64,000 nt of DNA from Pseudomonas resinovorans NBRC 106553 (GTDB taxonomy: Bacteria; Pseudomonadota; Gammaproteobacteria; Pseudomonadales; Pseudomonadaceae). This document shows positions 1 to 64,000 of this stretch, one piece after another. The translations under genes and the position numbers were made by a program. How positions within the stretch are numbered: position 1 is the first letter of the stretch; each line of letters begins with the position of its first letter. The notes below the pieces were generated by a model. It was not told the DNA's origin, made no database searches, and saw only the letters and a program-made list of their open reading frames with translations. The stretch covers positions 2,790,001 through 2,854,000 of the forward strand of contig NC_021499.1 in the NCBI RefSeq assembly GCF_000412695.1. The letters run 5' to 3'.

Positions 1-358
1 AGTTGTACTCCTCGCTGGAGTGGTGGACCACGTGCGACGCCCAGAGGAGATTGACCTCGTGGCCCATACGGTGGTGCCAGTAGTAGCAGAAGTCGTAGCC
101 GATCAGGCCGATGGCCCAGACCCACCACTGCGAGGTGTCCAGCTCGAACAGCGCCAGGTATTGGTAGGCCAGTACGTAGACGCCGAAGTTCAGTACCCGG
201 ACGAAGAGGTTGACCACCTGGCCGCTGAGGCCGAGGGAGATGCTCGAGAGCGTGTCGCTCAAGGCGAAGGTCTGTTTATGACGCCAGGCACCCCAGAGCA
301 TTTCCACCACCAGCAGGAGAATGAACAGGGGGACGGCGTAGACAATTGCGTTGGGCAT
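1..358 (-). CDS. Sterol desaturase / fatty acid hydroxylase family protein (3' end outside window)
   Basis: The first 119 residues of a membrane di-iron hydroxylase-type protein, with the start codon at 356-358. An N-terminal hydrophobic segment (about residues 5-20) is followed by further membrane stretches. Around residues 95-118 are the family's histidine clusters, HHRMGH and HVVHH, which hold the di-iron centre in the sterol desaturase superfamily. The C-terminal half and the last histidine box lie beyond base 1, so the substrate cannot be judged. It reads away from the AraC gene at 459 in the same direction and could be co-regulated with it. Confidence 0.85.
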   Translation of the reverse strand, partial: MPNAIVYAVPLFILLLVVEMLWGAWRHKQTFALSDTLSSISLGLSGQVVNLFVRVLNFGVYVLAYQYLALFELDTSQWWVWAIGLIGYDFCYYWHHRMGHEVNLLWASHVVHHSSEEYN

Positions 359-458
359 ACTGCCTCCTTGTTGTTGTCGGAGGCAGGCTAACCCCTGGGC
401 CCAGGGCGAGCCTTCGGCAAGGCGCCGGGTCGCGTGCTGTAAGGCGACAACTTGGTGC

Positions 459-1487
459 TCAGCTATCCTCGGCCATGGCCAGGAACTTGCGGTAGTCCGC
501 CGGCGACAATCCACGGAACTGGCGGAAGGCATGGCTGAAGGCGCTGGCCTGGGAATAGCCGAGCATCAGCGAGATATCCATGACGCTGGATTCGGTGCAG
601 CGCAGGTAGTGATCGGCCAGTTCCATGCGCACGGCTTCAAGCACCAGGGAGAAGCTCTCGTTCTCCATCGCCAGCTTGCGCTGCAGGGTGCGTGGCGACA
701 TGGCCAGATGGCGGGCGACGCTTTCCAGGCTGGCGTCGCCGTTGGGCAATGCCTCGACGAGAAAGGCGCGCACCCGGGCGATGACGGAGTAGGGCGCATA
801 GGAGCGCCCGAGCTGGACGTCGGCCTCCAGCAGCATGCTCCGGTGGGTGCGTGGATCGGCGCCCAGCACCGGGGCGCGCAGCATCTCCTCGGGAAATACC
901 AGGCCGTTCATGTGGCTGTTGAACTGCACGGGGCAGCCGAAGAAACGCTCGTAGTGTTCGGGGGCGCCCAGCGCGGCATGGCGCATATGGACTTCCAGCG
1001 GTGGCATGTTCGTGCCGATCAACCAGCGGCCGAACGCGGTCCAGCCGATGAGTACCGCCTCTTGCAGCAGGGCGCTGTAGGGTTCCAGTTCGGTGATGCG
1101 ACAGTCCTCGATCGTCACACGCTCGCCGTCCATGGCGATGCGTGTCTGGCTCGAGGGGCTGTCGAAGACGATCTTGCCGAAGCGCCGGATCATGCCCATG
1201 GCATCGCCCAGGGTGTTGCTGGTCATGGCCACGTAGCCCAGGCAGCCGTAGGTGCCGGGCCGCACGGTGGCCCCCACCAGCAAACCGAAATGTGCCTGGC
1301 CGCAGGCCTCGCTGGCCAGTGCCATCAAGTCGCGCAGCTGGCGCATGGGGATGCGTTGGATGGGATCGGCGAGCTGGGTCCTGGACAGGCCCACCTGCCG
1401 GCACAGGGCGTCCTCGTCGCAACCCTGTTGGACGGCGATGCTGAGGACGTGACTGACGAAGGCGGCACTTGTACTGGCAGGGCGCAT
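459..1487 (-). CDS. AraC family transcriptional regulator
   Basis: About 342 residues. The N-terminal two thirds match the arabinose-binding-like sensor domain of the OruR/ArgR-type AraC subgroup (VGLSRTQLADPIQRIP, then the GTYGCLGYVAMTSNTLGDAM region). The C-terminal 100 residues are a double helix-turn-helix (SLESVARHLAMSPRTLQRKL, then DISLMLGYSQASAFSHAFRQFRGLSPADYRK). The frame stays open 21 codons upstream, but the methionine at 1487 gives the family's usual length. Such regulators usually control a neighbouring metabolic operon; the desaturase-like gene downstream on the same strand is the nearest candidate. The effector is unknown. Confidence 0.9.
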   Translation of the reverse strand: MRPASTSAAFVSHVLSIAVQQGCDEDALCRQVGLSRTQLADPIQRIPMRQLRDLMALASEACGQAHFGLLVGATVRPGTYGCLGYVAMTSNTLGDAMGMIRRFGKIVFDSPSSQTRIAMDGERVTIEDCRITELEPYSALLQEAVLIGWTAFGRWLIGTNMPPLEVHMRHAALGAPEHYERFFGCPVQFNSHMNGLVFPEEMLRAPVLGADPRTHRSMLLEADVQLGRSYAPYSVIARVRAFLVEALPNGDASLESVARHLAMSPRTLQRKLAMENESFSLVLEAVRMELADHYLRCTESSVMDISLMLGYSQASAFSHAFRQFRGLSPADYRKFLAMAEDS

Positions 1488-1975
1488 GGCGAATCGATGT
1501 GTTGGCTGTCGCCCGGAGGCCTGGGCTTGAAGGCTGGTGATCGGGCGCACTCTAGCAATGCCTGAGCCTGTTCGGCCACACCCCGGGGACCCTGGTGTCG
1601 GCAGAAAGGAAGTGGCCTGTCAGATAGTTCTGATAAAGAACGCTAAAGGCCTTCTTTACCTCGCGCTTGCGCAATCGCGCCAACCTCCTGTCGATTGGGC
1701 GCCATCCGCTCTCAATGCCGCGTTTTCAGGCGTTTTCCATCCTTTCTCCGTCATTTTTCTGCCATTTCTTTGGGCTTTCGACGGGCGTGCCAATACCTTG
1801 ACTGTGTGGCATTTACATTTTGATACATCTGCTCTTAAGTCAGCTTATTGACGTTCTGCGGCGCTAAACAAAACGAGCGAAAGCTCAATCAGCCCATACC
1901 TTCGTCGGCGCGTTTTCCAACAGAGATGCCATAAGGCATCCAGCCGGTGTCGAGGGCCAGCAACTGGAGATAGTC
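1488..1975. other. Intergenic region between araC-type gene and multicopper oxidase
   Basis: About 490 bases without a convincing gene. It holds the divergent control region of the AraC gene and the copper oxidase operon, including a short inverted repeat near 1627-1641 (GTTCT, 5-base spacer, AGAAC) and the promoter candidate listed separately. Confidence 0.5.
1798..1825 (+). promoter_or_regulatory. Possible sigma-70 promoter for the multicopper oxidase operon
   Basis: TTGACT (1798-1803) is followed after 16 bases by TTGATA (1820-1825). It lies about 150 bases upstream of the oxidase start in an A/T-rich stretch that contrasts with the surrounding sequence. Motif match only. Confidence 0.35.
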
Positions 1976-3766
1976 ATGAAACGCCCTGACTGCGAGCACG
2001 CGACAGGTCGGCCGGAGGACTCGGTCGACGGCGAGGGGAGAAGGAAGTTTCTCAAACTGACGGCAGCGACCATGGCGGCGCCGCTGCTGATGACAACCAC
2101 GACGAGGGCCCGGGCCGAAACCGCGATTCCAGTGTTTCCACCCAGTCCACCCACGGTGCCCTGGGCCCATGAACTGCCCACCCAGGTGAATCCGGCGGGC
2201 GCTGTTTCGTCGTTGAGTCCGGTACCTACGGAGGCGGCCAACGTCGCCGGTGGCGAGGCGGGGCGCAGCCCCCACCAGCGCTGGGCGCAGTTCGCCCCGG
2301 GCGCGTTGCTCTACGAGATCAGCGCGGTCGAGCGCAACGACTGGGTGTACAGCCCGTCCTACCCACCGCAGCGCATCTGGGGTTACCAGACCAATAGCAA
2401 CCCGGACAACAGCATGCCCAGCGCGACCTTCTTCGCGCGCTACGGGCGCCCATTGATCTGCCGCATCCATAACAAGCTGCCGCAGAACCACGTCGGCTTC
2501 GGCACCCCGGAGATATCCACCCACCTGCACAACCTGCATTGCGGGTCGGAGAGCGATGGCTTCCCGGGCGACTACTACAGCCCCAACAAGTACGGTCCGA
2601 CGCTGACGGCCAAGGGTCGCTTCAAGGATCACCTCTACTCCAACGTCAAGGCCGGGTTCGAGGCGCGCCAGGATCTCAAGGGCGATCCCACCGAGGCACT
2701 GGGGACGCTCTTCTATCACGACCACACCCTGGACTTCACCGCGCCGAACCTCTACCTCGGCCTGGCGGGGTTCTATTACATCTTCGATGAAGTGGATTCC
2801 GGTAATGAAGCCGACCCAAGCCCCACTGCGCTGCGTTTGCCGAGCCATCCCTACGACTATCCGTTGAACTTCAACGACAGGCGTTTCGACGCCAGCGGCC
2901 GGCTCTTCTATGACCAGGTCCACCCGGAAGGCGTGCTTGGCGACAAGGTCGCGGTCAACGGACGCATCGAGCCGGTGTTGCGGGTCGCGGCGCGCAAGTA
3001 CCGTTTCCGCTTGCTGAATACCGGCCCGAGCCGCTTCTACAACTTGGCCCTGGTGACGCCGACCAATGTGTTGCAGAAGTTCACCTACATCTCCAACGAC
3101 GGCAACCTGCTGCCGGCGCCCTTGCTCAACCAGACCAGCGTGACCCTGGGCGTGGCCGAGCGCGCCGACATAGTGGTGGACTTCTCCAAGTACGTGATCG
3201 GCACCCAGCTGTACCTGGTCAACCGCATGCGCCAGGTGGAGACCCGGCTGCCCAAGGACGTCAAGGAACCCGGTGATCGAGTGCTGAAGATCATCGTCGA
3301 CCGCTATCCACCCACCCAGGACCTCAGTCGCGTGCCCGCCAGCTTGCGGCCGCTGCCAGTGATCACCCCGGCCGAGATCGCCGCGGCGCCGGTACGCCGC
3401 TGGATCTTCGAGCGTGACAAGGGCATGTGGGCGATCAACGCCAAGTTCGTCGACGTGAACGTCCCCCGGGCGCAGATACCCAAGGGTGGCTACGAGATCT
3501 GGGAGCTGTCCAACGTCAACGACGGTTGGAGCCACCCCATCCATATCCACTTCGAGGAAGGGCGAATACTGCAGAAGCTGGTCAAGGGCGTCAGCGTCCC
3601 GATCCCGGCCCATGAGCAGGGTCGCAAGGACGTCTATGTGGTCGAGCCGTTCACCACCTTGCGGATTTTCCTGCGCTTTCGTGACTACAAGGGCAAGTAC
3701 CCCATGCACTGCCACAACCTGATCCACGAGGACCACGCCATGATGTTGCGTTGGGACATCGTCTGA
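1976..3766 (+). CDS. Tat-exported multicopper oxidase
   Basis: 596 residues. The leader carries a twin-arginine motif (RRKFLK, residues 22-27) and an alanine-rich cleavage region near residue 48, so export is as a folded, copper-loaded protein. All four copper-binding motifs of the laccase/bilirubin oxidase family are visible: THLHNLH, FYHDHT, SHPIHIHF and, at the C-terminus, YPMHCHNLIHEDHAMM with the type-1 copper Cys, His and axial Met. These enzymes oxidise phenolics, bilirubin-like compounds or metal ions and reduce oxygen to water; the substrate cannot be told. An SCO-type copper protein follows 25 bases downstream and probably supplies copper. Confidence 0.93.
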   Translation: MKRPDCEHATGRPEDSVDGEGRRKFLKLTAATMAAPLLMTTTTRARAETAIPVFPPSPPTVPWAHELPTQVNPAGAVSSLSPVPTEAANVAGGEAGRSPHQRWAQFAPGALLYEISAVERNDWVYSPSYPPQRIWGYQTNSNPDNSMPSATFFARYGRPLICRIHNKLPQNHVGFGTPEISTHLHNLHCGSESDGFPGDYYSPNKYGPTLTAKGRFKDHLYSNVKAGFEARQDLKGDPTEALGTLFYHDHTLDFTAPNLYLGLAGFYYIFDEVDSGNEADPSPTALRLPSHPYDYPLNFNDRRFDASGRLFYDQVHPEGVLGDKVAVNGRIEPVLRVAARKYRFRLLNTGPSRFYNLALVTPTNVLQKFTYISNDGNLLPAPLLNQTSVTLGVAERADIVVDFSKYVIGTQLYLVNRMRQVETRLPKDVKEPGDRVLKIIVDRYPPTQDLSRVPASLRPLPVITPAEIAAAPVRRWIFERDKGMWAINAKFVDVNVPRAQIPKGGYEIWELSNVNDGWSHPIHIHFEEGRILQKLVKGVSVPIPAHEQGRKDVYVVEPFTTLRIFLRFRDYKGKYPMHCHNLIHEDHAMMLRWDIV

Positions 3767-3791
3767 GGCCGCCGGCGGAGGAGCAATCACC

Positions 3792-4415
3792 ATGAATACG
3801 CGCAGAAATATGCTGGCGGGGCTCGGCGGCGCGGCCGCCCTGCTGGCGGGCTGGGCCGCGACCCGCAATGGCGACATGCTGCAGGCCGCTCCGGCGCATG
3901 CCGCCGGGGCTGTGCCTTTCCCCAATGTCACGCTCTACACCCATGAAGGACGCAAGGTGAAGTTCTACGACGACCTCATTCGCGGCAAGGTCGTGACCTT
4001 CAACATGATGTACACCCAGTGCACGGGCAAGTGCCCGACCATGACCGCCAACCTGCGGCAGTTCCAGCAGTTGCTGGGGGACAGGGCGGGGCGCAGTGTC
4101 CACATGCACTCCATTACCTTGCAGCCGCTACTGGATACCCCTGAGGTACTGAGGGCCTATGTCGAGAAATATCATCTGGGAGAGGGCTGGCAGTTCCTCA
4201 CCGGCGATCCGGACGACATAGAGGCGGTGCGGGTAAGCCTGGGCTTCTATGACGTGGACCCCGAGGTCGATCGGGACCTGACCAGCCATACCGGCCTGGT
4301 GCGCATGGGCAACGACAGCTACCAGCGCTGGACCATGGCACCGGCGTTGACCGGAGCGCAGCACATCTTCTCAACCTTGAACCACGTCGACCACGATTGG
4401 AGCGCGGCGTCCTGA
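3792..4415 (+). CDS. SCO1/SenC-family copper protein with Tat-like leader
   Basis: 207 residues. The N-terminus (NTRRNMLAGLGGAAALLAG) is a twin-arginine-like signal, followed by a thioredoxin fold. The SCO copper site CTGKCP is at residues 77-82, and the distal histidine of the family is probably in SHTGLVRMG near residue 165. SCO proteins deliver copper, classically to the CuA site of cytochrome oxidase. Here the gene directly follows a multicopper oxidase and has its own GGAGG ribosome site, so delivery to that oxidase is the better inference. A hairpin follows the stop codon. Confidence 0.9.
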   Translation: MNTRRNMLAGLGGAAALLAGWAATRNGDMLQAAPAHAAGAVPFPNVTLYTHEGRKVKFYDDLIRGKVVTFNMMYTQCTGKCPTMTANLRQFQQLLGDRAGRSVHMHSITLQPLLDTPEVLRAYVEKYHLGEGWQFLTGDPDDIEAVRVSLGFYDVDPEVDRDLTSHTGLVRMGNDSYQRWTMAPALTGAQHIFSTLNHVDHDWSAAS

Positions 4416-4425
4416 AAGGCACGAG

Positions 4426-4451
4426 GGTGTCCCTGGCGTAACAGGGACACC
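4426..4451 (+). terminator. Hairpin after the SCO gene
   Basis: Perfect 10-bp stem GGTGTCCCTG / CAGGGACACC with a 6-base loop, 10 bases after the SCO stop codon. The T-tract is weak (TCGCTTTCC), so termination may be partial. Confidence 0.6.
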
Positions 4452-4704
4452 TCGCTTTCCTTGCTTGCTTTTGGTGATAATTAACATGATTAAAGCTGTG
4501 TAAGCTGTTGTTTTTAATAAATGTACTTCTCGTAAAATTCCCTCGTTATTCGTCGCGTCCAGTCCTTTCGGTTGAAAATTTGGCGCTGCCACTTTGACGC
4601 TGGCTGCATCTGGCGCTAGGTCATTTTCCGGTCATTTGCTAATGTGAGCTTCATTTGAACAAGCTTGCTGCCGCGGTAGCGCGCGATGCACTGAGAGGTG
4701 TGGC

Positions 4705-5349
4705 TTGATTAGGGTGCTGGTGGTCGATGACCACGATCTGGTGAGAACGGGGATTACCCGCATGCTGGCCGATGTAGATGGCCTGCAGGTAGTAGGCCAG
4801 GCCGATTGCGGCGAGGAAGCCCTGAAGAAAGCGCGGGAGCTCAAGCCTGACGTCGTCCTGATGGACGTCAAGATGCCCGGCATCGGTGGCCTTGAAGCCA
4901 CTCGCAAGCTGCTGCGCAGCCATACCGACATGAAAGTGGTGGCGGTGACCGCCTGCGAGGAAGACCCTTTCCCGACCCGGCTGCTGCAAGCCGGTGCGGC
5001 GGGTTACCTGACCAAGGGCGCCGCCCTGGAAGAGATGATTCAGGCGATCCGCCAGGTCTTTGCCGGCCAGCGTTTCATCAGTCCGCAGATCGCCCAGCAA
5101 TTGGCGCTCAAGTCCTTCCAGCCGCAGTCCAATGGTTCGCCGTTCGACCTGCTTTCCGAACGGGAGATTCAGATCGCCCTGATGATCGCCAACTGCCAGA
5201 AGGTGCAGAGCATTTCGGACAAGCTCTGCCTGTCGCCGAAGACAGTGAACACCTACCGCTATCGCATCTTCGACAAGCTCTCGATTTCCAGCGACGTGGA
5301 GTTGGTACTGCTGGCGGTTCGGCACGGCATGGTAGACGCCGTCAGCTAA
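4705..5349 (+). CDS. gacA: Response regulator GacA (LuxR/FixJ type), TTG start
   Basis: 214 residues. The receiver domain has acidic residues D8-D9, phospho-acceptor D54 (LMDVKMPG) and a LuxR-type helix-turn-helix from about residue 145 ([16 protein letters not shown] ... [17 protein letters not shown]). The only start that keeps the conserved [15 protein letters not shown] opening is TTG at 4705, a start also described for gacA of other pseudomonads. GacA, phosphorylated by GacS, activates small RNAs of the Rsm system and controls secondary metabolism and lifestyle. uvrC begins one base after its stop, the classical pseudomonad arrangement. Confidence 0.97.
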
Positions 5350-5350
5350 G

Positions 5351-7174
5351 ATGTCCGACTCCTTCGACGCAAGTGCTTTCCTTGCCGCCTGCAGCGGTCG
5401 TCCGGGTGTCTACCGGATGTTCGATGCGGGCGGCAAGCTGCTTTATGTGGGCAAGGCGAAGAACCTGAAGAAGCGTCTCGCCAGCTACTTCCGCAAGACC
5501 GGCCTGGCACCCAAGACCGCCGCCCTGGTGGGGAAGATCGCCCAGGTCGAGACCACCATCACCGCCAACGAAACCGAGGCGCTGCTGCTGGAGCAGACGC
5601 TGATCAAGGAATGGCGGCCGCCGTACAACATCCTGCTCCGGGATGACAAGTCCTACCCCTACGTGCATCTCAGCGACGGCGATTTCCCCCGGCTGAGTAT
5701 CCACCGTGGCGCGAAGAAGCAGAAGGGGCGCTATTTCGGCCCTTATCCCAGTGCCGGTGCCATCCGCGAGAGCCTCAATCTGTTGCAGAAGGCCTTCCTG
5801 GTTCGCCAGTGCGAGGACAGCTACTACAAGAACCGCACACGGCCCTGCCTGCAATACCAGATCAAGCGCTGCAAGGCGCCATGCGTGGGGCTGGTGGAGC
5901 CGGGCGAGTACGCCGAAGACGTGCGCCACTCGGTGATGTTCCTGGAGGGGCGCAGCAATGCACTGTCCCAGGAACTCTCCAGCGGCATGGAAGAGGCGGC
6001 CATGCGCCTGGACTTCGAGCGTGCGGCTGAACTGCGTGACCAGATTTCCATCCTGCGCCGCGTGCAGGACCAGCAGAGCATGGAGGGCGGCACCGGCGAT
6101 ATCGATGTGATCGCCGCCTTCGCCACGCCGGGCGGCGCCTGCGTGCACCTGATCAGCGTGCGCGGCGGACGCGTGCTCGGCAGCAAGAATTTCTTCCCCC
6201 AGGTCGCGATAGAAGAAGAGGGCGCCGACGTACTGGTGGCCTTCATCGGCCAGTACTACCTGGGCAACCAGGAACGGGACCTGCCCAGCGAACTGATCGT
6301 CAACACGACCCATGAAGACTTCCCGACCCTCATCGCCGCCATCGCCGAACTGCGCGGTCGGGAGCTGGACATCAGTCACCGGGTGCGTGGCACTCGCGCG
6401 CGCTGGCAGCAGCTGGCGGTCACCAACGCCGAGCAAGCCCTGACGGCGCGGCTGGCCAATCGGCAGCACACGGCCGCGCGTTTCGAGGCCCTCGCCGAAG
6501 CCCTGGGCCTCGACGAGGCGCCGCAGCGTCTGGAGTGCTACGACATCAGCCATTCGAGCGGCGAGGCCACCGTGGCGTCCTGCGTGGTGTTCGGGCCCGA
6601 AGGCGCCCTGAAGTCCGACTATCGCCGCTACAACATCGAAGGCGTCACCGCGGGCGACGACTACGCGGCCATGCACCAGGCGCTGTCGCGGCGCTTCAGC
6701 AAACTGAAGGACGGGGAGGGCAAGCTGCCCGACGTGTTGCTGGTGGACGGTGGCAAGGGCCAGTTGGCCATGGCCCAGGAAGTCCTCCGGGAGCTGGCGG
6801 TACCGGAGCTGATCCTGCTCGGCGTCGCCAAGGGTGTAACCCGCAAGCCCGGTTTCGAAACCCTCTACCTGAACGACGCTGCCCACGAATTCACCTTGCC
6901 GGCGGACTCCCCCGCACTGCACCTGATCCAGCAGATCCGCGACGAGGCGCACCGTTTTGCCATCACTGGGCACCGTGCGCGGCGTGGCAAGGCGCGGAGT
7001 ACCTCGAGCCTGGAAGAGGTGGCGGGAGTAGGGCCCAAGCGCCGTCGGGAGCTGCTCAAGCACTTTGGCGGGCTGCAGGAGCTCAACCGCGCCAGCATCG
7101 AGGAAATCGCCAAGGCGCCCGGGATCAGCAAAAAGCTTGCTGAGTCGATTTATGCGGCCCTGCACAGCGAGTAG
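5351..7174 (+). CDS. uvrC: Excinuclease ABC subunit C
   Basis: 607 residues, full length. The N-terminal GIY-YIG nuclease ([26 protein letters not shown]) makes the 3' incision. A UVR motif near residues 200-235 ([19 protein letters not shown]) binds UvrB, then comes the RNase H-like 5' nuclease domain ([29 protein letters not shown]), and the end is tandem helix-hairpin-helix ([21 protein letters not shown]). It acts in nucleotide excision repair. It is translationally coupled to gacA and probably shares its transcript. Confidence 0.98.
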
Positions 7175-7206
7175 AATGCCGCATTCCTTCAGAACCAGCC
7201 GTAACG

Positions 7207-7767
7207 ATGAATATTCCAAACCTCCTCACCGTTCTTCGCGTACTGCTCATTCCCGTCTTCATTCTGCTGTTCTATCTGCCGTTCTCCTGGAGCTACCTGG
7301 CAGCCAGCGTGGTCTTCGCCATCGCCGCGATTACCGACTGGTTCGATGGTTACCTGGCGCGGCGCTGGCAGCAGAGCACGCCCTTCGGCGCCTTCCTCGA
7401 CCCGGTGGCGGACAAGCTGATGGTGGCGGTCGCATTGGTCCTGCTAGTGGAAGAGCACCACAACCTCTGGCTGACCCTGCCGGCGGCTACCATCATCGGT
7501 CGTGAGATCGTGGTATCCGCCTTGCGCGAATGGATGGCGGAACTGGGCGCGCGCGCTCATGTAGCGGTATCCAATCTCGGCAAGTGGAAGACCGCGGCGC
7601 AGATGCTGGCCCTGGTCATCCTGCTGGCCAACCCGCCGCTGCTCAACCTCTGGGTGGGTATCGGTTATTTCCTGCTGATCCTGGCTGCGGCACTGACCCT
7701 CTGGTCCATGCTGCACTACCTGCTGGCTGCCTGGCCGCACCTGCGGGCGGACCCAAAGGAAAAATAA
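7207..7767 (+). CDS. pgsA: CDP-diacylglycerol--glycerol-3-phosphate 3-phosphatidyltransferase
   Basis: 186 residues with four or more membrane segments. The CDP-alcohol phosphotransferase signature D-G-x2-A-R-x8-G-x3-D-x3-D is complete ([23 protein letters not shown], about residues 44-66). It makes phosphatidylglycerophosphate, the committed precursor of phosphatidylglycerol and cardiolipin. It follows uvrC by 32 bases, completing the gacA-uvrC-pgsA cluster, and precedes the tRNA cluster. Confidence 0.97.
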
Positions 7768-7787
7768 AGCTTTTTTGAATCAAGGGG

Positions 7788-7815
7788 TTGACGGCTGTTC
7801 GTGAATCTATAGAAT
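7788..7815 (+). promoter_or_regulatory. Promoter of the tRNA-Gly/tRNA-Cys transcript
   Basis: TTGACG (7788-7793), 16 bases, TAGAAT (7810-7815), then a GC-rich discriminator (GGCGCCCG), typical of stringently controlled stable-RNA promoters. It ends about 20 bases before tRNA-Gly. Confidence 0.65.
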
Positions 7816-7836
7816 GGCGCCCGTCAACACGACAAA

Positions 7837-7912
<76 letters not shown>

Positions 7913-7953
7913 GTTTCACGCGACGCCGCCGCCGATAGCGGCGTCATCGTTTA

Positions 7954-8027
7954 GGCCGGATGGCAGAGTGGTCATGCAGCGGATTGCAAATCCGTGTACG
8001 CCGGTTCGATTCCGACTTCGGCCTCCA
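7954..8027 (+). tRNA. tRNA-Cys (GCA), island attachment site
   Basis: 74 bases. Acceptor GGCCGGA pairs with the 3' TTCGGCC, the anticodon loop ATTGCAAAT gives GCA, the T-loop is GGTTCGATTCC, and CCA is encoded. The gene is intact, but its 3' part (from 7980) recurs inverted at 9337-9384 and decayed in direct orientation at 49230-49280, the signature of an integrase that uses the tRNA 3' half as its core. Confidence 0.96.
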
Positions 8028-8067
8028 TCTAAAAAGCCCCGTAGATCATCGATCTACGGGGCTTTTT
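7980..8067 (+). repeat. Left att sequence / arm A of the tRNA-Cys inverted repeat
   Basis: The 3' 48 bases of tRNA-Cys plus its terminator. The reverse complement of 9295-9384 matches this 88-base stretch with one visible mismatch, in the terminator stem. It marks the left island end. Confidence 0.85.
8031..8067 (+). terminator. Rho-independent terminator of the tRNA transcript
   Basis: AAAAAGCCCCGTAGAT, short loop, ATCTACGGGGCTTTTTT: a long GC-rich stem and T-run four bases after tRNA-Cys. The A-run upstream makes it bidirectional. The same hairpin is copied at 9295 and 49281. Confidence 0.9.
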
Positions 8068-8125
8068 TCATTCCTTGCGAAAGTACGCTTGGCGGATAGT
8101 TTTGGGACGCGTCCCATAACTTCCA

Positions 8126-8395
8126 TCACCTCGACGGCTTCGCAACGGCACCGACACGGCGGTAAACGCGCTCCGTGATCTCTTCCTTGCTATGACCGAG
8201 AAGCACGCTGGCATCGGCCACGTCGCGGATCTCGCTGGCCGCTTTCGGCCTGATATCCCGGAACTGGAACTGACGAATGCGATCGGCCAGTTCCGCCTCG
8301 CCGCGTTCGTCGGCCGCCGCTGCGGCGCTTGCACGGGCGTCGTCCCAGCGGTTGCGCAGCATCGGCCAGGAAACCCGCAGTACCCGATCTCCGTC
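8126..8395 (-). pseudogene. Phage tyrosine integrase, C-terminal fragment
   Basis: The last 85 or so residues of a tyrosine recombinase: FQFRDIRPKAASEI holds the second catalytic Arg, ASVLLGHSKEEITERVYRR holds the conserved His and the nucleophilic Tyr. The 3' end lies about 100 bases from tRNA-Cys, the usual place of an integrase beside its att site. The N-terminal core-binding domain and first catalytic Arg are gone; upstream the sequence switches frame into a terminase start. Inactive remnant. Confidence 0.8.
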
Positions 8396-8496
8396 GCGCG
8401 GTTCTTGCTGCACTTGGCCCTGATCGCCGCTTGCGTCGCGTTGAGATTGACCAGGTATTCCTCGACGAACAGGCGCCGCTTCTTGGTCAGCGCCAT
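8380..8496 (-). pseudogene. Phage terminase small subunit, N-terminal fragment
   Basis: About 37 residues (ALTKKRRLFVEEYLVNLNATQAAIRA) match the DNA-binding start of the terminase small subunit (KxRRFVEEYLxxLNATQAAIRAGYS). After about residue 37 the frame runs on into the integrase sequence out of frame. The gene was cut by a deletion that removed its remainder and almost all of the phage genome up to the integrase. The exact joint is uncertain by about 15 bases. Confidence 0.75.
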
Positions 8497-8513
8497 GTGT
8501 TACCTCACAAACG

Positions 8514-8537
8514 AAAAGCCCCGCACTGGGCGGGGCT
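8514..8537 (-). terminator. Minus-strand terminator
   Basis: On the minus strand AGCCCCGC, loop CCAGT, GCGGGGCT, then TTTTCG. It lies 17 bases after the stop of the gene at 8554-9006. Confidence 0.7.
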
Positions 8538-8553
8538 CGTAGTTGAGCGAGAC

Positions 8554-9006
8554 CTACTTCTCAGGTCCGCGAGCAACAGCGTAAAGGATGGAAAGCGCTA
8601 GCATCGCATAGCCATTGCTGTTGCCGAATGTTGGCATTGGAGGCGCGATTTCACTCCCCGGGAATACCCCCAACTCGGTTACCCAGATCGCCCAAACTGG
8701 TATCCACTCCTTCTGGTCTTGACGATTGAGTTCCACCTTTTCGACCAGGCACTGGCATCTGCTGCCCTTTTCGTCAACGGAAAAGACCAAGCGAATTCTG
8801 GCCTCCCCGTAGGGTGTATCGATTGCCACGTTACCGTCGTTCTGAAGGTCGAAGTTCACTCCCCACTCTTCTTTCGCATACTCAGAGTCAAAGACCGACT
8901 TGATCTTTTGGAGAATAGTCTTTGCTCGACCAAGAAGGTTGTGTGTGTCGTGGGTAGCATGGCGGACAAGCCTGACCTCTTCCTCTGTGAACTGTTTAAA
9001 TTGCAT
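8554..9006 (-). CDS. Hypothetical prophage protein
   Basis: 150 residues, no family recognised. The frame continues upstream, but AGGAGG sits seven bases before the methionine at 9006, which decides the start. The N-terminal half (FTEEEVRLVRHATHDTHNLLGRAKTILQKIKSVFDSEYAKEEWGV) looks alpha-helical; the middle is beta-rich with a short Cys pair (CQC). A hydrophobic segment near the C-terminus (YAMLALSILYAVA) could anchor it in the membrane. It lies between phage remnants with its own terminator and may be a phage accessory (moron) gene. Function unknown. Confidence 0.6.
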   Translation of the reverse strand: MQFKQFTEEEVRLVRHATHDTHNLLGRAKTILQKIKSVFDSEYAKEEWGVNFDLQNDGNVAIDTPYGEARIRLVFSVDEKGSRCQCLVEKVELNRQDQKEWIPVWAIWVTELGVFPGSEIAPPMPTFGNSNGYAMLALSILYAVARGPEK

Positions 9007-9165
9007 GGCAACCTCCTGTCGTGAGTGGACAGGCAGTATGCCGTCACTTGTGAGCCTGACGCCGCTCCTTGCCGTCCCAGCCTGGGGGTAATCCAGCAGT
9101 GCAGCCAGGTTGCCACGGCAGCGCCACACGCCGGCGGCGAACAGCGCCAGCAGGCCTGCCAGTGG

Positions 9166-9294
9166 TCAGGGGCGCGGCTCGATCCGCACCTTGCCGTCCA
9201 GGATGTAGATCACCATCGCGCCGCAGAAGGCCATGACCAGGGCTGAAGCCAGGTAATGCCTTGTTTCTTCGCCAATGCACTTTCTGCAGAGCAA
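9166..9294 (-). pseudogene. 5'-truncated small membrane protein of the prophage
   Basis: The reading frame LCRKCIGEETRHYLASALVMAFCGAMVIYILDGKVRIEPRP has one clear membrane helix (LASALVMAFCGAMVIYIL) after a CxxC pair and stops at 9166. It is open exactly up to base 9294, where the inverted tRNA-Cys copy begins, so its 5' end was cut by the rearrangement. A TTG at 9294 would give 42 residues. The position among lysis genes would suit a holin-like or other small phage membrane protein, but no family is recognised. Confidence 0.45.
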
Positions 9295-9384
9295 GAAAAA
9301 AGCCCCGTAGATCGATGATCTACGAGGCTTTTTAGATGGAGGCCGAAGTCGGAATCGAACCGGCGTACACGGATTTGCAATCCG
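9295..9384 (-). repeat. Inverted copy of the tRNA-Cys 3' half and terminator (arm B)
   Basis: Read on the minus strand it repeats the last 48 bases of tRNA-Cys and the following terminator; the tRNA part is identical. It lies 1.23 kb from the genuine tRNA in opposite orientation. It is not a functional tRNA, since the 5' half is absent. The plus strand reads TGGAGGCCGAAG at 9337. Confidence 0.9.
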
Positions 9385-9437
9385 ATTATGAAATTCAGCT
9401 ATTACGCTGGCTGGAGCAACGCTCGCGTCCCATTACT

Positions 9438-9478
9438 CTGTCGCATCTGTCGCATCTGTCGCATCTGTCGCATCTGTC
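9438..9478. repeat. Short tandem repeat, 9-bp unit CTGTCGCAT
   Basis: Four full copies of CTGTCGCAT plus a partial fifth, followed by CTGTCCG. It lies between the inverted att copy and the Rz gene, in a phage non-coding stretch. Confidence 0.85.
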
Positions 9479-9609
9479 CGTCTGTATGCCGCATGGATAC
9501 TGGTGTACACAGGTCAGTTCTGGAACCATTTTTACCCCCTCCTCGCCCGTTCTGGGCAACTATCCACCTCCCCTTATCCGATCCGAGACGGCCTCGCAGG
9601 CCAGCCCCC

Positions 9610-10071
9610 TTATTCGACTTCGCTCAAGCGCTGCCGCGGGTCTCCCGCCATTCGGCCAGCTTCTTCAAGCAGTCCCCCGAGCACCACGATGGCAGACTCT
9701 CCTGCCTGGCGCTGCTGGGCAGCGATGGCACCGCAGGTTGCTGCCCGGCCGGCGCGCAGTCTGGCGATCTCACCGCGCATGCCGCCAGCAGCAGACTCAG
9801 CAGTAGCAGCGTGGCTCTCGGCGCGTTCAAGCGTTTCACGAACATTCCGGTCTTCCTCATCGGCCGCCTGCTGGCGGCGTTGCTCTTCGGTCCTGGCCTT
9901 GGCGTCGGCGCGCCGGTCACGCTCGGAGACCTGCAGCCGGTAGTCGGCCAGCTCAGCTTTCGCTTGGGCTCCATCCGTCTCGGCCCACCACACCCTCATC
10001 TGCTGTCCGCCGCCTACCAGCAGCACGGCCAGCAGCCAGCACCAGGCCGGGATAGGATTAAGCCAGGCCAT
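9610..10071 (-). CDS. Phage i-spanin (Rz-like)
   Basis: 153 residues: a single N-terminal signal-anchor (WLNPIPAWCWLLAVLLVGGG), then a long charged coiled-coil (AKAELADYRLQVSERDRRADAKARTEEQRRQQAADEEDRN). This is the layout of the inner-membrane spanin that bridges to an outer-membrane lipoprotein in the last step of phage lysis. A second gene is nested inside in another frame (9624-9845). Its start overlaps the stop of the DUF6527 gene (TGATG). It belongs to the prophage lysis cassette and appears intact. Confidence 0.8.
   Translation of the reverse strand: MAWLNPIPAWCWLLAVLLVGGGQQMRVWWAETDGAQAKAELADYRLQVSERDRRADAKARTEEQRRQQAADEEDRNVRETLERAESHAATAESAAGGMRGEIARLRAGRAATCGAIAAQQRQAGESAIVVLGGLLEEAGRMAGDPRQRLSEVE
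9624..9845 (-). CDS. Phage o-spanin lipoprotein (Rz1-like), nested inside Rz
   Basis: 73 residues in an alternative frame wholly within the Rz gene. It starts MFVKRLNAPRATLLLLSLLLAACAV, a lipoprotein signal with lipobox LAAC, followed by a proline- and serine-rich stretch (PAGQQPAVPSLPSS) and two further cysteines. A lipobox followed by a short Pro-rich body encoded inside Rz is the lambda-like arrangement. Lysis needs both partners to fuse inner and outer membranes. This is a short gene that simple gene callers often miss. Confidence 0.75.
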   Translation of the reverse strand: MFVKRLNAPRATLLLLSLLLAACAVRSPDCAPAGQQPAVPSLPSSARQESLPSWCSGDCLKKLAEWRETRGSA

Positions 10072-10382
10072 CAGTAGTCCTCCACCGAGGGTAGGTCGAC
10101 CGTTTTCCCGGCCAGGGCGTGGGTGCAGTCGCTAAAGAACTCGATGCGCCCCTCCCGGGCGAAGGAGTGGCAGCGCACCTCGGCCTGCTCCGGCCCCCAG
10201 CGGTAAGTCACCAGAACCGAGGGCGAGAACTTCGGCTTCTCAGCATCACCGTTCCAGGTCCAGTCGGGTTTGAGTCCATTGAGGACGTTGAGACCATGCA
10301 GCATGTTGCAGCCAGGGCATCCGAAGAACAGCTTGCCGTCTGCATCCTCCAGCACCGCGGACAGCCTGGTAAATCCGCTCAT
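10071..10382 (-). CDS. DUF6527-like small phage protein
   Basis: 103 residues. The methionine at 10382 is chosen because GGGAGG stands just before it and it overlaps the endolysin stop by ATGA. The sequence has FFGCPGC, HSFAREGRIEFFSDCTHALAGKTVDLP, which resembles the DUF6527 family found in lysis or late regions of proteobacterial prophages. The CPGC pair and the later Cys/His residues could bind a metal. Its biochemical role is not known to me. Confidence 0.65.
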   Translation of the reverse strand: MSGFTRLSAVLEDADGKLFFGCPGCNMLHGLNVLNGLKPDWTWNGDAEKPKFSPSVLVTYRWGPEQAEVRCHSFAREGRIEFFSDCTHALAGKTVDLPSVEDY

Positions 10383-10867
10383 GCCAACCTCCCGCCCACC
10401 GCCACGTAGTGCGCCAGCAGGTCGTCCAATGAATGTTCGTTCTGGCCATACCCTGCCCCGGGCAGGCTGGCCCAGATGCTCCAGCACTTGTTGATCGCAT
10501 GCGGGATGCGCCCGGCCTTGATGTCAGCTAGGGCTCGGCGCTCGCGGATCTGCTGGATTGCCACCCGGTCCTGGTTCTCCGGCGGGAAGCCGCCCTCGAG
10601 CTTCAACGACTTGCGGTAGGAGTCCCAGTACCGAGACAGGAGCTGGTACCGGCCGGCGGCCGTGGACTTGATACCCAGGCGCGGCAGGTCGACCAGACGC
10701 CGGAGGTGATCGGCGTAGCCGGTGAAGCTTGCGCCGCCGAGGATCACGTCGTAGCACTGATCCTTGGTGGGCTGGCGTGGATGATCAGTGCCCTCCAACC
10801 AGGCCAGCATGTCCAGGAAGGCGAGCACGTTCGTGCCGCCCGCTAGGGATGCAGTAAGCCGAGCCAT
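10379..10867 (-). CDS. Phage endolysin, lambda R-type lytic transglycosylase
   Basis: 162 residues. FLDMLAWLEGTDHPRQ, YDVILGG, STAAGRYQLLSRYWDSYRK and the NIWASLPGAGYGQ-like end (SIWASLPGAGYGQ) follow phage lambda R closely. The catalytic Glu of that family is in the AWLEGT segment. It cleaves the murein glycosidic bond to free phage. There is no signal peptide, so a holin would be needed; none intact is visible. The start at 10867 is preferred over 10897. First gene of the surviving lysis cassette. Confidence 0.85.
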   Translation of the reverse strand: MARLTASLAGGTNVLAFLDMLAWLEGTDHPRQPTKDQCYDVILGGASFTGYADHLRRLVDLPRLGIKSTAAGRYQLLSRYWDSYRKSLKLEGGFPPENQDRVAIQQIRERRALADIKAGRIPHAINKCWSIWASLPGAGYGQNEHSLDDLLAHYVAVGGRLA

Positions 10868-10886
10868 GGAAGTCTCCAGAAAGAAA

Positions 10887-10905
10887 AGCCCGCTCAAGGC
10901 GGGCT
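10887..10905 (-). terminator. Minus-strand hairpin before the lysis cassette
   Basis: Minus strand: AGCCCGC, CTTGA loop, GCGGGCT, then TTTTCTT. It stands upstream of the endolysin and must have ended a phage gene that is now missing, replaced by the acyltransferase region. Confidence 0.65.
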
Positions 10906-10996
10906 GGGGTTGACGCGGAATCGATGGAACTGGCTCCCGGCTGAATGCGCGAACGTATAGAATCTCGCTTTTGCTGGGGCTATCGATGGTTAGGAA

Positions 10997-12880
10997 ATGA
11001 GCGGATTCAGATCAGACATACAAGCTCTGCGAGGGATCGCAGTTTCCCTAGTGGTACTCGAACATATCGGTGCTACTTGGTTTAAGAATGGCTTCCTCGG
11101 GGTAGACATATTCTTCGTTATTTCCGGCTTCTTGATCACCGGGATTATCAGTAAACAGATCGTTTCAGGTAAATTTTCTTTCAAAGAATTCTATCTGCGC
11201 CGTGTAAAGCGCCTTCTTCCGGTCGCCTATGTAACGGTCCTTTTCACAGTCATAGGTTCTGCCTACTTCCTCAACTCGGTAGAAGCAGCAACGGTAACCA
11301 GCCAGGTTGTCGGCGCCCTCACTTTCTCGATCAACTTCGTGTTGTGGAACCAAGTCGGGTATTTCGACGTAGCAGCGGCGTCGAAGCCACTCCTGCATAT
11401 GTGGTCCCTGGCGATCGAGGAGCAGTTCTATATCCTGTTCCCAGCCATCCTGGCCTTCACGCCAATAAAGGCTTGGCGCCATGTGCTCGCAATACTGGCA
11501 ACCATCAGTCTGGTCGCTTGCGTCTACATCGCAGCCAAGGACACCTCCACCGCCTTTTACCTGCTACCCACTCGTGCATGGGAACTGCTGATCGGCGCCC
11601 TAGGCGCGCTGCTGGCCACGAACCCCACGGCCATCCGTTGCGCTCGCGCGCTGCTGTTGCCGGCGTTTGCTGCCCTGGCGATCCTGCCGTTCGTAAGGAC
11701 CGGGCATGCCCACCCCGGCGCTGATGCCGCGATTGTCTGCCTGGCGACCGTCTCGATCCTGGTTGGCCGCAGCGCCCTTTTCGAACGGCTCGCGCCGAAG
11801 ACCGGCTTGGTATTCCTCGGCAACATTTCCTACTCGCTGTACCTGGTGCACTGGCCGATCATCGTTTTCATGAACAACCTCTACATCGAGGCCGTGCCTG
11901 CCAGTGTCCGCGTTTTCACCGTCGCCCTGACGATTACGCTGGCCTACCTGATGTACCGAACGGTGGAGGAGCCCTTCCGGGGCAGCAAGACCTCTACGCG
12001 CAAGCTGGCAGTTTCGCTGGCCTCGGTGGGCATCCTGATTGCAGGCGTCCAAACGGCGGTGGTGCTCCATGACAATAGCGAATCTGGCTTCGCCTACATG
12101 CGCCGCATCAACTACGGTCTTCATGGATCTTGCTACGCCCAGTTCGCCAAGCCTGTATGCAAGACCAGCAATAACCCAAACACTGTGGTATGGGGCGATT
12201 CGTTCGCCATGCACATCGTGGAAGGCCTGAGGAAGTCCGAAGGGTTAGACCTAACGCAGGCGACGCGCTCGGCTTGTGCGCCATTCATTGGTACCTCTCC
12301 GTACATCCCGACCTACGCAAATGGGGATGAAACATCGCGCCAATGCATCCAGTTCAACAAAGACGTCCTCAGCTATATCGAGAAAGACAAAAACATCACG
12401 AAAGTAATACTTGCCGCCAATTATGTAGGCTACACGAACGGCAAACTTAATATGCTTTCTGAAAGAGGCGAGGAGTTCGTCGTCGAACCGACAAGTCGTG
12501 AAAAATTCACCCGAGACTTCGACCTAATCCTGAAAGCACTGAAAGAACACCACAAGGAAATATCGGTCGTCTTCCCGCCACCGCCAGTCGACAACGGCCT
12601 ATTGAATTGCATGGAGAAAAAGATTAGCGGCAGGTTCTTCATTGGCGGCCAGGAGAACTGCACATTCAGCATGACCTACCATGCGAACAGTTCCAAGGTG
12701 CTCAATGCAGTACTGACCGATCTCCAGAAGAAATACGACTTCAAGATCGTCTACCTGCAAGACGCGATCTGTTCCGGCAACATCTGCAACACCATCATCG
12801 ACAACGCCCCCGTATACCGAGATCCAGTGCACCTCAGTTACCTCGGCTCGGCGAAAATATTCGAAAAGCTGAACTTGTGA
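10997..12880 (+). CDS. Acyltransferase-3 / SGNH O-antigen acetylase (OafA type)
   Basis: 627 residues. The N-terminal 340 or so have about ten membrane segments and the acyltransferase-3 motifs (FRSDIQALRGIAVSLVVLEHIG, FLGVDIFFVISGFLIT, RRVKRLLPVAYV, HMWSLAIEEQFYILFP). The C-terminal half is an SGNH-like periplasmic domain with VVWGDSFAMHIVEG and a late DPVHLSYLG (Asp/His pair). Such proteins O-acetylate surface polysaccharide. Codon use becomes A/T-richer than its neighbours, mostly in the last third. Lone and plus-strand among minus-strand phage genes with its own terminator, it fits a lysogenic-conversion gene that modifies O antigen. Confidence 0.88.
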   Translation: MSGFRSDIQALRGIAVSLVVLEHIGATWFKNGFLGVDIFFVISGFLITGIISKQIVSGKFSFKEFYLRRVKRLLPVAYVTVLFTVIGSAYFLNSVEAATVTSQVVGALTFSINFVLWNQVGYFDVAAASKPLLHMWSLAIEEQFYILFPAILAFTPIKAWRHVLAILATISLVACVYIAAKDTSTAFYLLPTRAWELLIGALGALLATNPTAIRCARALLLPAFAALAILPFVRTGHAHPGADAAIVCLATVSILVGRSALFERLAPKTGLVFLGNISYSLYLVHWPIIVFMNNLYIEAVPASVRVFTVALTITLAYLMYRTVEEPFRGSKTSTRKLAVSLASVGILIAGVQTAVVLHDNSESGFAYMRRINYGLHGSCYAQFAKPVCKTSNNPNTVVWGDSFAMHIVEGLRKSEGLDLTQATRSACAPFIGTSPYIPTYANGDETSRQCIQFNKDVLSYIEKDKNITKVILAANYVGYTNGKLNMLSERGEEFVVEPTSREKFTRDFDLILKALKEHHKEISVVFPPPPVDNGLLNCMEKKISGRFFIGGQENCTFSMTYHANSSKVLNAVLTDLQKKYDFKIVYLQDAICSGNICNTIIDNAPVYRDPVHLSYLGSAKIFEKLNL

Positions 12881-12885
12881 AGAGG

Positions 12886-12910
12886 AACCCCTCAAACGAG
12901 GGGCTTTTTT
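12886..12910 (+). terminator. Terminator of the acyltransferase gene
   Basis: ACCCCTC, loop AAAC, GAGGGGC, then TTTTTT, eight bases after the stop codon. Confidence 0.85.
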
Positions 12911-12930
12911 CTTTTCACATCACCGCATCG

Positions 12931-13416
12931 TCACAGCGTGTTCGCCGACGCCGTCCACCAAGGGTCCTGGGTGGTGGCATTGGTGATCAGCGTGCTGCTG
13001 GCCGCTGCCGCAATCTGCGCATTGAAGCCGGCGTTGGTCGGGGCGCCTACGCCGTATCCAATCAGCGACGGACTCACGTATAGCACCGGGCCGGTGATCT
13101 GGTACGAAGGCGTCAAGCCACTGGGATACGGGTGCTTGAGGGTAACCGCAGTGCTGGCTTGGACGGTCCCATTGCCGGTGACCTATACCGCCCCGGTCTG
13201 CCTCGGGAACTCATGGGGCACGGAGGACCAGGTGATGGCCGCGCTGCCGCTGTCGAGATATCCCCGCGTGGCTGACAGTCCCTTGGGCGAACGGATCACA
13301 ACGCTCGACCAGTTCACCACCCCGCTCCCGGTCAACACCACAACGGCGTGCTTGCCGTCCACCAGGTAGGCCTCGACGGCATGGCCCGGATGATTGCCTT
13401 CGGCGGTCTGATGGGC
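12931..13416 (-). pseudogene. Phage tail or other virion structural protein, C-terminal remnant with internal stop
   Basis: One frame on the minus strand reads HAVEAYLVDGKHAVVVLTGSGVVNWSSVVIRSPKG ... EFPRQTGAV, then a TAG, then VTGNGTVQASTAVTLKHPYPSGLTPSYQITGPVLYVSP ... WWTASANTL and a stop at 12931. The Gly/Thr/Ser/Val-rich beta pattern is typical of virion tail or fibre proteins. It has no N-terminus and is broken by the amber codon near 13170, so it is dead. It meets an oppositely oriented phage gene near 13417, a second rearrangement joint. Confidence 0.6.
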
Positions 13417-13418
13417 GG

Positions 13419-13583
13419 ATGGGGGCGGTGGCCAAGATTTGCAGCAACGTCTTCGACGACTTGCGCATCGACGGCCAGGACCGCGAACACCTGCCGGAGA
13501 TGATCACCCTGATACGTGCGATGTGTGCGAAAGGCCAGACGCTGGTCGACGCTGCTGAGCGCGTGCTGGTGGGGCAGGAGTGA
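13419..13583 (+). CDS. Short phage protein of unknown function
   Basis: 54 residues (MGAVAKICSNVFDDLRIDGQDREHLPEMITLIRAMCAKGQTLVDAAERVLVGQE), too short for many gene callers but apparently coding: the composition is balanced and the stop leads within three bases into the next phage gene. It is mainly helical. No clear ribosome site precedes the ATG, so it may itself be a 5'-truncated piece of a longer gene, because the tail remnant ends just before it. Confidence 0.45.
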   Translation: MGAVAKICSNVFDDLRIDGQDREHLPEMITLIRAMCAKGQTLVDAAERVLVGQE

Positions 13584-13586
13584 GGA

Positions 13587-14255
13587 GTGCCGTCCTTCCA
13601 GATCAACGACGCGGAGTGGGGCGCCTTGGTGGAGGAGCCAAGCGACCTGTTCCTGTCCTATTGCGCGATCCGGCGGTTCATGGACTACAGGACCGGCATC
13701 GCCGGCCAACCCCATCGGATCAGCGAGCAGATGCTATCGGAGGTGCTCTACGTGGCGCCTATTCGCGGTCGTCATGAGTCTGGCTCCCCATCCCGGCAGA
13801 AGGTCAGGTCGATCGTTGACCGCCTGGTGAAGCTGGGTGTCCTGGTACCCATCGAGCCCATGGTTTTCGAGCTGCCACTCGCACGCAGTGATGGTCCGTC
13901 CAAAACATCAGCAACCGATGAACAACCAGAACAGCAACCGACCAAGAACAACGCAGAACCCGCAAACGGCGAGGCTTCCAGCGAGGCAAGGGAAGCATCA
14001 GCACCCCTGTTCCTTGGCGAGTTGAGCCGCGAGCTTGCGCCGGGCCTGGATCGCCGCCTGGTCGGTCTGCACGATGATCTCGGGGTAATCGAGATGTCGT
14101 GGGTCCAGCATGATTCGGCTATGGACAGCCTCGATGATTGCCTTGTCCTCGGCGAAACCCAGTTCCGTCAGCTCCTGGCACATTTTCAGCTTTGCAGGAT
14201 CCATGTCGGGGATATCGAAGCCGCCGAACCACAGGTAGCGGAATCGCGTTGGTGA
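13587..14255 (+). pseudogene. Phage replication-type protein, 3'-truncated by the catabolic region
   Basis: GTG start. Residues 1-105 (FQINDAEWGALVEEPSDLFLSYCAIRRFMDYRTGIAG ... RQKVRSIVDRLVKLGVLVPI) look like the winged-helix start of replication-associated proteins of Pseudomonas prophages, followed by a polar linker rich in Gln, Asn and Glu. From about base 13998 the frame runs antisense to the Rieske oxygenase gene, so roughly the last 85 codons are not phage sequence. The genuine C-terminus is missing. This marks the joint between prophage and catabolic DNA. Confidence 0.6.
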
Positions 14256-15072
14256 TTCCGGTGTGGTGATGTGCATGATCCTGAATTGGTAGTTGGCGCG
14301 TTGGCCAGGGGCCGGCTCGGGGTCTTCGATGTCCAGTGCCGCCATGTTCATGGCTGGAGAAACGTAAGAGCCGTAGTTGTATCGGTTGACCTTCTTCTGC
14401 ATGCCGAAGCCCGTGACTTCGGCGAACATCGGCGGCAGGTTGCAGCCGATGAACTCCTGGCGGTAGGTCACCTGCTCGTCGGTGACGGAGACGGTAGGCG
14501 GGTTGACCCAGTCGGTGATCTTGAAGGTCGTCGCATGCACATAACCGAAATGGGTCAGGTCCAGGACGTTCTCCTTCAGGAGCATGTAGTTACCCTCGGC
14601 CAAGGTCTCTCCACGCCAGGACGAGAACCCCGGATCGGCGGGCCACTGCGCCTCGACTGGCGGCCCGGCCTCGATTTTTTCAGGATCCCCCATCCACACC
14701 CAGACAAAGGGCGGCTGGTCGACCACCGGGTAGGCGTGAACCCGGCAACGGCTCGGAACCTGTGCCTGGGACGGAATCCGCACGCAGCTGCCTTTCGAGT
14801 CGAAGGTGAAGCCGTGGTAGCCGCACTGGATGTTGTCGCCCACGACCTTTCCGGAGGAAAGCGGTGCACCAGCGGTGCGGGCAGCGGTCGTCCAGCGCAA
14901 CCACGCTGCCATCTTCCTTCCGGTAGAGCACGACCGGCATCTCCAGCATGGTCAGCGCCAGGGGTTCGCGGCCGACCTTGTCCGACGTGGTGGCGACCCA
15001 CCAGCAGTTGCGGGGGTAGTTGGGCGCAACGATGTCTTGTTCGAGGGGAATCTTTACAGGCCTGTCACTCAT
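13998..15072 (-). pseudogene. Rieske [2Fe-2S] aromatic oxygenase, alpha subunit, broken by a frameshift
   Basis: The N-terminal part (from 15072, MSDRPVKIPLEQDIVAPNYPRNCWWVATT) reaches DDRCPHRW with the first Cys-His pair (C64, H66). One base too many near 14866-14872 then shifts the frame; the other frame continues with SSGKVVGDNIQCGYHG, the second Cys-His pair, and the mononuclear iron motif ENVLDLTHFGYVH. Joined, this is a normal oxygenase of about 358 residues, of the VanA/phthalate dioxygenase group. Last gene of a four-gene minus unit. Either a recent pseudogene or a sequencing error; no slippery heptamer for programmed shifting is obvious. Confidence 0.8.
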
Positions 15073-15083
15073 CTCGGTTCCTC

Positions 15084-15094
15084 TTCTTGTTCTT
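15084..15094 (-). promoter_or_regulatory. Hfq/Crc-type CA motif upstream of the Rieske pseudogene
   Basis: Minus strand AAGAACAAGAA: two overlapping AAnAAnAA matches 12-20 bases before the start codon, directly ahead of GAGGAA. Motif match only. Confidence 0.55.
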
Positions 15095-15125
15095 GTGCGT
15101 TCGGTTCGCAGCGGGGTCGCGCCGC

Positions 15126-15509
15126 CTAGCCCTGGAGGCGGCTGCCGTGGAAGGAGCTGATCTGCCAACCCTTCGCTCCCTTGACCCAGACCTGGGTCAC
15201 GAACCCCTCGCCACGCACGACGGCATCTTCGCCGCGCTTCTGCAGAGTGTTGACCTGATACCCGGTCATCACCGCGGTGTCGCCGTAGACCCTTACAGCC
15301 AGGCCTTCGCGCTCGACGTTCAGGTAGCGCACCACGTCGCGCGCATAGGCCAGGTACTGGTCACGGTCGTGGATCAGCCCGGAGGTGTGCACATAAACGA
15401 GGTCTTGCGCGAAAACCTCGGCGACCTTCGCGGCGTTGTCATCGATCAAGGCGCGCCGGCGAGCCTCTTCCGCGGCCAGAACTTCATTGACCAGCTTTTG
15501 CGTGTCCAT
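15126..15509 (-). CDS. NTF2/SnoaL-like protein (DUF4440 type)
   Basis: 127 residues from the methionine at 15509; the frame is open seven codons earlier, but GGAGAA stands before the inner start. The pattern LVNEVLAAEEARRRALIDDNAAKVAEVFAQDLVYVHTSGLIHDRDQYLAYARD ... VTQVWVKGAKGWQISSFHGSRL is the alpha-plus-beta cone of the nuclear-transport-factor-2 superfamily. Members serve as small subunits of ring-hydroxylating dioxygenases, isomerases or cyclases. Placed just before a Rieske alpha subunit it might be its beta-like partner, but it does not clearly match the beta-subunit family. Confidence 0.75.
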   Translation of the reverse strand: MDTQKLVNEVLAAEEARRRALIDDNAAKVAEVFAQDLVYVHTSGLIHDRDQYLAYARDVVRYLNVEREGLAVRVYGDTAVMTGYQVNTLQKRGEDAVVRGEGFVTQVWVKGAKGWQISSFHGSRLQG

Positions 15510-15542
15510 TCTTTCTCCTTGCAGAATCATTGGGTAAAGGCC

Positions 15543-15980
15543 TCAGGAGGCGCCGGTATCACAGGTCAGGCCGGTAGCTGTCACGCCAGCGATGGCGCAG
15601 AGCTCGTCGTTGTCCGAGGTGTCACCGCTGATGCCCAGTGCGCCGAGGATTTCGCCGTGGGAGTTCCTGATCAGCACGCCACCGGGAACGGGCAGCATGT
15701 GCCCACCCGTGAGGTCGCTCAGGGCGTTGAAGAAGGCGGGCATCAAGTCGGCGCGACGAGCCAGTTCCCGTCCGCCAAAACCCATGCCCAGCACCGAGGC
15801 CGCCTTGCCGGTGGCGATCTGCGGCCGAAGCAGGCTTGCGTGCTCATTGCGCTTGAGAACCAGCAGGTGTCCGCCGGTATCCAAAACCGCAACGCAGAGC
15901 GGTTGCAGACCAAGTCGGTCCCCCTCCGCCAGCGCGACATCCACCATGGTTTCCGCCGTTTCGAGTGTCAGTTTGTGCAT
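15543..15980 (-). CDS. GlcG/HbpS family protein
   Basis: 145 residues starting MHKLTLETAETMVDVALAEGDRLGLQPLCVAVLDTGGHLLVLKRNEHASLLRPQIATGKAASVLGMG. These features, with the later GGVLIRN and GALGISGDTSDNDELCAIAG, are typical of the GlcG/HbpS fold. Some members bind haem or cobalamin; many sit in catabolic operons with no proven role. No signal peptide is seen, so it is probably cytoplasmic. It overlaps no neighbour and lies between the amidohydrolase and the NTF2-like gene. Confidence 0.85.
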   Translation of the reverse strand: MHKLTLETAETMVDVALAEGDRLGLQPLCVAVLDTGGHLLVLKRNEHASLLRPQIATGKAASVLGMGFGGRELARRADLMPAFFNALSDLTGGHMLPVPGGVLIRNSHGEILGALGISGDTSDNDELCAIAGVTATGLTCDTGAS

Positions 15981-15990
15981 GGTCGAATCC

Positions 15991-17358
15991 TCAGCGCGCG
16001 TCATGGGCGGAGGCAGGGCGCTTGCCCATCTCGACGGCTCGCTGCCGGGTGTGCAGCTCCGCCCATTTCACCGTGTTGAAGTCCGTCACCTTGTAAGGGT
16101 CGTAGCCCGGCACCTGTGGCTCCATGCGCTTGCCGCCGAGATACACCCCCTTGATGCGTTCGCGCTCCTGCAGGTAGGCGACGTTCTCGAGCGGGGACCC
16201 GTCGACGCGGATGAAGTCGGCGCGTCTTCCGACTTCGATCGCACCGACCTGCTGGTTCGCGGGCATCAGGCGTGCGGACACCGACGTTGCCGCGCGCAGC
16301 GCTTCGGCAGGGGTGAACCCCAGCCAATCGACCAGGATCTCGATCTCGCGGGCGTGCCACTCACCGTAGGGCGTTATCGCGAACCCGCTGTCGCTGCCGG
16401 TCATGAAGGGCACGCCGGCATCACGGGCACGTCGTAGATTCCTGCAGCCGGCGTCTATGACCCGTTGCTGCATGGCGGCGTATCCGCAGCGCGTCGACGG
16501 CTCATAGTCCTCGGCGAACTCGACGTTGTTCGCCAGCATGGTGAAGGTCGGCGCCACATGGCTACCGGACTCGAGGATCGCCTCGATGCAGGCGTCATCC
16601 ATGAAGAAGGCGTGGAAGATCACATCGACCCCCGCTTTCGCGGCGTAAAGCACGGCCTCCTTGCCATAGGCGTGGACCGCCACCTTTTTCCCGAGACGGT
16701 GGATCTCGTCGACCATCGCCCTGGTTTCATCCTGGGTGAAGGCGGCGATGTGTTCGCCATTGGGCCGCATGTGGGGACCATCCATGGCGATCTTCATGAT
16801 ATCCACGCCGTCCTTGGCCTGACGGCGGATCTCCGCGATCTGGTCCTCGCGCGTCACGCAGAGCCGGCCGGTGAAGTACTCCGGGGTGCCGACCCAGCTC
16901 GGGAACCAGTCGTTGAGACTCTGACGGTTGGAGATCACATTGCTGCTGGCGGCAAGGCGGGGGCCGGTGAACATGCCGGCGTTGATCGCGTTGCGGACGG
17001 CGATGCTGCACTGCCCGGCGTCACCCGGAACGACCACCGAGGTGTAACCGGCCGCGAGGACATGCTGGGTGAAGAACAGGCCACGCAGGGCGCGAAACTC
17101 GGGGGACACGTGGATGTCGACGTCCTCTTCGCTCTTGGCGTTGCCGAAGATGATGTGGGTGTGGACATCCACCAATCCGGGCATCACGAAGTGGTCGCCT
17201 GTTTCGATGATGGCTTCGCCCGGCAGCGGTTGCGGTGCGCTAGCACGAGGACCCACGTAGCTGAAGACGCCGTTCTCGATGATCAGGGACTGATCGGCGC
17301 GCGCCTCGTCCTCCAGGCCGGTGAAGAGTGTTTTGCATTGAACATGGATGCGGGACAT
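15991..17358 (-). CDS. Amidohydrolase superfamily metal-dependent hydrolase
   Basis: 455 residues. The metal site of the TIM-barrel amidohydrolases is visible: VDVHTHIIFG, then VAVHAYGKEA and VIFHAFFMD with the later histidines, and TGSDSGFAI with the catalytic Asp. It is closest in style to the imidazolonepropionase/prolidase-like group (AEALRAATSVSARLM, VGAIEVGRRADFIRVDGSPL). It hydrolyses C-N bonds, or in some members lactone or C-C bonds; the substrate is unknown. It is first in the unit 17358-13998 and has an ACAACAAGAG stretch 13-22 bases before its start, close to the CA motif but not exact. Confidence 0.88.
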   Translation of the reverse strand: MSRIHVQCKTLFTGLEDEARADQSLIIENGVFSYVGPRASAPQPLPGEAIIETGDHFVMPGLVDVHTHIIFGNAKSEEDVDIHVSPEFRALRGLFFTQHVLAAGYTSVVVPGDAGQCSIAVRNAINAGMFTGPRLAASSNVISNRQSLNDWFPSWVGTPEYFTGRLCVTREDQIAEIRRQAKDGVDIMKIAMDGPHMRPNGEHIAAFTQDETRAMVDEIHRLGKKVAVHAYGKEAVLYAAKAGVDVIFHAFFMDDACIEAILESGSHVAPTFTMLANNVEFAEDYEPSTRCGYAAMQQRVIDAGCRNLRRARDAGVPFMTGSDSGFAITPYGEWHAREIEILVDWLGFTPAEALRAATSVSARLMPANQQVGAIEVGRRADFIRVDGSPLENVAYLQERERIKGVYLGGKRMEPQVPGYDPYKVTDFNTVKWAELHTRQRAVEMGKRPASAHDAR

Positions 17359-17458
17359 GGCTGGTTGCGCCTCTTGTTGTCAGGACGCCACCGTATGCGG
17401 CACCGCTTGTGCCGGGAAGTGAATGATATTGGTCGCGGGGCATGCAGGATTTTGATAG

Positions 17459-17575
17459 CTCTGGGCCGCCGACCTGCGCCGCCTGGCGGCCACCCTGGCG
17501 TTCTCCACCCCCGTCGGGCGGATCAACGTGGAGGTCATCGACCTGGAGCGGTTCGTGGAGCTGGAAGATGAATAA
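17459..17575 (+). pseudogene. 3' remnant of an unidentified gene
   Basis: The frame LWAADLRRLAATLAFSTPVGRINVEVIDLERFVELEDE ends at a TAA and has a TAG directly before it, so no start exists. The codon choice (CTG, CGC, GAG) looks coding. It is probably the C-terminus of a deleted gene left between two catabolic units; the family is not recognised. Confidence 0.35.
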
Positions 17576-17578
17576 TTC

Positions 17579-17655
17579 TTGTAGGAGCGAATTCATTCGC
17601 GATTGGGGGCCACGGGCCGCTAGGCGGCCCTTCGCGATTGAAATCGCTCCTACAT
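17579..17655. repeat. Pseudomonas REP-like intergenic palindrome
   Basis: TGTAGGAGCGAATTCATTCGC at the left is mirrored by GCGATTGAAATCGCTCCTACA at the right around a GC-rich centre. I recall this TAGGAGCGA...TCGCTCCTA form as a common extragenic palindrome of pseudomonads. A related half-motif (GCGATTTCATTCGTGCGA) occurs at 45779. Confidence 0.7.
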
Positions 17656-17675
17656 CCGCTGCTTCCTGGATTTCC

Positions 17676-17706
17676 CCCGAAAGAAAGGGGCCCCGAAGGG
17701 CCCCTT
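17676..17706 (-). terminator. Terminator of the reductase-oxygenase-fdhA unit
   Basis: Minus strand: AAGGGGCCC, TTCG tetraloop, GGGCCCCTT, then TCTTTC. A strong 9-bp stem 53 bases after the fdhA remnant stop codon. Confidence 0.8.
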
Positions 17707-17758
17707 GAGGGACAGACGCCGCGGCTGTCACGACACGGCGTCGGGGTACTGCGAAGGG

Positions 17759-18547
17759 TCAGGCGGCGCTGAAGGTCTTGTGCGGGTCGATGACGAATTT
17801 CTTCGGCACGCCGGCATCGAACTCGCCGTAGCCACGGGGCGCGTCGTCCAGGCTGATGACCTGCACACCCACCACTTCGGCGATGTTGATGCGGTCCCAC
17901 ATGATCGCTTGCATGAGCGCGCGGTTGTACTTCATCACCGGGGTCTGGCCGGTGTGGAAGCTGTGGGATTTCGCCCAGCCGAGGCCGAAGCGGATGCTCA
18001 GGGCGCCGATCTTGGCGGCGGCGTCCACCGCGCCCGGGTCTTCGGTGACGTAGAGGCCGGGGATACCGATCTTGCCGGCCACGCGGGTGACCTGCATCAG
18101 CGAGTTGAGCACGGTGGCCGGCGCTTCGTGTTGCGCGCCGGAATGGCCGTGGCCACGGGCCTCGAAGCCCACCGCGTCGACCGCGCAATCCACTTCCGGC
18201 TCGCCCAGCAGGGCGGCGATCTGCTCGTGCAGCGGGGTGTCCAGCGACAGGTAGGCGATCTCGAACCCGACGGCCTTAACCAGGTCGCCGATCTTCAGGT
18301 TTTCCACGTCGCTGCCTTTCTCGATCACCTCGCCGGTGATCTCGTGGCCGAGCACCAGGCCGACCTGGGCAGTGGTACGGCCGCGCACCATGTGCTGGTC
18401 GGAACCGCAGATGTTGGTGGAAACGACTTTCAGGATGACCCCGTGCTCGATCTTCTTGCCGCGGGGGTCCTGCATCTTCGGGTAGTCGATCTTCTGCACT
18501 TCGACCTTGCCCGGACCCAGATAAACGACACCACGATTACCAGTCAT
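17759..18547 (-). pseudogene. fdhA: Glutathione-independent formaldehyde dehydrogenase with a large in-frame internal deletion
   Basis: The ends match pseudomonad FdhA very closely: start TGNRGVVYLGPGKVEVQKIDYPKMQDPRG, catalytic zinc Cys/His in NICGSDQHMVRG, end EFDAGVPKKFVIDPHKTFSAA. After NLKIGDLV (about residue 91) it jumps to AVGFEIAYLSLDTPL. It has 262 residues against about 399 for the family, so some 137 residues are missing, including the structural-zinc cysteine cluster and the glycine-rich NAD site. The frame is kept, but activity is not expected. Full-length FdhA oxidises formaldehyde to formate. It is third behind a VanB-type reductase and a VanA-type oxygenase, whose O-demethylation would release formaldehyde. 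Confidence 0.85.
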
Positions 18548-18633
18548 GAGACCTCCTTGAATGCGCAGGGGATCTGCGCGAAGCGACATAAAGTCAGCGG
18601 GAGCCCCTCCAGCCGGGAGCACCCGCCGTGCAC

Positions 18634-19719
18634 TCAACGGGTGGAGTTGCGAAGCTGTTCGATGATCCGGCGAGCGCGGTTGGCGCCGGCGTCGACGTGG
18701 ATATCGAGCAGGGGACGGCCTTCGAAACGGCACATGTTCCGGTACTGGGCCTCGACCACGACCTTGTCCTCGTCGAAGGTCAGGATGGTCTGCTCGATGA
18801 CCTTGGCCTTGACCGCTTCCGGGTCGCTCTTGGGGTTGGTGGCCATGGTCCAGAAGTAGTGGCTGGTGGTGTCCGTTTCCGGGGTCACACCATGGAAGCC
18901 GCGCATGTGGAAACCGCCACGCTCGGGGTCGTCCACGGCATCGGTACTCGCATCCACCGCGCCGGTCCAGATGCGCAGGTGGCTGACGTGGAATTCGATT
19001 TCCTGCCACCGGTCCACATTGCCCTTGAACGGGTAGGCGGCGGTGTAGGTGGGTGGCGGCACCGAGTCCGGCATATGGCGCACCACGCGCACCACATCGC
19101 CAATCTCTTCCACCTTCATCTGCGCATTCATGTGGATGCTGGCATTGCCGCCGATGGTGTGCAGGTGGACGTAGCCCAGGTGGCTGAGGTCCATCAGGTT
19201 GTCGTGGATGAGCTGGTAGGGCGCGTCGTAGTGGTAGACGTCACCATCGAACAGGTACTTGCCGCTGCTGTGCACGTCGTACACCGGCGGTTCGCAGGTG
19301 GGCTGCGGATGCGCCTCGCTGCCGAACCAGATCCATACGATCCGGTCCTGCTCGCGAACGTGGTAGGCGGGCACCTTGGCCTTGCTGGGCAGCTTGTCCT
19401 GGCCGGGGATTTCCAGGCATTTGCCGTCGGCGCTGAACAGCAGCCCGTGGTAGCCGCAGCGCACGCCACGTTCTTCCAGGGTGCCATTGGACAACGGCAG
19501 TGCCCGGTGGCAGCAGCGGTCTTCCAGTGCCGCCACCTGGCCATCGGCGGTGCGGAACAGCACCACCGGCTTGTTCAGCAGGGTGCGGCCCAGCGGTTGG
19601 TCCTTCAGTTCCCAGCCCAGGGCCGCCACGTACCACTGGTCCAGGGGGAAGCGGGGCACGGACGGGGCAGCGTCATGGGCGAGGGATTCAGCAGCGGATG
19701 CACTCATGGTGGTCTCCAT
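18634..19719 (-). CDS. Rieske aromatic oxygenase, VanA-type alpha subunit
   Basis: 361 residues. Rieske cluster C69-x-H71 and C88-x2-H91 (DRCCHR, CGYHG); mononuclear iron at D177, H180, H185 (DLSHLGYVH). The C-terminal domain (FHGVTPETDTTSHYFWTMATNP) is that of the vanillate O-demethylase/toluate-sulfonate group. A shorter start four codons in is equally possible. It receives electrons from a PDR-type reductase, encoded 29 bases upstream in the same operon, and hydroxylates or demethylates an aromatic acid. The family alone does not give the substrate. Confidence 0.93.
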   Translation of the reverse strand: METTMSASAAESLAHDAAPSVPRFPLDQWYVAALGWELKDQPLGRTLLNKPVVLFRTADGQVAALEDRCCHRALPLSNGTLEERGVRCGYHGLLFSADGKCLEIPGQDKLPSKAKVPAYHVREQDRIVWIWFGSEAHPQPTCEPPVYDVHSSGKYLFDGDVYHYDAPYQLIHDNLMDLSHLGYVHLHTIGGNASIHMNAQMKVEEIGDVVRVVRHMPDSVPPPTYTAAYPFKGNVDRWQEIEFHVSHLRIWTGAVDASTDAVDDPERGGFHMRGFHGVTPETDTTSHYFWTMATNPKSDPEAVKAKVIEQTILTFDEDKVVVEAQYRNMCRFEGRPLLDIHVDAGANRARRIIEQLRNSTR

Positions 19720-19748
19720 GGCTCACGGTGGTTGTTGTGGGAGTGGGG

Positions 19749-20702
19749 TCAGAGGTCCAGGACCAGGCGTGGCGATCGGGCCCGTGAACAGCACGGCGTG
19801 AACTGGTCGTTGCACGCGTGCTCGGCCGCCGTCATGAACTGGTCGCGGTGATCCGGGATGCCTTGCAGGACGCGGGTGATGCAGGAGCCGCAGATGCCCT
19901 GTTCGCAGGAGGTCTCGATCTCGATCCCGGCCTCGTCCAGTACCTCGAACACGCTGCGGTCAGAGGGGATATGGAAGACCTTGCCACTGCTGGCCAGCTC
20001 GACCTCGAAGGGGGCATCCGCGCCATGCTCGGTAGGCGTCGCCGCGAAGAACTCGCGGTGCACCTGGGCCTCCGGCCAACCAGCGTCTTCCGCGGCGCCC
20101 AGGATGTAGCCCATGAACCCGCCCGGGCCGCAGACGTAGAGGTGGCTGCCGGCATCGGGATTGGCCAGCAGCGTGGCGGCATCCAGCTTCTGCGCCTGAG
20201 CGCCGCTGTCGTCGTGCAGGTGCACGCGCCCGGCAAAGGGTGAGTTCCGCAGCAGATCGATGAATGCCGCGCGCTCCTGCGAGCGATAGCAATAATGCAG
20301 CTCGAAGTCCGCTCCCCGGTGGGACAGCTCACAGGCCATCGCCAGGATCGGCGTGATGCCGATGCCACCGGCGAACAGCAGGTGCCGGGTACCCTGGTGG
20401 TCAAGGGCGAACAGGTTGCGGGGCTCGCTGATTTCGAGCGTTTGTCCTTGCACCACCTGCTCGTGCATCGCCCGGGAGCCGCCGCGCGAGGCGGGGTCGT
20501 CGAGAACGCCGATCAGGTAACGATGGCGCTCCTCCGGGTGATTGCATAGGGAGTACTGGCGGGTGAGCCCGGCAGCGATGTGGACATCGATATGGGCGCC
20601 GGCTTCGAACGGCGGCAGTTCACCGCCATCGGCGGCGCAAAGCTCGAAGCAGCAGATGCCTTCGGCTTCTCGGGTTTTTCGGGTTACACGAACCTGGAGC
20701 AT
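19749..20702 (-). CDS. PDR/VanB-family reductase of the Rieske oxygenase
   Basis: 317 residues from the methionine at 20702. Order: flavin-binding barrel ([23 protein letters not shown]), NAD(P)H domain ([26 protein letters not shown]) and a C-terminal plant-type [2Fe-2S] ferredoxin (CEQGICGSC, then a distant Cys in CCS). It passes electrons from NADH through FMN and the cluster to the oxygenase next to it. It is a close paralog of 44824-45777, sharing even the tail [10 protein letters not shown](A/S)RSPRLVLDL. First gene of the unit, divergent from marR. Confidence 0.94.
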
Positions 20703-20940
20703 GACTCGTCCCTCCACACTGAAGTGGTGATTGCAAAAAATGGAATGTGAGAGCCCGGTGTGGGTGCCGGCTCAGCCCGAGGCCGGGTTGGGGAGGGCGC
20801 TGCGGCGGGAGTGCAGGGAGGGGTAGGCGTAATCGAGGTGGTTCATGGCAAGGACCTGATAATTATTTTTGTGTGGTTGCGCGGCGGCATATCATGCGGG
20901 CGAATGCCCGCGCCGCTTCGATGGAGGCCATCCTCGGAGT

Positions 20941-20964
20941 AATTGGTTGCGGTGTCAACCAATT
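20941..20964. promoter_or_regulatory. Probable MarR operator palindrome
   Basis: Perfect inverted repeat AATTGGTTG, 6-base spacer, CAACCAATT, ending 34 bases before the marR ATG in the divergent region between marR and the reductase-oxygenase unit. Its arm length, A/T-rich ends and position fit an operator of the adjacent MarR protein. Confidence 0.7.
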
Positions 20965-20998
20965 TTATCTCGCACCTCGTCAGTAAGGCGCTTTGTCC

Positions 20999-21469
20999 AT
21001 GCACACCGATTCGCAACTGAACCTCGCCCGCTACGTTCCCGCGCTGCTCACCTTCCTCGCCAACAAGCTCGCCACAGGGGCCTCGCAGTGCTATCGCAAG
21101 CACTTCGGAATCGGCGTGGTGGAGTGGCGGATGCTGTCCATGCTGGCCGTCGAGAACGGCATCACGGCCAACCGCATCTGCCAGGTGATCGGCCTGGACA
21201 AGAGCGCGGTCAGCCGCTCGCTGCAGACACTGGAAGCCGCCGGACATGTCAGCAGCCAGGTGGACCCGCAGGACGCCCGACGCAATACCGTGAGCCTTAC
21301 CGCCAGTGGGTATGAGCTGCATGGCCGAGTGCTGAAGGTCGCGCTCGAACGCGAGCGTCGGTTGCTGAGTGGCTTGTCGGCCGAGGAAGTGGACACGCTG
21401 ATCGAGCTCCTGGGACGCCTGCATTCCCAGGTCAACAATGTGAACGACTACGACCCCGCCAACGACTGA
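20999..21469 (+). CDS. MarR family transcriptional regulator
   Basis: 156 residues from ATG 20999 (a TTG two codons earlier is less likely). Winged-helix core: VEWRMLSMLAVENGITANRICQVIGLDKSAVSRSLQTLEAAGHVSSQVDPQDARRNTVSLTASGYELH with the typical D-x-R wing. MarR proteins usually repress their own gene and a divergent catabolic operon until an aromatic ligand binds. Divergent from the Rieske/reductase/fdhA unit, with a perfect palindrome in between. Confidence 0.92.
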   Translation: MHTDSQLNLARYVPALLTFLANKLATGASQCYRKHFGIGVVEWRMLSMLAVENGITANRICQVIGLDKSAVSRSLQTLEAAGHVSSQVDPQDARRNTVSLTASGYELHGRVLKVALERERRLLSGLSAEEVDTLIELLGRLHSQVNNVNDYDPAND

Positions 21470-21646
21470 CCGCGCTCGGTTTCGCCCGCCGCCAGGCGAC
21501 AGCCACGCGTGAGGGTATCGCCGCGCGATACCCCGTTTCCCTCCCGTTTTCCGTCCCCAACGCGCCCGAGTACCTGGTGAAGGTTCACACCTCTCGCCGG
21601 GCCTCGAGGCGTGTCTCTTCTGCGTCCCTCAGGTATCGCGATTGAC

Positions 21647-21676
21647 GATAGGTCGCATCCCGACAAGCGATTAGTC
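21647..21676 (+). promoter_or_regulatory. Shared 30-bp box, copy A (putative LysR site)
   Basis: It starts GATA, has GCATCCCGAC in the middle and ends CGATTAGTC. It aligns without gaps with copies at 43431 and 47768. The right half has the interrupted dyad GACAAG-CGA-TTAGTC. It lies 159 bases upstream of the DUF1302 start codon. Confidence 0.6.
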
Positions 21677-21807
21677 AGAGACCACGAGCCACGTCAACCT
21701 TTGCCCGTCGCCCGGTCAATCCCGCCGAGCGATGCCACTCCGGCATTTCGACCGCACCGGTCCGGATTGCCTTGATCCGGCCGGTGGTGGCTCACAAGAA
21801 GTTCGCC

Positions 21808-21825
21808 AACAAGAACAATAAGAGG
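21808..21825 (+). promoter_or_regulatory. Hfq/Crc-type CA motif in the leader of the long operon
   Basis: AACAAGAACAATAAGAGG: overlapping AAnAAnAA matches (AACAAGAA, AAGAACAA, AACAATAA) running into the ribosome site of the DUF1302 gene. One of the strongest copies in the window. Confidence 0.65.
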
Positions 21826-21834
21826 GTTCGTTCG

Positions 21835-23514
21835 ATGGCTATACGCTATAGCGCCGCATCGCGGTGTGCGCCGTTCACCCTGACGCTCGCCGCGGTTTTG
21901 GTATGCGGTGCCCCCTCCATCCACGCCTTCGAGATCCAGACCGGCAATCCGGACCTGAGTCTGCGCTGGGACAACACGCTCAAGTACAGCTCCGCCTGGC
22001 GCCTGAAGGACCAGAGCAGCAAGCTCAGCGAAGGGCAGGTCGCCCTGAACCAGGACGACGGCGACCGCGCCTTCGACAAGGGGCTGATCTCCAACCGTCT
22101 CGACATCCTCTCCGAACTGGACATCGGCTACCGCGATTTCGGTGCCCGCGTCAGCGGCGCCGCCTGGTACGACACCGAATACCAGAAGGACAACGACAAC
22201 GACGACCCGACCCGCGCCAACGCACGCTCGGTGGCCTACAACGAGTTCACCGACGATACCCGGCACCTGCATGGCGGCGACGGCGAGATTCTCGACGCCT
22301 TCGTCTACTGGAACGGCTCCCTGGCCGACAGGGCCACTTCGGTACGCCTGGGCCGCCACGGCCTGATCTGGGGCGAGAGCCTGTTCTTCGGCGCCAACGG
22401 CATCGCTGGCGGCATGGCCCCGGTGGATGTGGTCAAGGCCATCTCCGTGCCGAACACCCAGTTCAAGGAGATCACCCGTCCGGTCAACCAACTGTCCACC
22501 ACCTACCAACTGACCGACGACGTCTCCCTCGGCGCCTTCTACCAGTTCGAGTGGGAGGAGACCCGCCTGCCCGCTGCCGGCAGCTACTTCTCGGTCAGCG
22601 ATGTGCTGGGCGAAGGGGCCGAACGCCTGATCGTCGGCGCGCCTTTCCCGGACTTCCTGGGGGGCAACCCGAGTAGCCCGGCGGCCTTCTTCCATGGCAA
22701 CGACAAGGAAGCCAAGAGCTCGGGGCAGGGTGGCCTGCAGCTGCGCTACAGCGCGGAAACCGTCGAATACGGCCTCTACGCCATCCAGTACCACGACAAG
22801 ACGCCCAAGCTGTACCTCAAGCCCAGCGCCACCGGGCCGAACTTCGCCACCGGCGAGGTAGGCCAGTTCTACTGGGTCTACCCGGAGGACATCCGTGCAC
22901 TGGGTGCGAGCTTCGCCACCACGGTGGAGGAGTTCAGCTTCGCCGGTGAAGCCTCCATGCGCTGGAACATGCCGCTGGTTTCCAACGGCCAGACCGTGCT
23001 GCCCGGCGTAGCCGCCGACAACGACAACAACCCGCTCTACGCGGTGGGCCGCACCGCCCACGTCAACCTGAACGTGCTCGCCTCGCTCGGCCCGTCGTTC
23101 ATTTCCAACGAGGCCAGTCTGGTGGGCGAGATCGCCTGGAACCGCCTGCTCAACGTCACCAAGAACCAGGCGGCGCTGGACCCTGGCGCTACCGACGACG
23201 GCGTCGGCATCAAGCTGGTCTACAGCCCGACCTATCGCCAGGTGTTCCCCGGCGTCGACCTCAGCGTGCCGGTGGGCATCAGCTACTTCCCCATGGGCAA
23301 GTCGGCGGTGGTCAGCAGCTTCGGACCGGACAACGGCGGCGACTTCAACATCGGCGTCAGCGCCACCTATCTCGACCGGGTCACCCTGGGCCTGACCTAC
23401 ACGCACTTCTACGGCTCGGAAGACACCAACCTCGACTCCGTATCGCACTTCACCTTCAAGCAGTCGCTGAAGGACCGGGACTACCTGGCCTTCTCCGTGA
23501 AAACCACCTTCTGA
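21835..23514 (+). CDS. DUF1302 family outer-membrane protein
   Basis: 559 residues. The signal peptide (CAPFTLTLAAVLVCGAPSIHA) is cleaved near residue 30. The mature part has alternating beta segments rich in Tyr, Gly and Asp and ends in a C-terminal Phe (VKTTF), as outer-membrane beta-barrels do. Early motif NPDLSLRWDNTLKYSSAWRLKDQS is typical of DUF1302. As I recall, such genes occur with DUF1329, YCF48 and MMPL genes in catabolic clusters for hydrophobic substrates, suggesting passage across the outer membrane; this is not proven. First gene of the operon, with DUF1329 11 bases downstream. Confidence 0.9.
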   Translation: MAIRYSAASRCAPFTLTLAAVLVCGAPSIHAFEIQTGNPDLSLRWDNTLKYSSAWRLKDQSSKLSEGQVALNQDDGDRAFDKGLISNRLDILSELDIGYRDFGARVSGAAWYDTEYQKDNDNDDPTRANARSVAYNEFTDDTRHLHGGDGEILDAFVYWNGSLADRATSVRLGRHGLIWGESLFFGANGIAGGMAPVDVVKAISVPNTQFKEITRPVNQLSTTYQLTDDVSLGAFYQFEWEETRLPAAGSYFSVSDVLGEGAERLIVGAPFPDFLGGNPSSPAAFFHGNDKEAKSSGQGGLQLRYSAETVEYGLYAIQYHDKTPKLYLKPSATGPNFATGEVGQFYWVYPEDIRALGASFATTVEEFSFAGEASMRWNMPLVSNGQTVLPGVAADNDNNPLYAVGRTAHVNLNVLASLGPSFISNEASLVGEIAWNRLLNVTKNQAALDPGATDDGVGIKLVYSPTYRQVFPGVDLSVPVGISYFPMGKSAVVSSFGPDNGGDFNIGVSATYLDRVTLGLTYTHFYGSEDTNLDSVSHFTFKQSLKDRDYLAFSVKTTF

Positions 23515-23525
23515 GGGACTTGCGC

Positions 23526-24890
23526 ATGACTATCCCGTTCACTCTCAAGACCTTCTGCCTGGCCCTGGTCGGCGCCGCCGCGCTGAGCCTGCAACCGGCC
23601 CTGGCGGCTTCCGTCGACGACCTCGGCAAGAGCCTGACCCCGCTGGGCGCCGAGCGCGCCGGCAACGCCGACGGCAGCATCCCGGCCTGGGATGGCGGCT
23701 ACACCAAGGTGGACCCGTCGTTCAAGGAAGGCGGCAAGCGCGGCGATCCCTTCGCCGCCGACAAGCCGCTGTTCACCATCACCGCGAAGAACCTGGACCA
23801 GTACGCCGACAAGCTCAGCGATGGTGTCAAGGCCATGTTCAAGCGTTACCCCGAGACCTACCGCATCGACGTCTACCCGACCCGCCGCAGTGCCGCGGCG
23901 CCGCAATGGGTCTACGACAACACCCTGAAGAACGCGCAGAACGCGAAGCTGGTGGACAGCAGCGCCGGCCCGGTACCGGAAGGAGCCTTTGGCGGCATCC
24001 CGTTCCCGGTGCCGAAGAACGGCGCCGAGGCCATGTGGAACCACTTGCTGAACTGGCGCGGTACTTCGGTGGCGATGGATTTCCGCCACTACCTGATGAC
24101 CGCCGACGGCGCACAGGTGCTGACCACCGACGGCAAGGCCGTGCAGGAGATGCCCTACTACTACCAGGACGGCAGCGCCGCCACTTTCGAGGGCGACTAC
24201 TGGCTGTTCCGCCTGCTCAACGTCGGACCGCCGCTGCGCGCCGGCGAACAGATCATGGGGCGCACCAACCTCAACGGCGACAAGTCCCAGGCCCACGTCT
24301 ACCTGACCGGCCAGCGCCGCGTGCGCAAGCTGCCTAACGCCTGCTGCGACACACCGACGCCGGCCACCGCCGGAGTGATGTCCTTCGACGAGCTGAGCGT
24401 GTTCCAGGGCCGCATGGACCGCTTCGACTGGAAGCTGGTGGGCAAGCAGGAGATGTACATCCCCTACAACACCAACAAGGCGCAGACCGCCGCCAAGCCC
24501 GAGGACCTGTTCGACAAGCACCACTTGAACCCCGACTACGTGCGCTGGGAACTGCACCGCGTGTGGGTGGTGGAAGCCGATCTCGCCCCTGGCAAGCGTC
24601 ACCAGTTGCCCAAGGGCCGCTACTACCTCGACGAGGACACCTGGCAAGCGCTGCTCGGCGACCGCTGGGACGCCAATGGCCAACTGGCCAAGACCCTCTG
24701 GTCGCTGCCCGCCGTGATGCCCGACCTGCCCGCCGTGGCCCAGCTGTCCTCGGGCTTCTACGACCTGGTCTCCGGTGCCTGGTTCATCCAGAACCTCTAC
24801 GCCGGCAAGGACCAGCAGTACGGCGTGGTCGATCGCTACAAGCCGGCGGAGTTCTCCCCGGCGGCGATGGCCGGACGCGGCGTGCGTTGA
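23526..24890 (+). CDS. DUF1329 family periplasmic/outer-membrane lipid-binding-like protein
   Basis: 454 residues. Signal peptide FTLKTFCLALVGAAALSLQPALAA. Family marks: LGKSLTPLGAERAGNADGSIPAWDGGYT near the start, DRFDWKLVGKQEMYIPYNTNKAQ in the middle, HRVWVVEADLAPGKRHQLPKGRYYLDEDTW late. DUF1329 proteins are related to the LolA/LolB-type half-barrel that carries lipids. With DUF1302 before it and an MMPL transporter after it, carriage of a hydrophobic compound is plausible. The start at 23526 is preferred to the TTG two codons upstream. Confidence 0.9.
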   Translation: MTIPFTLKTFCLALVGAAALSLQPALAASVDDLGKSLTPLGAERAGNADGSIPAWDGGYTKVDPSFKEGGKRGDPFAADKPLFTITAKNLDQYADKLSDGVKAMFKRYPETYRIDVYPTRRSAAAPQWVYDNTLKNAQNAKLVDSSAGPVPEGAFGGIPFPVPKNGAEAMWNHLLNWRGTSVAMDFRHYLMTADGAQVLTTDGKAVQEMPYYYQDGSAATFEGDYWLFRLLNVGPPLRAGEQIMGRTNLNGDKSQAHVYLTGQRRVRKLPNACCDTPTPATAGVMSFDELSVFQGRMDRFDWKLVGKQEMYIPYNTNKAQTAAKPEDLFDKHHLNPDYVRWELHRVWVVEADLAPGKRHQLPKGRYYLDEDTWQALLGDRWDANGQLAKTLWSLPAVMPDLPAVAQLSSGFYDLVSGAWFIQNLYAGKDQQYGVVDRYKPAEFSPAAMAGRGVR

Positions 24891-24947
24891 TGAGGTGAGG
24901 GGAGGGCGCCAGTCTTCCCCTGGTTTGGCTGAAATTCGAGGTAGAAC

Positions 24948-26036
24948 ATGAACAGATTGCGTCAGGTGAGCGGCCTGCTGCTAGCCCTCGCCCTGCCGAT
25001 CGCAGCGCCCTGTCTGGCGGATGCCAAGGCCGTCGGCGATGTCCTGGAAAGCCCCGCGATGCAGGTGCCGAATGCCGAACGCGCGGTCTTCACCGACCTC
25101 GCCCGCGCCGGCGATCGCCTGGTGGCGGTGGGCGAGCGTGGCCTGATCCTGCTGTCCGACGACAACGGCCAGCAATGGCGCCAGTCCCGGGTGCCGGTGT
25201 CGGTGGGGCTGACCGCCGTGCAGTTCGTCGACGCCAGCCATGGCTGGGCGGTCGGCCATGCCGGCGTGGTCCTGGCGACCACCGACGGCGGCGAAAACTG
25301 GGCCTTGCAGCTCGACGGCCACCGCGCCGCGCAGCTGGAACTGGATGCCGCACGCCGCGAACTGCCGGTTGCGGCGGACGCCGAAGCCGCCGAGGTGCGG
25401 GTGCAGACCGCCGAGCGTCTGGTACAGGAAGGACCGGACAAACCCTTCCTGGCCCTGGCCTTCAGCGATGCCCGCCACGGCCTGGTGGTGGGCGCCTACG
25501 GCCTGGCCTTCGCTACCTACGATGGCGGCGTCACCTGGCAATCCGTGGTGGGGCGCATCGATAACCCGATGGGACTGCACCTCTACGCCGTGGCCCGTCA
25601 GGGTGCGGCCTGGTTCCTTGCCGGCGAGCAGGGCTACCTGGCGCGCTCGCCGGATGGTCAGCAGTTCCAGCAGCTGGAAAGCCCCTACGCCGGCACCCTG
25701 TTCACCCTCGCCAGCCGCGCCGATGGCGCGCTGCTGATCGCTGGCCTCAAGGGCCATGCCTTCCTCCTCGCCGAGGGCGCCGACAGCGCAGAAGCCTTGC
25801 CGATGATGGCACCAGTGTCCTTCAGCGACGCCATCCGCCTGGATGACGGTCGCGTGCTCCTGGCCAACCAGTCCGGCGGCCTGTTCGCCAGCACCTCAGG
25901 CCACTTCGCCCCGGCGGCCAGGCCCCTGGGCAAGCCGGTTTCGGGCGTCGTCCAGGCCGCCGACGGCAGCCTGGTCCTTGCTGGTTTCACCGGCCTGTCG
26001 CGCCTGCCGCAGTCCGCCGTTTCCGCTTCGGAGTGA
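24948..26036 (+). CDS. YCF48/BNR-repeat periplasmic protein
   Basis: 362 residues: signal peptide (MNRLRQVSGLLLALALPIAAPCLA), then beta-propeller repeats with the sialidase-like mark S/T-x-D-x-G-x-x-W (LSDDNGQQWRQS, TTDGGENWALQ, TYDGGVTWQSV). Related to Ycf48, the photosystem II assembly factor, but in heterotrophs such proteins accompany RND/MMPL transporters. No catalytic residues are evident; it may be a periplasmic scaffold for the transporter encoded four bases downstream. Confidence 0.88.
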   Translation: MNRLRQVSGLLLALALPIAAPCLADAKAVGDVLESPAMQVPNAERAVFTDLARAGDRLVAVGERGLILLSDDNGQQWRQSRVPVSVGLTAVQFVDASHGWAVGHAGVVLATTDGGENWALQLDGHRAAQLELDAARRELPVAADAEAAEVRVQTAERLVQEGPDKPFLALAFSDARHGLVVGAYGLAFATYDGGVTWQSVVGRIDNPMGLHLYAVARQGAAWFLAGEQGYLARSPDGQQFQQLESPYAGTLFTLASRADGALLIAGLKGHAFLLAEGADSAEALPMMAPVSFSDAIRLDDGRVLLANQSGGLFASTSGHFAPAARPLGKPVSGVVQAADGSLVLAGFTGLSRLPQSAVSASE

Positions 26037-26040
26037 GTTC

Positions 26041-28500
26041 ATGAATTCCGCTCGCCAAGCCATTCCGTCCAGCCAGGACGCGTTCGACCCCCGCTCCGGT
26101 TCGCTGGTGGAACGGGCCCTGTTCAACCACCGTCACTGGGTGCTGCTGCTGTGCCTGCTGACCACCGTGCTGCTCGGCTGGCAGTCGACCCGCCTGGAGC
26201 TGAACGCCAGCTTCGAGAAGATGATCCCCACCGGGCATCCCTATATCGCCAACTACCTGGCCAACCAGAAGGAACTGTCGGGCCTGGGCAACGCCCTGCG
26301 CATCGCCGTCGCCCATCGCAACGGCGACATCTACGATGCCGACTACCTGCGCACCCTGCAGGCCCTGAGCGACCAGATCTACCTGCTGCCGGGCGTCGAC
26401 CGTGCCTATATGAAGTCGCTGTGGACGCCGGCCACCCGCTGGGTGTCGGTGACCGAAGAGGGCCTCGATGGCGGCCCGGTGATCCCCGACGAGTACGACG
26501 GTAGCCCGGCGTCCCTGGGTGACCTGCGGCGCAACGTGCAACTGTCCAACGAGATCGGCCAGCTGGTGGCCTTCGACCAGCGCTCCAGCATCATCTACGT
26601 GCCGCTGCTATCGCGGACCCCGGACGGCAAGCCGCTGGACTACAAGGCCCTGTCCGACCAGCTGGAGGCCCTGCGGGCGAAGTTCCAGAGCGACAGCGTC
26701 GACATCCACATCACCGGCTTCGCCAAGAAGGTGGGCGACCTGATCGAGGGCCTGGAGCAGATCTTGCTGTTCTTCGCCGTCGCCATCCTCATCACCACCG
26801 TGGTGCTCTACGGCTACACCCGTTGCGTGCGCAGCACCCTGCTGGTGGTGCTCTGCTCGCTGGTGGCGGTGGTCTGGCAGCTCGGCCTGCTGCCGCTCTT
26901 GGGCTACCAGCTGGACCCCTATTCGGTGCTGGTGCCGTTCCTGGTGTTCGCCATCGGCATGAGCCACGGCGCGCAGAAGATGAACGGCATCATGCAGGAC
27001 ATCGGCCGAGGCATGCACCGCGTGGTGGCGGCGCGCTTCACCTTCCGCCGTCTGTTCCTCGCCGGCCTCACCGCGCTCCTGTGCGACGCGGTCGGTTTCG
27101 CCGTGCTGATGATCATCCAGATCCAGGTGATCCAGGACCTGGCGATCATCGCCAGCATCGGCGTGGCGGTACTGATCTTCACCAACCTGATCCTGCTGCC
27201 GGTGCTGCTTTCCTATGTCGGCGTCAGCCCCCGTGCCGCCGAGCTCAGCCTGAAGAGCGAGCGGGCGGAGCAGGGCGGCCAGGCCCGGCACCTGTTCTGG
27301 CGCTTCCTCGACCTGTTCACCCGCAAACCCTGGGCCGCCATCTGTGTGGGCGTCAGCCTGGTGATGGCGGTGCTCGGCTTCATGGTCAGCCTGCACCTGG
27401 CCATCGGCGACCTCGATGCCGGCGCCCCCGAGCTGCGTGCCGATTCGCGCTACAACCAGGACGACGCCTTCATGACCCGCAGCTACGGGGCCAGCAGCGA
27501 CCTCTTTGCGATCATGGTGCGTACGCCGGACAGCGCCTGCGCGCGCTACGACATCCTGCACAAGGTGGACGAACTGGACTGGCAACTGCGCAGCCTGCCC
27601 GGCGTGGATTCCACCAACTCCCTGGCGCTGCTCAACCGCCGCATGCTGGTGGGCCTCTCCGAAGGCAGCCCGAAGTGGTATGAGCTGCAGAACAACCAGG
27701 CGATGCTCAACATGATCACCGCCAGTGCGCCGCGCGGCCTCTACAACGAGTCGTGCAGCCTGCTGACACTCTACGTCTACCTGACCGACCACAAGGCAGA
27801 GACCCTGACCCGCCTGGTGGAGCATGTCGAAGCCTTCGCCGCCGTCAACGACACGGACGAAGTGAAGTTCCAGCTGGCCGCCGGCAATGCCGGGATCGAG
27901 GCCGCCACCAACATCGTGGTCAAGGAAGCCAACCGCGAGATGCTGTTCTGGGTCTACGGCGCGGTGATCCTGCTCTGCCTGATCACCTTCCGCTCCTGGC
28001 GCGCGACCCTCTGCGCGGTGATCCCGCTGATGCTCACCTCGATCCTCTGCGAGGCGCTGATGGTCTGGCTGGGGATCGGCGTCAAGGTCGCCACCCTGCC
28101 GGTGATCGCCCTGGGTGTGGGCATTGGCGTGGACTATGCGCTCTACGTGATGAGCATCCTGCTCGGCCATCTGCGCCAGGGTGCCAGCCTCTCCGAAGCC
28201 TATTACCGGGCGCTGCTCTCCACCGGCAAGGTGGTGATGCTCACCGGCGTGACCCTGGCCATTGGCGTCGGCACCTGGATCTTCTCGCCTATCAAGTTCC
28301 AGGCGGACATGGGTGTACTACTGGCCTTCATGTTCGTCTGGAACATGGTCGGCGCCCTGGTGCTGCTGCCGGCGCTCGCCTACTTCCTGCTGCCGGCCAC
28401 TCGCCGCCGCGACGCGGCCGCCGAAGACGCCGCCGCGCCGGCGCCCTGGCGCGAGGCACGGACCGACCGGCCGCTGCTGCTGGACAGCGTCAATTCCTGA
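26041..28500 (+). CDS. MMPL/RND superfamily transporter
   Basis: 819 residues with the RND plan of one membrane helix, a periplasmic domain and five helices, repeated (TM1 near HWVLLLCLLTTVLLG; helices near residues 240-400 and 635-780). The second half has CLITFRSWRATLCAVIPLMLTSILCEALMVWLGIGVKVATLP and GVGIGVDYALYVMS, marks of the MMPL/sterol-sensing branch rather than the multidrug AcrB branch. It is too short for AcrB. It probably moves a hydrophobic substrate or intermediate, powered by protons, together with the three gene products before it. Overlapping starts on the same strand indicate one transcript. Confidence 0.92.
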   Translation: MNSARQAIPSSQDAFDPRSGSLVERALFNHRHWVLLLCLLTTVLLGWQSTRLELNASFEKMIPTGHPYIANYLANQKELSGLGNALRIAVAHRNGDIYDADYLRTLQALSDQIYLLPGVDRAYMKSLWTPATRWVSVTEEGLDGGPVIPDEYDGSPASLGDLRRNVQLSNEIGQLVAFDQRSSIIYVPLLSRTPDGKPLDYKALSDQLEALRAKFQSDSVDIHITGFAKKVGDLIEGLEQILLFFAVAILITTVVLYGYTRCVRSTLLVVLCSLVAVVWQLGLLPLLGYQLDPYSVLVPFLVFAIGMSHGAQKMNGIMQDIGRGMHRVVAARFTFRRLFLAGLTALLCDAVGFAVLMIIQIQVIQDLAIIASIGVAVLIFTNLILLPVLLSYVGVSPRAAELSLKSERAEQGGQARHLFWRFLDLFTRKPWAAICVGVSLVMAVLGFMVSLHLAIGDLDAGAPELRADSRYNQDDAFMTRSYGASSDLFAIMVRTPDSACARYDILHKVDELDWQLRSLPGVDSTNSLALLNRRMLVGLSEGSPKWYELQNNQAMLNMITASAPRGLYNESCSLLTLYVYLTDHKAETLTRLVEHVEAFAAVNDTDEVKFQLAAGNAGIEAATNIVVKEANREMLFWVYGAVILLCLITFRSWRATLCAVIPLMLTSILCEALMVWLGIGVKVATLPVIALGVGIGVDYALYVMSILLGHLRQGASLSEAYYRALLSTGKVVMLTGVTLAIGVGTWIFSPIKFQADMGVLLAFMFVWNMVGALVLLPALAYFLLPATRRRDAAAEDAAAPAPWREARTDRPLLLDSVNS

Positions 28501-28508
28501 ACTCCCAC

Positions 28509-28520
28509 AACAAGAACAAG
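28509..28520 (+). promoter_or_regulatory. Hfq/Crc-type CA motif before the 38-codon ORF
   Basis: AACAAGAACAAG with two overlapping AAnAAnAA matches, 8 bases after the transporter stop and 11 bases before the next ATG. Confidence 0.6.
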
Positions 28521-28531
28521 AGCAGATCGCG

Positions 28532-28648
28532 ATGACACGACTGATCACCACCTTGCGAAGCATCTGGAAGAGCCTGCCCGAGGCCGTCGGGCACTACGCC
28601 GAAGGCGCCTACGGGTTCATGTCGGAGGTGCGCCGTGAGCGCCGCTGA
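28532..28648 (+). CDS. 38-residue hypothetical protein inside the catabolic operon
   Basis: MTRLITTLRSIWKSLPEAVGHYAEGAYGFMSEVRRERR: basic at both ends with a helical centre, no signal or membrane segment. Its stop lies inside the MFS gene (overlap of 14 bases), so the two would be translationally coupled. Its leader has an exact CA motif. It could be a true small protein or a leader that couples MFS translation to Hfq/Crc control. No family recognised. Confidence 0.45.
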   Translation: MTRLITTLRSIWKSLPEAVGHYAEGAYGFMSEVRRERR

Positions 28649-29843
28649 ACGCCAGGCGGGCCTGCCGCAATCCCTGTTGCTGCTCTTTGGCAGCTGCCTG
28701 CCGGTGCTGGGCGCGGTGCTGCTGGCGCCGGTGTTGCCGCGCATGCAGGCGCACTTCGCCGAGACGCCGGGCGCCGAAGTGCTGGTGCCCATCAGCCTGA
28801 CCATCCCGGCCCTGGTGATCGCGCTGCTGGCACCCTTCGCCGGGGTCATCGCCGACCGCCTGGGGCGCAAGCCGCTGCTGCTGGTCTCGATGGTGCTCTA
28901 CAGCCTGTTCGGCCTGCTGCCGCTGTGGCTGGAGTCGCTGCCGGGGATCGTCATCAGCCGTGCCGGCCTGGGCCTGGCGGAGGCCGGCATCATGACCTGC
29001 TGCACCACCTTGATGGGCGACTACTACCAGGGTGAGCGCCGCGAACGCCTGTTCGCCCTGCAGATGGTCGCCACCTCGCTCTCGGCGGCGGTGTTCATCG
29101 CCCTGGGCGGGGCCCTCGGGCAGAACGACTGGCGCACGCCCTTCATGCTCTACGGCGCCGGCCTGCTTGTCCTGCCGCTGATGGCGACCCTGCTCTGGGA
29201 ACCCAAGGCCGGCGAGGCCCGGCCTGCGTCCAGCGAGTCCGGGGGTTTCCCCTGGGGCGCGCTGCTGCCGCTGTACGGGCTCACCCTGCTGGCCGGCGTC
29301 AGCCTGTTCATCGTGCCGGTGCAGGCGGGCTTCCTGCTGACCCTGCTGCATGTGGATTCGCCCCAGCAGATCGGCATGACCATGGGCGCCAACCAGCTCG
29401 GTGTGCTGGCCGGCGCCCTGAGCTTCCGCCTGCTCGGCGGCCTGCCTCGGCAGCACTTGCTGTTGCTGGCCTTCGCCATCGCCGGTGGCGGCGGGTTGCT
29501 GATGGCCAATGCCGGCAACCACGCGCTGGTGATAGTCGCGGTGCTGGTCAATGGCCTGGGCATCGGCCTGATGCTGCCGACGCTGATCACCTGGGTGATG
29601 AGCCGGGTCAGCTTCGCCCAGCGCGGCCGCGCCACCGGTGGCTTCACGGCAGCCTTGTTCGCCGGCGAGTTCATCAGCCCCCTGGTGGTGTTCGGCCTGA
29701 ACGCCGGTGTGGTGGCCGAACTGCCGGCGGCGCTGGCCCTGGTGGGCATCGCCCAGCTGCTGCTGGCGCTCGCCTGCCTGGCGCTGCCGAAGCTGTTCCG
29801 TTCGCTCGGCGCCGCCGTTTCCACCACACCTGATCACGCCTAG
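28635..29843 (+). CDS. MFS transporter
   Basis: 402 residues with twelve predicted membrane helices. The loop 2-3 signature GVIADRLGRKPLLL and the central QNDWRTPFMLYG are visible. GTG start, inside the end of the preceding small ORF. DHA1-like drug or aromatic-acid family; the direction of transport is uncertain. As part of a catabolic operon it could import the substrate or export a toxic intermediate. Confidence 0.9.
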   Translation: MSAAERQAGLPQSLLLLFGSCLPVLGAVLLAPVLPRMQAHFAETPGAEVLVPISLTIPALVIALLAPFAGVIADRLGRKPLLLVSMVLYSLFGLLPLWLESLPGIVISRAGLGLAEAGIMTCCTTLMGDYYQGERRERLFALQMVATSLSAAVFIALGGALGQNDWRTPFMLYGAGLLVLPLMATLLWEPKAGEARPASSESGGFPWGALLPLYGLTLLAGVSLFIVPVQAGFLLTLLHVDSPQQIGMTMGANQLGVLAGALSFRLLGGLPRQHLLLLAFAIAGGGGLLMANAGNHALVIVAVLVNGLGIGLMLPTLITWVMSRVSFAQRGRATGGFTAALFAGEFISPLVVFGLNAGVVAELPAALALVGIAQLLLALACLALPKLFRSLGAAVSTTPDHA

Positions 29844-29851
29844 AGGTAGCC

Positions 29852-30442
29852 ATGGCCCACCCCCTGGAAAGCGCCGCGCTCGACCAACTGTTCCTGCGCG
29901 CACGCTCGCATAATCTCTGGCTGGACCGCGAGGTGCCAGACACGCTGCTGCAGCAGCTTTACCACGCCCTGCGCCAGGGCCCGACCAGCAACAACTGCTG
30001 CCCGGCGCGTTTCGTCTTCGTGCGCAGCCCGGAGGCCAAGCAGAAACTCCTGCCGGCCCTCAAGGGGCATAACGGCGACAAGATGCTGCAAGCGCCGGTG
30101 ACCGTCATCGTCGCCTGGGACAGCCGCTTCTTCGAGCTGCTGCCCGAGCTGTTCCCGATCTATGACGCCGGCGCGGCCTACCGTGACGATCCGCAGGCGG
30201 CGTTCACCGCCGCGTTGCGTAACAGCAGCCTGCAGGGCGCCTATCTGATCATGGCGGCGCGCGCCCTGGGGCTGGACTGCGGCCCCATGTCGGGCTTCGA
30301 CAATGCCCGGGTGGACGCGGCCTTCTTCCCGGACGGCCGCTTGCGCAGCAACTTCCTCTGCTGCCTGGGCTATGGCGATGACACCGGCCTGCGCCCGGCC
30401 GGTCCGCGCCTGTCCTTCGAGCAGGGGTGCCGCATCCTATGA
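29852..30442 (+). CDS. Nitroreductase-family protein of the RutE/HadB type
   Basis: 196 residues, FMN-dependent nitroreductase fold: HNLWLDREVPDTLLQQLYHALRQGPTSNNCCPARFVFVRSPEAKQKL, then SSLQGAYLIMAARALGLDCGPMSGFDNARVD and FLCCLGYGDD. This matches malonic-semialdehyde/3-hydroxypropionate reductases (RutE), which reduce small aldehydes. Here it may reduce a semialdehyde or unsaturated acid made in the pathway. It overlaps the next gene by ATGA. Confidence 0.87.
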   Translation: MAHPLESAALDQLFLRARSHNLWLDREVPDTLLQQLYHALRQGPTSNNCCPARFVFVRSPEAKQKLLPALKGHNGDKMLQAPVTVIVAWDSRFFELLPELFPIYDAGAAYRDDPQAAFTAALRNSSLQGAYLIMAARALGLDCGPMSGFDNARVDAAFFPDGRLRSNFLCCLGYGDDTGLRPAGPRLSFEQGCRIL

Positions 30443-31215
30443 GCAGCCCGCTGTTTTCCCTCGAAGGCCGGGTCGCGCTTATCACCGGCGCAACCCGTGG
30501 CATCGGCCTGGCCATCGCCCGCGAGTACGGTCGCGCCGGTGCGCGCCTGGCGATCAGCAGCGAGAACGCCGACGACTGCCAGCGCGTGGCGGCCGAACTG
30601 CGCGGTGAAGGCTTCGACGTCAGCGGCATCCCGGCGGACCTCGCCCAGCCGGAGGAGGTCCGCGCCCTGGCGCGCCAGGTGCTCGACCGGCACGGGCGGA
30701 TCGATGCGCTGGTGTGCAACGCCGGCGTGGCGCCGCACTTCGGCCCCTTGCTCAGCGCCGATGACGCGGCGTGGCGGTTGACCATGGGGATCAACCTGGA
30801 AAGCGCGGTGTGGCTGAGCAACGAGCTGTTGCCGGTGATGGCGGAGCAGGGCGGTGGCAGCCTGGTGCTGATGGCCAGTATCGCCGGCCTGCGCGGCAAC
30901 AAGGCCCTGGGGCTCTACGGCCTGTCGAAGGCGGCCCTGGCCCAGCTGGCGCGCAACCTGGCGGTGGAGTGGGGCCCGGCCAACATTCGCGTCAACGCCA
31001 TCAGCCCCGGTGTGATCCAGACCGAGTTCGCCCGCCCCCTGACCGACAACCCCGAGGTGATGCAGCGGCGCCTGGCGCTGACCCCCCTGCGCAGGGTCGG
31101 CCGGCCGGAGGAGGTGGCGGCCCTGGCGCTGCTGCTGGCCGCCCCGGGCGGCGCCTTCATCAATGGACAGAACATCATCGTCGACGGTGGCACCACCATC
31201 GGCGACGGCAATTGA
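30439..31215 (+). CDS. SDR family NAD(P)-dependent oxidoreductase
   Basis: 258 residues. Classical short-chain dehydrogenase: TGATRGIG cofactor motif (about residues 15-22), NAGVAP, catalytic Ser in MASIAG, catalytic YGLSK (Tyr and Lys), and a C-terminal GQNIIVDGGTTIGDGN. It probably oxidises a hydroxyl or a dihydrodiol-type intermediate. Translationally coupled by ATGA to the RutE-like gene. Confidence 0.93.
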   Translation: MSSPLFSLEGRVALITGATRGIGLAIAREYGRAGARLAISSENADDCQRVAAELRGEGFDVSGIPADLAQPEEVRALARQVLDRHGRIDALVCNAGVAPHFGPLLSADDAAWRLTMGINLESAVWLSNELLPVMAEQGGGSLVLMASIAGLRGNKALGLYGLSKAALAQLARNLAVEWGPANIRVNAISPGVIQTEFARPLTDNPEVMQRRLALTPLRRVGRPEEVAALALLLAAPGGAFINGQNIIVDGGTTIGDGN

Positions 31216-31226
31216 AAGGAGTTTCC

Positions 31227-31799
31227 ATGCACACACTTCCCCCCTTCCAGCGCGTGGTCACCGGCCACGACGCCAGCGGCCTGGCCGTGGTGGCCATGGC
31301 CGGCCCGACGCCGAACAACTTCCCGCTCAAAGCGGTGCCCGGCACCCTGTTCTACGAGGTGTGGAACAGCGCCGCCAGCCCGGCGACCCTGGACAACGGC
31401 GACGATCCCACCGCCAAGCCGCTGCAACTGTCCCCCGGCCCCCTGGGCAGCGTGATCCGGGTGGTCGACATCCCGCCGGACAGCGTGCAGAACCAGGTCA
31501 GCGCCGAAGACGCGGCGGCGGTCTTCGCCGAGATCGGCGAAGCCCATGCCGGCACTGGCAAGGCCGATTCGAAGCACAAGCTGATGCACCGCACCGAAAC
31601 GCTCGACTACGGCATCGTCACCGAGGGCGAGGTCTGGCTGGTGCTGGATGGCGAGGAGGTCCACCTCAAGCGTGGCGACATCGTGGTGCAGCGTGGCACC
31701 AACCACGCCTGGAGCAACCGCACCGAGGCCATGGCGCGGATGGTCTTCATCCTCCTCGATGGCCGTTACGCCGCCGAACTCCAGGAGGTGCTGGGATGA
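31227..31799 (+). CDS. Cupin-domain protein
   Basis: 190 residues with one RmlC-like cupin: HRTETLDYGIVTEGEVWLVLDGEEVHLKRGDIVVQRGTNHAWSNRTEAMARMVFILLDG. The metal-binding motif is degenerate at the first histidine pair (TLDYGIV instead of HxH) but keeps the later His. Related proteins occur beside 4-oxalocrotonate or gentisate-type genes; a hydrolase or isomerase role is only a guess. Ribosome site AAAGGAG; overlaps the next gene by ATGA. Confidence 0.85.
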   Translation: MHTLPPFQRVVTGHDASGLAVVAMAGPTPNNFPLKAVPGTLFYEVWNSAASPATLDNGDDPTAKPLQLSPGPLGSVIRVVDIPPDSVQNQVSAEDAAAVFAEIGEAHAGTGKADSKHKLMHRTETLDYGIVTEGEVWLVLDGEEVHLKRGDIVVQRGTNHAWSNRTEAMARMVFILLDGRYAAELQEVLG

Positions 31800-32788
31800 A
31801 GCTGGCGACCCTCGATGACGGCAGCCGCGATGGCCGCCTGCTGCTGGTTTCCCGTGACCTGGCCCAGGCGGTGGACGCCGCCGATATTGCGCCCACCCTG
31901 CAAGCGGCGGTGGACCACTGGTGGAGTGTGGAGGCCGACCTGCGCAGCCGCTACGACGCGCTCAACCGGGGGAGTCTCGCCGGGGCCTTCGACTTCGACC
32001 CGGACCGGGTCATGGCACCCCTGCCGCGTGCCTGGCAATGGCTCGACGGTTCCTGCTTCCTCAGCCATGGCGAACTGATGCAGCGCGCGTTCAATCTCGA
32101 CCCCATCGACGGCGTCGAGACCACGCCGCTGATGTACCAGGGGGCCGGCGACGACTTCCTCGGCGCGCGCCAGGACATTCCGCTGCCCAGCGAAGCCCAC
32201 GGCATCGACTTCGAGGGCGAGTTCGCCGTGCTGGTGGACGAGGTGCCCATGGGCTGCACCGCCGAACAGGCGCTCGGGCACATCCGCCTGGTGCTGCAGG
32301 TCAACGACGTCAGCCTGCGCGCCCTGGCGCCCAGGGAAATGAAGACCGGCTTCGGCTTCGTCCAGGCCAAGTCGTCCTCCAGCTTCGCCCCGGTGGCGGT
32401 CACCCCGGACGAACTGGGCGACGCCTGGCGCGACGGCCGCGTGCACCTGCCGCTGAAGGTGGAGTGGAACGGCCAGTGGTTCGGCCATCCCCACGGCGGC
32501 GCCATGCATTTCGGCTTCCACCAGCTGATCGCCCATGCAGCGCTTACCCGGCGTCTCACTGCCGGGACCATCCTGGGTTCGGGCACCGTTTCCAACGCCG
32601 ACCGCAGTGTCGGTTCTGCCTGCATCGCCGAGCGTCGCGCCATCGAGATGATCGCCCAGGGCGCGCCGGCCACCGGCTTCATGCGCTTCGGCGACCGGGT
32701 TCGCATGGAAGCGCGCCATAGCGACGGTTCGGTGCTGTTCGGCGCCATCGACCAGCGGGTGGTCCAGGCAGGTGCGCCATGCGCGTGA
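31796..32788 (+). CDS. Fumarylacetoacetate hydrolase (FAH) family protein
   Basis: 330 residues. An N-terminal cap precedes the FAH fold: acidic metal site within SEAHGIDFEGEFAVLVDEVPMG and later FGFVQAKSSSSFAPVAVTPDELGDAW, then AHAALTRRLTAGTILGSGTVSN. These proteins hydrolyse C-C bonds of acylpyruvates or act as hydratases/decarboxylases in meta- or gentisate-type pathways. With a ring-cleaving dioxygenase in the same island, hydrolysis of a ring-fission product fits. Confidence 0.9.
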   Translation: MKLATLDDGSRDGRLLLVSRDLAQAVDAADIAPTLQAAVDHWWSVEADLRSRYDALNRGSLAGAFDFDPDRVMAPLPRAWQWLDGSCFLSHGELMQRAFNLDPIDGVETTPLMYQGAGDDFLGARQDIPLPSEAHGIDFEGEFAVLVDEVPMGCTAEQALGHIRLVLQVNDVSLRALAPREMKTGFGFVQAKSSSSFAPVAVTPDELGDAWRDGRVHLPLKVEWNGQWFGHPHGGAMHFGFHQLIAHAALTRRLTAGTILGSGTVSNADRSVGSACIAERRAIEMIAQGAPATGFMRFGDRVRMEARHSDGSVLFGAIDQRVVQAGAPCA

Positions 32789-33753
32789 TGATCACCGGCG
32801 CCGCCGGTTTTCTCGGACGACAACTGGTCCAGCGCCTACTGGAGTCGGGCCGTCTTCAGGGTCGCGAAATCGAGGCGCTGGTGTTGCTGGACCAGCGCCT
32901 GACAGGCTTCGCGGTGGACCGTCGCCTGCGCCTGCTGGAGGGCAGCATCACCGATCCGAGCCTGTTGCGCAGGGCCCTGGCCGATGGCATGGACGTGGTC
33001 TTCCACCTGGTCAGCGTCCCAGGCGGCGCGGCGGAGCAGCAGTACGCCCTCGGCCACCAGGTGAACCTGCTGGCGAGCCTGGAGTTGCTGGAGCAGCTGC
33101 GCCGTGCGGCTGCCCCGGCGGTAATGGTGTACGCCAGCAGCGTGGCGGTGTACGGCGTCGACCTGCCCAAACGCATGGACGAAGGCCTGATGCCGCAGCC
33201 GGCGCTGTCCTATGGCGCCCACAAACTGATGGTGGAGACCCAGATCAGCGACCTGTCCCGGCGCGGAGAGGTGGACGGCCGCGTCCTGCGACTGCCCGGA
33301 ATCGTCGCCCGCCCACGGGTACCCAATGGCTTGCGCTCGGCCTTCATGAGCGACCTGATGCATGCCCTGGCTGCTGGTGAAGCCTACGAGTGCCCGGTGT
33401 CGGCGGACGCCACCGCCTGGTGGATGTCGGCAAGCTGCTGCGTCGACAACCTGCTGCACGCCGCCGAACTCGACAACCCCGGGGCGCAGCCCATCTGGCA
33501 GCTGCCGGTACTGCAGCTGTCCATCGCCCAAGTGGTGGAAGCCCTGGCCGATGCCTTTGGCGACGACCGTCGCGCACTGGTGAGTTACCTGCCGGACGCC
33601 GGCCTGGAGGCCCTGTTCGGCCGCTATCCACCCCTGCGCACGCCCCAGGCCCGCGCCCTTGGCTTCCGCCACGACGGTTCGGCCCAGGCCCTGGTGCGTA
33701 ACGCCTTGAACCTCGCCTCCCGGCGCTCCCACGCCGTCGAACACTCCGCTTGA
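32779..33753 (+). CDS. NAD-dependent epimerase/dehydratase (DenD-like)
   Basis: 324 residues. Extended SDR: ITGAAGFLGRQLVQRLL at the start, VYASSVAVYG, and catalytic YGAHKLM (Tyr-x3-Lys). PGIVARPRVPNG and the C-terminal layout recall D-erythronate dehydrogenase and UDP-sugar epimerase relatives. In a catabolic operon a 3-hydroxy acid or diol dehydrogenase is more likely than a sugar epimerase. Overlaps the FAH gene by 10 bases. Confidence 0.85.
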   Translation: MRVMITGAAGFLGRQLVQRLLESGRLQGREIEALVLLDQRLTGFAVDRRLRLLEGSITDPSLLRRALADGMDVVFHLVSVPGGAAEQQYALGHQVNLLASLELLEQLRRAAAPAVMVYASSVAVYGVDLPKRMDEGLMPQPALSYGAHKLMVETQISDLSRRGEVDGRVLRLPGIVARPRVPNGLRSAFMSDLMHALAAGEAYECPVSADATAWWMSASCCVDNLLHAAELDNPGAQPIWQLPVLQLSIAQVVEALADAFGDDRRALVSYLPDAGLEALFGRYPPLRTPQARALGFRHDGSAQALVRNALNLASRRSHAVEHSA

Positions 33754-33764
33754 GGACTGCCACC

Positions 33765-34553
33765 ATGACCCCTGCCCGCAAACGCCGCCTCGTCGACCTC
33801 TCGGTGACCCTGGACAACAACCCCTACACCGACCCGCCGCCGCTGCTGCCGAAGATCGACTACATGGATCACCAGCAGGGCTGGCCGGAAATGGCCGCCA
33901 TGTTCCCCGGCCTGTCCCTCGACCAGATGCCGGGCAATGAATCCTGGGCCGCCGAGCGCCTGGCGATCACCACCCACAGCGGCACCCACATGGATGCGCC
34001 CTGGCACTACGCGTCCACGACCGATGGCGGCAAGCCGGCCTTCGGCATCGACGAATTGCCCCTGGAGTGGTGCCTGCAGCCGGGGGTGAAGCTGGACTTC
34101 CGCCACCTGCCCGATGGCCATGTGGTCACCGCCGCCGAGGTGGAAGCGGAGCTGGCGCGCATCGGCCATGAGCTGCAGCCGCTGGACATCGTGCTGGTGA
34201 ACACCCGCGCCGGCAGCCTGTTCGGCCAGCCGGGGTACCTGGACGCGGGCGTCGGCATGGGCCGCGAAGCCACCCTCTACCTGCTGGAACGCGGGGTACG
34301 GGTGGTGGGCACCGACGCCTGGAGCTGGGACGCGCCGTTCAAGTACACCCGCGAGCGCTTCGCCGAATCGGGCGATGCCTCGATCATCTGGGAAGGCCAC
34401 AAGGCCGGGCGCGACATCGGCTACGGCCAGATGGAGAAGCTGGCCAACCTCGAGGGCCTGCCGGCCAACGGTTTCCTGGTGTCCTGCTTCCCCTACAAGA
34501 TCAAGCACGCGTCGGCCGGCTTCATCCGCGCCGTGGCCATCTTCGAAGAATAA
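33765..34553 (+). CDS. Cyclase-family metal-dependent hydrolase
   Basis: 262 residues. LVDLSVTLDNNPYTDPP opening and the metal signature HSGTHMDAPWHY (H-x-G-T-H-x-D-x-P-x-H) are diagnostic of the kynurenine formamidase/cyclase family. The C-terminal VLVNTRAG and EGHKAGRDIGYGQMEKLANLEGLP support it. Family members open amides, lactones or isatin rings. Here lactone or enol-ester hydrolysis is plausible. Confidence 0.9.
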   Translation: MTPARKRRLVDLSVTLDNNPYTDPPPLLPKIDYMDHQQGWPEMAAMFPGLSLDQMPGNESWAAERLAITTHSGTHMDAPWHYASTTDGGKPAFGIDELPLEWCLQPGVKLDFRHLPDGHVVTAAEVEAELARIGHELQPLDIVLVNTRAGSLFGQPGYLDAGVGMGREATLYLLERGVRVVGTDAWSWDAPFKYTRERFAESGDASIIWEGHKAGRDIGYGQMEKLANLEGLPANGFLVSCFPYKIKHASAGFIRAVAIFEE

Positions 34554-34557
34554 GAAC
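34546..34557 (+). promoter_or_regulatory. Hfq/Crc-type CA motif before the sulfatase
   Basis: AAGAATAAGAAC overlaps the end of the cyclase gene and lies 13 bases before the GTG start of the sulfatase; it contains AAGAATAA and AATAAGAA. Confidence 0.5.
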
Positions 34558-34569
34558 AGGAGCATTCCC

Positions 34570-36207
34570 GTGCGATTCCCCTTCCTGCTGGCGGCCCTGG
34601 CGTGCATCGCCCCGGCCTTCGCCGGCGCTGCCGAGCGTCCCAACATCCTGCTGATCCTGGCCGACGACCTGGGTTACTCCGACCTCGGCGCCTTCGGCGG
34701 CGAGATCGCCACGCCGAGCCTTGACCGCCTGGCCGAGAGCGGTCTGCAACTGACCAGGATGTACGCCGCGCCCACCTGCTCGCCGACGCGGGCCATGCTG
34801 ATGTCCGGCACCGACCACCATCTGGCCGGGCTGGGCACCATGGCCGAAGGCCTGCAACCCTTCCAGCGCGGCAAGCCGGGCTACGAGGGCTACCTCAACC
34901 AGCAGGCCCACTCCATTGCCGAGCTGCTGCAGGGCGGCGGCTACCGCACCAGCATGGTGGGCAAGTGGCACCTGGGCCTGGCCCCCGAGCAGGGGCCGGA
35001 CCGCCGTGGCTTTGAGCAGTCCTTCACGCTGCTGCAGGGTGGCGGGGTGCACTTCAAGCCGACGCCGGGCTCGACCGCGAAGATCGAGCAGATCACCTAT
35101 CGGGAGAATGGCCAGCCGGTGGAGCTGCCGGACGACTTCTATTCCACCGACTTCTACACCGACAAGCTGATCAGCTACCTGAAGGCCGGGGAGGGCAGCG
35201 GCAAGCCGTTCTTCGCCTATGCCGCCTTCACCTCGCCGCACTGGCCATTGCAGGCGCCCGAGGCCTACCTGGACAAGTACCGGGGGCACTACGACGGCGG
35301 CTACGACGCGGTGCGCCTGGCGCGCATCGAACGGATGAAGGCCAAGGGCATTTTGCCGGTCGACTTCCAGAGCGCCGCGCCTTTGCCGGCATCAAAGCAG
35401 CTGCCCGGCTGGGACCAACTGGACCCGCAGCGCAAGCGCATCGAGGCGCGCAAGATGGAGATCTACGCTGCCATGGTCGACAACCTCGACCACAACATCG
35501 GCCGCCTGCTGGATTACCTGCGCCAGAGCGGCCAGCTGGACAACACCCTGATCGTCTTCATGTCCGACAACGGTGCCGCCGGCGAGCGCCACGAACAGTT
35601 CTACCCGGCCGGGCCGGACACCGACAACCGCCTGGAGAACCTCGGCCGGCGCGGTTCGCAGATCGACTACGGGCTGCGCTGGGCCGAGGTGAGCGCGGCG
35701 CCCCTGCGGCTGTTCAAGGGCAGTACCGCTGAAGGTGGGATCAGCGTGCCGGCCATCGTCCAATTGCCGGCCAGCCTGCGTCGCCAGGGCCTGGAGCGCG
35801 GTGTGGCGCGGGTGGACGACCTGGCGCCGACCTTCCTCGCCCTGGCGGGCCTGCCGGACCCGGGTAACCAGTACCAGGGCCAGCCCAAGCACCCCATCAC
35901 CGGCCACTCCATGTTGCCGATGCTGGAAGGCCAGGGCCGCGCCGAGCCGGTGATGGCCGGCGAACTGTTCGGCAGCCGCTACTACCGCGAAGGCAACCTC
36001 AAGCTCCTTGGCCTGGTGCCCTGGAGCATGCCGGGGCAACCCCTGCCGCCGCTGCGCTGGCAGCTGTTCGACCTGTCGCGGGATCGGGGCGAGCAGCAGG
36101 ACCTTTCCGCCAGCCAGCCGGAAACCCTGGAGCGCTTGAAGCAGGCCTGGCAGGACTACGCCCGCCGGGTCGGCGTGGTCGCGCCGCCGGGCGCCGGGAC
36201 GAATTAA
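34570..36207 (+). CDS. Exported arylsulfatase, GTG start
   Basis: 545 residues. Signal peptide RFPFLLAALACIAPAFAGAAE, so the enzyme is periplasmic or exported. Metal site ILADDLGYSD (D32, D33); sulfatase signature C70-S-P-T-R74, whose Cys becomes formylglycine; GKWHLG a little later; MSDNGAAGERHE with the late Asp/Asn pair. It removes sulfate from aryl or alkyl sulfate esters. No formylglycine maturase is in the window. Last gene of the long operon; it suggests the natural substrate, or an analogue, arrives as a sulfate ester. Confidence 0.92.
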   Translation: MRFPFLLAALACIAPAFAGAAERPNILLILADDLGYSDLGAFGGEIATPSLDRLAESGLQLTRMYAAPTCSPTRAMLMSGTDHHLAGLGTMAEGLQPFQRGKPGYEGYLNQQAHSIAELLQGGGYRTSMVGKWHLGLAPEQGPDRRGFEQSFTLLQGGGVHFKPTPGSTAKIEQITYRENGQPVELPDDFYSTDFYTDKLISYLKAGEGSGKPFFAYAAFTSPHWPLQAPEAYLDKYRGHYDGGYDAVRLARIERMKAKGILPVDFQSAAPLPASKQLPGWDQLDPQRKRIEARKMEIYAAMVDNLDHNIGRLLDYLRQSGQLDNTLIVFMSDNGAAGERHEQFYPAGPDTDNRLENLGRRGSQIDYGLRWAEVSAAPLRLFKGSTAEGGISVPAIVQLPASLRRQGLERGVARVDDLAPTFLALAGLPDPGNQYQGQPKHPITGHSMLPMLEGQGRAEPVMAGELFGSRYYREGNLKLLGLVPWSMPGQPLPPLRWQLFDLSRDRGEQQDLSASQPETLERLKQAWQDYARRVGVVAPPGAGTN

Positions 36208-36331
36208 CGCCCTGGGGCTACCAACGAGACGGTGGGTTTCGTTGCTCGCGGAACCATCCTGCGAAAGAGCGACTCCCTCTCTCGTAGGGGGCGCCGTGCG
36301 CACCGGCAAGCCCCGTCGAGGCGGCAGGTCG

Positions 36332-37747
36332 CTATGCGCGGCGCAGCGGCAGGTTCTCCAGGCGCAGGGCGATCACTAGCGGAAGCAGGGCGAGCAACGC
36401 GTTGAGCATCAGCAACTGGCGGAAGGCTTCGCTGGCGAGCGCGCCACCGGCGAGTTCGAGCGCCGTGTCCGGAGCGCCGGGCGACAGCAGCCAGTAGAGG
36501 CTGGACAGGGCCGCCACCCCCAGTGCACCGCCGAGGCCGCGCGACAGGCCGCAGAGTCCGGTGGCGACGCCCAGGTGCTCGGCCGGCACGGCGTTCTGCA
36601 CGGCCACCAGGGACGTGGGGAACTGCAGGCCGAGGGCGGCGCCGCAGAACAGCAGAACCAGCAGATGACCCGTCGCCGAGAGCGGCAGCCAGGCCCAGGC
36701 CAGCAAGGCCAGCGGCAGCAGGCTGCTGCCGGTCACCAGCAGGCTCTTGTAGCGGCCCCAGTGGGCGCTCAGCCGCCCGCCGATGTAGGCCCCCAGGGGC
36801 GCGCCGAAGGCGATGGCGGTGAGTTGCGCCGTGCTGCCGGAGAGCCCTTCGCCGCTGGCGTGGAGGGGGATCAGTACCGCCAGGCCGATCGCCTGGAAGC
36901 TTGCGAAGAACAGCAGCAGCCAACCGCCCCGTGCCGTGGCGATGCGCAGCAGTGGCAATGGGATCAGCGGATCGCTGGCGCGTTTCTGGCTGGCTACGAA
37001 CAGCGGCAGGGCCATGGCGAACAATCCCAGCGCCGCGAGGTTGCCGGCGTCCAGAGGATCCACCGCATGGCCGAGCCGGCCCACCAGCCAGAGCAGGCTG
37101 GCCAGGCCCAGGGTCAGCAGCGCGGCGCCCGGGTAGTCGATGGGTGAATCGCGGCGTTGCTGCACCAGCGACCTGAGCGCGGGACGGGCCAGCAGGAAGC
37201 ACAGCACGCCCAGGGGCAGGTTCAGCCAGAACACCCAGTGCCAGGACAGCCTGGTGCTGAGCAAGGTGCCGAGCAGCGGACCGGCGAGGCTGGCCAGGGC
37301 GAACATGCTGCTGAACCAGCCCTGGTAGCGACCGCGTTCGGCGGGTTCCACCAGGTCGCCCACCAGGGCCTGGGTGGTGGCCATCAGGCCGCCGGCGCCG
37401 ATGCCCTGCAGCAGCCTGGCGCCCACCAGCTCACCCATGTCCCGGGCCAGGGCGCAGAGCACCGAGGCCAGCACGAACAGGAACAGCGCGACGGCCAGCA
37501 TCCGCCGTCGGCCCAACTGGTCACCCAGCTTGCCGAACAGCGGGGTGGCGACGGTCATGGCCAGCAGATAGCCGGAAACCACCCAGGCCAGCAGCTCGGC
37601 GCCCGACAGCTGGCGGGCGATGGCGGGCAGGGCGGCGGCAACGATGGTCTGGTCGAGGGCGGCCATGAACAGGCCCAGCATCAGGCCGGGCAGCAGGCTG
37701 CGCAGTTGCGCATGGCCGGCGGGGAGTTGGCGGGGTGGCGCGTTCAT
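36332..37747 (-). CDS. DHA2-type MFS efflux transporter
   Basis: 471 residues with fourteen predicted helices. LDQTIVAAALPAIARQL (motif D of EmrB/QacA transporters), GKLGDQLGRRRMLAVALF and GWVFWLNLPLG-like (HWVFWLNLPLGVL) are visible. It probably exports toxic aromatics or antibiotics. Convergent with the long operon; the 124 bases between hold a GC-rich repeat-like sequence. Confidence 0.92.
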   Translation of the reverse strand: MNAPPRQLPAGHAQLRSLLPGLMLGLFMAALDQTIVAAALPAIARQLSGAELLAWVVSGYLLAMTVATPLFGKLGDQLGRRRMLAVALFLFVLASVLCALARDMGELVGARLLQGIGAGGLMATTQALVGDLVEPAERGRYQGWFSSMFALASLAGPLLGTLLSTRLSWHWVFWLNLPLGVLCFLLARPALRSLVQQRRDSPIDYPGAALLTLGLASLLWLVGRLGHAVDPLDAGNLAALGLFAMALPLFVASQKRASDPLIPLPLLRIATARGGWLLLFFASFQAIGLAVLIPLHASGEGLSGSTAQLTAIAFGAPLGAYIGGRLSAHWGRYKSLLVTGSSLLPLALLAWAWLPLSATGHLLVLLFCGAALGLQFPTSLVAVQNAVPAEHLGVATGLCGLSRGLGGALGVAALSSLYWLLSPGAPDTALELAGGALASEAFRQLLMLNALLALLPLVIALRLENLPLRRA

Positions 37748-37939
37748 CGAAATCCTTGGTGGGGAGGTCGGAGGGGCAGGAAGGATAGGGCCACAGGTTA
37801 GTGGATCGACCGGTGCGCTTTACAGCCTGTCGCCGCGTGGCACATCGGTCCGAGGGAATGGAAAGGCCAGGCCCGTGCCTTGTGGGCGGGGCTGGTTGCG
37901 CTGGCCTGGCGGATGATCTCCGCAAAGCCCTTACGCGGT

Positions 37940-37976
37940 AAAAAAAGACTCCCGGGCCAGCCGGCTACCGGGAGTT
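37940..37976 (-). terminator. Terminator of the dioxygenase-hydrolase unit
   Basis: Minus strand: ACTCCCGG, 12-base loop, CCGGGAGT, then C and a run of T. It lies 70 bases after the stop of the dioxygenase gene. The loop itself contains the palindrome AGCCGGCT. Confidence 0.85.
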
Positions 37977-38045
37977 GAGGCGGCAGGCTTCCCGAGCGCT
38001 GGCGCACGTTGCTGTGGGAAAGCCCGCCGATGACGTCGGAGCGCG

Positions 38046-38981
38046 TCAATGCTTGGGAGGCGGGCCGCCTGGCGCCCATTTCTCCTGGTAGTGGAAGAGG
38101 AAGTACTGGGAGTTGTCGGCACCGGCGGGCGCCACGCGAGCGGTCCAGGTGTCGTCATGCAGGTCCATGTCGGCGTCGTACTCCACGTGGCAGCCCATGG
38201 GACTGTTGAAGTACCAGAACCAGTTGGAACCCAACTGGTGGCGGCCGGGTCCCCAGAACGACTCGTAGCCTTTCTCGACGAAACGGGTGCCGGCCAGCAT
38301 CACTTCGGTGGGGCCGCCCATATGGAAGGTGAAGTGTTCGATGCCCTTCATGAAAGGCGGTGTCTGGATCATGAACAGGGTGTGGTGGTCCAGGGTTCCG
38401 GCGGGGCGCAGGAAGGGGCCGACTTCGATGAAACGGTCGGTGCAGACGAAGCCGATGCGCGTGTAGAAGGCCTCGGCCTTGGCGTGGTCGGGCACGAAGT
38501 AGACGACGTGGGACAGGCTGCGGGGCAGGGCGGGCATCTCGTCGCTGGCGCCCAGGGCGTTGACGTCCCGGGTGACGCTGGCGCCGGGCGCGTTGGAGAG
38601 CTCGCCCGGCAGGTCGAGGGCGCGGCGGCAGGTGATCTGGAAGCCCAGGGCGAAGCCCATGTCGTCCACCACCCGCAGCACGCCATCCTCGCCGCGAATC
38701 ACCTCGCGGTCCTTCGACAGCTCGGCCTCGATGGCTTGCAGGCTGGCCTCGTCGGCGACGCCATACACGGTTTCACGCAGGGTGCTGGCGGTTTCCATGG
38801 CCTTGGGCAGGCGTGGGTCGTCGCGGTGGCGGATGACGATGCCGGTGCCGTCCAGGGCTTCCAGGTAGCCGCCGGTATCGTCCAGCCCCTGGGGCTTGAG
38901 GCCATAGTCGGTGAGGTATTGCACGCAGGCGTTGACATTGTCGACGCCGAATACCAGGTAGTCGGGTCCGATGATCTTCAT
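38046..38981 (-). CDS. VOC-superfamily extradiol-type ring-cleavage dioxygenase
   Basis: 311 residues from MKIIGPDYLVFGV. Two vicinal-oxygen-chelate modules: an N-terminal non-catalytic one (YLVFGVDNVNACVQYLTDYG) and a catalytic one with the putative iron ligands in LSHVVYFVPD (His), GIEHFTFHMG (His) and MGCHVEYDADMD (Glu). This is the layout of type I catechol 2,3-dioxygenases. It would open a catechol- or hydroquinone-type ring using Fe(II) and O2. An alpha/beta hydrolase lies 21 bases upstream in the same unit and could process the product. Confidence 0.85.
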   Translation of the reverse strand: MKIIGPDYLVFGVDNVNACVQYLTDYGLKPQGLDDTGGYLEALDGTGIVIRHRDDPRLPKAMETASTLRETVYGVADEASLQAIEAELSKDREVIRGEDGVLRVVDDMGFALGFQITCRRALDLPGELSNAPGASVTRDVNALGASDEMPALPRSLSHVVYFVPDHAKAEAFYTRIGFVCTDRFIEVGPFLRPAGTLDHHTLFMIQTPPFMKGIEHFTFHMGGPTEVMLAGTRFVEKGYESFWGPGRHQLGSNWFWYFNSPMGCHVEYDADMDLHDDTWTARVAPAGADNSQYFLFHYQEKWAPGGPPPKH

Positions 38982-39002
38982 GTTCGGTTCTCGTCTCGGC
39001 AA

Positions 39003-40160
39003 TCAGGCGGTGCGGCCGCCGAGGGTCTCAGCGACCCAGTCGGCAATGTATTGGCCGGCGTTGATGGAGTTGTCGAAGCTGGAGTGCTGCACACCGCCTT
39101 CGCGCGGGGTGAAGATCTTCAGCTCGCGCTTCGGGCTGTTCACCAGTTGCTCGTAGGTGCGGTGGGCCCATTTCAGCGGGATCTGCGAGTCCTGCTCGCC
39201 GTGGGTGACCAGGAAAGGCACCTTGATGCGCTCCACCACGCCGTCCAGGTGGACGTTCTCGGCGATGGTCATGAACTCGTCGACGTCCTTGCCGCCCCAG
39301 ACCCAGCGCACGTGCTCCCAGTAATGCGGCACGGGGAAGCTGCCCTCGCGTTCCAGGCGGCGCTTCTGCACGTCGCGCCAATCATGGTTGGCGCCCCACA
39401 CCACGCCGCAGGCGAAGCGCGGTTCGAACGCCACCACGCGGGGGCAGTAGTAGCCACCGAGGGACACGCCTTCGCAGCCGATGCGGCTGGCGTCCACGTC
39501 CTCGCGGGTCTCCAGCCAGTCGAACACGCGGCTGCCCCAGTGCTCGGTATCGAAGCGGGCTTTCAGGTCGTGCAGGCGCAGCGCCTCGCCGGTGCCCGGC
39601 TGGTCGATCACCAGCGACGACACGCCGCGCTTGGCGAGCCAGGCCGGCAGGCCGACGCGGTATTTCATTTCCTTGGTGGAATCCAGGCCGTTGAGCTGCA
39701 CCAGTAGCGGCGCGGGACCTTCCACGCCCTCGGCGCGGACGAACAGCCCGGAGATCACCTTGCCCTCGTAGGGGATTTCCACCCGTTTGCAGTTCTCGCC
39801 GGAGAGGGCGATGCCACGGGCGAAGGTGTCGAGGAAGCCTTGGTACAGCTCCAGGCGACCGGGGGCGCCGTGGGCCTGCAGGCGCTCGCAGGTCAGGTAG
39901 TAGGTGGCGGCGCGGTTGTATTTCTCGCCGGCCGAGAGCAGGCGGCCTTGCTCTTCGTCTTCGCGGGCGAGGTCGCAGAGCTTGTCGGCCATCTTCGACC
40001 AGGTTTCACGGAAGGCCCGGGTGCCGGCGGCGTCCGGTTGCTTGGCGGCCTCCTGCAGGGGCTCGCACATTTCGACGATCTCGCCGATGCGCGCACCCAT
40101 CTCCAGGGCCAGGTCCACGGAGAGATTCCAGACGTAGTTCGTGGGGAAGTAACGGAACAT
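39003..40160 (-). CDS. Alpha/beta hydrolase, FrsA / 2,6-dihydroxypseudooxynicotine hydrolase-like
   Basis: 385 residues. An N-terminal helical cap of about 130 residues precedes the hydrolase core: nucleophile in CEGVSLGGYYC, acid in THGEQDSQIPL, histidine in GGVQHSSF. The cap and the sequence DQPGTGEALRLHD resemble the C-C hydrolase of nicotine catabolism and FrsA-type esterases. It may cleave a C-C bond next to a ketone in a ring-fission or side-chain product. The start at 40160 is supported by an A-rich leader with a CA motif. Confidence 0.85.
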   Translation of the reverse strand: MFRYFPTNYVWNLSVDLALEMGARIGEIVEMCEPLQEAAKQPDAAGTRAFRETWSKMADKLCDLAREDEEQGRLLSAGEKYNRAATYYLTCERLQAHGAPGRLELYQGFLDTFARGIALSGENCKRVEIPYEGKVISGLFVRAEGVEGPAPLLVQLNGLDSTKEMKYRVGLPAWLAKRGVSSLVIDQPGTGEALRLHDLKARFDTEHWGSRVFDWLETREDVDASRIGCEGVSLGGYYCPRVVAFEPRFACGVVWGANHDWRDVQKRRLEREGSFPVPHYWEHVRWVWGGKDVDEFMTIAENVHLDGVVERIKVPFLVTHGEQDSQIPLKWAHRTYEQLVNSPKRELKIFTPREGGVQHSSFDNSINAGQYIADWVAETLGGRTA

Positions 40161-40161
40161 G

Positions 40162-40169
40162 TTGTTGTT
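40162..40169 (-). promoter_or_regulatory. Hfq/Crc-type CA motif at the hydrolase start
   Basis: Minus strand AACAACAA directly abuts the ATG (AAAACAACAACATG). This is the canonical AACAACAA form and would cover the start codon. Confidence 0.6.
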
Positions 40170-40348
40170 TTCCTTCTTCTGATCCGGGGCGCGCCTTCGG
40201 GCGGTTGGCGCCGGGCGCAAGGCGGGCGCTCCCTGGATGACTGCTCCCGCATCAGGCAGTGGTGCGGGCGTCGACCACCCGGCTGGGGCGGCCCTGGCAA
40301 GCTCGCATGGGGTCAGGGATTGGACAAATCGCTTGTTCGGATGCCAGC

Positions 40349-40365
40349 TATCTCGCGGCGAGATA
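40349..40365. promoter_or_regulatory. Perfect 8-bp palindrome
   Basis: TATCTCGC-G-GCGAGATA: perfect arms with a 1-base centre, between the divergent hydrolase and chemoreceptor genes. Likely an operator; the regulator is unknown. Confidence 0.5.
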
Positions 40366-40483
40366 CCTTGCGGCAGCCATGGCCAACGGCGATGCCACGC
40401 ATCGCCAGTCTCGATTGGTGGGTCCGCCGCGGGGCTGGCTAGGGTACGCGGCCGCGCTCCATGCGCCCGATCCGCTGAGGAGG

Positions 40484-42463
40484 ATGCCCTTGCCCACTAC
40501 CACTCCACGATGGCCAACGAACGCCGCCGCGCCATGGCGTTGGCTGGTCCACCTGAGCGTTGGCGGCAAGCTGTCGCTGGGCTTCGGCCTGGTGCTGGCG
40601 TGCACGCTGGGGGTGGCCTTTGCCGCCCTGCACGCCTTGCAGCTCAGCCAGTCCAGCTCGGCCCAGCTCCGGGTGCTGGATCGCCTGCAGGGCGCCCTGG
40701 CCGAGGCGCGTTTGGCGGAGCGCGCGTTCGGCCTGGCGCCCTCGGCCGAGGCCGCTGCGCAGGTCGACGCCGCCTTGCGCCAGCTGCAGGCCGAGGCTCC
40801 CCGGTCCGGCTCGGGGGACGACTTTCGCACGGCCCTGGGGGCTGGCGCCCAGGGCTATCTCGATGCCTTCCACCGCTACGCCGATGCAAGGCGCACGGCG
40901 GTGGATGCGCGGTTGCGCATGCAGGGACTGGCCGAGGACACCGGCCAGAGTTTCAGCGGACTGTTCCTCGATCAGGTGGACGACATCAATCTCGCGCTGG
41001 AGCAGGGTGGTGTCCCCGACCCGCAGCAGATGCAGTTGCTGGAAGAGGCGGCCAGTCTGCGAGAGCGCCTCGCCTACCTTCGGGACTCCGAGTTGTATTT
41101 CTCCCTGGAGGCGCAGAAGCGCTTTCGCGATGACTGGGAAAACCGCGTCAACGAGCTGGGCAGTGCCCTGTCCAGCCTGGCCTCGCGCCTGGACGGCGAG
41201 CGTCGAGGCGCGCTCGACGAGGCGAACCGCGCCTTGGACCAGTACCGCCAGGCGTTCCTGCGTTTCGTCGCCAGCGGCGAGGCGGCGGCCTCGGCCCAGG
41301 CCGGCATGAGCGACGCCGCGACCCAGGTGACCGGGCTGTTGCAGCGGGAAAGGGAGCGACGCGCCGAGGCAGATGGCGCGATGCGCAAGCGGCTCGACCT
41401 GCAGCTGGCGGCCATGGTGTTGCTGGCCCTGGCAACGAGCATCGCGGCCTGCCTGGCGATCCGGCGCGCCATCGTGGCGCCGTTGCGGCAGATGCTCGGC
41501 CTGGCCCGACGGATCGCCGCCGGTGACCTGGCCGAGGGCTCGCTGCCCATCGCTCGGCGTGATGAGCTCGGCCAGTTGGGCGAGGCCATCGGCCAGATGC
41601 AGGAGGCCCTGCGCGTGCTGGTCGGGCGAATCGGTGCGGAAGTGGCGCGCCTCGACCAGGCTGCCGGCTCCCTGGCCGGGATGGTCGGGCGTACCGGGCA
41701 TGGTGTCAGCGCCCAGCGCCAGCAGGCCGATCGTGTTGCCGACGCCATGCAGCGGGTAACCCGCTCGGCGGCCCAGGTGAACGTCCAGGTGGAGGGTAGC
41801 CAGGCCGCCCTGGGCGATGCGGGAAAGCTGATTCGCGAGGGCGATGCGCTGATGCGCGAAGCCAGTGCCAGCCTGCAGCGGCTGTCCCGGGAGGTGAGCG
41901 GCAGCGCCGCGTCCATGCAGCTGCTGGAAACCCAGAGCGAGGCCATCACCGCGGTGCTGGATGTGATCAGCTCGGTGGCGGAGCAGACCAACCTGCTGGC
42001 CCTCAATGCGGCGATCGAAGCGGCCCGCGCCGGAGAGCATGGTCGTGGTTTCGCCGTGGTGGCGGACGAGGTTCGCGCCCTGGCCGGACGCACGCGCAGT
42101 TCCACCGGCGAGATCGAGACGATGATCCAGCGTCTCGGTCAAGTGACCCGCGAGACGGCCGAGGGTTTGCGCGGCAGCCAGCGGCTGACCGCGGAGGGGG
42201 TGGACCTGGCGGGGCGCGCCAGCGGCGTGCTGGCCTCGATCACCGACGCCATGGGGCAGCTCGAACGCACGGGGCTGACCATCGCCCAGGCCGCGGCCCA
42301 GCAACACGAACTGGCCTGCCAGGTGGACGAGGCGGTGGCGAGGGTCGGCGAGGTGGTGGAGCAGAACGCGAGGGACTGCGCCGAACTGGAGGCGGCTTCG
42401 GACAGCCTGCAACTGCTCAGTGCCAGCCTGGGCGGAGCGGTGGGCGCGTTTCGCCGTGGCTAG
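40484..42463 (+). CDS. Methyl-accepting chemotaxis protein
   Basis: About 659 residues. TM1 is near residues 24-45 ([22 protein letters not shown]), followed by a periplasmic helical sensor of about 260 residues. TM2 is near residues 305-325 ([21 protein letters not shown]), then HAMP ([26 protein letters not shown]). The signalling tip is [42 protein letters not shown] near residues 490-530. The start is uncertain: the frame is open to 40259, and AGGAGG abuts the ATG at 40484. Its position in the island suggests chemotaxis toward the island's substrate. Confidence 0.9.
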
Positions 42464-42475
42464 CGCGCCTGAACC

Positions 42476-43399
42476 TCAGGGCGAAACCAGGTATTCCGGG
42501 CGCTGGAGCATGTCGATCAGTTTTTCCCGCAGCCAGCGCAGCATGGGATCGCGGTCCAGGCTGCGGTGCCAGCCCATGTACTCCTGCATTGCCGGCAGTT
42601 CCACCGGCGGCGGCAGGATGCGCAGCGGCAGGGTGCGCGCATAGAGTCGCGCCAGGCGGCTATGCATGGTGGCGACCCGTTCGGTGCCGATCACCAGTTG
42701 GGGCAGGGTGTTGAAGTCGTGGGTGATGACCTCCAGGCGGCGCTTGCAACCGTACTGGGACATGAACCACTCCTCGATGCCCGGTGTGCGGCTACGGCCG
42801 AAGGCGACGCTGACGTGTCCCAGCTCCAGGTAGCGCTCCAGCGTCAGCCGCTCGCCGACGGCCTGGTTCTGGTCCCACACCACGCACACGTGCTGCTCCT
42901 CGAACAGCAACCGGGAGGGGTGATCCTTCACGACGTAGTTCTCCGGCGCGATCATCAGGTCCACTTCGCCGCGCATCAGCATCTCGACGGCGGTTTCGCC
43001 AGGGCTGATGAGTTCGAAGGTCACCTGCGGCGCCTCGTGGTTCACCTCGCGGATCACCTCGGCGAAGAGCACGCTGATCAGATAATCCGAGGCCATGATG
43101 CGGAAATGCCGCCTGCTCTCGGCGATGTCGAAGACCGGCTTGGCGGTGATGGAGGTCTGGATCTTCAGCAGGACTTCGCGGACCGGGATCTCCAGTTCCT
43201 TGGCCAGCGGGGTCGGCATCATCTTGCGCCCCACCTGCACCAGCAGGTCGTCCTCGAAGTAAGTACGCAGGCGGCCAAGCACGCCGCTGGTGGCGGACTG
43301 GGTCATGTGCAGGCGGGTGGCGGCGCGGGTGATGTTCTGTTCTTCGAGCAGCACATCCAGGGCCACCAGGAGGTTCAGGTCCAGGTGCTTGAAGCGCAT
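42476..43399 (-). CDS. LysR family regulator (NodD-like clade)
   Basis: 307 residues. DNA-binding start FKHLDLNLLVALDVLLEEQNITRAATRLHMTQSATSGVLGRLRTYFEDDLLVQVGRKMMPTPLA, followed by a periplasmic-binding-like effector domain (FRIMASDYLISVLFAEVIREV). The NodD/LinR-like branch senses aromatic compounds. Divergent from the FAD monooxygenase gene, with the 30-bp box in the shared region. Clearly related to the second LysR at 48223. Confidence 0.93.
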   Translation of the reverse strand: MRFKHLDLNLLVALDVLLEEQNITRAATRLHMTQSATSGVLGRLRTYFEDDLLVQVGRKMMPTPLAKELEIPVREVLLKIQTSITAKPVFDIAESRRHFRIMASDYLISVLFAEVIREVNHEAPQVTFELISPGETAVEMLMRGEVDLMIAPENYVVKDHPSRLLFEEQHVCVVWDQNQAVGERLTLERYLELGHVSVAFGRSRTPGIEEWFMSQYGCKRRLEVITHDFNTLPQLVIGTERVATMHSRLARLYARTLPLRILPPPVELPAMQEYMGWHRSLDRDPMLRWLREKLIDMLQRPEYLVSP

Positions 43400-43430
43400 A
43401 TCAGGCGTCTCTTGTTGTATTTATTTTCGC

Positions 43431-43460
43431 GATACCCTGCATCCCGACTAACGATTAGTC
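43431..43460 (+). promoter_or_regulatory. Shared 30-bp box, copy B (putative LysR site)
   Basis: It contains the perfect dyad GACTAA-CGA-TTAGTC at its right end and GCATCCC in the middle. It lies between lysR and the divergent FAD monooxygenase, 31 bases from the lysR start. It aligns without gaps with copies A and C and differs from A at only a few positions. Confidence 0.7.
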
Positions 43461-43586
43461 AAATTGTTCCCGCCTTTCTAGCCTGTGCTTCCAAGGACCG
43501 CCCGGAGGCCGCCAGGCCCTTGTGGTCCCCCGTCCCGAAAAACGCTCGCCCGGGCCTTTGCGCTCGTGATCGCCCGTGCGTCACAC

Positions 43587-43599
43587 AACAAGAACAAGG
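43587..43599 (+). promoter_or_regulatory. Hfq/Crc-type CA motif before the FAD monooxygenase
   Basis: AACAAGAACAAGG: two overlapping AAnAAnAA matches merging into the AAGGA ribosome site, nine bases before ATG. Confidence 0.65.
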
Positions 43600-43607
43600 A
43601 TTCATCC

Positions 43608-44732
43608 ATGAGTGATATCAGCAAGGTACTCATCGTCGGCGGTGGTATCGGTGGACTCTGCGCGGCCATCGCGTTGCGGCGCCAGGGCATCTCTGTGGAC
43701 CTGGTGGAGATCAAGTCCGAGTGGACCGTCTACGGCGTCGGCATCATCCAGCAGAGCAACGTGGTCCGTGAAATGGCGCGCCTCGGTGTGCTCGACCACT
43801 ACCTGGACGCCGCCTATGCCTTCGATGACGTGGGCATCTACGACCTGCAGGGCAATGCCCGCGTACGCATCCCAGGCCAGCGCCTGGCGGGCCCGGAGTA
43901 CCCGGCCAACGTCGGTATCTCGCGGCTGGCCCTGCACCAGGTGTTGAGCGGCACCGCCATCGAGCTCGGCGCAGAGGTCCGCCTGGGGATCACGGTGGAG
44001 ACCCTGGAGCAGGATGCCGATGGCGTCGATGTGGTCTTCACCGACGGCAGCCACGGCCGTTACGAGCTGGTAGTCGGCGCCGATGGTGTCTACTCGAAGA
44101 TCCGCGGCATGCTCTTCGGCGATACCTACACGCCACGCTTCACCGGCCAGGCCGTGTGGCGCTACAACTTCCCCCGGCACCCGTCCATCGACCACCTGGC
44201 CAGCTACACCGGTGCCGAGGGCAACGCCGGCCTGGTGCCGCTGGCAGACAACCTGATGTACATGTTCTCCACCTCCCACGAGCCGGGTAACCCCTGGTAC
44301 GAACCGGAGCAGTTGGCCGAACTGATGCGTGACCGCATCAAGCACATCGGCGGCCTGGTGGGGGAGCTGCGTGAGCAGATCACCGACAGCGGCCAGGTGG
44401 TGTACAAGCCGATGGAAGTGGTGTTCGTCGATGAGCCCTGGTTCAAGGGCCGGGTGCTGCTGATCGGCGATGCCGCCCACGCCACCACGCCGCACCTGGG
44501 GCAGGGTGCCGGCATGGCCATCGAGGACGCCCTGGTGTTGAGCCTGGAACTGGTCTCCGGCGGCTCGCTCGACGAACGCCTGGAGCGCTTCATGGCGCGT
44601 CGCTTCGAACGCTGCAAGTACATCAGCGGCAACTCCATCCTTGCCGGCGAGCGCGAGATGGCCCACGACGCGAGCTTCGATCGCATTGGCCTGACCAAGG
44701 CCATGCTCGCGCGCACCGCCGAGCCCATCTGA
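43608..44732 (+). CDS. FAD-dependent aromatic-ring monooxygenase
   Basis: 374 residues. Group A flavin hydroxylase: GGGIGGLCAAIALRRQGI (FAD dinucleotide motif), VVGADGVYSKIR (DG motif), GRVLLIGDAAHATTPHLGQGAGMAIEDA (GD motif). It is of the salicylate or 3-hydroxybenzoate hydroxylase type, a single-component NAD(P)H enzyme that adds OH to a phenolic ring, sometimes with decarboxylation. The first gene of a two-gene unit with a PDR reductase. The region before it carries both the LysR box and the CA motif. Confidence 0.93.
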   Translation: MSDISKVLIVGGGIGGLCAAIALRRQGISVDLVEIKSEWTVYGVGIIQQSNVVREMARLGVLDHYLDAAYAFDDVGIYDLQGNARVRIPGQRLAGPEYPANVGISRLALHQVLSGTAIELGAEVRLGITVETLEQDADGVDVVFTDGSHGRYELVVGADGVYSKIRGMLFGDTYTPRFTGQAVWRYNFPRHPSIDHLASYTGAEGNAGLVPLADNLMYMFSTSHEPGNPWYEPEQLAELMRDRIKHIGGLVGELREQITDSGQVVYKPMEVVFVDEPWFKGRVLLIGDAAHATTPHLGQGAGMAIEDALVLSLELVSGGSLDERLERFMARRFERCKYISGNSILAGEREMAHDASFDRIGLTKAMLARTAEPI

Positions 44733-44823
44733 GCCCACCGGGCCGTCCCGGCCCGGTTCCGCCATGCCGCGTAGCCGCCCAGTCGGGTGCGCGGCGTCGT
44801 CCCATCCCTGAGGTCAGCGATCC

Positions 44824-45777
44824 ATGATCGAGGTCACGGTCACCCGCAAACTGCAGGAAGCCGAAGGCATCTGCAGTTTCGAACTGGTCCGCGCGGCTGG
44901 CGGCGCCTTGCCGCCCTTCAGCGCGGGCTCCCATATCGACGTCCACCTGCCCGATGGCCTGGTGCGTCAGTATTCCCTGTGCAATCACCCGGACGAACGC
45001 CACCGCTTCCAGATTGCGGTGCTGCTGGACCCCGCCTCCCGGGGTGGTTCCCGATCCATGCATGACGCGGTGCAGGAAGGGGCGACATTGCGCATCAGCG
45101 AGCCGCGCAACCTGTTTCCCCTGGTGCATGACAGCGGGCGCACACTGCTGTTTGCCGGCGGAATCGGCATCACTCCGATCCTCTGCATGGCCGAGCGGCT
45201 GGCCAGCGGTGGCGCTGCCTTCGAGCTGCACTATTGCAGCCGCGAACAGGCGCGGACCGCCTTCGTCGAACGTATCCGTGCCTCGGCCTTCCATGACAAG
45301 GTGGTTTTCCACTTCGACGACCAGGGCGAGGAACAACGGCTGCGCGCATTCGAACTGCTGCAGGGCTACCGCAGCGGTGACCACCTGTACGTATGTGGCC
45401 CCGGCGGCTTCATGGGGCACGTGCTCGATGAGGCGCGACGGGCCGGTTGGCCGGAAGCCGGCCTGCATCGGGAATACTTCGCCGCCGAGCCCAGGGCGCA
45501 GGTCGAGGCGGGCGCCTTCGAGGTGCAGCTGGCCCGCGATGGCCGCTGTTTCCAGGTGCCGGCCGAGCGTAGCGTCGCCGACGTGCTGCTGGAGGCGGGG
45601 ATCGACCTGCCGCTGTCTTGCGAGCAGGGCATCTGCGGCACCTGCCTGACCCGGGTACTGGACGGCGAGCCGGAGCACCGCGATATGTTCCTCACCGCCG
45701 ACGAGCAGGCGCGCAACGACCAGTTCACGCCCTGTTGCTCGCGCTCCCGGAGCCCGCGCCTGGTGCTGGACCTGTAG
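44824..45777 (+). CDS. PDR/VanB-family reductase (second copy)
   Basis: 317 residues. Flavin domain ([25 protein letters not shown]), NAD domain ([29 protein letters not shown]) and C-terminal ferredoxin (CEQGICGTC ... CCS). Close paralog of 19749-20702. A flavin monooxygenase needs no such partner, so this reductase probably serves a Rieske oxygenase, most likely the one at 46692, 0.9 kb downstream beyond the tetR gene. Confidence 0.93.
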
Positions 45778-45807
45778 GCGCGATTTCATTCGTGCGACCT
45801 GTAGCGG

Positions 45808-45895
45808 CGTAGGATGGGTCGGGCGGCGTTCCGCGAGCTTGCGATACCCATCAGCCCTGTCCCCATGGGTATCGCTGCGCTCAACCCATCCTACG
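45808..45895. repeat. GTAGGATGGGT palindromic repeat, copy 1
   Basis: CGTAGGATGGGT at the left is mirrored by ACCCATCCTACG at the right, with an inner dyad GCGATACCCAT / ATGGGTATCGC. It shares the core GGCGGGCGGCGTTCCGCG-like segment and the GATACCCATCA segment with 57891-57976. A dispersed extragenic palindrome. Its right arm overlaps the 3' end of tetR. Confidence 0.8.
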
Positions 45896-46510
45896 TGTGC
45901 CATGCGCCCCGGGCAGCGGGCCGATGGCGGCGGTGATCACCGCCGCCTCTGTCTGCTCGCGGCTCAGCGCACCCAGCATGTACGGCTTGAGCATGTTGCT
46001 CTGGCGCAGGCGCGCGTAGCCGTAGAGGGTCGACCACATGGCGATCAGTCGTGCTTGCAGGCGTTCGTCATCGGACTCCTCCAGGGCGTCGCGCAGGGTC
46101 GCCGCGATTCCGCAATAGATCTGGTGGAGCCGGGCGCCCAGCTCATCTTCCTCCTCCGCCTGCTGCAGCAGGCCCGAGTCGTACATCAGCAGGAACAGCC
46201 CCGGTTGCGCCTCGGCGAAGGCGAGGAAGGCACGGCAAGCCGCCCGCGCCCTGTCCCCGGCGGTGCCGCTGCTCCGTGCCGTCTCGCTGTGGGCGTCCAG
46301 TAGCCGGCGGAATCCTTCGCAGGCGCAGGCGCGCAGCAGCGCGTCGCGGTCGGCGAAATGCCGGTAGGGCGCGCCCCTGGAAACCTCCAGCACCTGGGCC
46401 AGGTCACGCAATGACAGGGCCTGGTAGCCCTGTTCCTCGACCGCCTGTAGCGCGGCGTCGATCAGGGATTGGCGCAGGTTTCCATGGTGGTACGCACGTG
46501 TCTCGTTCAT
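45881..46510 (-). CDS. TetR family transcriptional regulator
   Basis: 209 residues. The N-terminal DNA-binding domain reads YHHGNLRQSLIDAALQAVEEQGYQALSLRDLAQVLEVSRGAPYRHFADRDALL; the C-terminal ligand domain is of the TetR_C_13-like type. The last four codons and the stop (RRMG, stop) are encoded by the right arm of the dispersed repeat. Divergent from the Rieske oxygenase at 46692; a dyad between them is a candidate operator. Confidence 0.92.
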   Translation of the reverse strand: MNETRAYHHGNLRQSLIDAALQAVEEQGYQALSLRDLAQVLEVSRGAPYRHFADRDALLRACACEGFRRLLDAHSETARSSGTAGDRARAACRAFLAFAEAQPGLFLLMYDSGLLQQAEEEDELGARLHQIYCGIAATLRDALEESDDERLQARLIAMWSTLYGYARLRQSNMLKPYMLGALSREQTEAAVITAAIGPLPGAHGTRRMG

Positions 46511-46546
46511 GCCGATTAACCATTGACCGGAGTTGAGGGGATGACT

Positions 46547-46567
46547 AATGTGAGCGGTGCTTACATT
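46547..46567. promoter_or_regulatory. Probable TetR operator dyad
   Basis: AATGTGAG, 5-base spacer CGGTG, CTTACATT: 8-bp arms with one mismatch, in the region between the divergent tetR and Rieske genes, 37 bases from the tetR start codon. Confidence 0.55.
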
Positions 46568-46682
46568 GCTCGTTCAATCGTCCCACGAGCCATTCACCGC
46601 CGCTGCAACGGCGGAAAGGCGCGAGCATATCAGGGGGACGAGGGCTCGATGCAGGCAACCCTGTCGATACGCCCATGAGGAC

Positions 46683-46690
46683 AAGAACAA
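46683..46690 (+). promoter_or_regulatory. Hfq/Crc-type CA motif at the Rieske start
   Basis: AAGAACAA, one base before the ATG at 46692 within GGACAAGAACAAGATG. The Shine-Dalgarno sequence is weak, so the A-rich tract dominates the initiation site. Confidence 0.6.
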
Positions 46691-46691
46691 G

Positions 46692-47753
46692 ATGAAATTC
46701 CTGAAGAACGCCTGGTACGTCGCCGCCTGGGACAACGAGGTGGAGCCCGGCGACCTGTTCGCCCGTACCCTGCTCAACGAGTCCGTGCTCTTCTTCCGTG
46801 ATGGGGCCGGCAAGGTGCAGGCCATCCACAACCGCTGCCCACACCGTTTCGCACCGCTGTCCATGGGCAAGCTGTGCGGCGGCCAGGTGCAGTGCGCCTA
46901 CCACGGGCTGGAGTTCGACGGCAGTGGCGCCTGCACCCGCAACCCCCATGGCGATGGCGCCATCCCCCGCGCTGCGCGGGTGCGGGCCTACCCGGTGGCG
47001 GAAAAGTACAGCGTCATCTGGATCTGGATGGGCGATGCCGAGGCGGCGGACGAGGCGCTGATCCCGGACTTCGGCTGCATGGACCCGGCGCGTTTCTACG
47101 TCGCAAAGCGCTACCTGCATGCGCGCGCCAACTACGTGCTGGAGTCGGACAACATCCTCGATCTGTCGCACATCCAGTACTTGCACCCGAGCACCCTCGG
47201 CAGCAGCGATGTCAGCCAGGCCATCACCCGCGTCGAGCAGCAGGGCGAGACGATCTGGTCGTACCGCCAGACCGTGGCCGAGATCATGCCGGACTTCCTC
47301 TACGGCGCCATGGGCATCCCCTTCGGTACGCCGGTGGACCGCTGGATCGACGTGCGCTGGGACGCCCCGGCCAACATGCTCCTGCTGGCCGGAGCGGTGG
47401 CCACCGGGCGGCCCCGTGCCGAAGGCCGGGAGACTCCGCTGCCGCACCTGTTCACCCCGGAGACCGATACCACCACCCACTACTGGTTCTCCTTCCCGAT
47501 GCCACGGGAAATGGGCGAGATGGGCGAGCGCATCGCCGAAGAGCAGGTGTCGGCGCTCAACCAGCCGTTCAGCACCGAGGACCTGCCGATGCTCGAAGCC
47601 CAGCAAGGAATGATCGGCGACGCCGACTTCTGGTCCCTCAAACCGGTGCTGTTGCCCGGCGACGCGGCTGCGGTGCGCGCCCGCCGCGTGCTGGACAAGC
47701 TGATCGCCGATGAGCAGGCGGCACAGATCAGCGTGCGCGCGCTGGAGGCCTGA
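46692..47753 (+). CDS. Rieske aromatic oxygenase, VanA-type alpha subunit
   Basis: 353 residues from MKFLKNAWYVAAW, the usual opening of vanillate O-demethylase oxygenases; the open frame further upstream is not coding-like. Rieske ligands C49, H51, C68, H71; iron ligands D157, H160, H165 (DNILDLSHIQYLH). LFTPETDTTTHYWFSFPM is the group's C-terminal mark. Probably an O-demethylase or hydroxylase of an aromatic acid, using the reductase at 44824. It is divergent from tetR. Confidence 0.94.
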   Translation: MKFLKNAWYVAAWDNEVEPGDLFARTLLNESVLFFRDGAGKVQAIHNRCPHRFAPLSMGKLCGGQVQCAYHGLEFDGSGACTRNPHGDGAIPRAARVRAYPVAEKYSVIWIWMGDAEAADEALIPDFGCMDPARFYVAKRYLHARANYVLESDNILDLSHIQYLHPSTLGSSDVSQAITRVEQQGETIWSYRQTVAEIMPDFLYGAMGIPFGTPVDRWIDVRWDAPANMLLLAGAVATGRPRAEGRETPLPHLFTPETDTTTHYWFSFPMPREMGEMGERIAEEQVSALNQPFSTEDLPMLEAQQGMIGDADFWSLKPVLLPGDAAAVRARRVLDKLIADEQAAQISVRALEA

Positions 47754-47767
47754 GTATCCCGAGTGGC

Positions 47768-47797
47768 GATACCTCGCATTGCCACTCGCGATTGGTT
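47768..47797 (+). promoter_or_regulatory. Shared 30-bp box, copy C (putative LysR site)
   Basis: GATACC, GCAT, CGATTGG in the same spacing as copies A and B; it is the most diverged copy. It overlaps an inverted repeat CGAGTGGC (47760-47767) / GCCACTCG (47781-47788). It lies 55 bases before the GTG of the small Rieske gene. Confidence 0.5.
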
Positions 47798-47851
47798 GGG
47801 GCCCGCGGGCCATGGCAGCCTGCGCCCCAAACAGGATTCCCGAGACCGCCC

Positions 47852-48247
47852 GTGCCCGATCATCTGAACTACCTCTGCCACGACGACCAACTCGAGGAGG
47901 GCCGTGCCCGGGGGTTCGACCCCTGGGGTCATGGCCGCGATACCGTGCTTGCCCTGCGCTGGCGTGGCGAGGTGCGGGTCTACCGCAATCTCTGCCCGCA
48001 CCTGGACGTGGCCATGCAATACCGCAAGGACCATTTCATGGCCGGCGACGGCCAGCACATCATGTGCTTCGCTCATGGCGCGTTGTTCCGCCCCGATAAC
48101 GGCTTCTGCGTGCTGGGCCCGTGCCTCGGCCAGTCGCTGCAAGCGTTGACGGTAAGTACCGACGCCGATGGCGGCTTGTGGCTCGAAGTACCACCCGGCG
48201 GCGCCGCTTTGGAGGAGCCGGCGTGCGCTTCCACGGCCTCGACCTGA
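47852..48247 (+). CDS. Small stand-alone Rieske [2Fe-2S] protein
   Basis: 131 residues from GTG 47852. Rieske ligands C48-P-H50 and C72-F-A-H75 in RNLCPHLDVAMQYRK ... HIMCFAHGALFRPDNGFCVLGPCLG; little else is present, so it is a ferredoxin-like electron carrier. It has no iron motif for oxygenation. It could feed an oxygenase from a separate reductase. It overlaps the following lysR by 25 bases. Confidence 0.85.
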   Translation: MPDHLNYLCHDDQLEEGRARGFDPWGHGRDTVLALRWRGEVRVYRNLCPHLDVAMQYRKDHFMAGDGQHIMCFAHGALFRPDNGFCVLGPCLGQSLQALTVSTDADGGLWLEVPPGGAALEEPACASTAST

Positions 48248-49149
48248 ACCTGCTGGTGGTGCTCGATGCGCTGTTCCTCGAGCGTCATGTCACCCGCGCC
48301 GCCACGCGCCTGCACCTGACGCAATCGGCGGTCAGCGCCGCCCTGGGCCGCTTGCGCGAACACTTCCAGGACCCACTGTTCGTCCTGGTGGGCGGGCGCA
48401 TGTTGCCCACCGCGCTGATGCAGCGGCTGCAGCCGGATATCCAGCGGGTGCTGGACAGCGCCCGTGGCATCGCCTTCGCCAACGCCAGCTTCGAACCAGG
48501 AGAGGCGCAGCGGCGCTTCCGCGTCATGGCTTCCGACTACGTGATAGCGGTCCTGCTGCCGGCGCTTCGGCAGCGCCTGGCGCGGGAAGCGCCCGGGGTG
48601 GACCTGCAACTGCTCAGCCTGGTCCCGCAGCGCAGCAGCGAAGGCGGCGCACTGGTGGACGAGGCCCTGGAGCAGCGGCATTGCGACCTGGTGATCCTGC
48701 CCCATGCCCACGGCTCGGAGCGGCATCCGCGCGAGCCGTTGTTCGAGGACGATTTCAGCGTCATTGCCTGCGCCGACAACCCGTCCTTCGTCGACGGACT
48801 GACCCTGGAACATTACCTGGCGGCCCCGCATGTGGTGCGCGAGACCGGCGCTGGCGTCCAGGGCAGCATGGAAGCGGAGTTCCTCGCCAGCCAGGGCCTG
48901 GACAGGCGCGTGGCGGTGGCGGTCGAACAGTTCGGGCTGATCCCCGAGTTCGTCGTCGGCGGTCCGTGCCTGGCCACCCTCCACAGCCGCCTGGCGCGAC
49001 TCTATGCGCGGCGCTTCCCATTGCGCTTGCTGGCACCGCCGCTGGCCTTCCCGGCCACTCGCCAGGTGCTGCAGTGGCATGCCTACCAGGACGGCGACCC
49101 GGCCCTGGCATGGTTGCGCGGGCTATTGCTCGAAGTGGCCGCTTGCTGA
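48223..49149 (+). CDS. LysR family regulator, second copy
   Basis: 308 residues from GTG 48223 (RFHGLDLNLLVVLDALFLERHVTRAATRLHLTQSAVSAALGRLREHFQDPLFVLVG). GGAGGA stands seven bases before it. The effector domain has FRVMASDYVIAVLLPALRQRL. It resembles 42476-43399 along its whole length, so both may recognise variants of the same 30-bp box. It begins inside the small Rieske gene, so the two are co-translated, unlike the usual divergent LysR arrangement. Confidence 0.92.
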   Translation: MRFHGLDLNLLVVLDALFLERHVTRAATRLHLTQSAVSAALGRLREHFQDPLFVLVGGRMLPTALMQRLQPDIQRVLDSARGIAFANASFEPGEAQRRFRVMASDYVIAVLLPALRQRLAREAPGVDLQLLSLVPQRSSEGGALVDEALEQRHCDLVILPHAHGSERHPREPLFEDDFSVIACADNPSFVDGLTLEHYLAAPHVVRETGAGVQGSMEAEFLASQGLDRRVAVAVEQFGLIPEFVVGGPCLATLHSRLARLYARRFPLRLLAPPLAFPATRQVLQWHAYQDGDPALAWLRGLLLEVAAC

Positions 49150-49229
49150 ACTGTGTGGATGTCCGCAGCCGCATGAGGGAGATCCTGGAAACGGAACCAG
49201 TCTGCAGGCCGCGTAACTCAGGGGTTTGT

Positions 49230-49321
49230 CGGTGGATTGAAGAAAGCCTGCACGCCGGTTCGATTCTGACTTCGGCCTCCCTCTAAAAGCTCTGTAGATC
49301 AAACGCCTACGGGGCTTTTTT
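49230..49321 (+). repeat. Decayed right att: degenerate tRNA-Cys 3' part and terminator
   Basis: CGGTGGATTGA and CACGCCGGTTCGATTCTGAC followed by TTCGGCCTCC repeat the tRNA-Cys 3' half with several changes; CTCTAAAAGC ... ACGGGGCTTTTTT repeats its terminator. Direct orientation relative to 7980-8067. The anticodon stem is broken, so it is not a tRNA. The following stretch to 49524 shows nothing recognisable. Confidence 0.75.
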
Positions 49322-49524
49322 CATGTGCCGAGACAAGTAGGCCATATGCGGGAATTCCCCTCATCGGGCCACGAGGGTATTCCCCGGCCAGGCTGAAGCC
49401 AGGTATGGGCAGCGCTTCGTGCGGCTGCCACCAGAGTCTGGTTTCGCCCCCCGTCTTGCGCCTAAGTGATTGATTCGGAATTTTATTTAGGCTTAAATCA
49501 GCGCCCTGCACCAAACCCCCTCCT

Positions 49525-49610
49525 GCCCGGATGGCGAAATCGGTATACGCAGAGCACTTAAAATGCTTCGACCTTCGGTCGTGCGGGTTCGAGTCCCGCT
49601 CCGGGCACCA
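49525..49610 (+). tRNA. tRNA-Leu (UAA)
   Basis: 86 bases: acceptor GCCCGGA pairs with TCCGGGC, anticodon loop CTTAAAA with anticodon TAA (49559-49561), a long variable arm (CGACCTTCGGTCG), T-loop GTTCGAGTC, encoded CCA. Class II tRNA. A poly-T hairpin (AGCCGGTTTTTTTG at 49670) follows. Confidence 0.96.
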
Positions 49611-49903
49611 TCGATGCGGTTTCAGCTGTCTCCACCTGAGTCTGAAACCCGCAGAAACCGGCCATTAGAGCCGGTTTTTTTGTGCCTGTCCTCATGGCTT
49701 GACCCCACGCCAGGGCACCGAATGCACGGCCACCAGGTCGATGGTGCCGGCCTGTCATCAGTGTTCATCATGGGTTCCGAGGGCTAAGGTGATGCGTTGT
49801 GCGTGCGTCGCTGGGTACTCCGCGTGCCACACTGCAGTACATGGCGGGGTGACTGACGCGGATGTTCCCGGGATAAAGGAAGGCGACTCAATCCGGAGGA
49901 CGT

Positions 49904-50170
49904 ATGAAGCGAAGGCTGCAACAGCGTCTCCAGGCCGAGGTGTCGGAGGCACTACCAGGATTCGTGGTGACCTGCGAGTTTGCGACTGATCGCTCGATCG
50001 ATATCAGCCTGAGCAACCAGGCAACCCACGAGGCCCTGCGGATTACCGGTGTGCAGTTGGGGGCCTTGCTCGGTCCCGGGGCTTTCGATGAGATGGTCGA
50101 CCAGCTCATGTTCGAAATCCGCGCGGTCACCGGTGCCGATCGGATCGAGAAGGTGCGGGACGGAAACTAG
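49904..50170 (+). CDS. Hypothetical small protein
   Basis: 88 residues (MKRRLQQRLQAEVSEALPGFVVTCEFATDRSIDISLSNQATHEALRITGVQLGALLGPGAFDEMVDQLMFEIRAVTG). GGAGGA precedes the ATG by the right distance. An alpha-beta mixture without signal peptide or membrane segment; no family recognised. Outside the island. Confidence 0.75.
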   Translation: MKRRLQQRLQAEVSEALPGFVVTCEFATDRSIDISLSNQATHEALRITGVQLGALLGPGAFDEMVDQLMFEIRAVTGADRIEKVRDGN

Positions 50171-50583
50171 CAGCTCGCCTGGATGAAGACGGCGTTGGCC
50201 CTGGGGAGCAGGGCGCCTTGTTTCGCTGCCGCCATGGGCTGAGTACGTTCGGTTCCTGCCCGGCTTCCTGCGAAAAGAAATCGGTCTAAAAAGCGCCTAC
50301 CGGATACGCGGGGCTTTGCTAGCCTCTAACTCAGTAGGTGGATACGCAGACTGATGCGCAAGCGGATAGAGAGGAAACGTGGGGCGCGTTCCGAAGGGTA
50401 CACGGTTAGAAAGATCTCCCCGATGAGATCCAGCCCTTACGCCGTGTGAAGCAGAAGGCTTACATGTTTCTGTGGGATGCCTGATAAACCTCTTAAGCCG
50501 GAAACCAGCACCGGCCACCTACTACGAATTCCAGGCCCGCCTCGTGCGGGCCTGTTCGTTTCCGGGGCCTTGATCCTTCCTGA
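50171..50583. other. Long intergenic region with no gene seen
   Basis: About 410 bases between the small gene and the RND permease. There is no convincing reading frame. It contains A/T-richer blocks (50275-50345, 50400-50500) and ends in the hairpin at 50534-50554. It could hold a small RNA; nothing specific is recognised. Confidence 0.4.
50534..50554. terminator. Hairpin between the small gene region and the RND operon
   Basis: AGGCCCGC, loop CTCGT, GCGGGCCT, then GTTCGTTT: 8-bp perfect stem about 30 bases from the RND permease stop. It can serve either direction. Confidence 0.55.
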
Positions 50584-53500
50584 TCAGTTTTCGACTTCGG
50601 CGGCCTGCTTGGCGGTGGCGGCGTCGCCGTACACGCGCCGCTTGATCCCTTCCCGCAGCGTCTGCACCAGGATGTAGAGCACCGGGATCAACAGCAGGCC
50701 GAACACCGTGGCCACCAGGAGGCCGCCGAACATGGTCATGCCGATAGCCCGGCGGCTGCCGGCACCGGCGCCCGTGGCGATGATCAGCGGGATGACGCCG
50801 AATATCGACGCCGCCGCGGTCATCAGTACCGGGCGGAAGCGCTCGGATGTCCCGGCCACGGCGGCCTCCATGATGCCGAGCCCTTCCTCGCGCCGCTCCT
50901 TGGCGAATTCGACGATGAGGATCGCGTTCTTGGCCGCCAGGCCGATCAGCAGCAGGAGGCCGATCTGCGCATAGATGTTCAGGTCGATACCCGACAGCAG
51001 CAGCGCACCCAACGCGCCGAGCGCGGCCACCGAGACCGACAGCATCACTGAAACGGGCACCGACCAGCTTTCGTACTGGGCCACCAGGAACAGGTAGGTA
51101 AATAGAATGCCCATCAGTACCACCAGCGCGGTTTCGTTGCCGGCCTGCCTTTCCTGGAGCGCCAACCCGGTCCATTCGAACCCGAAAGCGCTCGGCAAGA
51201 CCTCGGCGGCCAGGGATTCCATGCTCTCCAGCGCCTGGCCGGTGCTCGCGCCAGCCGACGCCTGGCCGTTGATGGCGGCGGTTGGGAACAGGTTGTAGCG
51301 GTTGATGGTGCTCGGCCCGTAGATGGTGGTGATCGACAGCAGGCCTTGCAGGGGAATCATCGCGCCGCTCTGGCTGCGCACGCGCAAGCGCTGGATATCT
51401 TCTATCCGATTGCGGAACTCGGGCTCGTCCTGGATACGAACCTGGAAGACCCGCGAGAAGATATTGAAGTCATCGACATAGGCCGAGCCCAGATGCGCCT
51501 GAAGGGTGCTGAAGATGGTGGCCGGAGATACCCCGAGCAGTTCCGCCCGCCCGCGATCCACATCGAGATAGAGTCGCGGCACGTCCGCGCTGAAGGTGCT
51601 GAACACGCCGCTCAGGCCGGGCGTCTGGTTGGCCCTGATGATCAGCGCGCGCATGACCTCGGCCAGCTCTTCCTGGCTCTGCCCGCCACGGGCCTGCAGG
51701 CGGAAGTCGAAACCGCCGGTGGTACCCAGCCCGGGTATGGCAGGGGGGTTGAACGGCACGATGGACGCCGTCGAGATCTTCGCGAACTCGGCGCGCAGGT
51801 GCGCCATGATGGCGTTGATTCCCTGATCCGAGCCGCGCTCGCTCCAGGGCTCGAGCGCCGAGATGACCATGCCGGTATTGGAGCCGCCACCGCCCACGAG
51901 GCTGGAGCCGGAGATGCCGATGGCATTCGCGACGCCGGGCGTTGCCCGCATCACCGACACCACATTGGCCAAGGTCTGCTCGGTGCGCTCCAGGGAGGCG
52001 GCGTTCGGCAGCTGGACGTTGACGAACAGGTAGCCCTGGTCTTCCGGCGGCACGAAACCCGTCGGCAGGACGCGAAACAGGCCGTAGATCCCGGCGAACA
52101 GCGCCACCATCACAATGCCGACGAGCGCCAGCTTCCGGCCCACGCCCGTCAACAGCTTGAGGTAGACCGCCCGCGAGGCGTCCAGCCCTCGGTTGAAGCG
52201 GCCGAACAGTCCGGTCCGTGCCGGTTCCTTCGGCGGCCGCAGCATGATCACGCACAGCGCGGGGCTCAAGGTCAGGGCATTGATGGTTGAAAAGGTGATG
52301 GTGACGAGGATGGTCGTCGCGAACTGCTGGTAGAGGCGGCCGGTGATGCCCGACAGGAAGATGACCGGCACGAAGAGCGCGGCGAGCACGAGGGTCGTGG
52401 CGATGATCGGGCTGGTCACCTGGCCCATGGTGCGCAGTGTCGCCTCGCGAACGTCCAGCCCCTTGTCGCGCATCAGGCGCTGCACGTTCTCCAGCACGAT
52501 GATGGCGTCATCCACCACCAGGCTGATGGCGAGCACCATGGCGAACAGGGTGATGGTATTGGCCGAGTAGCCCATCAGGTACAGCGCCGCGAAACCGCCG
52601 ATCAGGGAGACGGGAATGGTGAAGGTCGGGATCAGCGTGGCGCGCCAGTCCTGCAGGAAGAGGTAGGTGACCACGACCACCTGCGCGAAGGTGATGATCA
52701 GGGTGATGATGATTTCCTTGATGGTCTCGGTCAGGAAGCTCGTGGTGTCGAACACGACCGTATAGGCCACGTCGTCAGGAAACTGCGCTGAAAGCGTCTG
52801 CAGTTCGTTGCGTACGGCCTCGGCCACGTTCAGTGCGTTGGCGTCGGAGGATTGGTGGATGACCAGCGTGGCGCTGGGCTGGCCGTTGAGCGTGGACGTC
52901 GTGTCATAGGACTGCGCGCCCAGCTCGATGCGCGCGACGTCGCGCAGGCGGACTATCGCCCCGTCGCTGTTGGTGCGAATGACGATGTTGCCGAAGTCCT
53001 CTTCGCTCGACAGCCTGCCCTGGGCGGTCACCGTCATCTGCAGCTGCTGGCCGTTGACCGAGGGCGCGGAGCCGATCTGGCCGGCCGATGCCTGGGCGTT
53101 CTGCGACTGGATCGAGGCGATCAGGTCGGCGGCGGTGATCCCCAGGGCCTGCATGCGGTCCGGGTTCATCCAGATGCGCATGCTGTAGACCGGCCCGAAC
53201 ACGCTGGCTTCACCGACGCCGCCGATGCGGGCGAGGGCATCGCGGACATTGATGGTGGCGTAGTTACTTAGAAAGATGCTGTCCCTGGTGCCCCTGGGGG
53301 AGTAGATCCCGATTCCCATCAGCATGCTCGATGAGCGGCTTCTCACCGACACGCCGGTTTGCGTCACGGCCGCGGGCAGGCGCGGGGTCGCCATCGCGAC
53401 GCGGTTCTGCACGTTGACCTGGGCGATCGCCGGATCGGTGCCCACGGCGAAGGTCACCGTCAGCGAGTAGGTGCCGTTGTCGGTGCTGGAGGAGGACATG

Positions 53501-53736
53501 TAGAGCATGTCCTCTACGCCGTTCACCTGGTCTTCGATGGGGGCGCCGACGCTGTCGGTCATCACGCTGGCATTGGCGCCGGGGTAGCTGGCCGTCACCT
53601 GGACCTCAGGCGGCGTGATCTGCGGGAACTGGGCCACCGGAATGCGCAGGAGCGCCAGGGCGCCGGCGATGGTCATGACCAGGGCGATCACAATCGCCAG
53701 GCGCGGCCTGCCGATGAAGGGGGCGGACAGGTTCAT
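50584..53736 (-). CDS. RND multidrug efflux permease (HAE1 family)
   Basis: 1050 residues, full length. Twelve-helix plan with two large periplasmic domains: TM1 [21 protein letters not shown], porter domain [24 protein letters not shown], proton-relay aspartates in [16 protein letters not shown], Lys in [21 protein letters not shown]. It pumps drugs through an outer-membrane channel, none of which is encoded nearby, so a shared OprM/TolC-like channel is implied. Overlaps the adaptor gene by ATGA. I recall mexXY in this place beside ugd-galU-gor in P. aeruginosa, but this sequence does not read as a clear MexY. Confidence 0.95.
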
Positions 53737-54893
53737 GGCGCTTTACCCGACTGCGCCGCGCCGGCCGGATCGTCCGTGCCGACTTCGGTGACCTTGACCA
53801 GGGTGCCCGGCGCCGCGTTCTGGAAGCCCTCGACAATCAGCTTCTCGCCGCCTTCGAGTCCGTCATCGACGACCCAGCCGCCGGCCACCTGGGTCGACAC
53901 GCCGATACGCCGCACCGCCACCTTGCTGGCGTAGTCGACCAGCAGGACGAACTTGCCCTCGCGATCCTGCTGGACGGCGCCCAGGGGCACGACCGGGCGC
54001 AGCTTCTGGTCGATGTCCCGCACCACCACCGTGACGAACTGGCCCGGCAGGAGCAGGGCCTGCGGGTTGGCCACCAGCGTCCGGATGGCCAGCGTGCCGG
54101 TCAGGGGATCGATTTCGTTGTTGAAGAAGTCGATGGCGCCCGCCTGGTCGAGTTGCTGCCCGTTCGACAGGCGCACCGCGGTGCTGAACCGTTTGGCCAG
54201 TTGATCCTTGGTCAGGCCGCCGGCGGCCGCGCGAAGATCGAGGATGGTGCGATCGCTGACCGAGAAGACCACGCGGATCGGATCGCTCTGCACCACACGG
54301 GCCAGGGGGCCGGAGGAGGGGCCGACCAGGCTGCCGACGGAAAAGGTCGCGGTGCCGATGCGGCCGTCGATCGGCGCCTTGATGTGCGTATAGCTGAGGT
54401 TGAGCTCCGCCTGGCTGACCCGTGCTTCGGCGGCCATGACCGAGGCCCGGGCGGAGTCGCGCGCCGTTTCGCTCTGTTCGAGCACCGCCTGGGCGACGTT
54501 CTGCCGGCGGACCAGCGTCTGGTTCCGTTGCAGCTCGCGCTCGGCGTCCAGCGCAACGGCCCGCGCGCTGGCGAGTGCCGCCTGGGCCTCGGTCAGGGCG
54601 ATTTCGTAGGTTTTCCGCTCGATGGCGAAGAGTTCCTGGCCTCGTTGGACGGCGTCGCCCTCGTTGAACAGGCGGCCATCGAGGAAGCCATCGACCCGGG
54701 CGAGTATGTCGACGGCGTTGACCGCCTCGACACGTCCGACGAACTCATGGGATTGCGCCGTGTCCTTGATTGGAACCGCCTCGACGGCCACCAGGGGGGC
54801 ATCCTGCGCCAGGACTCTGGTGACCGCCAGAGGGGAGCACTGGAGCGTCAACGTCAGTGCCAGAACCAGCGTCCCGGATTGCGTGGCCTTCAT
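53733..54893 (-). CDS. RND efflux membrane-fusion protein
   Basis: 386 residues from [18 protein letters not shown]; signal peptide with a Cys at QCSPLA, possibly a lipoprotein. Order: barrel-sandwich half ([28 protein letters not shown]), alpha-hairpin ([65 protein letters not shown]), [10 protein letters not shown], beta-barrel. It bridges the permease to the outer-membrane channel. First gene of the pump operon; no regulator is adjacent. Confidence 0.94.
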
Positions 54894-55128
54894 GGGAATC
54901 ACCTGCGCGCAACGATCAACTGCAAACGAATAAAGCCTATGGACTTCCCTGAATCAAAGGCCAAGGCAGGCGGAAGGCGGCGGGCCATGGTTCCAACGGG
55001 GTCCCGGATGGCCCGGCTCGCTAGTAGCGTAGAACCTTTCGCGTTTGTGCGTGGACTAAGGCTGAAGCCCTGATGCGTCTTTTCGATGCATTAGTTACGC
55101 AATTTCAGCTAGTTTTAAGGGGGCCTGA

Positions 55129-55440
55129 ATGGATCGGGTGAAAGAGAGGTATCGAATGGAATCGAAAGAGCAGCATCTGGTGCGCCTGCTCAGTCTGACG
55201 ACTCGCAGTCTTACGCATCTGACGGCGGCAATGAGCGAGATGTCGTTCGAGATGATGCGCAGCGAGGATCCGGCGGTAAAAAGCGCGGGTGGGCGGATGA
55301 TCGACCACCTGGCCGCCATAGGCGCCGGGTTGGACCAGCACTGGGAAGCCCTGGCCGTCTACAGCGACCAGCCCATCGACCACGACGGCAGCGGGGCGCT
55401 GGTGGAACTCGAACTCAACGAACTGCCCCAGGAATCCTGA
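55129..55440 (+). CDS. Hypothetical small protein
   Basis: 103 residues; AAGGGGGC precedes the ATG at 55129, and a second methionine ten codons in (55156) is also possible. Helical N-terminal two thirds (SKEQHLVRLLSLTTRSLTHLTAAMSEMSFEMMRSEDPAVKSAGGRMIDHLAAIGAGLDQHWEALAVYSD) and an acidic end. No signal peptide. Divergent from the efflux operon; a terminator follows. Function unknown. Confidence 0.75.
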   Translation: MDRVKERYRMESKEQHLVRLLSLTTRSLTHLTAAMSEMSFEMMRSEDPAVKSAGGRMIDHLAAIGAGLDQHWEALAVYSDQPIDHDGSGALVELELNELPQES

Positions 55441-55444
55441 CAAG

Positions 55445-55470
55445 ACGGCCCGCTCGGGCCGTTGTCCTTT
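55445..55470 (+). terminator. Terminator after the hypothetical gene
   Basis: ACGGCCC, GCTC, GGGCCGT, then TGTCCTTT, five bases after the stop codon. Confidence 0.7.
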
Positions 55471-55566
55471 CTCCGCCTGCGCGGTTTCTCCGTACATTCA
55501 TTTCGCTGTCATGGCCCTGCCATGAGCCTTGGATGGAATCCGCCTATCACCGGCGGAGGGCTATCC

Positions 55567-56928
55567 ATGCAGATTTGCGTGATTGGTGCGGGGTATGTGG
55601 GCTTGGTAACGGCCACCTGTTTTGCCGAGATGGGCAACCAGGTCAGCTGCGTGGAGCGCGACCCCTTTCGCCTGGCGCGCCTGGCCCATGGTCAGGTCCC
55701 CCTCTATGAGCCCGGCCTGGAGCCCATGCTCCAGGCCCACCTGGCCAGCGGCCAGCTGAGTTTCATGGCGCGTGTCGAAGAGGGCGTGGCCGAGGCCGAC
55801 ATCGTCTTCATCGCCGTGGGTACGCCCAGCGGCGAAGACGGCTCGGCCGACCTGTCCCACGTGCTGGCGGTGGCCGACGAGCTGGGCGCCAGCCTCAGGC
55901 GGCCGTGCCTGGTGGTGGACAAGTCGACGGTGCCGGTGGGAACCGCCGAGCGGGTCGCGCAGCGTATCAATGCCGGGCTGGCGGCCAGGGGCCTGGGCTT
56001 CCGGGTGCAGGTGGCGAGCAATCCGGAGTTCCTCAAGGAAGGCTCGGCCATCGACGACTTCATGCGCCCGGACCGGGTCATCATCGGTTGCGACGATGCC
56101 GACGCCAGCGAACAGCTGCGCCGCCTCTACGCGCCGTTCCTGCGCAACCACGAGCGGCTGCTGAGCATGGGCGTGCGCGCCGCCGAGTTCACCAAGTACG
56201 CCGCCAATGCCTTCCTCGCCACCAAGATCTCCTTCATGAATGAGATGGCGGGTATCTGCGCGCGCCTTGGGGTGGATATCGAGGACGTGCGCCGGGGCGT
56301 GGGCAGCGACAAGCGCATCGGCACCCACTTCATCTATGCCGGCTGCGGCTATGGCGGCTCCTGCTTCCCCAAGGATGTGCGCGCGCTGATCCGCACCGCC
56401 GAGCAGGAGGGCATGGAGCCTGGCATCCTGCGGGCGGTGGAAGCGCGCAATGCGCTGCAGAAGACTCTGCTGTTCCAGGCCCTGCGCGAGCATTTCAGCG
56501 GTTTCCTGCAGGGCAGGGTGGTGACGCTATGGGGGCTGTCGTTCAAGCCGGGCACCGATGACCTGCGCGAAGCCCCCAGCCTGGTGCTGCTGGAGGCGCT
56601 GCTACAGGCCGGCGCGCGGGTGCAGGCTCATGACCCGGCAGCCAATGCGGGGGTCGCCGCGCGCTACCCGAAGGCGGTGGAGTCGGGCCAGTTGCGCCTG
56701 CTGGATTCCCCTTACGGCGCGGCCGAGGGCGCGGACGCCCTGGTGCTGGTCACCGAGTGGAAACAGTTCCGCCAACCGAACTTCGAGCGAATTCGTGGTC
56801 TTATGCGCATGCCCGTGATCTTTGATGGACGCAACCTCTACGAGCCGGCGCAGCTGGTCGAAGCGGGGTTCCTCTATCGGGGCATAGGACGGCCCGCGAG
56901 CGGGCATTGTAAGGCGACTGCGGCCTGA
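55567..56928 (+). CDS. ugd: UDP-glucose 6-dehydrogenase
   Basis: 453 residues from MQICVIGAGYVGLVTATCFAEMGNQV (the open frame upstream is not coding-like). NAD-binding GAGYVG, GTPSGEDGSADLSHV, and the catalytic cysteine near residue 266 in GCGYGGSCFPKDVRALI. C-terminal domain WGLSFKPGTDDLREAPS. It oxidises UDP-glucose twice to UDP-glucuronate for capsule, exopolysaccharide or lipid A modification. galU follows 48 bases downstream and makes its substrate. Confidence 0.97.
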   Translation: MQICVIGAGYVGLVTATCFAEMGNQVSCVERDPFRLARLAHGQVPLYEPGLEPMLQAHLASGQLSFMARVEEGVAEADIVFIAVGTPSGEDGSADLSHVLAVADELGASLRRPCLVVDKSTVPVGTAERVAQRINAGLAARGLGFRVQVASNPEFLKEGSAIDDFMRPDRVIIGCDDADASEQLRRLYAPFLRNHERLLSMGVRAAEFTKYAANAFLATKISFMNEMAGICARLGVDIEDVRRGVGSDKRIGTHFIYAGCGYGGSCFPKDVRALIRTAEQEGMEPGILRAVEARNALQKTLLFQALREHFSGFLQGRVVTLWGLSFKPGTDDLREAPSLVLLEALLQAGARVQAHDPAANAGVAARYPKAVESGQLRLLDSPYGAAEGADALVLVTEWKQFRQPNFERIRGLMRMPVIFDGRNLYEPAQLVEAGFLYRGIGRPASGHCKATAA

Positions 56929-56976
56929 TTAGACTGCGCGGCAATTCGCCATAACATCCACCTCTCAAGGTTCGAA

Positions 56977-57816
56977 ATGATCAAGAAATGCCTGTTCCCC
57001 GCTGCTGGTTACGGTACCCGCTTCCTGCCGGCTACCAAGGCGATGCCCAAGGAAATGCTGCCAGTGGTCAACAAGCCACTGATCCAGTACGGCGTTGAAG
57101 AGGCCCTGGATGCCGGCCTGAGCGAGATCTCCATCGTCACCGGCCGTGGCAAGCGTGCCCTCGAAGATCACTTCGACATCAGTTACGAGCTGGAGCACCA
57201 GATCAAAGGCACCGACAAGGAGAAATACCTGGTCGGCATTCGTCGCCTGATCGACGAGTGCAGCTTCTCCTACACCCGCCAGGTGGAGATGAAAGGCCTG
57301 GGCCACGCCATCCTCAGCGGCCGCCCGCTGATCGGCGACGAACCCTTCGCCGTGGTCCTGGCGGACGACCTCTGCCTGAACCTGGAAGGCGATGGCGTGC
57401 TGACCCAGATGGTCAAGCTGTACAACCAGTTCCGCTGCTCCATCGTCGCCATCCAGGAAGTGCCGCGCGAGGAAACTTCGAAGTACGGCGTGATCGCCGG
57501 CGAGATGATCCGCGACGACATCTTCCGCGTGAACAGCATGGTGGAAAAACCCAAGCCCGAAGACGCCCCGTCCAACCTGGCGATCATCGGCCGCTACATC
57601 CTGACCCCGGACATCTTCGATCTCATCGAGCAGACCGAGCCGGGCAAGGGTGGCGAGATCCAGATCACCGACGCCCTGATGAAGCAGGCCCAGAGCGGCT
57701 GCGTGCTGGCCTACAAGTTCAAGGGCAAGCGCTTCGACTGCGGTGGCGCGGAAGGCTACATCGAAGCCACCAACTACTGCTTCGAGAACCTGTACAAGAC
57801 CGGCAAGGCCTACTGA
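56977..57816 (+). CDS. galU: UTP--glucose-1-phosphate uridylyltransferase
   Basis: 279 residues. Nucleotidyltransferase start CLFPAAGYGTRFLPATKAMPKEMLPVVNKPLIQYGVEEA, metal-binding LADDLCL, EKPKPEDAPSNLAIIGRYIL, and FDCGGAEGYIEATNYC at the end. It joins UTP and glucose-1-phosphate to UDP-glucose, needed for LPS core and exopolysaccharide. Paired with ugd; followed by a strong terminator. Confidence 0.98.
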   Translation: MIKKCLFPAAGYGTRFLPATKAMPKEMLPVVNKPLIQYGVEEALDAGLSEISIVTGRGKRALEDHFDISYELEHQIKGTDKEKYLVGIRRLIDECSFSYTRQVEMKGLGHAILSGRPLIGDEPFAVVLADDLCLNLEGDGVLTQMVKLYNQFRCSIVAIQEVPREETSKYGVIAGEMIRDDIFRVNSMVEKPKPEDAPSNLAIIGRYILTPDIFDLIEQTEPGKGGEIQITDALMKQAQSGCVLAYKFKGKRFDCGGAEGYIEATNYCFENLYKTGKAY

Positions 57817-57832
57817 TCGGGCCGCTGCTGCG

Positions 57833-57859
57833 AAAAGGCCGCCTTCGGGCGGCCTTTTT
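57833..57859 (+). terminator. Terminator of ugd-galU
   Basis: AAAGGCCGCC, TTCG tetraloop, GGCGGCCTTTTT: a textbook hairpin 17 bases after the galU stop. Confidence 0.92.
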
Positions 57860-57890
57860 CATTTGGATTTGCGATGCAAGGTCCGAGGAC

Positions 57891-57976
57891 GTCGCAGGAT
57901 GTGGCGGGCGGCGTTCCGCGCGCCGGCGATACCCATCAACCACAGTCCGCGTGGGTTTCGTACCTCAACCCATCCG
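57891..57976. repeat. GTAGGATGGGT palindromic repeat, copy 2 (diverged)
   Basis: GTCGCAGGATG and GGCGGGCGGCGTTCCGCG correspond to copy 1 (45808-45895); GCGATACCCATCA and the right arm CAACCCATCC are also kept. The copy is decayed at the outer arms. Confidence 0.7.
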
Positions 57977-58005
57977 TTGCTCCCGCAGGGCGCGAATCAG
58001 CCGCG

Positions 58006-58428
58006 CTACGGAATCGGCAGCGCCTCGGACCCCGGCCCCAGCGGCTGGCCGTAGCTGAACTCCACATAATTGCCCGCCGGGTCGCGCAGGCCGCAGTAGT
58101 AGCCCACCGGGTAGGGCTCGTCCCGTGGCGCCCAGATCAGGCAACCGGCCGCCTCGGCCCGGGTGGCGATGGCGTCGACCCGCTCGCGGCTGTCCACGGC
58201 GAAACCGAAGTGACTGTAGTCATCGCTGGCCAGGTGACGGGCCTGGCCGCCGGGCATGATCACGAAGATGAACTGGTGTTCCTTGCCGGGTTCGGCCATC
58301 CAGACGATCTTCGAGCCCTTGCCCGCCCGCTCGTGGATCACCCGCATGCCGCAGAAGTCCGCATAGAAGCGGATGCAGGGTTCCAGGTCCGGGACGTGCA
58401 GGGCGACATGGGTGAGGGTGGGGCGCAT
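58006..58428 (-). CDS. VOC family protein (glyoxalase/bleomycin-resistance fold)
   Basis: 140 residues. One VOC module pair: LTHVALHVPDLEPCIRFYADFCGMRVIHE ... YSHFGFAVDSRERVDAIATRAEAAGCL ... GYYCGLRDPAGNYVEFSYGQPLGP, with His, His, Glu metal ligands at the expected places (THVALH, YSHFGF, NYVEFS). Its position between galU and gor matches PA2024 in P. aeruginosa, as I recall. Substrate unknown; a lyase or dioxygenase. Confidence 0.9.
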   Translation of the reverse strand: MRPTLTHVALHVPDLEPCIRFYADFCGMRVIHERAGKGSKIVWMAEPGKEHQFIFVIMPGGQARHLASDDYSHFGFAVDSRERVDAIATRAEAAGCLIWAPRDEPYPVGYYCGLRDPAGNYVEFSYGQPLGPGSEALPIP

Positions 58429-58523
58429 GGGAAACCTCCTGCGGGATGCCTCAAGAATAGGCCCGACAACTGGCCAGAGACAGATCTTCCGGTATGCTGG
58501 CTGCTTGTTTCTGGAGACTTGTC

Positions 58524-59882
58524 ATGGCTTACGACTTCGACCTCTTCGTCATCGGTGCCGGTTCCGGTGGTGTGCGTGCGGCACGCTTCGCGGCGGGCTA
58601 CGGGGCCCGCGTGGCCATCGCCGAAAGCCGCTACCTGGGCGGCACCTGCGTCAACGTCGGCTGCGTGCCGAAAAAGCTGCTGGTGTACGGCGCCCACTTC
58701 GCCGAGGACTTCGAGCAGGCCCGTGGCTTCGGCTGGAGCCTGGACGAAGCGGGCTTCGACTGGCCGAGCCTCATCGCCAACAAGAACCGCGAAATCCAGC
58801 GGCTCAACGGCATCTATCGCAACCTGCTGGTCAACAGCGGCGTGACGCTGCTGGAGGGCCACGCCAAGCTGGTCGACCCCCATACCGTGGAAGTCGCCGG
58901 GCAGCGTTGCACGGCCAGGCACATCCTCGTCGCCACCGGCGGCTGGCCGCAGATCCCCGAGGTCCCCGGCCGCGAACTGGCCATCAGCTCCAACGAGGCG
59001 TTCTTCCTCGAGCAACTGCCCAAGCGCGTGCTGGTGGTGGGCGGCGGCTACATCGCGGTCGAGTTCGCCTCGATCTTCCACGGCCTGGGGGCCCAGACTT
59101 CCTTGCTCTACCGGGGCGAGCTGTTCCTGCGCGGCTTCGACGACGCCGTGCGCCACCACCTGCGCGATGAACTGGGCAAGAAAGGCCTGAACCTGCAGTT
59201 CAATTCCGACATCGCGCGGATCGACAAGCAGGCCGACGGCAGCCTCCTGGCCACCCTCAAGGACGGCCGCCACCTGGAGACCGACTGCGTGTTCTACGCC
59301 ACCGGCCGCCGCCCGATGCTGGACAACCTGGGCCTGGAGAACACCGGCGTGGAGCTGGATTCGCGCGGTTTCATCAAGGTCGACGACCAGTTCCAGACCT
59401 CCGAGCCCTCCATCCTCGCCCTGGGCGATGTGATCGGCCGCGTGCAGCTCACGCCGGTGGCGCTGGCCGAAGGCATGGCCGTGTCCCGCCGCCTGTTCAA
59501 GCCCGAGGAATACCGCCCGGTGGACTACGATCACATCCCCACCGCGGTGTTCAGTCTGCCGAACATCGGCACCGTGGGACTCACCGAGCAGGAGGCGCGT
59601 TCCAGGGGCCACAAGGTGAGGGTCTTCGAGAGCCGCTTCCGGCCGATGAAGCTGACCCTCACCGAGAACCAGGAACGCACCCTGATGAAGCTGGTGGTGG
59701 ATGCCGAGAGCGACCGCGTGCTGGGTTGCCACATGGTCGGGCCGGAAGCCGGCGAGATCGTCCAGGGCCTGGCGGTGGCGCTCAAGGCCGGCGCCACCAA
59801 GCGCATCTTCGACGAAACCATCGGCGTGCATCCCACGGCCGCGGAAGAGTTCGTCACCATGCGAACCCCGGTGGGTGCCTGA
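58524..59882 (+). CDS. gor: Glutathione-disulfide reductase
   Basis: 452 residues. FAD-binding [20 protein letters not shown], redox-active pair C42-x4-C47 ([13 protein letters not shown]), NADPH domain [26 protein letters not shown]-binding [21 protein letters not shown], and the C-terminal active-site motif [14 protein letters not shown]. It keeps glutathione reduced with NADPH in the cytoplasm. Neighbours galU and the VOC gene reproduce the P. aeruginosa order. Confidence 0.97.
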
Positions 59883-59888
59883 CCCGCA

Positions 59889-60512
59889 ATGGATCAGCTC
59901 TTCTACCTGGCCGACCTGTTCGGCGTGGCGGTCTTCGCCATCACCGGCGCCCTGATGGCGGGGCGCAAGTCCATGGACCTGTTCGGTGTGCTGGTGATCG
60001 CCATCATCACCGCTCTGGGAGGCGGCACTCTGCGCGATGTGATCCTCGGCAACCACCCGGTGGCCTGGATCAAGGACGACACCTACATCCTGGTTGCCTC
60101 CCTGGCCGCCCTGGGCACCGTGGTCTGGGTGCGCCTGACCCGGCCGATCAATGAATACGGGTTGCTCCTGGCCGACGCCTTCGGCCTGGCGGTCTTCACC
60201 GTCTATGGCACGGAACTCGCCCTGCAGCACAACCTGCAACCGGGCACGGCGGTGATCATGGGGGTTATCACCGGGGTCGGTGGCGGCGTCATGCGCGACA
60301 TCATCTGCAACGAGGTGCCGCTGATCTTCCAGAAGGAGATCTACGCCATCGCCTGCATCGCCGGCTCCCTGATGTTCATCGGGCTGCGCGAGGTGGCGCT
60401 GCCGAGCTGGCTGGTGACCACCGGCTCGATGCTGGCGGTGCTGCTGATCCGCCTGGCGGCCATTCACTGGCGACTGTCCCTGCCACGTTTCCACCTGCTC
60501 GATCGCGAGTGA
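59889..60512 (+). CDS. TRIC-like cation channel family protein (UPF0126, YadS/YicG type)
   Basis: 207 residues with about seven membrane helices arranged as two similar halves, each carrying the family's Gly-rich kinked motif: AIITALGGGTLRDVILGNHPVAWIKDDTY and GVITGVGGGVMRDIICNEVPLIFQKEIYA. Bacterial relatives form trimeric, K+-permeable channels. It starts seven bases after gor and is probably co-transcribed with it. Confidence 0.93.
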   Translation: MDQLFYLADLFGVAVFAITGALMAGRKSMDLFGVLVIAIITALGGGTLRDVILGNHPVAWIKDDTYILVASLAALGTVVWVRLTRPINEYGLLLADAFGLAVFTVYGTELALQHNLQPGTAVIMGVITGVGGGVMRDIICNEVPLIFQKEIYAIACIAGSLMFIGLREVALPSWLVTTGSMLAVLLIRLAAIHWRLSLPRFHLLDRE

Positions 60513-60692
60513 CCGATCGGCGCCTCCCGCAGGGGGCGCCGCGTGCACCGCCTCTACTGCCCGAACGGTGCGCATGGCACACCCTGCGAGGTACACCCGG
60601 AAACCGGATGTTTACGCCCCTCGCTGGCGAAATCCGGCAAACCCGCGACACTGGATGCAGCCATTCTTCACCATTGGCCAGAGGGAAACGCC

Positions 60693-61499
<807 letters not shown>

Positions 61500-61543
61500 G
61501 CGCGTTGGCTAGGCTGAATAAGGCAAGCAAAGGGAGTGGCGCC

Positions 61544-62935
61544 ATGAGCAAGCTGTTGCAGACCTTCTCACCCATCGACGGCTCGCTCTATGTCGAGCGT
61601 CCCTGGGCCACGGCGACCGAGGTGGCCGCGGCGCTGGAACGAGCCGAATCCGCGCGCCCGGTCTGGAAGGGCACGCCGCTGGCCGAGCGGGTGGCCATCA
61701 CCCGGCGCGCCATCGCCGCCTTCGCCGCCCGTGAGGAAGAGCTGGCGCGCGAGCTGTGCTGGATGATGGGCAGGCCGATTCGCTACGCGCCGGGGGAGAT
61801 TCGTGGCTTCGCCGAGCGCGCCGGCTACATGGCCGATATCGCCGAAGAGGCCCTGGCCGACATCCATCTGCCGGACAAACCCGGCTTCACCCGCCTGATC
61901 CGCCGCGAGCCCCTGGGGCTGGCGCTGGTGATCGCCCCCTGGAACTACCCGTACCTGACGGCCGTGAACGCCGTGGTGCCGGCGCTGTTGGCGGGCAACT
62001 GCGTGCTGCTCAAGCATTCCGCGCAGACTCCGCTCTGTGCCGAGCGCATGGTCGAGGCCTTCGCCGAGGCGGGCCTGCCGTCGGGAGTGCTGCAATACCT
62101 GCACCTGAACCACGGCGACACCGAGCGGCTGATCCAGGCCGAACCCGTGCGCCATGTGGCCTTCACCGGCTCGGTGGCGGGCGGCGCCATGGTCGAGCGC
62201 GCGGCGGCCGGGCGCTTCATCAGCTCCGGACTGGAACTGGGCGGCAAGGACCCGGCCTACGTGAGGGCTGACGCCAACCTCGGCCATGCCGTGGAAACCG
62301 CCATCGACGGCGCCTTCTTCAATTCCGGCCAGTCCTGCTGCGGCATCGAGCGCATCTACGTGCATGCCGACCTCTTCGATGCCTTCGTCGAACAGGCCGT
62401 GGCGCTGGTGGGCCAGTACCGACTGGGACGTTCCGATGATCCGGAGACCACCCTCGGCCCGCTGGTGCGCAGTGAAGCGGCCGAGTTCGTCCGGGGCCAG
62501 GTCCGCGAGGCGCTGGGGCAGGGCGCCAGGGCCCACCTGGATGCCGCCGCCTTCCCCCTGGACCTGCCCGGCAGCGCCTACCTGGCACCCCAGGTGCTGA
62601 CCGGGGTGCACCACGGCATGCGGGTCATGAGCGAGGAATCCTTCGGCCCGGTGGTGGGTATCCAGAAAGTCCATGACGATGAGGAGGCGTTGGCGCTGAT
62701 GAACGACAGCCCCTACGGCCTGACCGCCGCCATCTTCAGCCAGGACGAGGCCAGTGCCCTGGCGTTGGCCGACCGGGTGGAGGCCGGCACCGTGTTCCTC
62801 AACCGCTGCGACTACCTGGACCCGGCCCTGGCCTGGACGGGGGTGAAACACTCCGGGCGCGGCTGCACCTTGTCGCGGGTGGGGTTCGAACACCTGACGC
62901 GGCCCAAGTCGTTCCATTTCAAGACCAGCCTGTGA
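61544..62935 (+). CDS. Aldehyde dehydrogenase family protein
   Basis: 463 residues. NAD-binding IAPWNYPYLTAVNAVVPALLAGNCVLLKHS, FTGSVAGG, catalytic Glu in LELGGKDPAY, catalytic Cys in FNSGQSCCGIERIYVH, ESFGPVVGI. Oxidises an aldehyde to an acid. The iron alcohol dehydrogenase 8 bases downstream could produce that aldehyde, so the two make an alcohol-to-acid pair. Confidence 0.95.
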   Translation: MSKLLQTFSPIDGSLYVERPWATATEVAAALERAESARPVWKGTPLAERVAITRRAIAAFAAREEELARELCWMMGRPIRYAPGEIRGFAERAGYMADIAEEALADIHLPDKPGFTRLIRREPLGLALVIAPWNYPYLTAVNAVVPALLAGNCVLLKHSAQTPLCAERMVEAFAEAGLPSGVLQYLHLNHGDTERLIQAEPVRHVAFTGSVAGGAMVERAAAGRFISSGLELGGKDPAYVRADANLGHAVETAIDGAFFNSGQSCCGIERIYVHADLFDAFVEQAVALVGQYRLGRSDDPETTLGPLVRSEAAEFVRGQVREALGQGARAHLDAAAFPLDLPGSAYLAPQVLTGVHHGMRVMSEESFGPVVGIQKVHDDEEALALMNDSPYGLTAAIFSQDEASALALADRVEAGTVFLNRCDYLDPALAWTGVKHSGRGCTLSRVGFEHLTRPKSFHFKTSL

Positions 62936-62943
62936 GGCGAGCC

Positions 62944-64000
62944 ATGGACCTGAGCCATTACCGCATGAACTGGAATTACCCGACCTCGGTGCGGGTCGGT
63001 GTCGGCCGCATCGCCGAACTCCCCAAGGCTTGCCGGGAGTTGGGCATGCAGGCGCCGCTGCTGGTCACCGACCCGGGCCTGGCGACGCTGCCTATGATCG
63101 CCGAGGCGCAGCGCCAGTGCACGGATGCCGGGCTGAAGGCCGGGCTGTTCCATGGGATCAAGGGCAACCCCACCGGCCCCAACGTCGCCGACGGCGTGGC
63201 CGCCTTCAAGGCCGGCGGCCACGACGGGGTGATCGCCTTCGGCGGCGGCTCGGCTCTGGACGCCGGCAAGGCCGTCGCCCTGATGGTGGGGCAGGATCGT
63301 CCGCTGTGGGATTTCGAGGACATCGGCGACAACGCATCCAGGGTCAATGTCGCCGGCATGGCACCGGTGGTCGCGGTGCCGACCACCGCCGGCACCGGCT
63401 CGGAGGTCGGCCGCGCGGCGGTGATCACCGACGACCAGGCGCAGATCAAGCGCATCATCTTCCATGCCCGCATGCTGCCGGCCATCGTCATCCTCGACCC
63501 CGAACTGACCCTCGGCCTGCCGCCGAAGATCACCGCCGCCACCGGCATGGACGCGCTGTCCCACAGCCTGGAGGCCTACTGCTCGCCGCTTTACCACCCG
63601 ATGGCCGAAGGCATCGCCCTGGAGGGCATGCGCCTGGTCAAGGACTACCTGCCCCGGGCCACCGCACGGGGCAGTGATGTGGAGGCACGGCTGCAGATGC
63701 TGGTGGCCTCCAGCATGGGCGCCACGGCCTTCCAGCGCGGTCTCGGCGCCATGCATGCCCTGGCCCATCCCCTGGGCGCGCTGTACGACGCCCACCACGG
63801 CATGCTCAACGCCGTGCTGATGCCCTATGTGCTGCAGGCCAACCGGGCACATATAGAAGGGCCGATGGTGCGCCTGGCGCGCTACCTCGGGCTGCCCAAG
63901 GCGGGTTTCGCCGGGGTGCTGGACTGGGTGGTTAACCTGCGCAGCGAGCTGGACATCCCCCACAGCCTGGCGGAAATCGGCATAGACGACGGGCGCATCG
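62944..64000 (+). CDS. Iron-containing alcohol dehydrogenase (3' end outside window)
   Basis: The first 352 residues. GVGRIAELPKACRELGMQAPLLVTDPGL, cofactor loop AFGGGSALDAGKAVAL, TTAGTGSEVGRAAVI, and the metal ligands in TGMDALSHSLEAYCSP and GAMHALAHPLGALYDAHHGMLNAVLMPYV. Oxidises primary alcohols or reduces aldehydes with NAD(P). The C-terminal end lies beyond the window. Pairs with the aldehyde dehydrogenase before it. Confidence 0.95.
   Translation, partial: MDLSHYRMNWNYPTSVRVGVGRIAELPKACRELGMQAPLLVTDPGLATLPMIAEAQRQCTDAGLKAGLFHGIKGNPTGPNVADGVAAFKAGGHDGVIAFGGGSALDAGKAVALMVGQDRPLWDFEDIGDNASRVNVAGMAPVVAVPTTAGTGSEVGRAAVITDDQAQIKRIIFHARMLPAIVILDPELTLGLPPKITAATGMDALSHSLEAYCSPLYHPMAEGIALEGMRLVKDYLPRATARGSDVEARLQMLVASSMGATAFQRGLGAMHALAHPLGALYDAHHGMLNAVLMPYVLQANRAHIEGPMVRLARYLGLPKAGFAGVLDWVVNLRSELDIPHSLAEIGIDDGRI

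Follow-up and report, generated by a model that had tools for sequence, protein, structure and literature searches.

A nod-box-type element and its candidate NodD-clade regulator at putative plant-phenolic catabolic and chemotaxis genes of Pseudomonas resinovorans

The rhizobial nod box, which serves nodulation and through which the sensor NodD answers plant flavonoids, is an element of roughly 47 bp made of tandem ATC-N9-GAT palindromes (PMC5596368, in the part available). A NodD-like regulator of flavonoid catabolism is already known in Herbaspirillum. FdeR of Herbaspirillum seropedicae is the LysR regulator of the naringenin fde operon, and the words "NodD-like" stand in the title of a paper that is cited in the accessible text of PMC8481569. 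The 60-bp FdeR footprint is near the nod box in size, and the sites are overlapping T-N11-A motifs in one fdeR-fdeA intergenic region (PMC10799723, excerpt). In addition, the ifc isoflavone cluster of Variovorax sp. V35 includes an FAD monooxygenase, a glyoxalase-type dioxygenase, a hydrolase like 2,6-dihydroxypseudooxynicotine hydrolase and cupins, and LysR is mentioned 0 times in the available part of that paper (PMC11069340). In this work, a 64,000-nt window of the soil bacterium P. resinovorans was found to carry a tandem element before five units, unlike the single fde region, and two LysR genes, unlike the ifc description. As with the nod box and NodD, several copies precede dispersed operons and the candidate regulator belongs to the NodD clade.

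The original prediction placed a 30-bp box before three catabolic units, and both its coordinates and its gapless alignment were correct: copies A and B are identical at 24 of 30 positions, A and C as well as B and C at 21, and GATA, GCAT and CGATT are common to all of them. Two further copies lie between the three: D, which is on the minus strand and matches A at 25/30, and E, which matches C at 24/30. Each of the five is oriented toward the gene downstream of it (Table 1). The proposed regulon of three units was right in substance, but too small, because the hydrolase/extradiol dioxygenase unit of box D and the chemoreceptor of box E also belong. The pattern GATANNNNGCATNNNNACNNNCGATTNGT at three or fewer mismatches matched five times in the window, as against a mean of 0.04 in shuffled sequences, none of 100 of which reached five.

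Table 1. Features of the box cluster in window positions (Pseudomonas resinovorans NBRC 106553, NC_021499.1, 2,790,001 to 2,854,000, forward strand).
Feature	Position	Strand	Remarks
MarR protein	20993-21469		in window
Box A with left dyad	21635-21676	+	30-mer 21647-21676; -10-like CAACCT 21695-21700
Unit A	21835-36207	+	DUF1302, DUF1329, YCF48-like, MMPL, MFS, nitroreductase, SDR, cupin, FAA hydrolase, epimerase, cyclase, sulfatase (Pfam)
Unit A cupin	31227-31799	+	reading frame checked; FAA hydrolase starts 31796
Glyoxalase-fold extradiol-type dioxygenase	38046-39002	-	directly after hydrolase
Alpha/beta hydrolase	39003-40160	-	best solved relative 2,6-dihydroxypseudooxynicotine hydrolase (2jbw)
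Box D	40323-40364	-	30-mer 40323-40352; faces hydrolase gene
Box E	40379-40420	+	30-mer 40391-40420; faces chemoreceptor gene; lowest score of five
Methyl-accepting chemotaxis protein	40490-42463	+	Pfam MCPsignal, HAMP; start probably TTG at 40490, judged from relatives
LysR1	42476-43399	-	Pfam HTH_1, LysR_substrate; NodD clade; proposed box binder
Box B	43419-43460	+	30-mer 43431-43460; LysR1/FAD monooxygenase interval; -10-like TAGCCT 43479-43484
FAD monooxygenase	43608-44732	+	behind box B
TetR protein	45881-46510		in window
Box C	47756-47797	+	30-mer 47768-47797; 14 nt past Rieske oxygenase stop codon; -10-like CAGCCT 47816-47821
Small Rieske ferredoxin-like protein	47852-48247	+	probable GTG start
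LysR2	48223-49149	+	likely GTG start 48223; NodD clade; in transcript that box C would serve

The AT that lies 12 nt to the left of GAT is invariant in all five window copies, so the element extends leftward of the 30-mer. This left AT, which was not selected for, is kept in every one of the 86 unique extended boxes of Pseudomonadaceae genomes (a set that omits loci L001-L018, L047 and L074 onwards). The arrangement AT-N10-GAT-N7-AT-N10-GAT is kept in 79 of these boxes and its strict ATC form in 56; of the window copies, A and D show the strict form, while one ATC is replaced by ATT or ATG in each of B, C and E. Judged by its conserved letters, the unit is a pair of AT(C)-N9-GAT dyads, 22 bp apart. 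The dyad GACTAA-CGA-TTAGTC that had been noticed in copy B is indeed present, but as a recognition unit it was rejected as incidental, being perfect in only 4 of the 86 boxes. Furthermore, a -10-like element stands at fixed spacing from the box (over 67 boxes less than 80% alike, its columns reach 1.03 and 1.10 bits). With this spacing the two dyads fall near -65 and across -35, respectively, a geometry that is typical of LysR promoters.

Perfect copies of the element are unique to this cluster in the 6.48-Mb genome. The pattern AT-N10-GAT-N7-AT-N9-CGATT has five perfect matches, all inside one 26-kb region, and 13 matches at one mismatch, including box A read on the opposite strand. A looser pattern gave the five perfect matches in the cluster and, elsewhere, one match at one mismatch and five at two. 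The whole-genome scan for stray copies that the original prediction had called for bore it out, with seven matches at two or fewer mismatches, five of them in the cluster, and none for the backwards control.

Both LysR1 and LysR2 score above the cut-offs of PF00126 and PF03466 and are LysR-type regulators. As had been proposed, they are related (41% identical), and they group with rhizobial NodD in a 15-row clade (100/98) which excludes 12 other LysR proteins of the same genome; the tree omitted FdeR, NahR and DntR, and the L193 LysR1, which lies in two frames, was also left out. Like FdeR, whose operon is flavonoid-catabolic, LysR1 is a LysR regulator linked to putative flavonoid-type catabolic genes. 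The best NCBIfam model for both proteins was that of Pseudomonas aeruginosa BsrA, which they match at 184.6 and 178.3 bits, far short of its 480-bit cut-off. A BsrA-type regulator was rejected on these scores and on the BsrA SELEX motif, NAGTAGACNNGTCTACTN, which is unlike the Pseudomonas box (PMC8407307, in the part consulted).

The box was sought in 398 genomes of the family: 39 had it, 36 had a LysR1 match and 35 had both, so that 35 of the 36 genomes with a LysR1 match possess the box. These genomes are related and the counts are thus not independent; one of the counts scored five candidates per genome. We tie the regulon to LysR1 because of this co-occurrence. In 25 boxed 3-kb loci (L033-L057), LysR1 was inside the locus in 18 and at least one cluster gene in 24, tblastn matches below 35-40% query coverage having been dropped from the gene-content comparisons of relatives. 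In one relative (G002), box A lies 0.8 Mb from boxes B and D, and A still precedes DUF1302, B the monooxygenase and D the hydrolase. A LysR1-like gene (70-71%) adjoins the DUF1302 box in four relatives. As evidence against LysR1 acting through the box, box B was present with two mismatches in L063, L065 and L066, and was not found at two or fewer mismatches in L073, although LysR1 and the monooxygenase are present in all four. Lone one-mismatch matches were also seen in G029, G032 and G181. Of 15 relatives, four yielded an orthologue of LysR2 (75-85%). In P. cuatrocienegasensis (L062/G402), which keeps boxes B and D, LysR1 was the sole match at the search threshold, and on these grounds LysR2 was rejected as an obligatory partner. 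Of the two-LysR regulon first proposed, one regulon that joins the units and is tied to the LysR adjoining copy B is retained, but two LysR proteins are not required.

The genes behind the boxes probably serve the breakdown of aromatic plant compounds. An FAD monooxygenase, a glyoxalase-type dioxygenase, a C-C hydrolase and a cupin are present together, a set that resembles, by enzyme family and not by orthology, the (iso)flavonoid A-ring-cleavage set published for fde and for ifc (PMC11069340, as far as its available part goes). A flavonoid is the substrate predicted from gene content alone; the 120 listed matches of the FAD monooxygenase bear generic names only and do not identify a substrate.

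We consider it likely that the boxes are nod-box-type operators which are bound by LysR1 and through which the whole regulon is activated in response to a putative plant phenolic. Each ATC-N9-GAT dyad is a T-N11-A LysR site, and LysR1 would occupy both members of the 22-bp repeat, at about -65 and across -35. Its presumed ligand is a flavonoid-type plant phenolic, with which it would activate transcription and raise several functions jointly: uptake (DUF1302/DUF1329/MMPL/MFS), chemotaxis, ring hydroxylation (FAD monooxygenase and Rieske ferredoxin), extradiol cleavage and C-C hydrolysis. LysR2, encoded behind box C, may provide a second input or feedback.

The register ATC-N9-GAT-N7-ATC-N9-GAT is the same in the nod box, whose 7-bp spacer was taken from rhizobial loci, and in the Pseudomonas box, and the right-half letters ATC, ACAA and C-R-ATT are common to both, whereas the right end reads ATTTTAC in the nod box and GATTNGTC in the Pseudomonas box. 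A matrix of the Pseudomonas box, whose training included the window's own boxes, placed a nod box at the top of the ranking in 8 of 9 rhizobial nodA loci; its scores on nod boxes were mostly negative, and for this reason the rank and not the score is taken as evidence. The similarity of the two motifs was equalled by 1 of 20,000 column shuffles, with a nod-box pattern drawn up once the S. fredii nod box had already been inspected. NodA had no match in the genome and NodC weak partial matches only. Since NodA is without a match and the Pseudomonas boxes, in a bacterium that is not a rhizobium, precede genes of catabolism, uptake and chemotaxis instead of nodulation, the element is called nod-box-type and not a nod box proper.

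Part of this likeness may belong to a wider LysR group, because the NahR site also fits AT-N10-GAT. It is possible, though rather doubtful, that the box is an ordinary catabolic operator of the NahR/NodD/FdeR group and that its nod-box likeness is convergent or group-wide and has no special history. In favour of this view are the fit of AT-N10-GAT to other LysR sites and the Azospirillum and Burkholderia catabolic clusters that have a NodD-clade LysR and show no tandem element; however, the 7-bp spacer, the right-half letters and the NodD clade all agree together. Among 12 catabolic loci outside the family, eight (L149, L138, L139, L075, L079, L080, L074 and L076) had no match at two or fewer mismatches, and the element was for this reason not accepted as widespread in catabolic clusters beyond the family. 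That L138 and L149, with LysR proteins nearer to LysR1 than NodD is, show none at this threshold weighs against the nod-box-type reading. The same search gave matches in L148, in the LysR-operon interval, and in L081, L082 and L078.

An unlikely arrangement is that of two sub-regulons, in which A, B and D (..GAC.A.CGATTNGTC) would be bound by LysR1, whereas C and E (..CCA.TC.CGATTGGT) would be bound by LysR2. Identity is 22-25 of 30 among A, B and D and 24 between C and E, versus 17-21 across the groups. Moreover, each of the eight relatives in which an E-type box occurs carries either LysR2 (75-85%) or a relative at 45-48%, and in the six relatives where the E box is missing no match reaches 45%, L072 being assigned to neither set. 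On the other hand, the chemoreceptor gene accompanies the E box, so the link with LysR2 may reflect gene content; in L197-L201 no box with a score over 8 lies within 1.5 kb of a LysR2-like gene, and the relatives compared are not independent. Binding by a non-LysR protein, such as the MarR or TetR protein, is very improbable: both genes lie within the window, but the T-N11-A dyads with their promoter geometry are LysR-like, and no MarR or TetR match appeared in the 25 loci L033-L057, whose cluster genes (24 loci) and LysR1 (18) are given above. Short GC-rich motifs do recur in large genomes, and there are the lone one-mismatch matches of G029, G032 and G181, yet chance similarity of the upstream sequences was rejected as negligible given five copies against 0.04 expected, five perfect architecture matches that all lie here, and conservation in relatives.

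Returning to the nod-box-type operator under LysR1, we suggest tentatively that the NodD/nod-box switch might be a branch of an older plant-phenolic-sensing operator/regulator pair which still runs catabolic and chemotactic regulons in Pseudomonas, and not an invention of symbiosis. Legume flavonoids would then switch these operons on, and cross-reading of the boxes would be possible. Among the open-access literature matches listed, no publication dealt with a nod box, or anything resembling one, in Pseudomonas. A dispersed nod-box-type regulon in Pseudomonas, with regulator and box in 35 of the 398 family genomes, would constitute a relative of the nod switch outside symbiosis. With it, one could readily test whether pseudomonads that colonise roots respond to the same plant signals as rhizobia do. 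As a minor observation, the closest solved LysR ligand domain is 9iib, which is named merely as a LysR family regulator.

The original prediction that one 30-bp box precedes three catabolic units (a transporter/hydrolase operon, the FAD monooxygenase, and a small Rieske protein) and joins them in a two-LysR regulon held in substance. The three 30-mers, boxes A, B, and C, align without gaps, with identities of 24, 21, and 21 of 30. The same letters revealed two more copies, D and E, placed divergently between the hydrolase and chemoreceptor genes. The observation was thereby both confirmed and enlarged. Five matches in the window compare with a mean of 0.04 in shuffled windows, and a scan of the 6.48-Mb genome at up to two mismatches returned seven matches, five of them boxes A–E, while a backwards control returned none. 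The element exceeds 30 bp, because AT stands 12 bases 5' of GAT in all five copies and in all 86 unique boxes of the Pseudomonas family, which were selected by their right-part letters only. The consensus is AT(C)-N9-GAT-N7-AT(C)-N9-GATT; with the terminal CGATT, it is matched perfectly at five places in the genome, none of them outside this cluster, and with one mismatch at 13, one of which is the opposite strand of box A. On the other hand, the dyad of box B (GACTAA-CGA-TTAGTC) did not stand as the recognition unit, since it is perfect in just 4 of the 86 boxes.

Features of the cluster (positions in the window)
Feature	Position	Strand	Detail
Box A	21647–21676		ahead of DUF1302 (start 21835)
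Box B	43431–43460		ahead of FAD monooxygenase (43608)
Box C	47768–47797		ahead of Rieske ferredoxin (~47852)
Box D	40323–40352	–	ahead of hydrolase (40160)
Box E	40391–40420	+	ahead of chemoreceptor (~40490)
LysR1	42476–43399	–	adjoins box B
LysR2	48223–49149	+	behind box C
Unit A	21835–36207	+	uptake set: DUF1302, DUF1329, YCF48-like, MMPL, MFS; remainder: nitroreductase, SDR, cupin, FAA hydrolase, epimerase, cyclase, sulfatase
Cupin	31227–31799		hidden within longer ORF call; ATGA overlap with FAA hydrolase start (31796)
AANAANAA motif	21808–21821		5' of regulon-gene start
AANAANAA motif	28509–28519		5' of regulon-gene start
AANAANAA motif	34546–34556		5' of regulon-gene start
AANAANAA motif	40162–40169	–	5' of regulon-gene start
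AANAANAA motif	43587–43597		5' of regulon-gene start
AANAANAA motif	46683–46690		5' of regulon-gene start
VanA-type pair	18634–20717		Rieske oxygenase + reductase
VanA-type pair	44824–47753		Rieske oxygenase + reductase
RND efflux pump	50584–54902		with membrane-fusion protein

All five boxes have the same orientation relative to the next gene. In a set of 67 boxes sharing less than 80% of their letters across 145 bases, two columns stand out downstream of the box, A at +50 (1.03 bits) and T at +54 (1.10 bits), and form a putative –10-like TAnnnT at fixed spacing. The left dyad is thus predicted at about –65 and the right dyad over the –35 region, and a left site near –65 with a right site over –35 is the usual layout of LysR-activated promoters. 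To judge by its sequence context, the box looks like a promoter operator.

At one mismatch at most, the box was present in 39 of 398 family genomes, a LysR1 match (E ≤ 1e-90) in 36, and both in 35. Five LysR1 candidates were scored per genome. Because the genomes are related and hence not independent, the Fisher value (1.4e-44) is overstated. Four genomes have the box without a LysR1 match. In G029, G032, and G181 it is a single isolated one-mismatch match each; in the fourth, G177, boxes flank on both sides a LysR1 gene (L193:2252-3147) whose coding sequence falls in two frames, through either pseudogenization or an error in sequencing. In the sole LysR1-only genome, G286, a 52–53% homologue adjoins DUF1302, and the interval between them holds a two-mismatch box-like sequence (L196:3051-3080) without the left AT. 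The right half of this sequence (ACAATCGATT) is nearer to the rhizobial nod box than other Pseudomonas boxes are. Among 25 loci (L033–L057), LysR1 occurs in 18 and one or more of this cluster's genes in 24, with none in L047. In G002, 0.8 Mb separates box A from boxes B and D, each still ahead of its own gene. A LysR1-like gene (70–71%) adjoins the DUF1302 box in four relatives (L197, L198, L200, L201); no such gene stands beside that box in the window, so box A would be served remotely. Against the LysR1 link, box B has two mismatches in L063, L065, and L066 and was not found at up to two mismatches in L073, despite LysR1 and the monooxygenase in all four.

The part of LysR2 (41% identical to LysR1) in regulon control is unproven. 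Of 15 relatives, four gave an orthologue (75–85%) and five more a 45–48% relative; in P. cuatrocienegasensis, which has boxes B and D, LysR1 is the only match at that search's threshold, so LysR2 is not required. A hypothesis is that LysR2 is tied to a C/E subtype, these two boxes having 24 of 30 letters in common and 17–21 with the others. LysR2 or its 45–48% relative does track the E-type box, being found in all eight relatives that have it, and six relatives without it gave no LysR2 match of at least 45% (L072 being undecided). However, the chemoreceptor gene also accompanies the E box, and the LysR2-like genes in L197–L201 have no box scoring above 8 at a distance of up to 1.5 kb.

The sequences show the layout of the boxes, their uniqueness, their co-occurrence with LysR1, and the similarity to the nod system. 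We hypothesize that a NodD-clade regulator, probably LysR1, binds the boxes, responds to a ligand, and activates the catabolic regulon. NodD1 and NodD2, at 45% identity, are among the named plasmid relatives of LysR1, with unnamed LysR proteins slightly above (47%); identity to NodD is 52–61% in the DNA-binding domain and 37–43% in the ligand domain. In a 27-protein tree, from which FdeR, NahR, and DntR are absent, a 15-row clade (100/98) excludes the 12 further LysR proteins taken from this genome and comprises LysR1, LysR2, seven NodD proteins (four annotated merely as LysR but encoded next to nodA), three proteins from other members of the family, and three regulators whose genes adjoin catabolic operons of a similar kind. 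At nine rhizobial nodA loci, the Pseudomonas-box matrix ranked a nod box best in eight and nodA's own in six; the nod box of L143 ranked third. Because most scores fell below zero and some matrices with permuted columns achieved higher best scores, this evidence is one of rank and place. No such site was found in a nodD2 locus without nodA (L136) or in catabolic plasmid clusters L138 and L139. Fifteen nod boxes and the Pseudomonas box are alike at a single offset (16.4 vs 6.0 ± 2.1), a likeness equalled by 1 of 20,000 column shuffles. On a B. elkanii USDA 76 plasmid, AT-N10-GAT-N7-ATC-N9-GAT (L148:11882-11919), the architecture at two mismatches, sits between a NodD-clade LysR gene and a VOC/Rieske/FAD gene run. 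This genome gave no NodA match at E ≤ 0.001, an empty result that is by itself weak proof, and two weak partial NodC matches (22 and 33% identity). The new finding is a catabolic regulon of Pseudomonas that would be governed by a nod-box-type operator and a NodD-clade regulator.

The best solved relative of the hydrolase is 2,6-dihydroxypseudooxynicotine hydrolase; those of the dioxygenase are an unnamed glyoxalase-fold protein (3b59) and then 2,3-dihydroxybiphenyl dioxygenase. The FAD monooxygenase is, among the matches listed, 91% identical to M. resinovorans and M. furukawaii (Metapseudomonas) proteins, which points to a probable Metapseudomonas host. According to one report, the Variovorax isoflavone catabolism set includes an FAD monooxygenase, a glyoxalase-type dioxygenase, a 2,6-dihydroxypseudooxynicotine-type hydrolase, and cupins, with homologues in Pseudomonas (PMC11069340). 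The window has the same four enzyme kinds, a likeness at the level of protein family, and the likeliest substrate is therefore a flavonoid-type phenolic, to which we give about an even chance.

The motif AANAANAA is described as an Hfq/Crc target near start codons in Pseudomonas (PMC5429807). It lies immediately 5' of the DUF1302, hydrolase, and FAD monooxygenase start codons, and overlapping matches in the window number 21 against 3.4 expected from composition. Among relatives, it occurs in 14 of 16 FAD monooxygenase leaders, both misses being rows whose alignment starts inside the gene; other boxed leaders, many with rows ending before or after the true start, gave 3/18 (hydrolase), 1/19 (dioxygenase), 0/3 (Rieske ferredoxin), and 0/4 (chemoreceptor). 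These motifs are a putative second layer of the Hfq/Crc catabolite-repression type. The two VanA-type pairs flank the regulon, which suggests O-demethylation of methoxylated aromatics, and the RND efflux genes adjoin it.
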